Assembly (NCBI GenBank): GCA_022453515.1
Contig: JAJNNY010000091.1
Span: 53,230 to 117,229, forward strand
DNA length: 64,000 bases
DNA from: Astrocystis sublimbata
Taxonomy: Eukaryota; Ascomycota; Sordariomycetes; Xylariales; Xylariaceae
Direction: 5' to 3'
Under the pieces are notes generated by a model. That model was not told where the DNA came from and made no database searches. It was given only the letters and a program-made list of their open reading frames with translations. This document shows positions 1 to 64,000 of the stretch, one piece after another. Each line of letters opens with the position of its first letter. The stretch's first letter is position 1. Both the position numbers and the translations under genes were made by a program.

Positions 1-9
1 AACACCACT

Positions 10-1840
10 TCAAGTGGGCGTGGCAATCATCCCTATAGGAACAGGAACCGCACTATCCGACTTCTCGAACTCGCTCTCTATCTCCTCCAGCGACTTCCCC
101 TTGGTCTCCGGCATGAAGTAACACACGACCACGGCGAGCAGGGTCGAGAAGCCGTACAGGAAGTACGGCCCGCTGGGCGACGAGCGCAGGAAGACGGGCG
201 CCGAGAACGTGACGCCGAAGTTCACGGACCAGTTAGCCAGGAGTTCGAGAGAGGCGACCTTGGCGCGGATGTTGGTGGGGATGATTTCGACCGAGTAGAT
301 CTTGCCAACCTAATTAAATTCCAAGCCGTTAGCGCTGACGGCCCCAGTGAACAAGGTTAATGTACCAAAGATAGGAATTATGCGGATGGGTGTATGAGCA
401 ACTTACCACAGCCCATGACCACGAGAAGTTAGCCACGAACAGATACGTCAAGACAATGACAACCCATTGCGCAGCCGACGACTGCAGACGCACTACATTA
501 TCCTCAATCACCCCAAACCTGGCATACAGCGAGCCGATGACAATGAGACAGGCCGCCATCGCAGCACCGCCGTAGACGAGCGGCAGCCGCCGACCCCAGC
601 GATCGATCCAGATCTGCGCAGGGATGGTCGCGACTAACATGACGATGCCGCTGACGCCTGAGGCCAAGAATGTGGCGCTCGTCGATGATATGCCCGCTTG
701 CTGGAAGATGATGGGGGCGTAGTATAGCACCACGTCGATCTGCGGGTGGGTAAGTGGGTGGTCAGCAATTCAACTTATCTCATGTCGCACGAGTGTATGT
801 ATGTAAGCAGGTAGATAGGTAAGAAAGACTTTGCAAAGCTCATTATTGGCTCGGTAGGCATTAACCCGCTGACAAATGAAAGGGGGGTATTCGTGCGAGA
901 GATCCGACTTACACCGGTCAACTGCTGGAACGACATCAGGAACAACCCCAGCATCGTCCGCTTGATATACCGCCTCTGGAACATAGTCATAAACCCCTCC
1001 TGCTTCTGCTCCTGCTCTTGTCCTTCCCCAACAATCTCCAACCTCCCCTCCATCTCCGCCAACTCCTTCACCACCTTCTCCTCACTCCCCCTATACCGTC
1101 TCAGCACCTGCACCGCCTCCTCTCTCCTCCCCTTCCTCAACAACCACCTCGGCGACGACGGCGCGAAGAAAATCCCGCCTGCTAGCACCGCCGCAAACGC
1201 CGCCTGCACGATAAACGGCGTGCGCCACGCCAGACTGCCCTCAATACCCTGCGCGCCGAAAGAGATGAAATACCCCGCGGTAATCCCCAGCACAACATAT
1301 AGCTGCACCATGCACGCGGCCACGCCGCGGATCGACTGCGGCGCGAGCTCGACGAGATACACTGTCGCCACGGCGATGCACTGCCCGAAGCCGGCGCCCG
1401 AGACCAGCCGCGCGACGATCAGAGAGGGGAAGCTGGGGGAGGCGGCCGATAGCACGGTGCCGAGCAGGCTGAGGAGCGCGCCGGTTAGGATTCCGTAGCG
1501 CCGTGAGATGAGGTCGGATATGTGTCCGCTTGTTAGCGAGGAGGCGGCTGCGGCGAGCAGAATTGAGGATACGTAGATGCCTTGCTGTGTGCTGCTCAGG
1601 TCGCCGATCGAGGTTGCGAATTGCGGCATTACGGTTATGGGGCCGATTGAGCCTGGGGAGGAGACATTGGGTTTAGTGTTTGGTGTTTGGTGGCAATGGA
1701 CGGATGAGGGGTCTTGTGATGGATGGATGGTGTTGCGAATTACACTACACACCTGTGTCGAGGCCATACAGAAATCCGGCGAGCGAGATGTGCGAGGCCA
1801 CGACAAGCGTGCGCCTGTGGTGGCTCGGGAGAGCGAACAT
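10..1840 (-). CDS. MFS sugar transporter, four exons
   Basis: Predicted 486-aa plasma-membrane sugar:proton symporter of the major facilitator superfamily (sugar porter family). I read the exons on the minus strand as 1840-1753, 1652-913, 739-407 and 309-10, all with GT-AG introns that keep one frame (1461 nt including the stop). The short first exon encodes MFALPSHHRR and then a transmembrane segment ending YGLDTG; exon 2 continues with SIGPITVMPQF. Family landmarks are PRWLLRKGR after TM6, QQLTGIDVVLYYAP in TM7 (split by the intron at 740-912), and the C-terminal PETKGKSLEEIE. The family usually has 500-540 residues and 12 TM segments, so this copy is near full length. The substrate cannot be told from sequence. 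The next gene is about 3 kb away and divergent. The start at 1840 was chosen because it is the only ATG in frame with exon 1. Confidence 0.88.
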
Positions 1841-4805
1841 TTTTTCCGTCGTGAGTCCAATTTCCCTCTCCAACCCTTTCTTCCTTCACTCGACTGGTTG
1901 AATGGTTTGGTGGTGCGTTTGTTGTGATCAGATTAGAAGAATGCTGAAAGGATCCAGACGAGCGGGCGAGGAACGGCGGCGAGTCGGTGATGTGAAAAGT
2001 CCGGTGACCACTTTTTTCGTTTTCTTTTTCTGCTTCGCTTCAGATGTTGGTTGCAGGCCCCTCCCCCTCGCGGATATACGGAGTTGCATGTCGTCAATCC
2101 ATCCATCACCTAGGTGTTGTGTTAGCAGGTAGCTACCTAGTAATACTAACAACAACAAATGCCCCCAGGTAAAAAATCGTGCGTCAGGGGTTTTGTCAAG
2201 CCGATGTCCTGTCGGCAGCCCGAAGAGGGAAGTCTGTGCCCGAGCATGGCACGACGATTGATTATGTTACCCCGGCATATGCAGCGCTGGCGGACATCCC
2301 GCTGTTATTCCCGGACATCCCGGCTGCGACCACATCCAAGCGATCCGCGGCGCAGGTGCGGATCGCGCACGACATGCCGGTACAGGAACCGGTGCAGAAG
2401 CCGGGGAGGATAACCAGCAGGGGGGCAACTAAGTGACAAACACCCTTTTGGTGGAAGAAAACAAAAAGGTATCTTGACTAGAGTTGGAAAAGTGAAGCGA
2501 CGACGCTGGCGCTGGCGTAGACCCCGGAGTCTCTGAACCACGACTTGACTCCCCAGCCCTGAGTTGTTGACTCCTTCCTCTTAGTTACCGCAATCGGTAG
2601 TTGGCTAACTCGTTCCCCGGAATTAGGAAGACAGGGCACGACAGAGGTAAGCGGCGGGGACCCTGAAGTTACATTCCTTGAACCTCCTCTCCCCACGTGC
2701 ACGGGCACGGCACAGGGCGCTGCGCGCACCAATCAACTGGAGGAAGAGCGAGGCGTGTCTTCTGTTTGGCACGCGAAGCGAGAAGCAGTTGGTGTCTTAC
2801 AATGCTTCCTTTCTATAATTAGGTACTGTACAACTACAACTACAATTCCTATAACGCCGGACCGAAGTACCTAAGTGGTCAAGACCATCAAGCTGCAACG
2901 GCCATGGCTGGTTCCGATTATATAAGCACCCCTGCCTCTTGCCAGGGGGATGAGATGTGAGTATCGTAAAGTCTGTAAAAACTATTTGCAATAGTGGTCA
3001 TAAATTTACCGGTTCCGGACCTCCGAAGACGGCCGAGGAGAAATATGCTGGGCCGCAATCTTGCTTGATCTAAGAACTTAATTTGACCTGGACTGCTCGA
3101 AAAGAAGGGCTCAGTTTACTAATGCACCAGTGGGGGGAAGCGCCCATATGTAATCAGCCAACAGTCACGGTGACTCTTTTTTACTAATCGTAGATAGGTA
3201 GAGTATTACTGCAGCAAAGGGCATCTGAGGGATGTTCTGTCAAGCTTGTCTTGCATGTCCGAGCAAGTTTACTGACGCACCATATATGATCTATCACGGT
3301 TCGCTGGCGGCTCGGTACGGAAATATCTACGAGCCGCCACTGACAGGGTATATATAATACTTGATTCCTAGTCCTAAATAGCAAAATGAGAGTTCTCTCC
3401 CTTGTACAATAACAAAAGTCATTTACTGGACTTCCAGCAAGCAGTGTGAATTGCGACATAATCGCCAGTTGCGGCTGGTTCCGAGATGTAACCAATGCAC
3501 ATCACGCTACCCAGATGCATATGTCAATGAGAAGCTGGGCAGGGGTTCGAATTCATCAAGATGGTAAGTTTACGTAAGATTAACTGGCCCTGCTATCTGC
3601 TAGTAGGTAGTATTGCTGGCCGATACGCGCCATGCAGGTACTCCTTGAGTGATGAAACATCATCACAAGAGAGTCACTAGATTCCGGATGCCTCGCGTTA
3701 AGGTTACGAGTTACCGGTGGTTTATTATTCCCCGGGGTATTACGGGTAACTTATGTGATTATCCTTACATTTTAGCTAGGTAAATACTAGATCGAATACA
3801 ACGTGGCTACCGAACATTATGGCGTTGACCAATAGTATTAGTGACGTCCTGTACAACCACTGCGTCGCTGGTGTAGAAAGGACAATGAAACGATCAGCAA
3901 TCCTTGGTACGTAGACTGGAGCCATGTCTTAATCAGGGGTAATGACCCTCTTCGACTCAGAGTTACGCAGTCTTGGTTTCGGACATGAAAAACTACTTTT
4001 CAACCTGTGTCCTCAACCGCTTCACGAACCCGGAGGAGGTATTACATACCTTGTAATCATGCTTCATGCTACAGCTCTTAGTAAGCCGTTTCGAAGAACA
4101 CTCCAGTGGAGTTTCCAGCTTCGATTTTCTGCCGGGGCCAAGAGGCGTTTCGCGCGGCGTAGATGGCGTCCGCCGTCCGCGATTCATATCCGAGTGGCTC
4201 GTCTTTAATGGTCGTTTACAGGGGGCTGGATTCAAGGGGGGTGGCTTTCACCGACTTTCAACTTGTCTGGACAGCGAATATCTTGACAAATCTTTTAATG
4301 CCGGTTGAAGTGAGACATGGAAATGACTACGGTATGCATAGTAAAAAGCTTCTCTAAATCTATCGACAAACAACTGCCGGGTGTGGGTGTCACAGCATGA
4401 TTAGACACAGTCATACTAAGGTGTGTGTGTGTGCGCTGCCTATCTACCTAGGTGTGTATAGTACTTGTGTTTGCCTATAATTAATCAGGTCTCAAATCTT
4501 AATTATCCAGCACGTACGGCGAACAATGTTTTCATTCAACGTGCCTTCATTCGTAAAATTTCGCCGTCAATAGTGACTCATCTTACCAAACCTTGCCCTA
4601 TCCGCGAATACTTCAAGACTTGAGCCTTGCTTTGCTCTTTGCAGTATCCGCTCTCTATTCAAAGCGGAAACAACTATCAAGTATCTATTCGGCACTGGCA
4701 AATTGGAAATCAGGATGGATCTCAAAGCTTGTGCGCTTGGGCTTCGAGGTCAGTCAGAGACTGCTTATTACTTGATACATCAGCTCTACTACTAACTAGG
4801 TAAAT
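1841..4805. other. intergenic, no supported gene
   Basis: About 3 kb between the divergent sugar transporter and the TauD-HAD gene. It contains only short open frames. The best, 2179-2436 (+), has no recognisable family and no ATG at its head. Pyrimidine-rich DNA upstream of 1840 is probably the transporter promoter. The palindrome ACCTAGGT occurs at 2108-2115 and 4446-4453. I see no RNA gene or transposon. Confidence 0.5.
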
Positions 4806-6330
4806 ATGACAGCACCCACATTCATCGAGCCGCACCATTCTCAAGAAATTTGGGAGACCCTATATAGAGACGGTGTTGTATTCATACAAAATTGCAACGA
4901 GGAGAGTCTCGTTCACGTATCCAAGAGTTTAGGTGTACCCGTCGGACCCAGGAACGCAAAGTCAGAGGGGTCCTTCGTCAGTAATATCAGATGTGCACCT
5001 GACCTGGTAGGAAAGGGGTACAGCTCTGAAGGTAGCTATGACTGCCAATTGCCACCGACATAGCCTCTTTGTTACTAACAAACCCATAGAACTATTCTTC
5101 CACACAGATCGAAGCGGCTGGGATCTACCACCCCGTATCCTCGCCACAACAGTAGCAAAGCCAGCTACCTCAGGCGGCGAGTCGCTCTTCGTAGACGGCG
5201 AAAAGGTGTTGAAGTATCTTCGGGTGCACGAGCCCCTGTTATATACCCTCGTGACCTCGCCACAGTACTCAAGCTTCAAGGCCGACGATGGAACATTCAT
5301 ACCCCGCGCCATGATCGACGAGGCAAGAGGGATCCTCCGCTTCCGCTTCGATGACGGCATCCAGCTCTCGGCGACGTTTATTGAGAATTTCTCGCGGCTG
5401 AAAGCTATCATCTACGAACATGCCTTTGGCGTCGCGCTGAAGCCGGGACAGGGCTATATCGTGGACAACCATCGGTTTCTGCACGGAAGGACGGCCTTCA
5501 CGGGGGAAAGGGCGATTCTTCGAGTCCTTGCCTATCCCCATAGGCACGCTGCCGGTAGTGAAGACTATTATGGCCCTGGCATACCGAAGAAGTTCGTACT
5601 GTTCGATATCGATGGCACGCTTTGCCGCGCTGAAGCGCTGAGTATCGACGCATTTTACAAGTGTCTGAGCGACGTCGCCGGTATCGAGATCACCGAAGAG
5701 AACACGAAGGTCAATCTGCACGGCCAGACGGACCTCTCGCTGGTGCGGGATATCCTGGAGTATCACGGCGTCAGCAAAGATTGTATCGGCTCCCTGACGC
5801 AGAGGTTTCTGTCAGCACATCCCTCGTATATAAGAGAGTCTGCAAAGAAGGGGTTCAAATCAGAGCCTTGTCCCGGCGCTTCAGACATGCTGAGCTGGCT
5901 TGGCAGTATTCAGAAAGAAGACCCAACGATGCGAGGATCCATGGGACTGCTGACAGGTAACTCGAAGCCGGCAGCACTGCTCAAGATCACCGAGGCCGGT
6001 CTTCCTGTCGACTTCTTCGATCTCGGGTTCTCCTCATTCGGCGATGCGTGTCCGTCCCGTGCCGCCCTCTTCCATGACTCGCTCAGGGGTATCGAGACCA
6101 AGTATTGCTTCCCACTCAATTCCGAGGATGTGCTGCTCATTGGTGATACTCCGCTCGACATTGATTGCGCGAAGAAAGCTGGGTGCAGAGTTCTTGCTGT
6201 TACAACGGGGAATTACGATGCCGTGGCGCTCGAGAGTCATGGGCCTGATTTTCTGTGCAATAGCCTACCTGAGGGGAAACAGTTCTTGGGAAAGTTTTTA
6301 GAAGTTTCACTGTACCAGTCGCTTACTTGA
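4806..6330 (+). CDS. TauD/TfdA-type Fe(II)/2-oxoglutarate dioxygenase fused to a HAD-superfamily phosphatase
   Basis: Predicted 488-aa bifunctional protein. Exons are 4806-5031 and 5090-6330, with a 58-nt intron containing ACTAAC before CATAG. Residues of about 1-235 are TauD-like: the iron facial triad is H80-T-D82 and H207 (in LHGR), and R220 sits 13 residues after H207, where the 2-oxoglutarate-binding arginine lies. From about residue 242 a HAD phosphatase begins: motif I DIDGT (D248, D250), motif II LLTGN (T364), motif IV GDTPLDID (D428, D432). A motif III basic residue is probably the Arg of CPSRAALF rather than Lys. Both catalytic sets look intact, so the protein should both oxidise a small molecule and remove a phosphate or related group. 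The substrate is unknown; phosphoglycolate-phosphatase-like is the nearest HAD type. It converges on the MFS gene at 6696-8503. Confidence 0.85.
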
Positions 6331-6695
6331 ATCTCCGATGAATTGAAAGAATGCTCCGTTGCTCGCAATACAAATCTGAGTCTCACACAAATCTTACTGG
6401 CTTGTCTCGGGTTTCATGTTATGATTTGCCAAAAGTAGACAAATCGTATCGTTCTCGGGCCTTTTCTGTGTGACTGCTTCAGTAGGTTGTAGCATTAAGA
6501 CACAAATAAACTATCCTTTTATTTTACGCTCAAGTCTGACAGAATAATCAGGTCTTGCTTGACAAGATTCTCGATTGGGAATCACCATAGTTGAAAACAT
6601 AGGCCGGCCGTCCGGCTTGCCCTCCCAAACCGCCCATGCAAGGTCAACAGCACCGGCGCTAATAGGTCAAATACACAACATTTCCCAAATATTCA
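6331..6695. other. convergent intergenic region
   Basis: The 3' ends of the TauD-HAD gene (+) and the MFS gene (-) face each other across 365 bp. The region is AT-rich and has an AATAAA-like sequence near 6506, which would suit polyadenylation. No gene seen. Confidence 0.5.
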
Positions 6696-8503
6696 CTATT
6701 TGTCCCGCTTGCCGAAATATTGCAGCGCCCAGAACAACGGCAGATTCATAAAGACTATCACCGCAAAGACAATAAAGCACCATCCAAGCCCGACGGCTTC
6801 GGCCAATGGCTCCACCACAGCTGTCGCAGCGGCGGCAAGTAGACATCGCACAATACTAGAAGCGCCCTGAGCTGTAGCTGAGCGGTCCGCATTGAGGTCT
6901 GTGAGCAACGTAGATGTCATCTGTGATTGGTCAGAATTTGTTGTAGCATGGGCGCCCACGAACTGGTGGGGGTGGGGTACCATACCGTGAATGTGCTAGC
7001 TGTGGTAATGCCTGTTAGGAATTGCAAAATGAGCATGACGGAGATATGCTTTAGATACATTAGCCTGTGAGATTCTCTAATGATGGTTGACGGGCAATTG
7101 AACGCACCGCTTTCGTCGCAAGGGCCCAACCATACCCGATGGTGCCGACAGCTGTAACTGAGACCAAGAGGTAAAATCCCTTGAGTCTGTGATTGATCAA
7201 GCTTGCGTTAGACAAGTGCTCTTGAAGAATCCCGTCTGCATCTTCAGGAAGCTGCTTTTTCGCCTTGCGATAGTTGCGATCTAAAAACCGTCCTAGTCTG
7301 AAGTCAGCGAAGTCAACCAACCCCTGAGATGTTTGATCATGTTTTACCGGTCATGTAAGACCCTATGCCACCTGCGATGCCGGATGGAAGGTAGATTAGA
7401 CCGCCATCTAGGTAATTCAATCGGTATATCTGCAAAGCTTGCGCGCCGAGACTAGTCTGTAGAGTCTGCTTCACGGCATAGGTGATAGCATACATGATGA
7501 CCACCATCAGCGAGTCCCGATTTCTCAAGATAGGGAGACAAGCAAGTGGGTTGGGGTAGTACCGCTCCGGGCTTTTCATCTCAATCCTAGACTTCTTGAT
7601 TGCGGGGCTTTGCAGCATGTAAGGTATGCTCAAGTATATGCCGCGACATCTTCCGCTGCCGTTCCCGACGATTTTCCGTTGAGTCTCGGGTAGGAAAAGC
7701 AAGATAACCACCATGTGCGTGCCTTAGAGAATGGCGAGGAACCAGAAAATCCATCGCCAGCTCAGTGTCTGTGTGAGGCTTCCGCCGATGACGGGGCCCA
7801 GACTCGGTGCTATATCGGTACTTTGGAAGCAGTTAGTCAGAATGCATCGAAGGCATATTTTGGAGAGACAAGGCGTACAGCAGCAGTAGTATACCAACAA
7901 ATCCTCCACGCTCTTCCTTTTGCGTGATGTCGGCGATAATGCCGTAGGCAGCGCCAATCAGACCTAAGAACGCGCATGTGAGAACATGCTCTCGACAATG
8001 GTGCCATTTCACTTACCGGAAGCCCCAGCACTCTGCAGACCTCTCAACACCAACAGTGCCGGGTAACTGGTCTGAATAGCCATGCCAATGTTTGCCCCTA
8101 GCAAAAGGAGGAACATGAGCAGGTACACAGGCCGTCGCCCGCCTTGGTCAGCCAGGTCGCCCATGAATGCCGGCGCGATAGCCGCCACGATCAGGTAGGT
8201 TGTTACGGTCAAGTTGATGAGCGCTACCGAGACATGAAGGTCTTTCACCATTGGTACGAGGGCGGGGTAGTAGATGTAGCTGCTCAGAGTGGAAAACATG
8301 GCGGCAAAGGATGACTGTAGATTGATTGATCGCTTCTGCCATGGCGTGAAGACTGTGTACGGCGCATCGCTATCTTCGGTGTTAGATGCAGTGGGTTCGA
8401 TCTTGTCTGAGCAGGTCTTCATGAGTTCTTCGTCATCTTCTCGACGTTCAGATTGCCCCTCTCGATGAGGGGTCGCAGGTTCGTGGCTGTTGTTAATTTC
8501 CAT
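6696..8503 (-). pseudogene. DHA1-type MFS drug/metabolite exporter with an in-frame stop codon
   Basis: Six exons on the minus strand (8503-8017, 7963-7879, 7820-7348, 7292-7108, 7048-6986, 6920-6696) with GT-AG introns of 53-65 nt give one frame of 1518 nt, i.e. 505 codons plus stop. Codon 223 is TAA (top-strand 7724-7726) in exon 3, between IFWFLAIL and GTHMVVILLFLPETQ, where relatives continue without a break. The rest matches a fungal proton antiporter of the DHA1 group: a hydrophilic N-terminus of about 60 residues, GDLADQGGRRPVY in loop 2-3, [10 protein letters not shown] in TM5, PETQRKIVGNGS after TM6, and the conserved LLTDL..DRSATAQ before TM11. No intron can remove the TAA. It is therefore a young pseudogene, a truncated half-transporter, or a sequencing error. 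Location next to the dioxygenase and kinase suggests an export role when intact. Confidence 0.82.
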
Positions 8504-9132
8504 GATTTAAAATGTCGATATAAAGGGCTTTTGTTCTAAAAAGAGTTTGAAAGAAGAAAGTCGTCGAGGTTAGAGATATAAAGGCAATTGTCAAGGGATC
8601 GGCGGCAATGGCAATGGCAATGGCAACTTGGGGCAATGCAACCCCGGCCGCGGAGCTGCATGCAAGTCAACCAACAATAAACGACCGTGGGGAACGGTTA
8701 CACTCAGAACTTTTGAATCCTAGCTTGATCCAGAAATTGTCGTCGTACGGTTTGATAGTAGCTATCATGTGTACTTGTATTGCCGGTGGGATTGATTAGT
8801 ATCCCACGAAAGCCCAATCAAGGCCTACCACCAAGGACCTCTTGGCATTCACAGCACTCTCCCAGCATCCATACAAGTTTTCAATTCATTCATGTTTAAA
8901 GGTTTCGACGTCGTGCCCAGGCTCCTAAAATTTCCTAATAGTGCGTCTTAGTTGCCTGCCAACCTTGCTTACTATCCCCTTGATTCGAGACGTGAAATGC
9001 CGATGTATGAAAGATGGTCGCACTAAATCAACATGCTCCTCTGCCTTGTGCCGCTCTCGAAGAATTCGAACATTTCCAACCCAACTCAACTAATTATTAG
9101 CATATTGCCTAGCACTTTTCGTCATGCAGCGC
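8504..9132. other. intergenic region upstream of the MFS exporter
   Basis: 629 bp that should hold the promoter of the minus-strand exporter (near 8504-8700) and the 3' end of the kinase gene. It includes a short tandem AATGGC repeat at about 8606-8628. No gene seen. Confidence 0.45.
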
Positions 9133-10304
9133 TTACAGATCTCTTAGTGTTGAATCGTTAGGATACACACTTGCAAGACATGCCTGGTGGCGTATCATGT
9201 ACATCATGACACGAGAGTCGGCATCCGATTGAGGCTCAGAACGCGGGATATGTTGCCAATATTCGTCGATATAGGCTTTCCCGAGAGGGTAACGAGGATT
9301 TGCCAGTAGACCAAGTTCCACTGCTTGGATGAGCGGCGTCTCGTCACATAGCATTATGATTTAAGGTACAATAAACTTACTCTCATTGTGCCCCCATAGA
9401 GCGTTGGCATCAAAAATACACACCGTCTCGTTGTCGTCCTTGAACTTCACGTTGCCAGGCCAAAGGTCTGTATGCAACAGGGTTGGTCGAATTCGATGGC
9501 TGCCGCTTTCGAGTGGTCGGATGTAACGAGGGATAGCTTCGTTCAGATAATAGTCTACCAATTGGTCCTCATCCTGGGTTCGTGTGCCGCGCTCTCGGGC
9601 CTCGCATGTAAATACATTCGTCATGTGTTGTTTCCACCATGACGTCCAAGATAGATCCCAGCATTTAGGGATCGGCAAGTGAGCAAACTTTGTATCGATG
9701 CCGAACCCGAACATCCCACTTGGTGAATTCCCGGCGGATCTTCTATGGAGGGTCGCAATGGTCTGTATGAACGGTTTCGGGCCCGGAAGCTTGTCAGCAT
9801 CCATTTCAACAAATTCCATCAGATATGAATGCCGGTCTGGATCCGATTCGTGTGTGACCAGTGCCATTGGCGGGGGTACATTCTGCGGAATAAAGCGATA
9901 GAGGCTACTTTCCGACTCGTAGTGAGCTCTCATGAGCTCAAATCCATGTTGTCCTGTGCTTGACTAGACGTGCGTGTAATTAGTGTATTAGCACAACTGA
10001 GCGCCAAGACGAATCATTGAACAACTCTGATGCTACTTTAGCAATAATCGACGTCTCTAATTATATCATACAGACCGTGAAAAGGTGTGGCGCTTGCTAT
10101 AGATTTACCTTTTGAAAGAATCGTGCCAAGTGGCCATTCTGCAGCCGGACCTCAGTCTTCGCTGTATCGCAATTCTCACTGAGGGGCAGAGGAATGACAC
10201 TAATGACCTCGCATGCTTGTGGCAATCCTAGAATCAATTAGATACGAGGTAATGATGATGAAGCCGGGTGTTCGCCTACGCGAGATAAGGGCGTTATCGA
10301 GCAT
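9133..10304 (-). CDS. fructosamine-3-kinase family protein (small-molecule kinase), four exons
   Basis: Predicted 304-aa kinase of the fructosamine/ketosamine kinase family (protein-kinase-like fold). Exons on the minus strand are 10304-10280, 10227-10109, 9963-9381 and 9320-9133; introns are 52, 145 and 60 nt, all GT-AG, and total coding length is 915 nt. Landmarks: LPQACEVISVI near the N-terminus, FFQK followed by ELMRAHYES (nucleotide-binding lobe), the catalytic loop HTDLWPGN, then IFDAN and a GHNE motif typical of this family. Length matches the family (about 290-310 aa). Classical members phosphorylate the sugar moiety of glycated amines at O-3; many fungal members have unknown substrates. 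It lies just upstream of the exporter gene in the same direction, 629 bp apart. The tiny first exon (8 codons) rests on splice signals and is the least certain part. Confidence 0.85.
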
Positions 10305-11412
10305 TGTAATCGAAGCGTATTGTGTTCAGGCCATGAATCATAGCATAGAAGGAAAAATGAGAACACATGAGAGGCATCTCGAGGCCAAAGGCAGACTTCA
10401 TGTTTTACAACTGCTGGGCTGTTTAATTTCTTGCGTGGTATCACCAGCTTAGCCAATCTTATTCCTGTGTTGAGCAAGTGCCCAGTATGTCGGTAGATTT
10501 GGTAGTACCTAAAAACTTGGAGATGGAGACCTAATTGTGACTGTGCTATTGGTACTACGAAACTGAGGGTGGCATAGACGGGTCTCTGTTCTGTACACAA
10601 AGAAGTTGCAGAGAGATGACCGAAGGTGGCTACCTACTACCAGTCAGGCACTGCGGAACGGGCTAAATACCAGGTACCTCTCTGGCTACCTCCTAGGCCA
10701 TTCGTTGTAGTGGTGCGATTGATCTACAACAAGCACATCTGACGCTTGTCCGCCGAGCTAACGATAATTGGTGAGGCGTGACGTCTTGGCGAACCTCGTT
10801 CAAAATGTTGATTGCCTTAAACCTCCGCACAGCAAACTTTAAGTGACTCCTTATTGCTATTTTATCCCATGTGCACAAAACGGAAAAGCGAACTCTATTC
10901 GGTGCTCATTACCGTTCCTAATTAAGACCAGGTCTCTGCAATTGCTCCTCTCCACATTCATGTCGAGTCTAACGGCCAACACTTCAGCATCAGGGTATCG
11001 TTAACACGATGTTGGTTGTTCACCCCTGTCGGGTAGATGCAGTTTTCATGAGGGGCAAGTGGGAGAAGGATCCATCAAAATGCGACTCTACGTCGCAATC
11101 TGTATGCGCGATGGGCTTTTAGGTAGCAATTGGTCTGCATGAACTAGTTGTCGACGGGTCTAGCGGCGGCAGCAATTCAAGCACTCCGGCTTCGCAATGA
11201 TGGTAACGCTGGAATGTCGCCTATTCTGTCCAGTCTGGCTCACAGTCGATCTGGACGGATAGATAGGCGTATTGGAAAATGTGTAATCGCAATTGACACA
11301 GCGATCCCTACTCAGGCACTCCAACCACGCTCATTTGCGAAGGTGGCCGTGCAGGCTGCCGGGGCGTCCGTCGATGATGCTCCCCGCGACCGCATCTTCT
11401 AGCCTCAGAATA
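10305..11412. other. intergenic region between divergent kinase and NLR genes
   Basis: 1.1 kb between the starts of two divergently transcribed genes, presumably holding both promoters. Only short frames without recognisable homology. The frame of the NLR first exon is open back to about 11293, with further ATGs at 11374 and 11377, so the NLR start may lie slightly upstream. Confidence 0.45.
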
Positions 11413-14400
11413 ATGCCCCTTGCAACCAAAGATCAAGTCGAGCAGCCAGCAAATAGCCATAAGCAGAGCGCTCGTAGTCTTCTGCGCTCATGGCGTCTGC
11501 GGCGAGGCACCTCAGCTGGGTCATCAAGTGATGCAAGTATTCAACTTGCTTCAGAAGCTGCCAAAGGTCCGCTTGGTTTAAACACCCTGTTTGAGCCTTC
11601 AGAGCCAAAAGTCGACATAATTTTCGTAAGTGCTAGCAACGTGCATCTGTCGAAATACCTTTAACAGAACAAATAGGTTCATGGACTCCAAGGAGGGTCG
11701 AGAAAGACATGGTCACTTCACCCTACTGACCCCCTAACTTACTGGCCGAGTGAATGGCTACCTCTTGAGCCTGGCTTTCGCCATGCACGGATACACAGTT
11801 TTGGATACGACTCGGACTGGGGAAGAGCAGCTGCCAGCAAATTAACGGTTCACGACTTTGCGCTGGCATTGTTGGCAGATATCAAACATTCAAACGCTTT
11901 GAAACGCAATGGAAATGTGAGTATCGAAGTCAGGAGTTGACTCTCAAACACCAAATACTAAGATGTGCAGACTCCAATTGTGTTCGTTGCCCATAGCATG
12001 GGAGGACTTGTGATCAAGAAGGTAAGCTTATGCACTCAACCCAAGATAAAGTTGGGCGTTCTAACGATTCGATTGGAAAGGCATACCTACTCGCGACAAG
12101 GAACGAAACCTACAAAGACATTGCTTCTCGAATTCATACAATGTATTTTCTCGCCACGCCGCATAGAGGATCCAATTCCGCCGCATACCTCAACTCATAC
12201 TTGTCACTCCCATTACCAATCGGTGCAAAGTCCTTTGTCAAAGAACTCATGCCTAATTCCCAAACCGTACATGTGAGTATTATGGAGCAAGCAAAATCTT
12301 AGGACAACTCACTGAATTGGCACTAAGGATATTAATTTCGACTTTCGATACTCATGTGCGCATCTGAAGCTGTTTTCGTTTTTTGAGAGTAAGCCTATGA
12401 ATGGCATCATGATTGTTGAAAAGCAGTCTGCTATAATGGGTCGGTGAGTTCTGGAGGTCTCCTACTGGATCGGATCAGCTAACAACGAAAAGGGCTACCA
12501 AACGAGGAGGAGCAATATCTAGCGGCCGATCATCGACATGTGTGCAAATTTGACAGTGCTCAAGACCCGAACTACCTCATTGTAATGAGAAAACTTAAAG
12601 CCACCATCGAAGAAATACAACAAGATTGTGAGTTGTATCCGTAATAATCCGAGCATAATTACAGACTAACAGCCTTGCGGACAAACTCAAGTATACACAG
12701 GAATATCGCGAGCAGCTTGTTTCAATCTCAAAAGCATTTGAAAACGCACAGCGACCCCTTCCCGACCTCTATGCTACCCAAACGCCATCAAAGTACCACG
12801 AAGGTTCATGCCAATGGCTTACGAGAGATGAAAAGTTCACGAGGTGGTTAGACCCGGAGACCGAACTCGAAGCTAATAAACTACAATCAGATACCCAACG
12901 TGTCTCAGACTGCAGGTTTCTCTGGCTTTACGGGCCGCCAGGATCAGGAAAATCCATAGCATCAGGTCACGCTATCAGCTTTTTGGAATCCCACAACTTT
13001 GACGTTTGTTACTATTTCTTCAAAGCCGGGTCGAGTAGCACAGTGGCTATGCTATTACTCAGCTTAGCTTACCAAATGGCGGAGGCGAACCTTGAGATTC
13101 GCCATCAACTCTTCAATCTGATCAATCAAGGGGTCGTCGTCAACTGTAATGACTATCCTGTCATTTGGAATACGCTGTTCTTGGGATGCATTTTCAAGAC
13201 ACCGTTTCTTCAAACTCAATACTGGGTAATCGATGCCTTGGACGAATGCCCGCAAGAGTCTCGGAACAACCTACTTCACATGCTGATGAGAATCAACCGC
13301 GACCTTCCCATCAAGGTTTTCGTTAGCAGTCGGCCAGACAACAAGATGCAGCAGATGTTTGAGCATGAAAGGATACAATATGTCACTTTCCAAGCGGGAC
13401 AGCAAGCGTCATTACAGGATATCGCCGGATATCTACATTCAAGGCCAATTCTGGATCAGGCTATAGACACCCAGCCCCTCATCGATTTGATTCTCCAAAA
13501 GTCTGACGGTATCTTTCTTTGGGCCACACTCATGGTGGACAAACTGAACGATTGCTATAGCATTGAGGACATTGAAGCAGTCATCAAGGGTGTACCAGGT
13601 GAGATGAATACCTTCTATGCTGATATCATAGACCAAATTCAGAATTCACCGAATGCAGAGCTCGGGAAGTGCATCCTGAAATGGATCGTCAGTGCACCGG
13701 TGCCATTGTCAATTGATGAGTTAAGAGAGGCAATCAGATTTGACATCAAGCGGACTCTTCTTACCCCCGGACTCCAAACAGCATTGTCTCAAATTTGTCG
13801 AAATCTTGTGATAGTCAACGACGAAAAACAGGTTCAGCTAATGCATCAAACCGTTAGGACCTTCTTGACTTCCGAAGGCTCCAATTGCTATATATCGGAA
13901 CGTCTGGCTCATGAGAATGCCGCACTTGTCTGCTTGAACTACATGAACGGTTCGACATTTCAACCCCGCAACTACCGATTCGTCAATGCTGCCGACGCTG
14001 CATTTACTGCGTTCGACAAATATGCGATTCTCTACTTTGCTTATCACGTTGAACACAGCCACTCGATCTCGCAGCCTCTATTCACTGCTTTGATGAAGTT
14101 TACGGAAACTAAGGCACTGACATGGGCGGAGCGAGTGGCTGAGCTTGGAAACTTAAGCCCTATGATCAGGGTCATCAAAAGCTTACTGCAGTATCATGCG
14201 CGACGGCTAAAGGAGAGAGACTCAATCGACAATGGCATGGGCGTGCTAGGTTCTTGGTTGAACGACTTCACTCGCTTGGTCACGAATTTCGGTCCTAATC
14301 TCATCGATTCTCCTCGATCTATCTACGTGTCAATACCACCTCTGCTACCAACTTCCTCTATAATCTACAAAACATACGCTAGTCGTATGACCAAGCAAAA

Positions 14401-16510
14401 AGTCATCTGCACGACAAACAGCGAGTGGGAAGAGAGAGCTTCATGCCTACTGTTCTCCAGCGATGCCAAATCGGTCGCATCCAATTCCAGATACGTTGCT
14501 GTAGGTTTGTTGAAGAAACAGATCCGAGTATATGACCACTTGACGCTCGAATTGGTCGATGAGCTACACCATCCTGGGCCGGTGAGGAATCTAGCCTTTG
14601 GAAATCTCTCTGGAAGACTTGTATCTGGTAGTCCTAAAGCTATTACCGTTTGGTCAGCCGAAAGGAAAGAGCTCTGGACTGCTTCAGTTCCCGGGATGGG
14701 TCTTTTCCACTCGGTGTGCTTCAGCCCCGACGACTCGATCATCCTTGCGGTGACATTAGGGGATCCCAAACGAGTGATCACGTCATTCTCAGCGGATGAT
14801 GGATCGATAATCGGGACGATGCACCTGGCCCAAGATGATGCGGATTCGGAATCTGATGATGACAACCCGAGACGACCTCAGTGGATCCCCAAGGTGATCA
14901 CAATCTCACCACGTATAGGTTTGGCTGCGTTTGCCTACCGCAAAACGCATCTCACGATATGTTCCATCGACTATGAGCTCAACACCATGACACAAATTAC
15001 TCAGTTTGCCAAGGAGGGCTCGGAAGATGCAAGACTACCACCTCAGGTGTTGGATGTAGCATTCTGTTCCGCAACGGAGTACAGGTCGATGGCTATACTG
15101 TATGAAGACGGCGATCTCGTCACTGCAGAGCTTGATCATTACGACCAAGCTTCTCAACGACACATCTACTATGTCTTTGCACGAATCCTGGCTGCTTCGC
15201 CCGATGGTCGTATTCTGGCTGTCGGAGAAAACGACGGTTCTGTCTCGCTGTTCGCCTTCGAAACTCTGCAACGAATACAACGCATCCCTCATGAAGGTCA
15301 CGCCGCGAACATCGTCTTCTCTTCTAGCGGTCTCTGCTTGTATACCATCTATGGCAAGGCATGCAATGTGTGGGAACCCCCTTGTCTTCTGCTGCAAGAC
15401 CAATGGGACTTCGACCCGCCTGAGGTCGACGGCATTGACGAATTGCAAAAACGTTGGGACGATTCATCGAAGAGGGAAAAGAGAGAAAGGTTCATCCATT
15501 GCCTGATTCAAGCAGGCGATGACCCCTTTGTTTTCTGCGGCCGCGCAGATGGATCCATCACTGTCCATGATGTCAATACCGGAAATGTGACATTGGAATT
15601 TGTTGAGCACAAGTTATACGTCCGGCACCTCGCCTGGAGTCCCAAGCTCCAAATCCTCTACAGTACAGATGGCAGTCGATGCATTGCTACACAATTGTCG
15701 TACTCCAAAGGGGGCCAATGGAAGAAACTCGACCAACTGTTCAGCCATGAGGAGAAGGGCGTGATTACACAGCTGTTAGCAAAGCAGGACGAACCGGGCG
15801 CTTTGATATCTACCAGGACTTCGCAAACAGTGTGGTTAGCCGGTGCTTTTGTTTCTTACGATCTGTCCACAGCAGAGACAATATCCTCAGATGTCAATGC
15901 AACTTGGTCATTGCATCCCAATGACGTGAATCGATTGCTTCTCACAAAGAGCAACACTGTCCAGCTGTACTCGTGGGATGGGCTAAGAAAAATCGACGAA
16001 AGGCCTATCAGTTTAGATATTACCTCACAACCCGACTCCAGCACCACCAAGAATGCCGCGGCCAAGTGGATGTCTCGTCTTGGCCGAGACCACGTTGTAC
16101 GAACGATAAGCTTGGAGGGGTCCGAAGCTGAAACGGCCTTGGTAACATTCGAAAGCTCAAAGTTGCAATCGGACCCCATCGGCATGCCAATATCAGGGAT
16201 ATTGCACAGATTCCCGTGCGATATAAGGACTCTGTTAGGCATCTTGGGGTCAAAGGTCTTCTTCCTTACCAGGCGCGGCTGGGTCTGTTCATACAGTCTG
16301 AAGGGCTCCTCGAGTGGAATGCATTATGCGAGACATTTCTTCATACCCCCAGTTTGGCGGACAGGAAACTCTCTTATGATGCTCATAGTGTCAAAAAGCC
16401 ATATGGTCCTGGTGCACCGGAATGATTTGGTGATTTTGCAGAGGTTTTTGGACCTCAAGGATACTATGCCGTTAGAGGAACCCAGATTAGCCGACCGGGT
16501 ATCATATTGA
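11413..16510 (+). CDS. fungal NLR-like protein: alpha/beta-hydrolase (SesB-like) - NACHT-type NTPase - degenerate WD40
   Basis: About 1594 aa. Exons 11413-11625, 11677-11916, 11971-12021, 12081-12272, 12328-12439, 12493-about 12631 and 12673-16510. The N-terminal domain (about residues 65-300) resembles SesB/PGAP1-like lipases: VHGLQGG oxyanion-type motif, nucleophile elbow AHSMGG (11989-12006) and FLATPHRGS. A linker leads to KYHEGSCQWL, then the P-loop GPPGSGKS (12932-12955), Walker B VIDALDEC near 13226 and SSRP sensor near 13327, i.e. a NACHT/STAND NTPase with a winged-helix region. The C-terminal half has irregular WD40-like blades (for example LAAS..GRILAVGENDGSVSLF, ADGSITVHDVNTG). Such proteins act in fungal non-self recognition and regulated cell death. 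Splice phases around exon 6 are problematic: the strong GTGAGT donors would break the frame, so this copy may be mis-spliced or disabled. The start could also be 11374. Confidence 0.8.
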
Positions 16511-16788
16511 GGGTTGTGAACATTGATAAGAACCTAGATAATAATCTGCACTCCCAAGATTGCTTAAATATAGACTTGAGTTGTCTTTCATACCTGATAG
16601 TGAAGGCTGACTTGTACGGAGTATGTTGCATTCATTCACACTCGCTGTGAACGCTATATGATGCCAATATGCAATCCATCATGCCTTCCGAAACCATGAT
16701 CTCCAAAAACCGCCACGGAGCCTCTATCCTACAAACCTGCTCCTTATAAACCCTCACTAGGTAGGTAGGTAGGGAACTACCGCATACC

Positions 16789-18462
16789 TCACACCTGCCC
16801 CCCATCCTCCTCCTCCTCATCCCCATCCGCCCCCCTCTCCTCCGGCAAAAACCTCGTACTAACCGTGAACACCCCCGCAAGCCCAACCAGCACGACCCAG
16901 ACCAAATACCCCCCGAAGATCTGGCTCCCTGCACCAACCGCAAAAAGACTCGCAAACAGCGCCGGGCTAAAACTCCTCAGCCCACTACTCAGCGTCAGCG
17001 CCAGGGCATTCAGCATCCCCAACGTCTCATGACTTGGCGCCACGTCGTTGAGCGCAAGCTGCACGCCGGTGAAGGACATGCTAACGCCAGGCCCGAGAGT
17101 CAGCATCAGCGGCGCCAAAATCCAAAAGGCCACCACGCCTCCCTTCGTGCCGGGGCGTAATACAAGGTTGAGAAACGGCATGCCGCCCAGGAAAAACGGG
17201 TACGCGGCCCCGCAGACGCGCATGATGCCGTTGGTGCCGATGCGGCGGTGCAAAGGGGGGAAGACGGCGAGGAGCCAGACGGCTTGCGAGAGGCCGGTGA
17301 GGCCCATGAAGAGGGAAATTTGGAGGGGGGAAAACCCGAGCCCGCCGAGGGATACGCGCGATGCCCAGAATACGGGCACCACGGCGGTGTAGGCGAAGGC
17401 GAGGAGGGCGACGTGCCCGTAGTTGTAGAGCACGATGGCGACGCCGGGGGAGGAAAGGAGGGCGCGGGTGGAGAGGAGGGGGCGGGGGGTAGATTCGGGG
17501 TCTGCTTCTGTTTCCGCTTCTTCTTCCTCGGTGTTGGCGTTGGCGTTGGTATTAGTATTAATATTGTCGCCGGCACGCTGAGCTTTCTTCTTCAAACTCG
17601 GCAACGTCTCCTCAATACCCAGCGCACTCACCACCACCGCGCTCAGCCCCAGCACGCCAATGAGCAGACTACTCAGCGCATACGGGAACGTCTCAAAGAA
17701 CCACACGCCCCCAAACAAGCGCGGATACAGCCTCGCCGGATCGGCCAGCGCACCACCTAACAACGGGCCCACGAAGATCCCCAGATTGCCCCCCACAGCG
17801 AACCAAGAGAAAGCCACAGCCTGGTGTTCGCGGCCGCTGATCTCGGAAATCATGGTGCGCACCGTGACGATGCTCCCCCCAAAGAACCCCGCTGCGCAGC
17901 GGAAGAGAATCATCTGCGGAATGCTGCGCGCGAAGCCGAACAGGCCTGTGGAGAGCGATACTCCGACGAGCGAGAAGACGAGCACGGGCTTGCGGCCGTA
18001 GCGGTCGGCCAGACGGCCCCAGAGCACCATGACGAGCATCTGCGTCAGCGAGAAGAGCGACTCGATCAGGCCCGAGTAGAACCCCATGGCGGACTCGGGG
18101 ATCGCGCCGTGCCCGTTTAATAGCACCATTTCGTTGATGTAGGGGAAGATGCTGAAGAAGGCGATGGGCTCGAGGAGGCGCGCATAGCAGAGGAGGAGGA
18201 GCTGGGTTTTGGGGAAGGGGCGGGAGGGGAAGGGTTTGGGTTTGGATGGGGGCGTGGGTGAGGTGGTGGTGCTGGGAGGTGAGCTTGAGGGGGACGAGGC
18301 GCTTGAGATGACGGCTTGGGCGACTTTGGCGTCGCTGATGGGCGCTACAGGAGACGAAGACGCGGCGAGAAGGGGTGTCGTCTCCGTGTCTGGTGTGAGG
18401 CCATCGTCGTCTTCGCCCAAGCCGTGATTCAGCCTCTTCTTCGGGGGGCGATGAGTCGCCAT
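16789..18462 (-). CDS. MFS transporter, tetracycline-resistance/zinc-facilitator-like group
   Basis: Single-exon 557-aa membrane protein. The first 80 residues are hydrophilic and rich in Ser/Pro/Asp. TM1 starts around LLLLCYARLLEPIAFFSIFPYIN, followed by the MFS loop signature WGRLADRYGRKPVL and GGNLGIFVGPLLGGALADP in TM5. A long acidic, low-complexity central loop lies around residues 295-320 (Asn/Thr/Glu repeats), and six more TM segments follow. The overall pattern matches fungal relatives of plant zinc-induced facilitator and yeast YCR023C, 12-TM transporters of unclear substrate, often vacuolar. The C-terminus is acidic (DGDEEEEDGG). The start at 18462 fits the family; the 3' end lies 278 bp from the 3' end of the NLR gene (convergent). 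Codon usage is GC-rich and ordinary. Confidence 0.85.
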   Translation of the reverse strand: MATHRPPKKRLNHGLGEDDDGLTPDTETTPLLAASSSPVAPISDAKVAQAVISSASSPSSSPPSTTTSPTPPSKPKPFPSRPFPKTQLLLLCYARLLEPIAFFSIFPYINEMVLLNGHGAIPESAMGFYSGLIESLFSLTQMLVMVLWGRLADRYGRKPVLVFSLVGVSLSTGLFGFARSIPQMILFRCAAGFFGGSIVTVRTMISEISGREHQAVAFSWFAVGGNLGIFVGPLLGGALADPARLYPRLFGGVWFFETFPYALSSLLIGVLGLSAVVVSALGIEETLPSLKKKAQRAGDNINTNTNANANTEEEEAETEADPESTPRPLLSTRALLSSPGVAIVLYNYGHVALLAFAYTAVVPVFWASRVSLGGLGFSPLQISLFMGLTGLSQAVWLLAVFPPLHRRIGTNGIMRVCGAAYPFFLGGMPFLNLVLRPGTKGGVVAFWILAPLMLTLGPGVSMSFTGVQLALNDVAPSHETLGMLNALALTLSSGLRSFSPALFASLFAVGAGSQIFGGYLVWVVLVGLAGVFTVSTRFLPEERGADGDEEEEDGGQV

Positions 18463-19521
18463 GGTGGATGTAGTGTGTGTCAGTCAACCCCAGTTATCTC
18501 GCTCGTTTCTCACGCTTCTCATATCAAGTGACAAGTGACGAGTAGAGAAGAAGTGTGCTATTTCGAGCGGGAATTGTCGAATATCTTTTTGTTATAGAGA
18601 CGGGCTAGGTTAGTTACCGTGACGACGATTCCATCATAACGACAACCGGGCGACGAGACGACGACGACAGGCTTCGAAACGTGAACATGGATGGATGGAT
18701 GACTCGAAGTGTACGTGCTTGCGTAAGCCGAGCTGCCTGCAGGCAGGGAGGTAATGATCTCTCACTCGTCGAATTGAACCTTGAGGACGTTATCGTAGGT
18801 AGCATTGAGTTAAGTGCCGAAGCGGATGAGGACCCCTTCACGTATAAGCGCTAAGCCTTAGGCGAAGCGCTCACCTAGGCCTGCCCGCCATACGAAGAAT
18901 AAATGTCCAGTCTCAGGCCCACATGTATTGCTATGCGGACGTCTTTTGTTCGTATGCCCGTATGTTCGTTGGAGGTTTCCTAATATAGTAAGGCTTGGCT
19001 CAAACATTTACTACTAAAAAGCTACGTATCTGTCGATGTCGGACAGGCGCGCAAGGCAAGAGCCGACCGGTTTCATTGGAAAATCTGGGGGCCAGCTACA
19101 TCGGATCGTGGCACAATTTCAGAATTGATGACAACGATCTCTAATACATGTGATACAGCATAAGAATTTCATTGCGAGGGGACGGTCTTGGAGTAGTGAC
19201 CACGAGAAGGCTTATCTAGTGTTCCCGAGTCCGCTCTCCCCCGGGCTGTCAATGTTCAGTTCAAACATCGAACAAGTATTCTACACGGTCTTAGCATCAT
19301 AACGTATAAGTCCATGTGATAATGACAACGTAACAGTTGAAAAGAGGTGCTTGTCGAGGAACAGCAGATCCAGACCTCTCGTAGACATACCAAGCTGTCT
19401 GTCTATTTATAATGTACAACTATACATAAAGCATTGCTCAAATAGACCAACACCCAACGCTCATCTCCAAACGCTGTCTATGGTACAGTATACTCATACA
19501 AAAACATGATTCATTGCCTAC
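18463..19521. other. intergenic, no supported gene
   Basis: About 1.06 kb between the 5' end of the MFS gene (-) and the 3' end of SEN2 (-). Short frames only; no recognised domain, RNA or repeat. Confidence 0.5.
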
Positions 19522-21198
19522 TCAGTCACGATTTCTGTTACTGACCCATCGCCTGACATAGAACTCGCGTATCTTGTATCGCTTCAACAACGACGCCGGA
19601 TCCTCTTCCTCCTCCTCACCTTCTCCCGTCCTCGCAGGCGGCGGTATATCCACATACACTAGAACCATGGTCTTGAGAGCGTGAGACTGGACGCGGAGGA
19701 CAGAATGCAGCCAATGCCACGACGGTTGAGGTTGTGGTTGTTGCTGGCCTTGCGCTTGCCAGTATGGATCGGAGTAGGAAGGCAGGACGACGACGGCGAA
19801 CTCGGCATGCGAAAAGACGGGACCGCCGATGTACAAGAGCCAGTCGACGCCGAACTTGATACCAGAACGTGGAACCCAGCCGAGAGAGCGGAAGTGATGG
19901 TACACAGCATATTGGACGAGGAATGGGTCGTCTGGACGAACCGGTCGTGTAATCGCAGGGTGCGATGGACATGGCGGCTGGCAGAACTTGTGGAACAGCT
20001 CGCGACTGGTCAGAGTCTTTTGTGTGGAGGGATCGGTGACCGACAGGGCACCCAGCGCGAAAACAAGATAGAAAGCTTCCTCAGGGCTGAGTTGGAGATG
20101 TTCTCTATCTACGAGTGGTGGTGGACTCAAGCTGATGGGTGGCTCGGTTGTGACTGGGTCGACAGAGACCGGTTCGGCCGACTGAGGCAAGGCAGGGGTT
20201 CCGTTCGTCGCATCCCCGTTGACCATCTTGCCGTTACTTGGAGATGAGAGATACGGGCTGGGAGGATCGCCAAGCTGGAAAGTCGTCGACTCGACCTTAG
20301 GCGAGAAGCGAACACTCTTCCTCCGCTTGAGGGTGGATACAGCATGTTTCGCAACAGGTGTCGCGGGAGGGCTAGGAGGGCAGCCACCATCGAGTGTTGG
20401 GAAAGGAACCTTGTCAACCCCATTCACCACATGACCGTTGGACTCTTTCTCGGGAGTAGGAGGCAAGGGCATGTTGCTCATATGAGTCTCACTCTCGTTC
20501 GTTAGTCTACCAGGCGCCGACGACGACGACGACGATGACGCAAGCAGGTCTTGGTGGGAATTCGGCAGGGCGAGGAGCTCCTGAGGACCGACGGGCGCTC
20601 TCCAGGCTTCCTCCAGCCGTGTTCGCGCGATGGCCTCCTGCTCCTTTCTCGCACGATCCCACTTCATGGCCCTGCGTTCCTCGCGGCGCTGGTTGGTGAC
20701 TTGCTCGGCGACCTTCTTAGAGCCAGTGCCCTGTCGACTCTGCTCCCGCTTCAGCCAGTTGGGCTCGCTTCGACTGTAGCTTCCCTTGCCGAAGAAGCCG
20801 TGCTCCCAGAGCGCCCGGATGGACTTCGCATCGCGCACGTGTACCGACTGGGTCTCGGGGGACCAGTAGCCCTGGTGTATGACGGAGGGTTCGGCGGGTG
20901 GGGGGCGCAGGACTTGCTTGGCCCAGACCCAGAGCACGTGAAGGAGCGACAGTGGGTTGCTGGGGTGGAAGCTCGGTACGGGAAAGGTGCGAAGCGGCAC
21001 GGGCAGGGCGTAGATCTGATGGATCGACGGTTTCCTAGGTGCCGGTGGACGAGACGACCTGTCGTGCTGCTTTACTGCGGCGGCGGCGGCGGCCGAGTGT
21101 GGTCCCGAGTGCGATTCCGGGTGTGGTGCTGCCCCGGCTTGTTCAAGTCGGGGCGCGGCGGGCGCAGGTTTCTTGGCATCTGTCATGGCGGCTATCAC
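19522..21198 (-). CDS. SEN2: tRNA-splicing endonuclease catalytic subunit Sen2
   Basis: Single-exon 558-aa protein. The C-terminal endonuclease fold is clear: YAVYHHFRSLGWVPRSGIKFG, then the catalytic block LLYIGGPVFSHAEF with Y456 and H464 at the same 8-residue spacing as Y289/H297 of yeast Sen2, and K509 in HALKTMVLVYV. The conserved terminal RRWVSNRNRD is present. Sen2 cuts the 5' splice site of intron-containing pre-tRNAs in a heterotetramer with Sen34, Sen54 and Sen15. The N-terminal 350 residues are largely low-complexity, with HQIYALPVPLRTFPVPSF and GYWSPETQSV motifs typical of fungal Sen2. The yeast KR after the catalytic Tyr is IG here. A second in-frame Met (21186) could also be the start. 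All three catalytic residues are intact, so it should be functional. Confidence 0.93.
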   Translation of the reverse strand: MIAAMTDAKKPAPAAPRLEQAGAAPHPESHSGPHSAAAAAAVKQHDRSSRPPAPRKPSIHQIYALPVPLRTFPVPSFHPSNPLSLLHVLWVWAKQVLRPPPAEPSVIHQGYWSPETQSVHVRDAKSIRALWEHGFFGKGSYSRSEPNWLKREQSRQGTGSKKVAEQVTNQRREERRAMKWDRARKEQEAIARTRLEEAWRAPVGPQELLALPNSHQDLLASSSSSSSAPGRLTNESETHMSNMPLPPTPEKESNGHVVNGVDKVPFPTLDGGCPPSPPATPVAKHAVSTLKRRKSVRFSPKVESTTFQLGDPPSPYLSSPSNGKMVNGDATNGTPALPQSAEPVSVDPVTTEPPISLSPPPLVDREHLQLSPEEAFYLVFALGALSVTDPSTQKTLTSRELFHKFCQPPCPSHPAITRPVRPDDPFLVQYAVYHHFRSLGWVPRSGIKFGVDWLLYIGGPVFSHAEFAVVVLPSYSDPYWQAQGQQQPQPQPSWHWLHSVLRVQSHALKTMVLVYVDIPPPARTGEGEEEEEDPASLLKRYKIREFYVRRWVSNRNRD

Positions 21199-23051
21199 AC
21201 ATCGCGGTACCTTGGGGTTGTGTTAGCTGATTGCTCAGGGGCGCGATCGGACAAGCAAGGGCAGTTGACGAATGGACAATCCAGTGAGTGACAGGTTGGT
21301 TGGTTATTTGATCGCTCAGATACCGTTGTAGTCTATATTGTGACACTCATCGAGGTTTTTAAGCTCTAAGCACCAAATGTAAAAGTGTGTCATCACCGCG
21401 ACATGACCAACCAAACCCCCAGGTGGGCAAATGCATAGGCGGGGAAGCATAGTTGAAGCTATACCTGCTGTGTACGGGGGACACATTATGGTGAGGCTTA
21501 CCGTCTATAGGTAGTGATACGATGGCGATATTGTAACGGATGCGCGCCAAAACGAGGGATAAAGGCGCAGCAGGATGCTCGGATAGCTTCATCCAAAACA
21601 ATGTTGTGTGATGTGTGTGGCTGGCCTGGTGGTGGCAGGCGGATAGTACATAGCTCACATATTTCCAAAGGGAGCACGCGACCAAGATTGCATGAATCAA
21701 GCAAGCTGGATGTGGGAGGGCAGATTTTGTCGGTTGATTGGGGAAGTTGGCATGTTGCTCAAGGAAGAGAGAAAAAAATAGCTTAGTGGCGTGGCTCGGA
21801 GCTTATCAGGTCTCTGTAGTAGTGGGGCCCACTCAAGGAGCTCGGGCCTACTTTTATCTTCTATCGGCCGAGGAACCTGCCATGCTTGCCATGCAGTGTC
21901 AAAAATAAGTGAGATGTTTCCTCAAGCGGGCAAGCCTTAGATCACAGGGTTCTGCTTAATATCATAGTAACTATCGTAAACCATACAGCCTCGTTTTGAA
22001 CAAGGTCTAAAAAAGAGGGATGCTGATCAAATAAGAAATGTATATTGTAATTTAAACATGATTCTCTACCTAGGTAGTGGGGGTTTATTGTAATACAATA
22101 GAGTTGGTCCTATTTCAAAGGTTCTAAAATTGCATTTAATTTTGGCACCAGGTAGCCGGCTATGTGCTGGAGCTACATGTAGGTAACGGGCATGACAGGG
22201 TGGGGCTCACGCACCCAACTTGTGAAGGTGCCCCGCCTTTAGGGGCGAGCTTCCAGCGTTTGTTCCTGTCTAAGTGCGCTGGAACGCAAGCTTCAAAGCT
22301 GACCTCAAGGTCTCGAGGCTCAGTGTCTTCCCATCATTGTTTCCTTCGTCTCTCAACCTACAAGCTCGAGTAGGGACGAGATTCTGTTTGATCAATACGC
22401 GCATATTACTACGGTCTTTCTCCCGCATTGCTTCGGGTCACTCATGCCGCAATGACTCAATATGAGACCGACTGCCCACATTCCACGAACCCACCTACGG
22501 GCACTTACACCTGGACTTACACAGACACAGACACAGACTGGTGAAGTGGGTCGGGGTCTGATGATTTATTGACAGCGGCACATGCGCGGCTCCATCGCCG
22601 CGCCAGTTCATCGACTCATTCGCTCGACTTTGGTCGCTGAAAAAAAAATATGACGATGTGTTAAGCATGTCAACCACATTATGGACCCTCGCGCCTGGCC
22701 ACTTACTTACCTACCTTAATCTTCCCTAACTCTCTGCCTTCTCATAATAGGTATCCTACTAAGGCACATGAACACATAGCTAAGCTGCCCTGAGCACTGC
22801 CGTCACTCTTTTTACTCCGTCGCACTCTTTTCTCGTCTCAACTCATCTCATCTGACACCTACCTACCTACCTACACACAGTCACTCGCTCACTCACCGTG
22901 TGATCTTGCAGCCAGCAGTCTCATACAGTTCGGCATCTAGAGTTTTTGAGATATAAGATTTCCGTGGCCACCTTTTCCATCACGTACACAGACAAACGGT
23001 AGAGTCACTCATACCTACCTACCTACTTACATACTGCACCATGCGCCTCTG
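21199..23051. other. long intergenic region between SEN2 and ceramide glucosyltransferase
   Basis: 1.85 kb between divergent genes. Short unsupported frames only. The part next to 23052 is pyrimidine-rich with ACCT tetranucleotide repeats (about 22857-22875 and 23013-23030), typical of fungal promoters or 5' UTRs. The palindrome ACCTAGGT occurs at 22068-22075. Confidence 0.5.
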
Positions 23052-23052
23052 A
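23041..23052 (+). promoter_or_regulatory. minimal upstream ORF overlapping the ceramide glucosyltransferase start
   Basis: ATG CGC CTC TGA (23041-23052) encodes only Met-Arg-Leu. Its TGA overlaps the main ATG by one base (TGATG). The uORF start has a favourable context (CACCATG), so ribosomes would have to leak past it or reinitiate at the overlapping ATG. Whether the mRNA includes it is not shown. Confidence 0.5.
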
Positions 23053-24909
23053 TGTACACCATTATCGAGCTGTTGGCCTGCGTAGGCTTGATCTGGGGGT
23101 TCTTCGTGCTGCTGGTCCAAGCCCTGGGCTCTTTCAAGCTGTAAGTATAAGTCCGAGTCCCCATCGTACCGCGCCCCCGGATACCGCCTATGCCCCTGGT
23201 CTTGGCTTGCCTTGTCTTGCCTTATCTTTGCCTGTCTTTGCCTCCTACCTAGATGTCCACATTGGTACTACATTCGTATACACACAAACACACACCTCGA
23301 CAACAAACGAACAAACGAACCGAAGACTGAACTGACTGACTAACTGACTGACCCTTCGCCAACCACCCACAGCTTCCAACACTACTCCTCCATCCCCAAC
23401 AAACCCGTCTCCATCAGCCTCCCGCACGACGACATCCCCCATGTCACCGTCATCCGCCCCGCCAAGGGCCTCGAGCCCGCCCTCTACGAGTGTCTGGCCT
23501 CCATCTTCCACCAGACCTACCCGCGCGACAAGCTGACCATCTACTTCTGCGTCGAATCGCGCCACGACCCGGCCTACCCCGTCCTGCGCCAGCTGCTCGA
23601 CGACTTCCCCGGCTTCGACGCCCGCATCTTCGTCGAGGCCGAGGACCCTTATCTCTCAAACACCAACAACAATGTCGGCCCCAACCCCAAGATCCGCAAC
23701 GTGAGCCGCGCCTTCCGCGAGGCCAAGGGCGATATCCTCTGGCCCCTTGACTGCAACATCTGGATCGCCAAGGATGTCGCGGGGCGCATGGTCGACAAGC
23801 TGTGCGGCTTCACCTCCTCCGACGGAAAGACCACCAAGCCCAAGCCCTACAAGTTCGTCCACCAGCTGCCCCTCGTCGTCGACACCGTCACCTCCATGAC
23901 GCACCACAGCACCTCCGGACAAGCCCTGCTCTCGCGCTCCTCCGTGACGGGCGGCTCGTCCAGCACCGGCTCCGTCGGCGTGCCCACCTCGATCCTCTCG
24001 CGCTCCTGGGCGCACGGCGGCGGGCGGCTCGAAGAGGCCTTCATGGCCACCACGCACGCCAAATTCTACTGCGCCATCAACACCGTCGGCGTCGCACCCT
24101 GCATCGTGGGCAAGAGCAACATGTTCCGCAAGTCCCACCTCGACTTCGCCACCGACCCGACGAAAAACCCGATTCTGCTGAAGGGCACAACAGCCGCGCG
24201 CCTGCCGAAGGGCGTCGACCATTTCTCCTACTACATGTGCGAGGACCACCATATCGGCGACTTGCTCTGGCGCACCCATATCCCGGGCCACGCGAACCAC
24301 GGCTTAGCGTACGGCGATCTCGCCATCCAGCCCATGGCAGGCATGTCGGTGCGCGCATACGCCGCGCGCCGTGTGCGTTGGTTGCGCGCTAGGAAGTGGA
24401 CGGTTCTGTCCGCGACGCTCGTCGAGCATGGGGTCGAGAGTCTCGTCTGCTGCTTCTACCTCGCCTTCGGGCTAACGACCGCACCACTCCCCTTCCTCCG
24501 CAACGACAACAATACCCTAGCCATCCCACAGACCTGGACCGCGCTCTTCCAGATATGGTTCCTCCTCGTCACAATCTGGATGCTCGTCGACCGCGCCGTG
24601 TCAAAGCTGCTGCACTCGGGCTTCAGCATCTCAACCGAGACGAATACACCGTCGTTTGCGAAAGGCGCAAGTCGCGGCGGCGCAGAGAAGAGGCCTTTCG
24701 GCCAGTGGTTGTTGGCCTGGGTCGGGAGGGAGGTTCTGGCGCTGCCGATTTGGACTTGGGCTGTTTTCCTCGGCACGGGCGTTAGTTGGCGCGGGAGACG
24801 GTTTAGGGTCAGGGCTGATATGACGGTTGTTGCTGTTGATGAGGATGATGGAAGTGGTGGGGGTAAGGGTAGGGAGGGGAATGGGAATGGGGGTGCGAAG
24901 ATCGATTGA
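23052..24909 (+). CDS. ceramide glucosyltransferase (glucosylceramide synthase, GT21)
   Basis: Predicted 541-aa Golgi membrane enzyme that transfers glucose from UDP-glucose to ceramide. Exon 1 (23052-23140) encodes the N-terminal TM segment; a 232-nt intron (23141-23372) full of short repeats follows; exon 2 is 23373-24909. Family landmarks in order: VTVIRPAKGLEPALYECL; CVESRHDPA (first Asp/Glu region); ILWPLDCNIW (D2-like); NTVGVAPCIVGKSNMFRKS; YYMCEDHHIGDLLW (D3); and the terminal R(R)VRW motif in RAYAARRVRWLRARK. Two or three C-terminal hydrophobic segments follow, as in fungal members. The last 20 residues are a Gly-rich, probably disordered tail. All signature residues are present. The start at 23052 is the first ATG that runs into the TM segment; the upstream ATG at 23041 opens only a three-codon frame. 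Confidence 0.92.
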
Positions 24910-25942
24910 TTGATCAGATGAGGAGCAGATCAATTCAGCTCAGTTCAGATCAGAAACAGAGCTGGAGCAGATCAGAAGCAGATCAGGAAGCAGCTGTCGG
25001 TAGGTAATGAGGAAAAATGGAATTTTTTGATACCCGCTTTCCTTTCCCTCCCTTTCCGCAACGTACATACACAAATAGACAGATGCATACATGCCCACAT
25101 ATTTAGATGGATAGAGAAAAAAAAAAAGACTCGTTAAGAAAAGAAACTTCGATAAATTTTCAGGGTCCTGTCATTCTACCCACGTCCCTTGAAGGGAGGG
25201 AATGGTGTGTCCCTCCGTCTAGCCCAATCAATCAACCGTCTCGTCTCCCTCGCCCCTGAGCTGAGCTGAGCCCGTGTTACCGTGATACAAGACTGCCCTG
25301 CCCTGTTCTCCTCATCAAACTCTCACTTCCTTCAAGCCTACCTCTATCGATCTATTAGATAACTTGGCAATGTAACTTGTCTTATAACTTACGACCTAAC
25401 GAACAGGATTAAGAAGGCTATAGCACACACACACACTCTCTCTCCCCCTCTCTCGCGACACACACACAAAGTAAGCATCCAAGATCATATATACTCTTCT
25501 TTAAAAAACGTAATCATTAACCAGAAAACTTAACACTAAACCCAAAACCAAAACTGAAAAACTATATAGGGGTATCCGGGGTAATAAATAAATAAAACCT
25601 GTGCAATGATGATGACGATGACGATGATGGTGAGATGAGTAGAAAACCCGCTAATACCCAATACCCAATATCCAATATCCAATGCCAGATCATGATATCA
25701 TTTCATCCCTTCATTCATCCTTCCAAAATGCTTTCTCTCTCTCATATGCTGTTTATCCATCCTGTGCCATTGCCTACACTGTGCCCGATAGTAGGCACGT
25801 ATATATATAGGTGTGTGTATGTGTGTGTGTGTGACGATAAAGGCGATCATGATAAACCATGCCCTAGCAAGCCCAACAATGCGAGTGTATAGCTAGGTAG
25901 ACAGACAGATAGAAGGATCAACCTTCTCGTCATTATCATCGT
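24910..25942. other. intergenic region with microsatellites
   Basis: 1.03 kb between the convergent 3' ends of ceramide glucosyltransferase (+) and the large Sel1-like gene (-). It contains CAGATCA-type short repeats (24915-24990), a CA/CT tract (about 25422-25468) and a TA/GT tract (about 25801-25834). No gene seen. Confidence 0.55.
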
Positions 25943-28900
25943 CTAAATCTCCCGACTCTGACTCATAAAAGTCTTAGCCAGCTCGTCGCCCCCCTTCTGC
26001 GCCGTCTCCATCCAATGCAGCGCCACACACATGAGCGCCGGGTCGCTCCTCACATCATTATTAATCCCACTCGGGTCCCCTGCGCCCGTACCACTCAGGC
26101 CCGGCATGGCCGGCACCCGGGAGCGATCGCCCTGGTGTCTCGTGCTGCTCCCAGGGCGCATGCTGCTCGTATCCAGCCCGCTCGGCTGCTTGAAGATGTC
26201 GCGGGGCTTGGACAGCGGCAGCGTCGTGCGCGCGACGAGTTCGGGGTTCGAGAGCTGGAGGAGCCCGAGCTCGCGCTGCGCCGTGGGATCGCCCTCCTTG
26301 GCCGCGATCGTCAACATCCGCGCCGCGTCGTGCAGAGAGCTCTTCGGGAACAGCAGGTCCGGCATGCTGCTCACGGTGTAGCCGTTGTTGGACTTGCGCG
26401 ACGCGTCGACGATGCCGTCCGCGACCTCTACCATTGTCGACACGATCTCGTTCTTGAGCGACATGGCTGCTACAACGGTGTCGAAGTACGCATCGTTGCG
26501 GTCGAGGTCGAGCACGGAAGCAGGCACGAATGCGCTGATGAACTGCAAGTCGCGGAATAAAGTCTTGGGACGAATCTCGATATCCCGGAGGAGAGATTGG
26601 AGCACTGTGCGTAATGACTCTTGATGCCCTTTGTGGGCGGGGGCAATCGAGCGCGTCTCGACGTCTGAGATGGTTCGTATAGCAAGGCCTGACGTGGGGG
26701 TTCCATGCGTGGTAGTAGGCCGTCGGTCTTTCTCATTTAGCTCCTGCCTACTGTGCCCGCGCAGATCGTCGTGGGTGGTTTGATGTCGCGGCGTTAAACG
26801 CGGGCGACGACTACCGGAAGATAGAGAAGCACTGATGAGCTGCTCGAGCTCGTGGAGGATCTTGAGTTTAGCATAAGGATTGGGGTGGATAGAGAACATT
26901 CTCAACAACCGCTGGTAGGCCTTCCTGTACGGGAATATGGAGGTATCTTTCAAAGCCGCTGAAGGCAGTTTCAAAGAGGACTTTTCCTTGAACGCGGAGC
27001 TGACGATATGTCGTGAAGATGGGCTGTCACGTCTACGCGAGCCTTGACCACCCTGAGAGTCCCCAATTTCACGCAAATTGATCGAGCTCTTCTTCTTCTC
27101 CAATGACCGTTGTTTTGTTTGTCCGGAAGAGGTGTCTTGATTCGCCGAGGTCCGCTTGGCAACCTCATCCTCGGCCGAGCGAAGATCTAGACACTCCTGA
27201 CCCAGTTCGCTGAACCAGATGTCTGTTTCCGAGCCATAAGCATAGAGGAAGTTACCCAGGTCAGATATGAGCAGGCTGTAAAGAGTCTGGCGAAGATCGG
27301 ATAAAAAGCGGTGCTTCTCTTCCGAGAGGCGCTGTTGCTGAATCGTCTCGGTGGACGAAGCGGTTGTATCTTGGGTCAAAGAGGCTGACGAAGGTATCGA
27401 CTGTTGGTATGGATGCGAGAACAGTCCTGGCAAGCCACCTCGACTGCCGGTGGGAGACTGAGCCCGAGACGTCGCCGAACTGCTGGCCGACATGGTTGAG
27501 TTGAAGGGCGAGAAGAACGTTGTGGCGGAATCAATGGACGGCGACGAATGGCCGTAATGATAATCACGGGCATCCGACATGTCCAACGCGGCTGTGCTCG
27601 CTCGAGACCAACTCCGGCGTCCCGAGTCGAGCGAGATCTGGCTTCGGTTGCTCATACCGCGCAACACCGAACTAGGGCGGTTGGCAGTAGGCGTCCACCT
27701 TTGATTGTACTCGCTGCTGATGATACTCATGGCATCATCATTAGCTCCGTAGTTGCTCTCGCGATCTCGACTGCGACGGGGAGGGCCATCGAATGTCTTG
27801 CGGTCTCGCATAAATAGTGCGCTCGACCAGAGAACAGGATTAGAAGTTACACTGTCGCCAACCAACCTGCCCACGCAATTGTCGATTTCGCAACAAAGGC
27901 GGTGGATTCGTTCTTCGCCTGCACAGACGTTTCTAATGTGCGACTGCTGCAGCCACTTGTTTGTCTTCTCCACCTGGTCGTCTGTGAGTTTGTTCGGGCC
28001 ACCGTGCTCCTCCCGAGCAGCGAGCAGTCCGAGCATCTGAGACTCGGCTTTGTGAATGAAGTTCAGTGTAGGATTACGCGCCAGTTGGGCACGGCTCTCC
28101 TGGAATGAGCCCGGCATTCGAGGCACACCCATAATCTTGAGAGCACTGCAGAGAGTGCGGGCATGTACATAGACGTCCGAGTTGCGAACTTCCGTTACGT
28201 ACCACATCTTGTCACGGAGAGCCTTGAGGCGTGTCATCATGGTGTCGACCAATCCCTCATGTCTTTCTTGGCTTTGCTTGAGCCATATAAGCCAGGCGTC
28301 GTACTCTTCAATCGCCGACGCAGATTGATGGAGCGAATCGCGCGGGCCGCGCGAGAAGATATTAAGCAATGACGAGAACCCATTCTTTCGCAGCGAAGGA
28401 GAAGCAAGTGAGTTCAGTTGCTGAAGAGTTCTCCAGTACAGGTGGGCAGACACAAAGTCCGACTGAATTCGAGATTGCGAGGACGCTGCCGTTAACATGG
28501 CAATCAGTACTGAATGGTCCCCCTGGGAGGTCGTGTCGTCCCGTTTACGGTAAGGATTACGGCTGTTCATGTTCTTCTCCGGCGTGAGTATCTTAGTCTT
28601 CGATCGATATTTCTTCAGGCGCGATGCCCGATTGCTGAACGTAGTATGTGCGTCCTCGCCCTCCAGATTACGTGGGATCTCGAAGTCTTCCACAAGTCTC
28701 AAGATAGAATCACGTAGCTGGTGGTAGTCTTTGCTGAGTTCGGATTTCTCCTCTGGCTCTTCATCTTCACTGGTTGCAGAGGAAGGATCTTCGTCCTCTT
28801 CTTCCTCATCGGGGTCATAAGTCATCTGCATGGAGAGTCTCTCTCCATCCGCCGAGACGAATAGTACAGCCCATTTCTCGGCACATGGGTGACACGAGCC

Positions 28901-31339
28901 TTGTACGGCGTCGGCGCCGAGAACCCGAGTCATTTCACGCATAGCCGCGCGGAGTTTCTGACCGTCTTCCTCAAAGCTATCCGGCGGGCGCGAAGGCGCT
29001 TCCGAAAAAGATGGGGAATACCGTTGAGGCGTCCCCAACGTTCGATCAATTAGGGGCTCGTACCCTGTGGTCTCGCTACGCACAGGCGATACACTCATGC
29101 CGAAAACCGACGCACTATCCATCTCTCGCCTTGATGTCGCTACAGAGATGGGTTGCGAGATAGCGGAAAACCCAGACAGCGAAGGAGCCGCAGACCGCGC
29201 ACCGCTCGAGTGGGCAGATTGGGGACGGCGCTCTGGGAAAAGAGCATTGACCAAGGTAACAAGATCAGCGGGACTAATGACAAGAAAAGGATGCACCTCG
29301 GCAGTCTCTCGCAGGGAGGTAATGGACCTGGCTGGAAGGAGTCTCGCCGTCTTCTGGGCCCTGGACGGCTTAAACCGACCTACGAGGTTCTCGATGTGTT
29401 TCTTAATCTTCAAAGGAGTGGATACCGGCTGTCCCAAGTGGTGTGGTACTAACATGTCATTGACCAGGTCTCGAGCCTTGAGTGCGACATTCTTGAGTAT
29501 TCTTTGGCAGCCATACTCGGTGATATTGTACTCGGCCATCATGCCGAAATTCTCAGGATGAATAAGGACAGCAGTAAGCCAGTTGGAGAAGATCCATTTG
29601 TACACGAACCAGTGCCTTGTGGAATCAACCTTGGAGGGGGCCAGATTCTGTAGATGGCGAAGGATCTCATTTCCTAGTTCCATGATGCCCTCTGGGATGC
29701 CCGTGCCGTCTTCATCATCGAGTAGGTCGAAAAGGTCGTCCAGGACTTGGTCATAGAATTCCTCAATCCTGATGGTATCCTTTGTGGTCCAATCTCCGAT
29801 GTCGTGGAATCGGTTACCTTGGGGGTCATCAGCCCTGTCCAGGAGGAACGCACCGTCCTTCAAAACCTTCATGATAAACCATTCCATGCTAGACCGCCCA
29901 GCCCAGTCGCGCATAGCCGACCAAGCGTTGACTATGGCGACGAGAACATTTTCGTATTCGACAGGGGCTGCTTGGATTAGACGCGCGCAGGCGGTTGACC
30001 ATACCTGTGTTCTTCTCCTGTCCTCGGCGCTGTCTGGGCCAGCTGAATTGGCAAAACAAGTATAGATGAGGGTTGACAAGGGGTCGTGGCGTTGGAACGA
30101 CAGGAGCCGCTCAACAGCACTAGCAGAGGTTTTATTGGCGGTGCTGGCACTTCCACGACCGCTGGACTGCGCGCTGCCAAAGGGTAAGACAGACTCTATA
30201 GGATCCAATCCAACATGATATACAGTGAGAGCTTGGAGCTCGGCCACACTTAAGGCACACAATCGAGAGGCTAAATAGTCGGGGTTGGTCCGCAGCTGGG
30301 CTAGAAAATGGAGGATGGTGTCTCTGGAGGTGGCGTCGAGATCAGCTAGGAAAGGAGTGACAGGGCTGCCACTGATGCTCCCAGCAACACTAGGGGGATG
30401 GTCCAATGTATCGGACGAAGCCATGCCGGCCGGCTGCAGGTGGTGGAGATGGTGGTCCATGTCTGGTTCCAAAAGGGCGAAGCGACGGGTGGCGTCGCAA
30501 CTATTACGAACATCCTGAATGGCATCATACACCTTGGCAAACATGTGGGTGTCACCGGACCGGAACAGATCGGCCAGATTCCGTTGGGTGGTCTCGCCGC
30601 AACGGGTGAGACGCGCAGACAGGGCGGTCGAGATGAGGCTCCTCTGGAGACGTATGCGCGTGCTGGCGCGCTTGCGCTCCTGATACTTGGAGAGTCGAAC
30701 CAGATGGGCCAGCTCTTGGAGGGTGGTCCCCTCGTCCTCCACGGTTACGTAATTCGCCGAGAATTGGGATGCGTCGGCCAGGAGAGGCTGTGGCAGCTTG
30801 CGAGCGGGTCCATTTTCATCATCGGCGTCATCATCATCTTGGCGGTTGTCCTTGAGGGTGTCCTTGAGTGCATCCTTCAACGCGGAGTGAGGCGTGCTCG
30901 AGGACGAGACGGCGGCCGAATCGTGGACCGAGCTCGTGTTTGGTTCGGATGGGGCCGCCTGTTCCACCAAAGGTTTTAAGGGCACACTCGTGCCAGCGTC
31001 CTGTTTTACGTCATCACGAGAGGTATTGTTGCTGTCGTTGGCAGCTATTATCGGGTCAGTGGACTCGGGCGGCGGAGCAGAGTGCACAGGGCTTCGTGAT
31101 CGATGGCGCCGTGGCTGCGCCGTGACAGCTAGGACATTGGGCGAAGGACTCGAGGGTCGAGATGGGTTCGATGCGGTCGGCGACACAGCTAGAGCGCAGC
31201 GCATGAAAAGATCAGCAAGCACTGCTACGGGGCGCGAGGCGCAAGGGCACGGGGATCCATGTCTCGTGCGGGATCACTCACTGGAAGCTGGATGGACGCA
31301 GACCGGGGACGAGAGTGAGCGCTGCATGGAAATCATCAT
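25943..31339 (-). CDS. large Sel1-repeat-like fungal protein of unknown function (left-arm copy)
   Basis: Two exons on the minus strand, 31339-31282 and 31188-25943, with a 93-nt GT-AG intron; together 1768 codons, 1767 aa. I do not recognise a named function. Seen in order: Ser/Pro-rich disordered N-terminus (about 1-130); a long mostly helical region (about 150-680) with segments such as LADLFRSGDTHMFAKVYDAI and HWFVYKWIFSNWLTAVL; a second disordered part; an acidic tract DPDEEEEDEDP near residue 830; another helical block; Ser-rich low complexity (about 1190-1330); and a C-terminal part with Sel1-like helices (AARMLTIAAKEGDPTAQRELG, and later ALHWMETAQKGGDELAK). This suggests a cytoplasmic scaffold, but that is inference. 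The short first exon rests on splice signals and matching phase. Most of this gene (26174 to its start) is mirrored in the right arm. Confidence 0.75.
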
Positions 31340-31989
31340 GAGCCCTGGGAGGAAGCTGGGCTAGCAGCGAGTGAGCGTCTACGGCAGCAGCGCCCGCAAG
31401 AGTGCGACCGGGCGCGAGCGAGCGTAGCGACCGCTCAGAGTTTCGGGGTGATGCTCGATTCGCATGTGCGGGTTGACAGAGAACTTTCCGCCTCGGAAGG
31501 GAGCAGTGGAAAGAAAGCAGTGACACAAGTCTCGCTTTGGGTCGGTTAAAGACGACGGGAGTGTATCGTGACAGTCAGGCTCACGCGCGGGGTGGAGATT
31601 CAGCGAGCTTAGGCAGTCTTAGCTCTCGGAGCTACCCTAGCTAGCCTGGCTGGCTGGCTGGCTGTCAAAGAGGTAGTCAAGTGGATAGATGGGAGGTGTT
31701 GAGGGTTGATAGATAGGGCGGCCAGGACGAAGTCGAGGGCAGCCGGTCAAGGCGGGGTGACCGTTTTAGCTCATTTCCACGGAGGGCGACATTCGGACTC
31801 GAGCAGAAATGCGTATGGCAAGGTAGGGCTCGCTTCTGGCTAAGGTAGCAGCAAGGTATCGACCTGGGACTCTGGGACCTTGGGACCTTGGGTGTTTGGT
31901 TGGGGGCCTGGGTGTGTGTGTGGGTGGATTAATTGTAGGTAGGTAGAGACTGGTAGAGGTGGTGAGCGATGCCGTCACCTATGCTCACT

Positions 31990-32040
31990 TATATGTATGT
32001 GTATGTATGTATGTACGTATGAATATATGTACGTGTGTCT
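31990..32040. repeat. TATG/GTAT microsatellite
   Basis: Imperfect tandem tetranucleotide tract of TATG/TACG units in the 5' region of the large gene; mirrored at 58134-58184. Confidence 0.7.
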
Positions 32041-33395
32041 GTCTGTTCAGGGCCTGGTCACGGCTCTCCTCTTTACTCCGATATCTAAGGGTCCAAAATG
32101 ATGGGAATCAAGACATTGAAACATGGAAATTGGAGAAAGAGAGAAGGGAGCGGCATGAACTAGTCTGGAAAAGAAAAAGAAAAAAGTCGAAGTTGGAGAG
32201 GGAAACGAGGAAGAAGAAAGATGCGAAAGAGTCGATCAGTATCAGTACACGGGTGCTGGGCGCTGGGTGCTGGCCGGCCAGCTGTACAATGGCTGATGGG
32301 GAGTATAGCTACTGGGTTATAACGAGGAGTGAGGTGTATTGGCGGTTTTGGCATCGTTGTCCGCGGCTAGCGTCATGTAGCTGGACTGAAGCGATGGCTG
32401 GCTGCGGATACGCCAACGCCCCCTGTCGTGGCCAGCAGAGGCGGCGGGCCCAATCAGCGCACCGCGACGCCGCCGGCGACGGGGATGTGGTGTCGAGGTG
32501 TGTTGGACGGCCTAAGCTACGACCTAGTAGCACGTAGTACGCATATCGAACCGTCTAATGACAGGACCACGGCACAAGACGGTCACACAGCTTGTGGGTT
32601 GCGGGATGCGGTGGGATGTATGTGGTGTCGTGGTGTCGTGGGTGTATGTGTATATGGTGAGTGAATCCATCTCCATCCAGCCCATCGTTCGCTGTAGGTG
32701 TTATTGTTCGTCGAGCCTGTCGTTCATGCTGCGCTGATACTGTACGGATGTAGGTACAGTACGTAGCGAGCGTATGTATTGCAGCAACAGGCATGGCAAG
32801 CATGGAACATGGAACCTTCGCATGGAATATGGAGCTTTGGAGCAACGCAGCAGCAGCACCAGGGTAACGGGCAACGCATGGGTTTGCCACGATGTTGGGC
32901 CTGTCCTGGTTTTGCCTCCCTCTTCTGCCCCGGCTCTGTTCCGGTACCGTGCTGGGTTGTATCTACCGTGTTATACGACCATCACGAGCATGTGAAGTGG
33001 GTGGGTGAGCGGTACTCCTCTGGGGTGTACCGTCTTCGCCTCTTTCGAATCTGAGTGCGATGTGACCGAAAAGGGTCGAAGTTGTGGGGAACGACACGAA
33101 AAACCTGAAGTTGATTGAGGGAATTCGAAGAATACGACACGATGTCTTTCGTCATGTCATACAACCACGACGACCGCAATGGCGATGCCTCCCTTCTGAA
33201 CAGTGCTACAGTACAGACAGAAACCATGGCTACTACAGTGCTCCCCGTCACCTGATAATAACAGTGTATGATGACGGTAGGAGGATGAATACTTCCCTTT
33301 CTTTTTGGACTCAGTGCCTAGTAACCTCAGGTGTTTGTGGCTCAGTGTGTTTTGGAGTGTGGCGATACTGTATATTATGCGCGACATTCGATTTG

Positions 33396-33472
33396 GTGTG
33401 AGTGTGAGTGTGTGTTTGTGTGTGCAGGTGGTGGTGTGTGGTTTGTGGTGTGCACTGTGAGTGAGTGTGTGT
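33396..33472. repeat. GT-rich microsatellite
   Basis: Imperfect (GT)n/(GA)n tract of about 77 bp; mirrored at 56702-56778. It produces spurious Cys/Val- and His/Thr-rich frames on the two strands. Confidence 0.7.
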
Positions 33473-36400
33473 AAGTCGAAGTTGTCGGGTTGGTTGGTGT
33501 GTTTCGTGTTTCGCTGTTTCGCGGGGTTCTCTTAGTGCTGGGCTTACTGCAAGCAGGGCAAGTGCGACCAAATGCCGTGCGCCATCGCTGCTAGCCACGT
33601 CCCCTGCCACGCCTCTGCGGTATCGAACATGTCCCTTGCCACAGCAGTTGAGCCCCTCTCTACTTTCGCGGTACCTCCTTGCCTCCGTAGCTCAGATGCA
33701 ACCCCTCGACGGATCTGCCCATGGCCAGTTCTATCCAGGCCCCATCCAACTCCATCCATTCCATCCACTCCCACTGCAACCTCCACCCCCTCCCATCCAC
33801 GTCGACAATCACGAGTGACAGCATCCCTACATGGCTGAGGGCAGCACAGCATGAGCCGGGCAGCATATGAACACCAGCACCGCCTTTCGTCTCAACCCTC
33901 GAAGAATTGAGGCCAGTTTGTCCTCTCCGACAATTCTTACATTCATGTTTGCTAGCACCTACTAAGTACACACATCCCTCAGACCTCCGTGCCCGCTCGG
34001 ACTACGCAGTCGGACTGTGCGGCGAAGGGACTAAGCAAGCACTTGACTGGAAATGATTGATTAGCTGGCTGGTTGGTTGACCGACTGCGCGAGCGTGTGT
34101 TGGTGCGGCTGTGCGAGCGTGGTGTATGTGTGCGAATGACACGACAACGTCAAAGATGATGTGCTGGTCAGTAGGTAGGCGTCGAGCTGTTGTTCGCACC
34201 AAGTAAGCAGTCCGACAGAAGTAAGGTGAGTCTGGAGTCTGGAGTCTGGACTTGCCAGCGCAAGCACCGCTTCCACCGCCTTTCTGCTGATTATTGCCTT
34301 CCGCCTCGTCTTTCTCGTCACCGTCATCATACCATTATGCACTCACGAAACAAGAGATTTGGTCTTCGCTCTCGCTCTGGTCCTGGCCTCATGGCCTTAG
34401 CTTGTTTTGGTTTACTACCCAAGTAAGCCAGCAGCCTGTGTCTGACAGCTGTGAAGAGGCGGCCAGCGGGTTGCTACGCTGGCTTTGCATCGTGCATTGC
34501 TAGCACCATGCTATGATTGACGCTGTCTAACAGACGGGCGAGACGGGCTGCTTTTCTGTTTTGGTCCGCCTCCGCCATTTCGCATTAACCTATCGCATAA
34601 ACTCACATTTCACCACACTTCCCGAACCGGCTGGTTGCCGGATCATGGACCGACCATAGCTGGACGACATTTCCTGGCTCAGGTACCCAGGTAGTCAGCA
34701 ATAGCCGCTGTTTATTATGCTCGAATCTCTTTTGTTTTTCTCGCTTCTTTTGTTTCCCGCTCCTTCGCTGGCGAGTGGCAGAGGACGAGAGCGGACGTCG
34801 TCGTCAGGAGGGGAGCGAGGGGAGCCCGGCCCCAGACCAACCCGTCATATCCATCCACCCAATCCACTCCATCCACGTCGCCCACGCGCCAACCCCTCGA
34901 GGAACCAGCTCCTCTTTTTTTTTCCCTCCCTTCTTCCCCTCTGCCCCCTTTGCCAACGCATCGAAATAGCCACCTGCAAGCCCTGCAAGTGAAGAGCTTG
35001 TCGCGCCAGCCCAGCCGCTGCACGCTAGGTCGATCCACGTCCCGCATCCTCTCGTCTATCGTTGGCTGGCAACTCAGGCGCCCTGTCGCGCATGTCTTGT
35101 GCCTTTTTCCCTCCCTCGCCGCCATTGGATTGGGCATGCCGCTGCAGTGGATGACTGATGCGCCGGCATGGTGATGAGGAATCAGACGAACGGCCTGGCT
35201 CTACGGAGCCTAAGGTGAGCACAAACCGGATCCGCCACGTCCCAGTCTGGCCAATCCGCGTCCGATCCGCCTCTCGCCCAGCGGCCCCTGGACCTATCCC
35301 GAAGATCCTCGTGGCCGTTAGACCCATGCACCTCTTCGAATACCCCTTTTTCAGCCTTGTACCAATCTCGAAACCCTGCACGTCACCTGTAAGGGTACCG
35401 GCGATAGTGTCCCAGCCGCATTCTTCGCTTCCCTTCTCTTCCCTTCCCAATGCCGTCGTCGTCTTCCTCCATGGCGGGGTATAGCGCGGCCGGTTATCGA
35501 GGCCCAACTTCCGAAACAAGCATACGTTGTACAGATTGACTTGGTTTGGAAATTTAACTGCATGTTGTCGTTGTAGAGCCGTGCTGCCTGCCTGCCATCA
35601 CAGCAGCTACAACGTATTGACAACTAAGACACGGGATACAGAATAGTCACTGCAGCAGTCAAGCCTTAGCTCCTCATGCGGATTAGCCTCCATTATCCCG
35701 CCCGGCATTCTTTGTTCAACTCGCTCCTCGCTGACCGCTACAATTTTGACCTCGATGATTGGACCTCGGCAGCCAAAGCCAACTGTGAGGTCTCTTAGTC
35801 CGTTGCTGTTGGTTCCAATGGCAGCCAGCTATCAATCAATGCCCGAAAAATTCCGCGTGGTTGAGATCAGGACATGCGACTCGAGACAAGGCATTCATCA
35901 TATAAATCATCTATCCAATGATCACCAGAGCTATAAACATGATGTACGCCTATGACAGGGTATAAGCTGAGCAAGTCACGAGACAAGACGCGATTTACAC
36001 TACACATATACAGTAGATCCCGCAGCTTGCTTGATGGTTCGCGCAATGACCCCAACTTGTTTTATTTTTCATTGGATCTTTTCTCATTGGGCCGTCGTCC
36101 AGCTTCGACCTGCAAGGTACTAACTAACAAAGTACTGACTGATCACTTATCATTTGTGCTTGCCCCTTGGTTCGTACCCGCACGCCCAGGGCAACCTCGT
36201 GACGGCCCGATATTCGCCGAGTGCGAATCGTGCCGCACTTTTCGTCACTGCTTTGCTTACCTGCTCTGTCCTGCCTGACTTTCTTCTTTGTCCATCAGGT
36301 TATTCAGATTTATTCCAGGCTGACGCAGTGCCTAGTGCGTAAGTAAGACAGCGCAGCAGTAGCAGTATTGAAAAGGTTTCAACGCGGGCCGACCCGCCCC

Positions 36401-36841
36401 ATGGGCATGTGACACGTCGCGATAATCTGAAAAAAAAAAATTCATGTATATTAGGTCTAGGTCTGTATGGTCTGTATGTGGTTTTGGTTGTATGTACTCT
36501 ACTGTACCAGAGGACAGATTTAGCTTGAGATCGAGGTCGAGATCGAGGTCTGGTGATCTAGTGATCCAGCGAATGTGGACGATGTAAACAAGTAAACATC
36601 AGACGACGCACATGCCAGAAAAGAGGCAGAATGAGCTGCGTGTTTCAGATCGTGCCTAATGGAGCATTGTTGTTGCTGAACTGGTTTCCCGAAGTAGGCA
36701 GTTAAGGCAGTCATGACTGCTTTTAAGGTTGTATTGGGCAGACTTACATCCACACACTTGCAGCTGCTTGCGTGCTTATGTGCAGGCTGTTAAGCTCACG
36801 CCATAAAGACAGACATGGGAGCATATATACATACATATGGG

Positions 36842-36930
36842 TAGGAAGGAAGGGAAGGGAAGGGAAGGGGGGGTGGGGAAGGGAGGGGGGGAGAACTGAG
36901 ATGAGATGAGATGAGATGACGAGGGGAGGG
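36842..36930. repeat. purine tract with GGGAA and GAGAT repeats
   Basis: Almost pure purine strand: GGGAA units, G runs of 7, and four GAGAT units. Contains the G7 run (36867-36873) that is 6 long in the mirror copy (53302-53307). Such tracts can form unusual structures and are error-prone in sequencing. Confidence 0.75.
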
Positions 36931-38839
36931 AAAAAGACCTTGCATAATGTGACGGAACTGTTACCCTGCTTTCCTAACCTTCCAGCATTAAAACTTCTAC
37001 TGGTCATACTACTACTGGCTATTGAGTCAGTGATTCAGTGAGTCAGTAATTTGAGTCACCCAGCGGATACTCAGAATCTAGAACTTGAACACCTAGGTAG
37101 TGATGAACAGAAGAATAGATCTACGATCACCGAGATACAACCACCTAAGCCTACCCCATGGGTGTCTACATGTATTTGAATCTATACTTGGATACCCAGT
37201 ACTATATGAACGCTGCGCCTGACGCGATTCCAGTATCGGTAGACTGACTAGCAAGATATATATACGTACAGCTCTTGCGCGCTTGCGCAGGTACGAGTGT
37301 TATGGGACTGGGATGGGCTGGGTTGAACATGTAGTTCGTGTGTTTATCTTTCAGGGGGTGAACTTGTCGTTCGTTTGCCTTGTACTTCCTTGCTCGACCT
37401 CTCTGCATACCATACTTATACTACCTATACCTATGCCTACCTGTCTGTGTATGTATGTGTGTATGTCCATGTATGTAGGCAAGGTCGGGCATCAATACAT
37501 TTGTGAGAAGGGATGCATTCTCTCTCTCCTTCTTCTTTTTCCCCTTCCTTGCTTCCTTTCCTACTTACCGGAATGGGATAGGAAAACTTTTTCGCTGCGA
37601 GCAAGTGAGTAGCAAGCTCCGTAGCTCTATAGCTTGGTTTGGTTGGTTGGTTGGTTGGTAGCTTGGTTCGCCCAAGTCGAATAGATCTGTGCGTTTGCAT
37701 GGCAGGGAGTGGATGTATGGATGGATGGGCAGCGCGACGCGACGCATTGGGGATCGATCACATATCCATCGCCTTGCATCGCATCGCATGACATGACATG
37801 GCATATTCATGCGTGCCTAACTGGGCGTATTGGGACTTTGACTTTGCCTTGTTGAGATGCGTACATACCTACTAGTACATACTGGCACTCACACACTCAT
37901 ATGCTAAAGCAGATACTGATACATTCAGCGATTCCAGAATGCCTTCATGCGAGGGACCTACTACCTACATACCCAGGTATAATAGAATATTATGAGGTAT
38001 TTGATTTCAAACAGAACGAGACCCCTTATATGTGTATTACTGCTTAATAAAAGCAGCTCTATGATAACTGTAATAGTACTAATAATATTATATAGACAGA
38101 GAATACCGTATAATCATGAGCAGTTCCATGATCTATCATCAAGAATGAGAGTAGAACTTGGAGGGAAAGCACTTCTTTCTTTTTCCTCTTTTCCTCCTTT
38201 CCTCCTTTCCATTCTTATTTTCACTTTTTACACTCACATTTCTATCAACTCATCTCCCTCCTAATGCAGCTCATGAAAGAGATAGCTAAAACTCCTACAT
38301 ACCCACCTAGAACGGGTAGACTCTGCAACATCATGTTAAAATGTGTACCCATGTAATACCTAGATCTCGGGTCACAAGCTAGGGGTCAAATAGAAACAAA
38401 ATAGTGACACATAACCACACACCAGCAGAGTAAGTACTAGGAAGTTAGTAAACATGAAGTTTAAAATGATGTTAGATAAGGTAGAAAGAGACAAAGCAAG
38501 TAGGAGAAAGGATAGTAAGGATAGCAAAGCATACTATATCAGACTAACGCTATAACAACAGGAAATGCGCCGATATCTTAATATAATACGATCGCAATAG
38601 TGGGCATGTAAAACAAGTGCTGAGGCTTGTATTAGAGAGAGCCAATTCATTTCATTTTGATTTCGTCCTCACATGTCTTATTGACTTTGACTTTGACTCA
38701 GGTGACCATAGTACTCGTATACCACATCTCACATCGACTCTCGAATAACCCCTCACATCGAGTCTATCCACCTCTTTTCCTCAACATCTCTATACTCCTT
38801 CTACTCACTCACTTTTCCTCTACCCACTCACCAACTCAC

Positions 38840-40870
38840 TCACTTACTCTTCCCCGTCGGGATCTCAAACAACACAACCTTCCCCCCATCCCCAAAAGCC
38901 CTATCAACCCTAAAATACCCCTTCCGTTCCAACTGAATAATATCATCCCTCTTCAAGCCCTTTACCCCCTCATCACAGAGCGCCTCCTCCATCCTCGCCG
39001 TGGTGGGGTTCAGGTATTTCTCCAAATCATCGTCTTCCTCCAGCTTATCTTTCGTAATCAGGTAATCAAACTCCCATAACTCAGCCTCGACCAAGGTCTG
39101 CCCGAGGGTAGAGAGCCAGGTGACTTTCTTGCTGGTGGAGCGCACGTCGCCTTGCAAGTTCAGCTCGCATGTCAGATTGGCGACGGGAGTCGTAGTGTCC
39201 GCAGCCTGGTTGCGCACGAACGCGTTGCCCCACTGCATCAGCGTGATCTCCTCGCCTTCGGCGAAGGTCTTGGCGTCCTCCTGCTCGAGCAGGATGTCCT
39301 TGCTGAAGGCGACCTTCTTGGTGCCGACGGCCGGGTTCTTGGGGTGCAGCGGCTTGTCCTCGGAGCGGGGCTCGGCGGGGACGCCCTCGCCCGTGATACT
39401 GACCTTGACGGCGTCCTTCTTGAGGATGGCGGTGTGTCGGGGCGCGACGGGGTCGATCTCCTTCTTGTTGGCGGCCCAGAAGCTGGTCCAGTCCATGGTG
39501 ACGACGTTGCGCGAGGGCCCCTGCTTGAGGATGAAGTCGCGCAGGGCGGGGATGGTCATGCCGCGGCGGCGCACGCCGCGGATGGTGGGCATGCGCGGGT
39601 CGTCCCAGCCCCAGACCTTGCCGTTGTCGACGAGCTTGGCCAGCTTGCGCTTGGACAGGAAGGTGCGGATGAAGTTCATGCGGGAGAAGTCCCACATGTA
39701 GACCTGGCGCAGCTTGAGGGTGTCGAGGAACCACTGGAACTGGGGGTTGCGGTCGGTGTACTCGGTCGACCTGAGGGCGTGGGTGACGCCCTCGAGGCTG
39801 TCGACGACGGGGCAGGCCAGGTCGTAGGTCGGGTAGATCTTCCACTTGGTGCCGGTGCGGTGGTGGGCGTCGTTGGGGTTGCAGCGGTAGATGACGGGGT
39901 CGCGCATGGCCTTGTTGGGGTTGTCGACGCTGATCTTGGCGCGGATGCAATTCTTGAGTCCTTCTTCAGTAGCGTTCTTCATCTGCTCGAAAATGTTGAG
40001 GTTTTCCTCGACGGTCCGCTGCCTCCTCTTGGACTCGATGCCCCTTCCTCTCTCATCGCGCATGGTCTCGACGTCGGTGTCGTCGGCGTAGGCGTCGCCG
40101 CTCTTGATCAGTCCAATGCAGACATCGTACAGGTGGTCAAAGTAGTCGGATGTGTAGGTGAGGGAGTCGGGCTTGACGCCCATGAGAGCGAGATCTTCGA
40201 CAATGGCATCCTGGAACTCCTCCTTCTCCTTGCTTGGGTTGCTGATCACTACCATTAGTATTACTCTCCCCGCAGATTGGAGCGAGTATGAAAGCAAGAC
40301 TACTCACGTGTCGTCGAGTCGCAGACGCAGCTTGCCATCGTAGGCCTGGTGGGCGAAGTAGTCGCTTAGTAGAGCTGCCTTGGCGTGTCCAATGTGAAGA
40401 TATCCCCTGGTCTCTCGATCAGCACAAGCACAAACCCAGTACTCTTCCCAAAGCTGAATATCTATTCCACTATTTACTCACGATGGCTCGGGTAAGAATC
40501 GACACACGACCCCCTTTTCGGTGTCCTGCAGGGCCAAGTTGTAGCTGGCACCGGCGCGACTCGCGGCCTGGACCTTGGCCTTGCGCACGTTGTCGGCGGC
40601 CTTGACCTCGGTCTGGATCTCGGGATGGGTCTGCTCGACGAAGATGAACCAGCGTTGCAGGTTGACGTAGGAGCCCTTGCGCACGAAGGAGACGGCGACG
40701 CGGTTGCTCTTGATGGCGACCCAGATCTTGTGGTCGAACTCGCTGAGGGTGTAGCCGGACAGGTATGTGCGCAGGGTCAGGTGCTTCTCGAGGCGGATGA
40801 GATGGGGCTCGATGGACTTGAAGTCGCCGCCGAGCGACTCGGAGATGGCCACGAGCTCGTCGACCTTCAT
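38840..40870 (-). CDS. GUS1: glutamyl-tRNA synthetase, cytosolic type (left-arm copy)
   Basis: Exons on the minus strand 40870-40482, 40406-40308 and 40241-38840; GT-AG introns of 75 and 66 nt; 1890 nt, 629 aa. It charges tRNA-Glu with glutamate in the cytosol. A GST-like N-terminal domain (about 1-100) precedes the class I catalytic domain with HIGH as [12 protein letters not shown] (H134-H137) and the KMSKS-equivalent LSKRK (358-362). Further marks are [59 protein letters not shown] and [14 protein letters not shown], all characteristic of the eukaryotic/archaeal GluRS branch. No mitochondrial presequence is seen. Translation is identical to the right-arm copy (49305-51335). It is divergent from the uL1m gene with 710 bp between starts. 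This gene is essential in yeast, so two identical copies would double its dosage. Confidence 0.93.
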
Positions 40871-41580
40871 GTTGGAAGCCGTGATGGATACAATGCACGT
40901 GCACCACGGGTTGTGAAGTTAAAGAAGAAGACCAATTCCGCTTGCAATAGTATAATCAGAAGCGTAGAAGAAAAAGAATGTCAACTCAAGCTGCACTTGT
41001 ATGTTGGGTTGAGAGTTGGAAGTTGGGGGTTGGTAGCTGACCCCGACGTCGTCTTATAATTGAGTCAAGGATAAAGTGTTTTAGTAACAATTGGGTAGTC
41101 CGTCATCACAGACCCTCAGTCAGTCGATTTGATTGATCGTGGCGGGGTCAAAAAAAGCATCGGCATGGCTCATGGCGTGGCGGGGTTGCCGTGTGTCGCA
41201 TGGCGGGGTCACTGGCTGGCTAGCACGCAGGTCAGTGAGAGTGACGAGGGGAGCTCTGCGATAAGGCGATAAGCATGACCATGGACCACGATAACGATAA
41301 GGCCTATCGACTGTGGCCTGGCATGTCAGGTATCCATCTTTTTTTCTGCCCCAGATCATTTCATCTTTCCCTTGTCCCAATTCGCGACCCTAGCAAGCCT
41401 GGTCCGATCTAGGTACAAGGTACCTCTTGACCCAGGTCTGATTTTAGCCCATCAGACTTTGAAGCTATTAAACCGCCATACCAGAGATCCTCACGAGCGC
41501 CGACGACAACAACCCACGAGGACGAGGCATATTGCCACCCCACGCCCCAATCAAATACATATACACACGCAGACCCTGCC
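40871..41580. other. bidirectional promoter region (GUS1 / uL1m), left-arm copy
   Basis: 710 bp between the divergent starts of glutamyl-tRNA synthetase and mitochondrial uL1. No gene seen. It should carry both promoters. The mirror copy is 48595-49304. Confidence 0.55.
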
Positions 41581-42733
41581 ATGGCCACACCAAACCAGTG
41601 CATCGCCGCCATGGCGAGGCTGAACCTCTCCTCCTCCATGGCCAGGAGGCCGACAGCCGCCGCCGCCAGCACGATACCCAGAATAACACTGTCGACCCCG
41701 GCCGTCACCACAAGGATACCACCGACGATAGCCCAGCAACAACTGCGATGGAAGAGCGCCGGCACGCGGGTCATGCAGGCCCGCGAGCGCGAGAAGGAGA
41801 AGCTCAAGAAGAAGCGGAGGCAGCTGCGCTTCAAGGAATACAAGTACGCCGCCCCGAGCAAGGAGGAGCAGTTCTCGCTGTGCGACGCCATGAGGTGAGT
41901 TGAGTCAGTCCATTCGATGTCATGTCACTTTTGGTAGTAGTAGTAGAGAAGGGAGGGGGGGCGGAGAGAGAAGAAGAAGAAAGGAGAGAGTGTGTGTTTG
42001 CGTGTTGGCGTATTACATGAAGAGGGATCCGTTGGTTAACGATAAACGTTTGAAAAATCAAAGATACCTCCGCGCCGCTGAAGTCGGCCGCCCCCCCGCG
42101 TGGTCGACGTACGAGCTGTCGCTCAAGATCCGCACCACCAAGAACGGCCCCGTGCTGCGCGACCGCATCCGCCTGCCCTACCCGGTCAAGAACGACACGC
42201 GCATCGCCGTCATCTGCAAGGAGGGGTCGGGCGCCATGCACGAGGCCCGCACCGCCGGCGCCGTCGCCTTCGGCGAGGACTCGCTGTTCGCCATCATCAA
42301 GGACAACGCGAACAAGCTGCCCTTCAACCGCCTCATCTGCCACGTCGACTCGGAGCCGGCCCTGAAGAAGGCCGGCCTGGGCCGCATCCTCGGTCCCAAG
42401 GGCCTCATGCCCTCGATCAAGACCAACACCATCACCAGGAGTGTGATTAGCATGATGCACGAAATGGTCGGCGCCGAGAACTACAGGGAGAGGGTCGGGA
42501 CCATCCGCATGCCCATCGGCAATATCCAGTTCACCCCCAAGCAGCTGTCGGAGAACATCAAGATCCTTATCGGCTCCGTCAAGAACGGCATCGAGATCTT
42601 GGAGGACAAGGCCAGGAAGGATCTGGTCGAGGTCGTGCTCACGTCTTCGCAGGGCCCGGGCTTTCCGCTGAGTGGTCTTACGACTTCGACGGATCCGAAG
42701 GTCACGCCTGCGCATCTAAGCACGGCTATGTAG
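41581..42733 (+). CDS. MRPL1: mitochondrial large-subunit ribosomal protein uL1m (left-arm copy)
   Basis: Exons 41581-41894 and 42064-42733, GT-AG intron of 169 nt, 327 aa. The N-terminal 60 residues are rich in Arg, Ser and Ala with almost no acidic residues, fitting a mitochondrial targeting sequence; a Lys/Arg-rich stretch follows (AREREKEKLKKKRRQ). The L1 domain spans about 105-320 with GRILGPKGLMPSIKT, the ribosomal L1 signature region, and HVDSEPALKKAGLG before it. L1 forms the mobile stalk that releases deacylated tRNA. A downstream in-frame Met at 41611 is an alternative start. The gene ends 322 bp from COG2 (convergent). Its mirror is 47442-48594. Confidence 0.9.
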
Positions 42734-43054
42734 ATCCCCTATAGCTGTAAATGATCGCTATATCGGTAGTTGTACAGATGTCTGCGATCGTGGTTGTGTA
42801 GATAGTATGAGTTGGAAGAAACGGCACTGTATAAAGAGTGTACATCATCACATTACATTTATCACATGAGAACCAATTGTGACCAATGTTAGCCTGGTTA
42901 TTTCGGCGGAAGATTAGTGGGCAGTATCATTTCGTGGTGCATTGGGTATCTTCCATTCGTAAGGCTAAATGAGTACCTATGTATAAGTGCGAGTGAGCCC
43001 GAGTGTGAGTAACTTCAGCCTCCCCCTCTCAGCAATCAACACCACCTGGGTATC
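42734..43054. other. convergent intergenic region, left-arm copy
   Basis: 321 bp between the 3' ends of uL1m and COG2. Probably both 3' UTRs; no gene seen. Mirror copy 47121-47441. Confidence 0.5.
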
Positions 43055-44061
43055 TCACCCACTCTTCAAAGCACTAACAGCCTCCCCCTGCGCCTCCAGC
43101 ATCACATACACCCCCATGAGCCTCAACAACTTGCCCCGTCCCGGCTCGCCCGCTTTCCTCGCCTCTTTAAGCGCCGCATTGAGGTCGAGCAGCAGCGTGT
43201 TCCGACAGCGCATCATCCGCTCCTCCATGCGGCGCACAAACGGCACGTCGCGCCCAATCTCGTCCGTCAGCTGATCTATGGCCACGTAGTCGCCCGCCAG
43301 CTGCGTCAGTTTCTTGGCGCTACTGTTGCTGGCGCCGGGGAGTTCCTCGTCGTCGTCTTCGTCTTCATCATCATCATCGTCGTCGTCTGCGTAGTCCTCG
43401 CTTTCGTCGCTTTCTCTACCGCCAACACCACCAGAACTAATCCTCCCAGAAGAAGAAACCCCCCCCGCCAAGCTCCCAACAACCAACCCCCCTCCAACCC
43501 CCTCACCCTCTCCTCCAACTCCCCCATCTTGCGCCCCGTCTCAACCAAAGCCCTCACGTCTCCCAACTCATCCGTCAACCCCCGCACCTCCTCGCCTCGT
43601 TCGCGAACCCGTGTTTTTACTTCCTCAACGGCGCGGCGGAAACCGAGGAGCCCGACTCGGACATCTTCGACGCGGTCTTCACCCCCCCGCAAAGAATCTC
43701 CGAGTCCGAGGAATGAACTGTAGTTGCTGTTTATGAGGGACAGGAGCTCGGCGCTGATGAGCGTGCTGCGCTCGCGGAGATCGGTGCGCAGGTCGGAGAG
43801 GGTTTGGTGCCGGGAGGGGAGAGATGAGAGGTATTGCGCTGCGCTGAAGGAGGGCGTGAGGAAGTCGGTGCGTGGCAGGGCGGTGGGGAAGGGGAGGGGG
43901 GTGTCGTCGTTTTCGGAGTCCGAGGCGTTGGAGGCGGAGGCGGAGGTGGTGGATTGCGAGGAGGGGAGCTCGAATTTCCGCGTGCTGTTTTTGGCGTTGC
44001 TGATGGTGGTCGCGGGACGGGTTGGTATGGGGTTTCCGAAGTTGGCGGAGGGGGGCGCCAT
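43055..44061 (-). pseudogene. COG2: COG2, frameshifted left-arm copy
   Basis: Same gene as 46113-47120 but with six instead of seven C at 43487-43492 (top strand). The missing base shifts the frame after about residue 190, so translation from 44061 leaves the COG2 sequence at VRGLEGG and ends at 43306 after 251 residues, the last 60 of them unrelated (Thr/Met/Lys-rich). The true C-terminal half remains open in another frame down to 43055. Everything else is identical to the right copy. In a homopolymer, a sequencing or polishing error is at least as likely as a real mutation. Confidence 0.85.
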
Positions 44062-46112
44062 GGTGGAGGGCTGTGGGATGTGGTTTGGAGATTTGTTGGC
44101 TGTTGGCGGCTGTACGGGTCGTGGGTGATGGAGGCGATGGTTGTGTCTCCCTAGGTAGGTCTACCTTCACCCACTCGCTAGGTAGCTGTGATAGGTAGCT
44201 GGAGGCCGATCTTGGACTTGGGCGAGCTTGTCGCTGGTCCAATAGTGGTAGTATTGGGTTGTTGTTTTGTCGTGTTTTTTTATTGATCGCATGCACACCA
44301 CTATTCGAATGACTTCCTTTCTGTGAGTTTGGCGAGATTATAAAGCTGCCGCGAGAGTATGCGAAGTTAGGTTGCAGGCTTGCTATCTTGAGCTAGGCTA
44401 TTGGTGTGAAGTTCGCAATGCTGGCTGACTCGGTCCTGAAAATTTGCAATGTCTGCTGTTGGTGGTATGGAGTTCTGGGGTGCTTTGTTGATTTCGTTGC
44501 TGCTGAATCGTCAACTTCTTCACATGACAGATGGATGGCCTGTCCTATGTTCGGCCCAAGCTTGGTTGACCCTTGTCGCAGAGCTTAGGTGCCTTCCAAT
44601 GCTGACATAATCTGGGTAGGTACGTATCTGTGCGACAGAAATTATCGCACATGGCTTTAACACAGTGTCACACGAGTAGGTCTTGAGTACGACAACGGGC
44701 CGACCGCCGGCAGCTGGTAGATCTAGATCTGATAAGAAGAGCCGGTATCGGCGGCGTAACGGGCGTACGGGGGTCTTGGGGAAGGTACGTATCTGAGTTT
44801 CGGCTCTGATTACGTGCAGGGGATCCGACCATACCCGAACCCACAGACGACTGGCTGACAAGTGTCCAGCTTCACCTAAGTAGAACCTCAAAGATAGATT
44901 TTACCGTTTCAGTTACCGTCCTGAAACGGAATGAGAGCTTCCCTGAGCAGTGTTTTGCCCAAGCTTGGCTAGAGCCTGGCATGTGGGGGTAAGATTAAGT
45001 GTCCGGTGTAGGTATAGTTGAGTAGAGGTACATATCGATATATAGTATAATAAATAATTCTTAAATCGTAAAATAACTATTATTAATTATATAATAGTTA
45101 TTTTACGATTTAAGAATTATTTATTATACTATATATCGATATGTACCTCTACTCAACTATACCTACACCGGACACTTAATCTTACCCCCACATGCCAGGC
45201 TCTAGCCAAGCTTGGGCAAAACACTGCTCAGGGAAGCTCTCATTCCGTTTCAGGACGGTAACTGAAACGGTAAAATCTATCTTTGAGGTTCTACTTAGGT
45301 GAAGCTGGACACTTGTCAGCCAGTCGTCTGTGGGTTCGGGTATGGTCGGATCCCCTGCACGTAATCAGAGCCGAAACTCAGATACGTACCTTCCCCAAGA
45401 CCCCCGTACGCCCGTTACGCCGCCGATACCGGCTCTTCTTATCAGATCTAGATCTACCAGCTGCCGGCGGTCGGCCCGTTGTCGTACTCAAGACCTACTC
45501 GTGTGACACTGTGTTAAAGCCATGTGCGATAATTTCTGTCGCACAGATACGTACCTACCCAGATTATGTCAGCATTGGAAGGCACCTAAGCTCTGCGACA
45601 AGGGTCAACCAAGCTTGGGCCGAACATAGGACAGGCCATCCATCTGTCATGTGAAGAAGTTGACGATTCAGCAGCAACGAAATCAACAAAGCACCCCAGA
45701 ACTCCATACCACCAACAGCAGACATTGCAAATTTTCAGGACCGAGTCAGCCAGCATTGCGAACTTCACACCAATAGCCTAGCTCAAGATAGCAAGCCTGC
45801 AACCTAACTTCGCATACTCTCGCGGCAGCTTTATAATCTCGCCAAACTCACAGAAAGGAAGTCATTCGAATAGTGGTGTGCATGCGATCAATAAAAAAAC
45901 ACGACAAAACAACAACCCAATACTACCACTATTGGACCAGCGACAAGCTCGCCCAAGTCCAAGATCGGCCTCCAGCTACCTATCACAGCTACCTAGCGAG
46001 TGGGTGAAGGTAGACCTACCTAGGGAGACACAACCATCGCCTCCATCACCCACGACCCGTACAGCCGCCAACAGCCAACAAATCTCCAAACCACATCCCA
46101 CAGCCCTCCACC
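44062..46112. other. central intergenic region spanning the palindrome axis
   Basis: The two COG2 copies diverge from here, so each half holds a COG2 promoter. Short frames (for example 44520-44891 and its mirror 45283-45654) have no recognised family. The inner 60 bp on each side of the spacer is very AT-rich. A perfect 9-bp inverted repeat CCGTTTCAG / CTGAAACGG with an 8-base loop lies at 44904-44929 and is mirrored at 45245-45270. No telomere-like repeats are seen. Confidence 0.6.
45084..45090. other. 7-base spacer at the palindrome centre
   Basis: The bases TAATTAT separate the two arms. Left-arm ...AACTATTAT (ending 45083) pairs exactly with ATAATAGTT... (starting 45091). The odd, non-complementary 7-base loop is what a foldback at a short AT-rich inverted repeat would leave. 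Confidence 0.95.
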
Positions 46113-47120
46113 ATGGCGCCCCCCTCCGCCAACTTCGGAAACCCCATACCAACCCGTCCCGCGACCACCATCAGCAACGCCAAAAACAGCACGCGGAAAT
46201 TCGAGCTCCCCTCCTCGCAATCCACCACCTCCGCCTCCGCCTCCAACGCCTCGGACTCCGAAAACGACGACACCCCCCTCCCCTTCCCCACCGCCCTGCC
46301 ACGCACCGACTTCCTCACGCCCTCCTTCAGCGCAGCGCAATACCTCTCATCTCTCCCCTCCCGGCACCAAACCCTCTCCGACCTGCGCACCGATCTCCGC
46401 GAGCGCAGCACGCTCATCAGCGCCGAGCTCCTGTCCCTCATAAACAGCAACTACAGTTCATTCCTCGGACTCGGAGATTCTTTGCGGGGGGGTGAAGACC
46501 GCGTCGAAGATGTCCGAGTCGGGCTCCTCGGTTTCCGCCGCGCCGTTGAGGAAGTAAAAACACGGGTTCGCGAACGAGGCGAGGAGGTGCGGGGGTTGAC
46601 GGATGAGTTGGGAGACGTGAGGGCTTTGGTTGAGACGGGGCGCAAGATGGGGGAGTTGGAGGAGAGGGTGAGGGGGTTGGAGGGGGGGTTGGTTGTTGGG
46701 AGCTTGGCGGGGGGGGTTTCTTCTTCTGGGAGGATTAGTTCTGGTGGTGTTGGCGGTAGAGAAAGCGACGAAAGCGAGGACTACGCAGACGACGACGATG
46801 ATGATGATGAAGACGAAGACGACGACGAGGAACTCCCCGGCGCCAGCAACAGTAGCGCCAAGAAACTGACGCAGCTGGCGGGCGACTACGTGGCCATAGA
46901 TCAGCTGACGGACGAGATTGGGCGCGACGTGCCGTTTGTGCGCCGCATGGAGGAGCGGATGATGCGCTGTCGGAACACGCTGCTGCTCGACCTCAATGCG
47001 GCGCTTAAAGAGGCGAGGAAAGCGGGCGAGCCGGGACGGGGCAAGTTGTTGAGGCTCATGGGGGTGTATGTGATGCTGGAGGCGCAGGGGGAGGCTGTTA
47101 GTGCTTTGAAGAGTGGGTGA
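46113..47120 (+). CDS. COG2: conserved oligomeric Golgi complex subunit 2 (right-arm, intact copy)
   Basis: Single-exon 335-aa protein. COG2 is part of lobe A of the tethering complex for retrograde vesicles at the Golgi. The N-terminal family signature is clear: LPRTDFLTPSFSAAQYLSSL, then RHQTLSDLRTDLRERS and LLSLINSNYSSFLGLGDSLRGGE. A coiled-coil-prone stretch (about 115-190: EEVKTRVRERGEEVRGL) follows, then a Gly-rich linker and a pure Asp/Glu tract (about 225-245). The C-terminal part has QLTDEIGRDVPFVRRMEERM and ends LKSG. The short length relative to animal COG2 is usual for Pezizomycotina. It keeps a G7 run (46682-46688) that the left copy lacks. It lies convergent to uL1m. Confidence 0.88.
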   Translation: MAPPSANFGNPIPTRPATTISNAKNSTRKFELPSSQSTTSASASNASDSENDDTPLPFPTALPRTDFLTPSFSAAQYLSSLPSRHQTLSDLRTDLRERSTLISAELLSLINSNYSSFLGLGDSLRGGEDRVEDVRVGLLGFRRAVEEVKTRVRERGEEVRGLTDELGDVRALVETGRKMGELEERVRGLEGGLVVGSLAGGVSSSGRISSGGVGGRESDESEDYADDDDDDDEDEDDDEELPGASNSSAKKLTQLAGDYVAIDQLTDEIGRDVPFVRRMEERMMRCRNTLLLDLNAALKEARKAGEPGRGKLLRLMGVYVMLEAQGEAVSALKSG

Positions 47121-47441
47121 GATACCCAGGTGGTGTTGATTGCTGAGAGGGGGAGGCTGAAGTTACTCACACTCGGGCTCACTCGCACTTATACATAGGT
47201 ACTCATTTAGCCTTACGAATGGAAGATACCCAATGCACCACGAAATGATACTGCCCACTAATCTTCCGCCGAAATAACCAGGCTAACATTGGTCACAATT
47301 GGTTCTCATGTGATAAATGTAATGTGATGATGTACACTCTTTATACAGTGCCGTTTCTTCCAACTCATACTATCTACACAACCACGATCGCAGACATCTG
47401 TACAACTACCGATATAGCGATCATTTACAGCTATAGGGGAT
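47121..47441. other. convergent intergenic region, right-arm copy
   Basis: Mirror of 42734-43054; 3' regions of COG2 and uL1m. No gene seen. Confidence 0.5.
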
Positions 47442-48594
47442 CTACATAGCCGTGCTTAGATGCGCAGGCGTGACCTTCGGATCCGTCGAAGTCGTAAGAC
47501 CACTCAGCGGAAAGCCCGGGCCCTGCGAAGACGTGAGCACGACCTCGACCAGATCCTTCCTGGCCTTGTCCTCCAAGATCTCGATGCCGTTCTTGACGGA
47601 GCCGATAAGGATCTTGATGTTCTCCGACAGCTGCTTGGGGGTGAACTGGATATTGCCGATGGGCATGCGGATGGTCCCGACCCTCTCCCTGTAGTTCTCG
47701 GCGCCGACCATTTCGTGCATCATGCTAATCACACTCCTGGTGATGGTGTTGGTCTTGATCGAGGGCATGAGGCCCTTGGGACCGAGGATGCGGCCCAGGC
47801 CGGCCTTCTTCAGGGCCGGCTCCGAGTCGACGTGGCAGATGAGGCGGTTGAAGGGCAGCTTGTTCGCGTTGTCCTTGATGATGGCGAACAGCGAGTCCTC
47901 GCCGAAGGCGACGGCGCCGGCGGTGCGGGCCTCGTGCATGGCGCCCGACCCCTCCTTGCAGATGACGGCGATGCGCGTGTCGTTCTTGACCGGGTAGGGC
48001 AGGCGGATGCGGTCGCGCAGCACGGGGCCGTTCTTGGTGGTGCGGATCTTGAGCGACAGCTCGTACGTCGACCACGCGGGGGGGCGGCCGACTTCAGCGG
48101 CGCGGAGGTATCTTTGATTTTTCAAACGTTTATCGTTAACCAACGGATCCCTCTTCATGTAATACGCCAACACGCAAACACACACTCTCTCCTTTCTTCT
48201 TCTTCTCTCTCCGCCCCCCCTCCCTTCTCTACTACTACTACCAAAAGTGACATGACATCGAATGGACTGACTCAACTCACCTCATGGCGTCGCACAGCGA
48301 GAACTGCTCCTCCTTGCTCGGGGCGGCGTACTTGTATTCCTTGAAGCGCAGCTGCCTCCGCTTCTTCTTGAGCTTCTCCTTCTCGCGCTCGCGGGCCTGC
48401 ATGACCCGCGTGCCGGCGCTCTTCCATCGCAGTTGTTGCTGGGCTATCGTCGGTGGTATCCTTGTGGTGACGGCCGGGGTCGACAGTGTTATTCTGGGTA
48501 TCGTGCTGGCGGCGGCGGCTGTCGGCCTCCTGGCCATGGAGGAGGAGAGGTTCAGCCTCGCCATGGCGGCGATGCACTGGTTTGGTGTGGCCAT
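47442..48594 (-). CDS. MRPL1: mitochondrial ribosomal protein uL1m (right-arm copy)
   Basis: Exact mirror of 41581-42733: exons on the minus strand 48594-48281 and 48111-47442, same 169-nt intron, 327 aa. The translation and the intron length are identical, with the same Arg/Ser/Ala-rich targeting region and the L1 signature GRILGPKGLMPS. Nothing in the sequence separates the copies functionally. If the palindrome is an assembly artefact this is the same gene counted twice. Confidence 0.9.
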
Positions 48595-49304
48595 GGCAGG
48601 GTCTGCGTGTGTATATGTATTTGATTGGGGCGTGGGGTGGCAATATGCCTCGTCCTCGTGGGTTGTTGTCGTCGGCGCTCGTGAGGATCTCTGGTATGGC
48701 GGTTTAATAGCTTCAAAGTCTGATGGGCTAAAATCAGACCTGGGTCAAGAGGTACCTTGTACCTAGATCGGACCAGGCTTGCTAGGGTCGCGAATTGGGA
48801 CAAGGGAAAGATGAAATGATCTGGGGCAGAAAAAAAGATGGATACCTGACATGCCAGGCCACAGTCGATAGGCCTTATCGTTATCGTGGTCCATGGTCAT
48901 GCTTATCGCCTTATCGCAGAGCTCCCCTCGTCACTCTCACTGACCTGCGTGCTAGCCAGCCAGTGACCCCGCCATGCGACACACGGCAACCCCGCCACGC
49001 CATGAGCCATGCCGATGCTTTTTTTGACCCCGCCACGATCAATCAAATCGACTGACTGAGGGTCTGTGATGACGGACTACCCAATTGTTACTAAAACACT
49101 TTATCCTTGACTCAATTATAAGACGACGTCGGGGTCAGCTACCAACCCCCAACTTCCAACTCTCAACCCAACATACAAGTGCAGCTTGAGTTGACATTCT
49201 TTTTCTTCTACGCTTCTGATTATACTATTGCAAGCGGAATTGGTCTTCTTCTTTAACTTCACAACCCGTGGTGCACGTGCATTGTATCCATCACGGCTTC
49301 CAAC
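48595..49304. other. bidirectional promoter region (uL1m / GUS1), right-arm copy
   Basis: Mirror of 40871-41580. No gene seen. Confidence 0.55.
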
Positions 49305-51335
49305 ATGAAGGTCGACGAGCTCGTGGCCATCTCCGAGTCGCTCGGCGGCGACTTCAAGTCCATCGAGCCCCATCTCATCCGCCTCGAGAAGCACCTGACC
49401 CTGCGCACATACCTGTCCGGCTACACCCTCAGCGAGTTCGACCACAAGATCTGGGTCGCCATCAAGAGCAACCGCGTCGCCGTCTCCTTCGTGCGCAAGG
49501 GCTCCTACGTCAACCTGCAACGCTGGTTCATCTTCGTCGAGCAGACCCATCCCGAGATCCAGACCGAGGTCAAGGCCGCCGACAACGTGCGCAAGGCCAA
49601 GGTCCAGGCCGCGAGTCGCGCCGGTGCCAGCTACAACTTGGCCCTGCAGGACACCGAAAAGGGGGTCGTGTGTCGATTCTTACCCGAGCCATCGTGAGTA
49701 AATAGTGGAATAGATATTCAGCTTTGGGAAGAGTACTGGGTTTGTGCTTGTGCTGATCGAGAGACCAGGGGATATCTTCACATTGGACACGCCAAGGCAG
49801 CTCTACTAAGCGACTACTTCGCCCACCAGGCCTACGATGGCAAGCTGCGTCTGCGACTCGACGACACGTGAGTAGTCTTGCTTTCATACTCGCTCCAATC
49901 TGCGGGGAGAGTAATACTAATGGTAGTGATCAGCAACCCAAGCAAGGAGAAGGAGGAGTTCCAGGATGCCATTGTCGAAGATCTCGCTCTCATGGGCGTC
50001 AAGCCCGACTCCCTCACCTACACATCCGACTACTTTGACCACCTGTACGATGTCTGCATTGGACTGATCAAGAGCGGCGACGCCTACGCCGACGACACCG
50101 ACGTCGAGACCATGCGCGATGAGAGAGGAAGGGGCATCGAGTCCAAGAGGAGGCAGCGGACCGTCGAGGAAAACCTCAACATTTTCGAGCAGATGAAGAA
50201 CGCTACTGAAGAAGGACTCAAGAATTGCATCCGCGCCAAGATCAGCGTCGACAACCCCAACAAGGCCATGCGCGACCCCGTCATCTACCGCTGCAACCCC
50301 AACGACGCCCACCACCGCACCGGCACCAAGTGGAAGATCTACCCGACCTACGACCTGGCCTGCCCCGTCGTCGACAGCCTCGAGGGCGTCACCCACGCCC
50401 TCAGGTCGACCGAGTACACCGACCGCAACCCCCAGTTCCAGTGGTTCCTCGACACCCTCAAGCTGCGCCAGGTCTACATGTGGGACTTCTCCCGCATGAA
50501 CTTCATCCGCACCTTCCTGTCCAAGCGCAAGCTGGCCAAGCTCGTCGACAACGGCAAGGTCTGGGGCTGGGACGACCCGCGCATGCCCACCATCCGCGGC
50601 GTGCGCCGCCGCGGCATGACCATCCCCGCCCTGCGCGACTTCATCCTCAAGCAGGGGCCCTCGCGCAACGTCGTCACCATGGACTGGACCAGCTTCTGGG
50701 CCGCCAACAAGAAGGAGATCGACCCCGTCGCGCCCCGACACACCGCCATCCTCAAGAAGGACGCCGTCAAGGTCAGTATCACGGGCGAGGGCGTCCCCGC
50801 CGAGCCCCGCTCCGAGGACAAGCCGCTGCACCCCAAGAACCCGGCCGTCGGCACCAAGAAGGTCGCCTTCAGCAAGGACATCCTGCTCGAGCAGGAGGAC
50901 GCCAAGACCTTCGCCGAAGGCGAGGAGATCACGCTGATGCAGTGGGGCAACGCGTTCGTGCGCAACCAGGCTGCGGACACTACGACTCCCGTCGCCAATC
51001 TGACATGCGAGCTGAACTTGCAAGGCGACGTGCGCTCCACCAGCAAGAAAGTCACCTGGCTCTCTACCCTCGGGCAGACCTTGGTCGAGGCTGAGTTATG
51101 GGAGTTTGATTACCTGATTACGAAAGATAAGCTGGAGGAAGACGATGATTTGGAGAAATACCTGAACCCCACCACGGCGAGGATGGAGGAGGCGCTCTGT
51201 GATGAGGGGGTAAAGGGCTTGAAGAGGGATGATATTATTCAGTTGGAACGGAAGGGGTATTTTAGGGTTGATAGGGCTTTTGGGGATGGGGGGAAGGTTG
51301 TGTTGTTTGAGATCCCGACGGGGAAGAGTAAGTGA
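49305..51335 (+). CDS. GUS1: glutamyl-tRNA synthetase, cytosolic type (right-arm copy)
   Basis: Exons 49305-49693, 49769-49867 and 49934-51335; 629 aa, translation identical to the left copy. The intron phases were solved here: CCA TC|G restores PSGYLHIGH, and GAC GAC AC|C restores DDTNPSK, both conserved junctions. HIGH is at residues 134-137 and the KMSKS-like LSKRK at 358-362. The last 40 codons change from C-ending to G/T-rich usage, as in the left copy. It is the upstream neighbour, in the same direction, of the large Sel1-like gene, but 7.5 kb away. Confidence 0.93.
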
Positions 51336-54300
51336 GTGAGTTGGTGAGTGGGTAGAGGAAAAGTGAGTGAGTAGAAGGAGTATAGAGATGTTGAGGAAAA
51401 GAGGTGGATAGACTCGATGTGAGGGGTTATTCGAGAGTCGATGTGAGATGTGGTATACGAGTACTATGGTCACCTGAGTCAAAGTCAAAGTCAATAAGAC
51501 ATGTGAGGACGAAATCAAAATGAAATGAATTGGCTCTCTCTAATACAAGCCTCAGCACTTGTTTTACATGCCCACTATTGCGATCGTATTATATTAAGAT
51601 ATCGGCGCATTTCCTGTTGTTATAGCGTTAGTCTGATATAGTATGCTTTGCTATCCTTACTATCCTTTCTCCTACTTGCTTTGTCTCTTTCTACCTTATC
51701 TAACATCATTTTAAACTTCATGTTTACTAACTTCCTAGTACTTACTCTGCTGGTGTGTGGTTATGTGTCACTATTTTGTTTCTATTTGACCCCTAGCTTG
51801 TGACCCGAGATCTAGGTATTACATGGGTACACATTTTAACATGATGTTGCAGAGTCTACCCGTTCTAGGTGGGTATGTAGGAGTTTTAGCTATCTCTTTC
51901 ATGAGCTGCATTAGGAGGGAGATGAGTTGATAGAAATGTGAGTGTAAAAAGTGAAAATAAGAATGGAAAGGAGGAAAGGAGGAAAAGAGGAAAAAGAAAG
52001 AAGTGCTTTCCCTCCAAGTTCTACTCTCATTCTTGATGATAGATCATGGAACTGCTCATGATTATACGGTATTCTCTGTCTATATAATATTATTAGTACT
52101 ATTACAGTTATCATAGAGCTGCTTTTATTAAGCAGTAATACACATATAAGGGGTCTCGTTCTGTTTGAAATCAAATACCTCATAATATTCTATTATACCT
52201 GGGTATGTAGGTAGTAGGTCCCTCGCATGAAGGCATTCTGGAATCGCTGAATGTATCAGTATCTGCTTTAGCATATGAGTGTGTGAGTGCCAGTATGTAC
52301 TAGTAGGTATGTACGCATCTCAACAAGGCAAAGTCAAAGTCCCAATACGCCCAGTTAGGCACGCATGAATATGCCATGTCATGTCATGCGATGCGATGCA
52401 AGGCGATGGATATGTGATCGATCCCCAATGCGTCGCGTCGCGCTGCCCATCCATCCATACATCCACTCCCTGCCATGCAAACGCACAGATCTATTCGACT
52501 TGGGCGAACCAAGCTACCAACCAACCAACCAACCAAACCAAGCTATAGAGCTACGGAGCTTGCTACTCACTTGCTCGCAGCGAAAAAGTTTTCCTATCCC
52601 ATTCCGGTAAGTAGGAAAGGAAGCAAGGAAGGGGAAAAAGAAGAAGGAGAGAGAGAATGCATCCCTTCTCACAAATGTATTGATGCCCGACCTTGCCTAC
52701 ATACATGGACATACACACATACATACACAGACAGGTAGGCATAGGTATAGGTAGTATAAGTATGGTATGCAGAGAGGTCGAGCAAGGAAGTACAAGGCAA
52801 ACGAACGACAAGTTCACCCCCTGAAAGATAAACACACGAACTACATGTTCAACCCAGCCCATCCCAGTCCCATAACACTCGTACCTGCGCAAGCGCGCAA
52901 GAGCTGTACGTATATATATCTTGCTAGTCAGTCTACCGATACTGGAATCGCGTCAGGCGCAGCGTTCATATAGTACTGGGTATCCAAGTATAGATTCAAA
53001 TACATGTAGACACCCATGGGGTAGGCTTAGGTGGTTGTATCTCGGTGATCGTAGATCTATTCTTCTGTTCATCACTACCTAGGTGTTCAAGTTCTAGATT
53101 CTGAGTATCCGCTGGGTGACTCAAATTACTGACTCACTGAATCACTGACTCAATAGCCAGTAGTAGTATGACCAGTAGAAGTTTTAATGCTGGAAGGTTA
53201 GGAAAGCAGGGTAACAGTTCCGTCACATTATGCAAGGTCTTTTTCCCTCCCCTCGTCATCTCATCTCATCTCATCTCAGTTCTCCCCCCCTCCCTTCCCC
53301 ACCCCCCTTCCCTTCCCTTCCCTTCCTTCCTACCCATATGTATGTATATATGCTCCCATGTCTGTCTTTATGGCGTGAGCTTAACAGCCTGCACATAAGC
53401 ACGCAAGCAGCTGCAAGTGTGTGGATGTAAGTCTGCCCAATACAACCTTAAAAGCAGTCATGACTGCCTTAACTGCCTACTTCGGGAAACCAGTTCAGCA
53501 ACAACAATGCTCCATTAGGCACGATCTGAAACACGCAGCTCATTCTGCCTCTTTTCTGGCATGTGCGTCGTCTGATGTTTACTTGTTTACATCGTCCACA
53601 TTCGCTGGATCACTAGATCACCAGACCTCGATCTCGACCTCGATCTCAAGCTAAATCTGTCCTCTGGTACAGTAGAGTACATACAACCAAAACCACATAC
53701 AGACCATACAGACCTAGACCTAATATACATGAATTTTTTTTTTTCAGATTATCGCGACGTGTCACATGCCCATGGGGCGGGTCGGCCCGCGTTGAAACCT
53801 TTTCAATACTGCTACTGCTGCGCTGTCTTACTTACGCACTAGGCACTGCGTCAGCCTGGAATAAATCTGAATAACCTGATGGACAAAGAAGAAAGTCAGG
53901 CAGGACAGAGCAGGTAAGCAAAGCAGTGACGAAAAGTGCGGCACGATTCGCACTCGGCGAATATCGGGCCGTCACGAGGTTGCCCTGGGCGTGCGGGTAC
54001 GAACCAAGGGGCAAGCACAAATGATAAGTGATCAGTCAGTACTTTGTTAGTTAGTACCTTGCAGGTCGAAGCTGGACGACGGCCCAATGAGAAAAGATCC
54101 AATGAAAAATAAAACAAGTTGGGGTCATTGCGCGAACCATCAAGCAAGCTGCGGGATCTACTGTATATGTGTAGTGTAAATCGCGTCTTGTCTCGTGACT
54201 TGCTCAGCTTATACCCTGTCATAGGCGTACATCATGTTTATAGCTCTGGTGATCATTGGATAGATGATTTATATGATGAATGCCTTGTCTCGAGTCGCAT

Positions 54301-57300
54301 GTCCTGATCTCAACCACGCGGAATTTTTCGGGCATTGATTGATAGCTGGCTGCCATTGGAACCAACAGCAACGGACTAAGAGACCTCACAGTTGGCTTTG
54401 GCTGCCGAGGTCCAATCATCGAGGTCAAAATTGTAGCGGTCAGCGAGGAGCGAGTTGAACAAAGAATGCCGGGCGGGATAATGGAGGCTAATCCGCATGA
54501 GGAGCTAAGGCTTGACTGCTGCAGTGACTATTCTGTATCCCGTGTCTTAGTTGTCAATACGTTGTAGCTGCTGTGATGGCAGGCAGGCAGCACGGCTCTA
54601 CAACGACAACATGCAGTTAAATTTCCAAACCAAGTCAATCTGTACAACGTATGCTTGTTTCGGAAGTTGGGCCTCGATAACCGGCCGCGCTATACCCCGC
54701 CATGGAGGAAGACGACGACGGCATTGGGAAGGGAAGAGAAGGGAAGCGAAGAATGCGGCTGGGACACTATCGCCGGTACCCTTACAGGTGACGTGCAGGG
54801 TTTCGAGATTGGTACAAGGCTGAAAAAGGGGTATTCGAAGAGGTGCATGGGTCTAACGGCCACGAGGATCTTCGGGATAGGTCCAGGGGCCGCTGGGCGA
54901 GAGGCGGATCGGACGCGGATTGGCCAGACTGGGACGTGGCGGATCCGGTTTGTGCTCACCTTAGGCTCCGTAGAGCCAGGCCGTTCGTCTGATTCCTCAT
55001 CACCATGCCGGCGCATCAGTCATCCACTGCAGCGGCATGCCCAATCCAATGGCGGCGAGGGAGGGAAAAAGGCACAAGACATGCGCGACAGGGCGCCTGA
55101 GTTGCCAGCCAACGATAGACGAGAGGATGCGGGACGTGGATCGACCTAGCGTGCAGCGGCTGGGCTGGCGCGACAAGCTCTTCACTTGCAGGGCTTGCAG
55201 GTGGCTATTTCGATGCGTTGGCAAAGGGGGCAGAGGGGAAGAAGGGAGGGAAAAAAAAAGAGGAGCTGGTTCCTCGAGGGGTTGGCGCGTGGGCGACGTG
55301 GATGGAGTGGATTGGGTGGATGGATATGACGGGTTGGTCTGGGGCCGGGCTCCCCTCGCTCCCCTCCTGACGACGACGTCCGCTCTCGTCCTCTGCCACT
55401 CGCCAGCGAAGGAGCGGGAAACAAAAGAAGCGAGAAAAACAAAAGAGATTCGAGCATAATAAACAGCGGCTATTGCTGACTACCTGGGTACCTGAGCCAG
55501 GAAATGTCGTCCAGCTATGGTCGGTCCATGATCCGGCAACCAGCCGGTTCGGGAAGTGTGGTGAAATGTGAGTTTATGCGATAGGTTAATGCGAAATGGC
55601 GGAGGCGGACCAAAACAGAAAAGCAGCCCGTCTCGCCCGTCTGTTAGACAGCGTCAATCATAGCATGGTGCTAGCAATGCACGATGCAAAGCCAGCGTAG
55701 CAACCCGCTGGCCGCCTCTTCACAGCTGTCAGACACAGGCTGCTGGCTTACTTGGGTAGTAAACCAAAACAAGCTAAGGCCATGAGGCCAGGACCAGAGC
55801 GAGAGCGAAGACCAAATCTCTTGTTTCGTGAGTGCATAATGGTATGATGACGGTGACGAGAAAGACGAGGCGGAAGGCAATAATCAGCAGAAAGGCGGTG
55901 GAAGCGGTGCTTGCGCTGGCAAGTCCAGACTCCAGACTCCAGACTCACCTTACTTCTGTCGGACTGCTTACTTGGTGCGAACAACAGCTCGACGCCTACC
56001 TACTGACCAGCACATCATCTTTGACGTTGTCGTGTCATTCGCACACATACACCACGCTCGCACAGCCGCACCAACACACGCTCGCGCAGTCGGTCAACCA
56101 ACCAGCCAGCTAATCAATCATTTCCAGTCAAGTGCTTGCTTAGTCCCTTCGCCGCACAGTCCGACTGCGTAGTCCGAGCGGGCACGGAGGTCTGAGGGAT
56201 GTGTGTACTTAGTAGGTGCTAGCAAACATGAATGTAAGAATTGTCGGAGAGGACAAACTGGCCTCAATTCTTCGAGGGTTGAGACGAAAGGCGGTGCTGG
56301 TGTTCATATGCTGCCCGGCTCATGCTGTGCTGCCCTCAGCCATGTAGGGATGCTGTCACTCGTGATTGTCGACGTGGATGGGAGGGGGTGGAGGTTGCAG
56401 TGGGAGTGGATGGAATGGATGGAGTTGGATGGGGCCTGGATAGAACTGGCCATGGGCAGATCCGTCGAGGGGTTGCATCTGAGCTACGGAGGCAAGGAGG
56501 TACCGCGAAAGTAGAGAGGGGCTCAACTGCTGTGGCAAGGGACATGTTCGATACCGCAGAGGCGTGGCAGGGGACGTGGCTAGCAGCGATGGCGCACGGC
56601 ATTTGGTCGCACTTGCCCTGCTTGCAGTAAGCCCAGCACTAAGAGAACCCCGCGAAACAGCGAAACACGAAACACACCAACCAACCCGACAACTTCGACT
56701 TACACACACTCACTCACAGTGCACACCACAAACCACACACCACCACCTGCACACACAAACACACACTCACACTCACACCAAATCGAATGTCGCGCATAAT
56801 ATACAGTATCGCCACACTCCAAAACACACTGAGCCACAAACACCTGAGGTTACTAGGCACTGAGTCCAAAAAGAAAGGGAAGTATTCATCCTCCTACCGT
56901 CATCATACACTGTTATTATCAGGTGACGGGGAGCACTGTAGTAGCCATGGTTTCTGTCTGTACTGTAGCACTGTTCAGAAGGGAGGCATCGCCATTGCGG
57001 TCGTCGTGGTTGTATGACATGACGAAAGACATCGTGTCGTATTCTTCGAATTCCCTCAATCAACTTCAGGTTTTTCGTGTCGTTCCCCACAACTTCGACC
57101 CTTTTCGGTCACATCGCACTCAGATTCGAAAGAGGCGAAGACGGTACACCCCAGAGGAGTACCGCTCACCCACCCACTTCACATGCTCGTGATGGTCGTA
57201 TAACACGGTAGATACAACCCAGCACGGTACCGGAACAGAGCCGGGGCAGAAGAGGGAGGCAAAACCAGGACAGGCCCAACATCGTGGCAAACCCATGCGT

Positions 57301-58834
57301 TGCCCGTTACCCTGGTGCTGCTGCTGCGTTGCTCCAAAGCTCCATATTCCATGCGAAGGTTCCATGTTCCATGCTTGCCATGCCTGTTGCTGCAATACAT
57401 ACGCTCGCTACGTACTGTACCTACATCCGTACAGTATCAGCGCAGCATGAACGACAGGCTCGACGAACAATAACACCTACAGCGAACGATGGGCTGGATG
57501 GAGATGGATTCACTCACCATATACACATACACCCACGACACCACGACACCACATACATCCCACCGCATCCCGCAACCCACAAGCTGTGTGACCGTCTTGT
57601 GCCGTGGTCCTGTCATTAGACGGTTCGATATGCGTACTACGTGCTACTAGGTCGTAGCTTAGGCCGTCCAACACACCTCGACACCACATCCCCGTCGCCG
57701 GCGGCGTCGCGGTGCGCTGATTGGGCCCGCCGCCTCTGCTGGCCACGACAGGGGGCGTTGGCGTATCCGCAGCCAGCCATCGCTTCAGTCCAGCTACATG
57801 ACGCTAGCCGCGGACAACGATGCCAAAACCGCCAATACACCTCACTCCTCGTTATAACCCAGTAGCTATACTCCCCATCAGCCATTGTACAGCTGGCCGG
57901 CCAGCACCCAGCGCCCAGCACCCGTGTACTGATACTGATCGACTCTTTCGCATCTTTCTTCTTCCTCGTTTCCCTCTCCAACTTCGACTTTTTTCTTTTT
58001 CTTTTCCAGACTAGTTCATGCCGCTCCCTTCTCTCTTTCTCCAATTTCCATGTTTCAATGTCTTGATTCCCATCATTTTGGACCCTTAGATATCGGAGTA
58101 AAGAGGAGAGCCGTGACCAGGCCCTGAACAGACAGACACACGTACATATATTCATACGTACATACATACATACACATACATATAAGTGAGCATAGGTGAC
58201 GGCATCGCTCACCACCTCTACCAGTCTCTACCTACCTACAATTAATCCACCCACACACACACCCAGGCCCCCAACCAAACACCCAAGGTCCCAAGGTCCC
58301 AGAGTCCCAGGTCGATACCTTGCTGCTACCTTAGCCAGAAGCGAGCCCTACCTTGCCATACGCATTTCTGCTCGAGTCCGAATGTCGCCCTCCGTGGAAA
58401 TGAGCTAAAACGGTCACCCCGCCTTGACCGGCTGCCCTCGACTTCGTCCTGGCCGCCCTATCTATCAACCCTCAACACCTCCCATCTATCCACTTGACTA
58501 CCTCTTTGACAGCCAGCCAGCCAGCCAGGCTAGCTAGGGTAGCTCCGAGAGCTAAGACTGCCTAAGCTCGCTGAATCTCCACCCCGCGCGTGAGCCTGAC
58601 TGTCACGATACACTCCCGTCGTCTTTAACCGACCCAAAGCGAGACTTGTGTCACTGCTTTCTTTCCACTGCTCCCTTCCGAGGCGGAAAGTTCTCTGTCA
58701 ACCCGCACATGCGAATCGAGCATCACCCCGAAACTCTGAGCGGTCGCTACGCTCGCTCGCGCCCGGTCGCACTCTTGCGGGCGCTGCTGCCGTAGACGCT
58801 CACTCGCTGCTAGCCCAGCTTCCTCCCAGGGCTC
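51336..58834. other. 7.5-kb gene-free region, right-arm copy
   Basis: Mirror of 31340-38839, identical except for C6 at 53302-53307 against G7 in the left arm. That one-base change alters the length of a spurious short frame (53168-53398), which supports the view that the frame is not a gene. No supported gene, tRNA or transposon. Confidence 0.55.
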
Positions 58835-61800
58835 ATGATGATTTCCATGCAGCGCTCACTCTCGTCCCCGGTCTGCGTCCATCCAGCTTCCAGTGAGTGA
58901 TCCCGCACGAGACATGGATCCCCGTGCCCTTGCGCCTCGCGCCCCGTAGCAGTGCTTGCTGATCTTTTCATGCGCTGCGCTCTAGCTGTGTCGCCGACCG
59001 CATCGAACCCATCTCGACCCTCGAGTCCTTCGCCCAATGTCCTAGCTGTCACGGCGCAGCCACGGCGCCATCGATCACGAAGCCCTGTGCACTCTGCTCC
59101 GCCGCCCGAGTCCACTGACCCGATAATAGCTGCCAACGACAGCAACAATACCTCTCGTGATGACGTAAAACAGGACGCTGGCACGAGTGTGCCCTTAAAA
59201 CCTTTGGTGGAACAGGCGGCCCCATCCGAACCAAACACGAGCTCGGTCCACGATTCGGCCGCCGTCTCGTCCTCGAGCACGCCTCACTCCGCGTTGAAGG
59301 ATGCACTCAAGGACACCCTCAAGGACAACCGCCAAGATGATGATGACGCCGATGATGAAAATGGACCCGCTCGCAAGCTGCCACAGCCTCTCCTGGCCGA
59401 CGCATCCCAATTCTCGGCGAATTACGTAACCGTGGAGGACGAGGGGACCACCCTCCAAGAGCTGGCCCATCTGGTTCGACTCTCCAAGTATCAGGAGCGC
59501 AAGCGCGCCAGCACGCGCATACGTCTCCAGAGGAGCCTCATCTCGACCGCCCTGTCTGCGCGTCTCACCCGTTGCGGCGAGACCACCCAACGGAATCTGG
59601 CCGATCTGTTCCGGTCCGGTGACACCCACATGTTTGCCAAGGTGTATGATGCCATTCAGGATGTTCGTAATAGTTGCGACGCCACCCGTCGCTTCGCCCT
59701 TTTGGAACCAGACATGGACCACCATCTCCACCACCTGCAGCCGGCCGGCATGGCTTCGTCCGATACATTGGACCATCCCCCTAGTGTTGCTGGGAGCATC
59801 AGTGGCAGCCCTGTCACTCCTTTCCTAGCTGATCTCGACGCCACCTCCAGAGACACCATCCTCCATTTTCTAGCCCAGCTGCGGACCAACCCCGACTATT
59901 TAGCCTCTCGATTGTGTGCCTTAAGTGTGGCCGAGCTCCAAGCTCTCACTGTATATCATGTTGGATTGGATCCTATAGAGTCTGTCTTACCCTTTGGCAG
60001 CGCGCAGTCCAGCGGTCGTGGAAGTGCCAGCACCGCCAATAAAACCTCTGCTAGTGCTGTTGAGCGGCTCCTGTCGTTCCAACGCCACGACCCCTTGTCA
60101 ACCCTCATCTATACTTGTTTTGCCAATTCAGCTGGCCCAGACAGCGCCGAGGACAGGAGAAGAACACAGGTATGGTCAACCGCCTGCGCGCGTCTAATCC
60201 AAGCAGCCCCTGTCGAATACGAAAATGTTCTCGTCGCCATAGTCAACGCTTGGTCGGCTATGCGCGACTGGGCTGGGCGGTCTAGCATGGAATGGTTTAT
60301 CATGAAGGTTTTGAAGGACGGTGCGTTCCTCCTGGACAGGGCTGATGACCCCCAAGGTAACCGATTCCACGACATCGGAGATTGGACCACAAAGGATACC
60401 ATCAGGATTGAGGAATTCTATGACCAAGTCCTGGACGACCTTTTCGACCTACTCGATGATGAAGACGGCACGGGCATCCCAGAGGGCATCATGGAACTAG
60501 GAAATGAGATCCTTCGCCATCTACAGAATCTGGCCCCCTCCAAGGTTGATTCCACAAGGCACTGGTTCGTGTACAAATGGATCTTCTCCAACTGGCTTAC
60601 TGCTGTCCTTATTCATCCTGAGAATTTCGGCATGATGGCCGAGTACAATATCACCGAGTATGGCTGCCAAAGAATACTCAAGAATGTCGCACTCAAGGCT
60701 CGAGACCTGGTCAATGACATGTTAGTACCACACCACTTGGGACAGCCGGTATCCACTCCTTTGAAGATTAAGAAACACATCGAGAACCTCGTAGGTCGGT
60801 TTAAGCCGTCCAGGGCCCAGAAGACGGCGAGACTCCTTCCAGCCAGGTCCATTACCTCCCTGCGAGAGACTGCCGAGGTGCATCCTTTTCTTGTCATTAG
60901 TCCCGCTGATCTTGTTACCTTGGTCAATGCTCTTTTCCCAGAGCGCCGTCCCCAATCTGCCCACTCGAGCGGTGCGCGGTCTGCGGCTCCTTCGCTGTCT
61001 GGGTTTTCCGCTATCTCGCAACCCATCTCTGTAGCGACATCAAGGCGAGAGATGGATAGTGCGTCGGTTTTCGGCATGAGTGTATCGCCTGTGCGTAGCG
61101 AGACCACAGGGTACGAGCCCCTAATTGATCGAACGTTGGGGACGCCTCAACGGTATTCCCCATCTTTTTCGGAAGCGCCTTCGCGCCCGCCGGATAGCTT
61201 TGAGGAAGACGGTCAGAAACTCCGCGCGGCTATGCGTGAAATGACTCGGGTTCTCGGCGCCGACGCCGTACAAGGCTCGTGTCACCCATGTGCCGAGAAA
61301 TGGGCTGTACTATTCGTCTCGGCGGATGGAGAGAGACTCTCCATGCAGATGACTTATGACCCCGATGAGGAAGAAGAGGACGAAGATCCTTCCTCTGCAA
61401 CCAGTGAAGATGAAGAGCCAGAGGAGAAATCCGAACTCAGCAAAGACTACCACCAGCTACGTGATTCTATCTTGAGACTTGTGGAAGACTTCGAGATCCC
61501 ACGTAATCTGGAGGGCGAGGACGCACATACTACGTTCAGCAATCGGGCATCGCGCCTGAAGAAATATCGATCGAAGACTAAGATACTCACGCCGGAGAAG
61601 AACATGAACAGCCGTAATCCTTACCGTAAACGGGACGACACGACCTCCCAGGGGGACCATTCAGTACTGATTGCCATGTTAACGGCAGCGTCCTCGCAAT
61701 CTCGAATTCAGTCGGACTTTGTGTCTGCCCACCTGTACTGGAGAACTCTTCAGCAACTGAACTCACTTGCTTCTCCTTCGCTGCGAAAGAATGGGTTCTC

Positions 61801-64000
61801 GTCATTGCTTAATATCTTCTCGCGCGGCCCGCGCGATTCGCTCCATCAATCTGCGTCGGCGATTGAAGAGTACGACGCCTGGCTTATATGGCTCAAGCAA
61901 AGCCAAGAAAGACATGAGGGATTGGTCGACACCATGATGACACGCCTCAAGGCTCTCCGTGACAAGATGTGGTACGTAACGGAAGTTCGCAACTCGGACG
62001 TCTATGTACATGCCCGCACTCTCTGCAGTGCTCTCAAGATTATGGGTGTGCCTCGAATGCCGGGCTCATTCCAGGAGAGCCGTGCCCAACTGGCGCGTAA
62101 TCCTACACTGAACTTCATTCACAAAGCCGAGTCTCAGATGCTCGGACTGCTCGCTGCTCGGGAGGAGCACGGTGGCCCGAACAAACTCACAGACGACCAG
62201 GTGGAGAAGACAAACAAGTGGCTGCAGCAGTCGCACATTAGAAACGTCTGTGCAGGCGAAGAACGAATCCACCGCCTTTGTTGCGAAATCGACAATTGCG
62301 TGGGCAGGTTGGTTGGCGACAGTGTAACTTCTAATCCTGTTCTCTGGTCGAGCGCACTATTTATGCGAGACCGCAAGACATTCGATGGCCCTCCCCGTCG
62401 CAGTCGAGATCGCGAGAGCAACTACGGAGCTAATGATGATGCCATGAGTATCATCAGCAGCGAGTACAATCAAAGGTGGACGCCTACTGCCAACCGCCCT
62501 AGTTCGGTGTTGCGCGGTATGAGCAACCGAAGCCAGATCTCGCTCGACTCGGGACGCCGGAGTTGGTCTCGAGCGAGCACAGCCGCGTTGGACATGTCGG
62601 ATGCCCGTGATTATCATTACGGCCATTCGTCGCCGTCCATTGATTCCGCCACAACGTTCTTCTCGCCCTTCAACTCAACCATGTCGGCCAGCAGTTCGGC
62701 GACGTCTCGGGCTCAGTCTCCCACCGGCAGTCGAGGTGGCTTGCCAGGACTGTTCTCGCATCCATACCAACAGTCGATACCTTCGTCAGCCTCTTTGACC
62801 CAAGATACAACCGCTTCGTCCACCGAGACGATTCAGCAACAGCGCCTCTCGGAAGAGAAGCACCGCTTTTTATCCGATCTTCGCCAGACTCTTTACAGCC
62901 TGCTCATATCTGACCTGGGTAACTTCCTCTATGCTTATGGCTCGGAAACAGACATCTGGTTCAGCGAACTGGGTCAGGAGTGTCTAGATCTTCGCTCGGC
63001 CGAGGATGAGGTTGCCAAGCGGACCTCGGCGAATCAAGACACCTCTTCCGGACAAACAAAACAACGGTCATTGGAGAAGAAGAAGAGCTCGATCAATTTG
63101 CGTGAAATTGGGGACTCTCAGGGTGGTCAAGGCTCGCGTAGACGTGACAGCCCATCTTCACGACATATCGTCAGCTCCGCGTTCAAGGAAAAGTCCTCTT
63201 TGAAACTGCCTTCAGCGGCTTTGAAAGATACCTCCATATTCCCGTACAGGAAGGCCTACCAGCGGTTGTTGAGAATGTTCTCTATCCACCCCAATCCTTA
63301 TGCTAAACTCAAGATCCTCCACGAGCTCGAGCAGCTCATCAGTGCTTCTCTATCTTCCGGTAGTCGTCGCCCGCGTTTAACGCCGCGACATCAAACCACC
63401 CACGACGATCTGCGCGGGCACAGTAGGCAGGAGCTAAATGAGAAAGACCGACGGCCTACTACCACGCATGGAACCCCCACGTCAGGCCTTGCTATACGAA
63501 CCATCTCAGACGTCGAGACGCGCTCGATTGCCCCCGCCCACAAAGGGCATCAAGAGTCATTACGCACAGTGCTCCAATCTCTCCTCCGGGATATCGAGAT
63601 TCGTCCCAAGACTTTATTCCGCGACTTGCAGTTCATCAGCGCATTCGTGCCTGCTTCCGTGCTCGACCTCGACCGCAACGATGCGTACTTCGACACCGTT
63701 GTAGCAGCCATGTCGCTCAAGAACGAGATCGTGTCGACAATGGTAGAGGTCGCGGACGGCATCGTCGACGCGTCGCGCAAGTCCAACAACGGCTACACCG
63801 TGAGCAGCATGCCGGACCTGCTGTTCCCGAAGAGCTCTCTGCACGACGCGGCGCGGATGTTGACGATCGCGGCCAAGGAGGGCGATCCCACGGCGCAGCG
63901 CGAGCTCGGGCTCCTCCAGCTCTCGAACCCCGAACTCGTCGCGCGCACGACGCTGCCGCTGTCCAAGCCCCGCGACATCTTCAAGCAGCCGAGCGGGCTG
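58835..64000 (+). CDS. large Sel1-repeat-like protein (right-arm copy, truncated by the window end)
   Basis: Mirror of the gene at 25943-31339. Exon 1 is 58835-58892 (MMISMQRSLSSPVCVHPAS plus one base), the intron 58893-58985 starts GTGAGT and ends CTCTAG, and exon 2 starts at 58986 and runs past 64000. The last residues seen are KPRDIFKQPSGL, so about 75 C-terminal residues lie outside the window. The spliced frame continues directly into VSPTASNPSRPSSPSP. Within the visible part the translation equals the left copy. Confidence 0.75.

Follow-up and report, generated by a model that had tools for sequence, protein, structure and literature searches.

A giant near-perfect palindrome at a contig end of the Astrocystis sublimbata assembly is very probably a fold-back artefact

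In this study, we followed up a giant near-perfect palindrome at the end of a contig (C181) of Astrocystis sublimbata and conclude that it is, almost certainly, a fold-back artefact at the contig end and not a structure of the chromosome. The first-pass annotation had posed a natural giant palindrome against an artefact; the artefact half of that alternative is favoured by the recurrence of such folds in the assembly, by two folded loci that also exist in linear form and by a second contig, C65, as the likely true continuation. Until reads show otherwise, we advise regarding the right arm as false.

The window, that is, the whole stretch of 64,000 nucleotides analysed, corresponds to C181:53230-117229 and ends on the final base of this 117229-base contig, in an assembly of 42.6 Mb and 189 contigs. 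A self-BLAST of the window gave, besides the trivial self-match, a sole inverted match over 26174-64000 with 99.984% identity and 0 mismatches. Compared directly, 26174-45083 and 45091-64000 are reverse complements of each other except for two one-base homopolymer indels (G7/G6 at 36867/53307 and C6/C7 at 43487/46688), and only 7 nt separate the arms (Table 1). A chance origin of the mirror is excluded, and both the presence of the palindrome in the assembled sequence and the restriction of its differences to two homopolymers, as first annotated, are confirmed. Its annotated extent is correct as a pair of coordinates but does not describe natural boundaries: because 64000 is the last base of C181, 26174 is the mere mirror of the contig end and no independent boundary. 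C181 has 79402 bases of unique DNA to the left of the palindrome, and the right arm terminates at base 117229 without a unique right flank in the assembly; a natural chromosomal palindrome would have unique flanks on both sides, and here the contig ends in place of one of them.

Table 1 Features in and around the palindrome (positions in the window; C181 and C65 are contigs)
Feature	Position	Strand	Remarks
1759-aa ORF	25943..31222	-	Pfam match none; palindrome boundary 26174 lies inside
Left arm	26174..45083	+	Ordinary genomic sequence that joins the unique contig on its left without a break
Glutamyl/glutaminyl-tRNA synthetase ORF, left copy	38840..40297	-	Mirror at 49878-51335, + strand
COG2 ORF, left copy	43306..44061	-	251 aa, frameshifted at the six-C run at 43487
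Left target-site duplication CCTGG	44975..44979	+	In C65, CCTGG bounds the element half on its outer side
MITE-like element, left part	44980..45083	+	Begins with CATGTGGGGGTAAGATTAAGTGTCC; interrupted by the fold; extends 7 nt further in the mirrored copy
Fold 27-mer GTAAAATAACTATTATATAATTAATAA	45080..45106	-	Exact only at C181:98309-98335 and C65:1698-1724
Spacer TAATTAT	45084..45090	.	Complement ATAATTA is natural element sequence (proposed snap-back loop)
Right arm	45091..64000	-	Inverted left-arm copy up to the end of C181; judged artefactual
COG2 ORF, right copy	46113..47120	+	Open frame of 335 aa; aligns with Xylariaceae COG2 proteins

The uniqueness of the arms rests on two pieces searched against the assembly, 26174-31500 and 41000-45050. 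Full-length copies of the first were found only in the left arm of C181 and in the mirrored arm; among the matches listed, the second was full-length only in the two arms of C181, its other matches being short repeats. With these two pieces we found no further full copy of the arms among the matches listed, and searches with the centre and with 41000-45050 revealed, again among the matches listed, no linear contig across the centre of C181. For this locus the artefact reading therefore leans on recurrence elsewhere and on the pairing with C65. The double TTAGGG is absent from both strands of all 117229 bases of C181; a telomere-repeat search across the whole assembly counted 145 places.

Palindromes that reach the end of their contig are frequent in this assembly. 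We took mirrored pairs by eye among the matches listed in searches with the telomere repeat and with the element found at the fold, and tested only mirrored-looking copies. All nine palindromes chosen independently of their own contig tip, C181 included, reach the contig end. For C181 the comparison covered the whole arm, and for the other eight it covered tips and centres: in C66, C75, C65, C52, C111, C11 and C132 the outermost 300 bases agree with the inverted mirrored place at 99.67-100%, and in C13, which was found via C68, the last 120 bases do so at 99.17%. Spacers measure 7 nt in C181, 35 in both C66 and C75, 81 in C65, 271 in C52, 28 in C111, 13 in C132 and 21 in C11. In stretches of 258-912 nt next to the spacer, the two arms of each of the seven palindromes other than those of C181 and C13 show 99.2-100% identity, no mismatches and 0-5 gaps.

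A systematic sample of contig tips points in the same direction. It ran from C5 to C176 in steps of nine contigs, giving 20 contigs and 40 tips, from which three contig starts were omitted as poly-A or AT-rich. At least 7 of the 37 tips searched match their own contig inverted, with the best 40 of 152 candidates scored for part of the sample: the ends of C41, C32 and C14 (the last at 95%) and the starts of C59, C23, C68 and C158. By comparison, 20 pieces taken from the interior of long contigs gave no second match at all, a difference that is only moderately strong (7/37 versus 0/20, Fisher one-sided p = 0.039). C68 and C13 represent one palindromic locus with an identical inner stop point and differing spacers (~454 nt versus a few nt).

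For two of the folded tips, the assembly also holds the locus without the fold. The turn of C32 corresponds to about C179:671985-672021, and C179 (977734 bases) runs linearly through 671410-672610; that of C59 corresponds to about C126:208870, and C126 (332434 bases) is linear through 208290-209490. No inverted self-match was found in either of these two intervals. At C59 the turn reads CCTATGGC-TGAACCTCGAGGGTCT-GCCATAGG, and the same strand in C126 reads CCTATGGCTGAACCTCGAGGGTCTGCCCGGCC. Taking C126 as the natural sequence, the turn is, by eye, a natural loop of 16 nt between GGC and GCC, with 3 bp of complementarity; it seems that a 3' end GCC paired with GGC over this loop and was then elongated with its own strand as template. 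At C32, the turn reads less cleanly. Whereas the unfolded locus is seen directly for C32 in C179 and for C59 in C126, for C181 there is just its likely other half in C65.

The fold in C181 interrupts a repeated element. A search with the 181 bases around the centre gave at least 71 matches across the assembly, and in many cases one place accounts for a match on each strand. An alignment with other copies (22 rows from 20 stretches, C11 contributing two rows as a mirrored pair) shows the element to be MITE-like: its ends are CATGTGGGGGTAAGATTAAGTGTCC and GGACACTTAATGTGACTCCCCCTTG, and its central part is AT-rich. In the 13 stretches with both ends found by pattern, copies with only one such end being excluded, it is 187-286 nt long and flanked by a 5-bp duplication, exact in 10 of the 13 and with one mismatch in the other 3. 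C181 carries the left part only. Hairpins made by a transposase at the element ends were considered and rejected for C181, C66, C75 and C65, as the folds there sit inside the element.

C65 appears to supply the missing half. The first 3.5 kb of this 19725-base contig are themselves a fold-back that turns at about 1.74 kb, within the stretch of the element where C181 also folds; C65 then holds the right half of the element, followed by the same 5 bases, CCTGG, that precede the element in C181. The 27-mer at the fold, exact only in these two contigs, occurs with one mismatch at four other places in the assembly. The 88 nt to the left of the 27-mer in C181 and the 192 nt from the 27-mer onwards in C65 add up to 280 nt, inside the range of whole copies. 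As CCTGG also flanks other copies of the element, the flank match alone is weak. In the real chromosome, C181 is most likely followed by the remainder of the element and then by C65. Two other contigs were tried as the distal side of C181 and rejected: C66 has a different flank (ACTGT) and, by eye, a mismatched overlap, and C75 has mismatches in the overlap, also by eye, with its flank not found by pattern.

Folds concentrate in AT-rich DNA. Counting C13 and C68 as one locus, 14 of 16 fold points have an AT content of at least 0.72 over 120 nt, and the two below it, C32 (0.58) and C59 (0.46), are those whose loci are also linear in other contigs. Among the 20 interior pieces the mean is 0.51 and the maximum 0.61, so that none reaches 0.70, a level attained by 7 of the 40 contig tips. 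AT-rich DNA may break the assembly and leave fold-back tips, or AT-rich single strands may snap back more often; the two are inseparable here, and fragile sites in vivo would show this preference too.

Given an artefact, we consider snap-back priming its likely route. With C65 as the natural sequence, the turn of C181 reads, by eye, TTAT-ATAATTA-ATAA, a 4-bp stem around a 7-nt loop. A single strand from the C181 locus would have snapped back inside the AT-rich inverted-repeat element, during library preparation or at an earlier amplification step, its 3' end ATAA pairing with the TTAT 7 nt upstream. Extension with its own strand as template would yield one or more chimeric reads, which, on entering the contig, would add 18.9 kb of inverted copy until read support ended. 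The folding of reads, its step and its platform, and likewise the joining of C181 to C65, are what we infer in this model. Our literature search returned nothing useful on the sequencing or amplification method used for the Astrocystis sublimbata genome, and the available portion of the main text of a Xylariaceae paper (PMC12403724) does not mention Astrocystis.

Similar artefacts have been described. In a study of fold-back artefacts in long reads (Heinz, Meyerson and Li 2026, PMC12870357), fold-back reads make up ~0.55-0.6% of nanopore genomic reads, with virtually none in a PacBio HiFi sample; they are near-perfect palindromes, often with little or no sequence at the turn (typically fewer than half have more than 11 bases there), at sites that other reads cross linearly and that recur, yet few do so in recent nanopore genomic data. 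Our case has the marks of such an artefact, namely a near-identical inverted adjacent copy, a stop at the contig end and the same defect elsewhere, but those artefacts are known from reads, whereas here the folds lie in assembled contig ends; the HiFi result and the scarcity of recurrent sites count against the artefact reading. A second, possible parallel is provided by multiple displacement amplification (MDA), where, in Lasken and Stockwell 2007 (PMC1855051), 406 of 475 chimeras (85%) were inverted and 76.8% began at two or more complementary bases, up to 21; the complementarity of 4 bp at C181 and of 3 bp at C59, both read by eye, falls within these 2-21 nt. Palindromic reads after amplification, and the harm they do to long-read assembly, are likewise reported by Warris et al. 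2018 (PMC6218980) and Vecchi et al. 2026 (PMC13265396).

A missed hairpin adapter, or a concatenation of template plus complement, at a random fragment end and free of priming, would likewise produce near-identical arms and duplicates at contig ends, with the same outcome for the reader. We assign it a minor part of the artefact reading. The missed adapter, offered in the first-pass annotation, is less likely than snap-back because the loops at the two comparable turns, C181/C65 and C59/C126, are natural and lie between short natural inverted repeats (TTAT-ATAATTA-ATAA and GGC-16 nt-GCC), where a random end predicts no such loop; nor does it predict 14 of 16 folds in AT-rich DNA, when an AT content of 0.70 is attained by none of the 20 interior pieces. 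The geometry of the junction alone cannot separate folding in vitro from folding in vivo, and a genuine fold-back inversion, in which a break in the element was hairpin-capped and replicated so that a chromosome ends in a palindrome, whether in every nucleus or in mosaic form, draws on the same 4-bp inverted repeat and 7-nt loop in an AT-rich element, and on the 14 AT-rich folds, among which neither of the folds disproved by linear counterparts is found. Yeast foldback inversions via single-stranded hairpins are reported (PMC7467729), and the in vivo inversions of that paper and of PMC10622511 reportedly turn at a hairpin or a short inverted repeat, as here. It is the assembly-wide pattern that separates the two: unlike with those inversions, no closed rearranged chromosome is seen here. 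An origin in vivo would require palindromes to have arisen independently on many contigs and each to halt at the contig end (9/9). Two folded loci also exist unrearranged, the assembly still contains, in C65, the distal half of a matching element, and the arms differ by zero substitutions. We therefore hold an inversion in vivo to be very improbable. Similarly slight is the chance that AT-rich inverted-repeat elements break and form hairpins in living cells, leaving mosaic palindromic ends at many loci beside the parental linear chromosomes.

Natural palindromes whose arms are homogenised by gene conversion exist, and the palindrome of C181 might be read as an old inverted duplication kept identical in this way. 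Against this, the arm ends exactly where the contig does, no substitution is seen over 18.9 kb, and the element interrupted by the fold has its likely other half in another contig, so that we give this reading hardly any credence.

On the artefact reading, the four genes per arm of the first-pass annotation are probably a single gene set, present in one copy too many. The COG2 copies differ in length, 251 versus 335 aa, because of a homopolymer indel, six C in the left copy and seven in the right. Among the matches listed, 120 relatives cover 83-100% of the 335-aa frame. The named Astrocystis protein, the closest named match listed (93% across the whole COG2 query), is without 25 residues, starting at residue 192, the codon of the homopolymer. 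This gap may be what is expected of a gene model built around the frameshift.

The palindrome is thus unimportant as biology and useful as a warning on the assembly. Inverted false ends apparently occur on a sizeable share of the contigs of Astrocystis sublimbata (7 of the 37 tips sampled), where they duplicate genes and may have spoiled a gene model, and comparative work could pick up false palindromes, paralogues and rearrangements from such contig ends.

The inverted-repeat element cut by the fold belongs to a MITE-like family with at least 44 matches in the assembly. The 13 copies for which both ends were found span 187-286 nt, and their 5-bp target duplications often read CCTGG, CCAGG or similar. 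At the homopolymer difference between the two COG2 copies, the deposited protein is shorter, missing 25 residues, a gap behind which there is perhaps a false intron. The domain set of the 1175-aa ORF is of the kind known from fungal NLR-like proteins.

Features in the window
Feature	Position	Strand	Remarks
1175-aa ORF	12983-16510	+	NPHP3_N, GPIID_WHD and WD40-type model matches
COG2 ORF, left copy	43306-44061		deposited protein shortened
MITE-like family, C181 member	44975-45083		other members: stretches L026-L045

Elsewhere in the assembly, contigs C13 and C68 hold two palindromic versions of one locus (stretches L130/L131), which share an identical inner arm boundary, whereas the spacer measures a few nucleotides in C13 (817822-817828) and about 454 nt in C68 (9168-9623). 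The mirrored arms at C132:275136-280358 contain short telomere-repeat blocks spaced about 490 bases apart, and the telomere end of C15 carries a comparable pair; this suggests that the C132 fold lies close to a chromosome end. Separately, a repeat family in C4, C105, C110, C137 and C157, with members 83-95% alike, also occurs at tips of C5, C77, C86 and C149. Where position was judged (C110 and C157), the C110 matches and most C157 matches lie near contig ends, and the family is perhaps subtelomeric.
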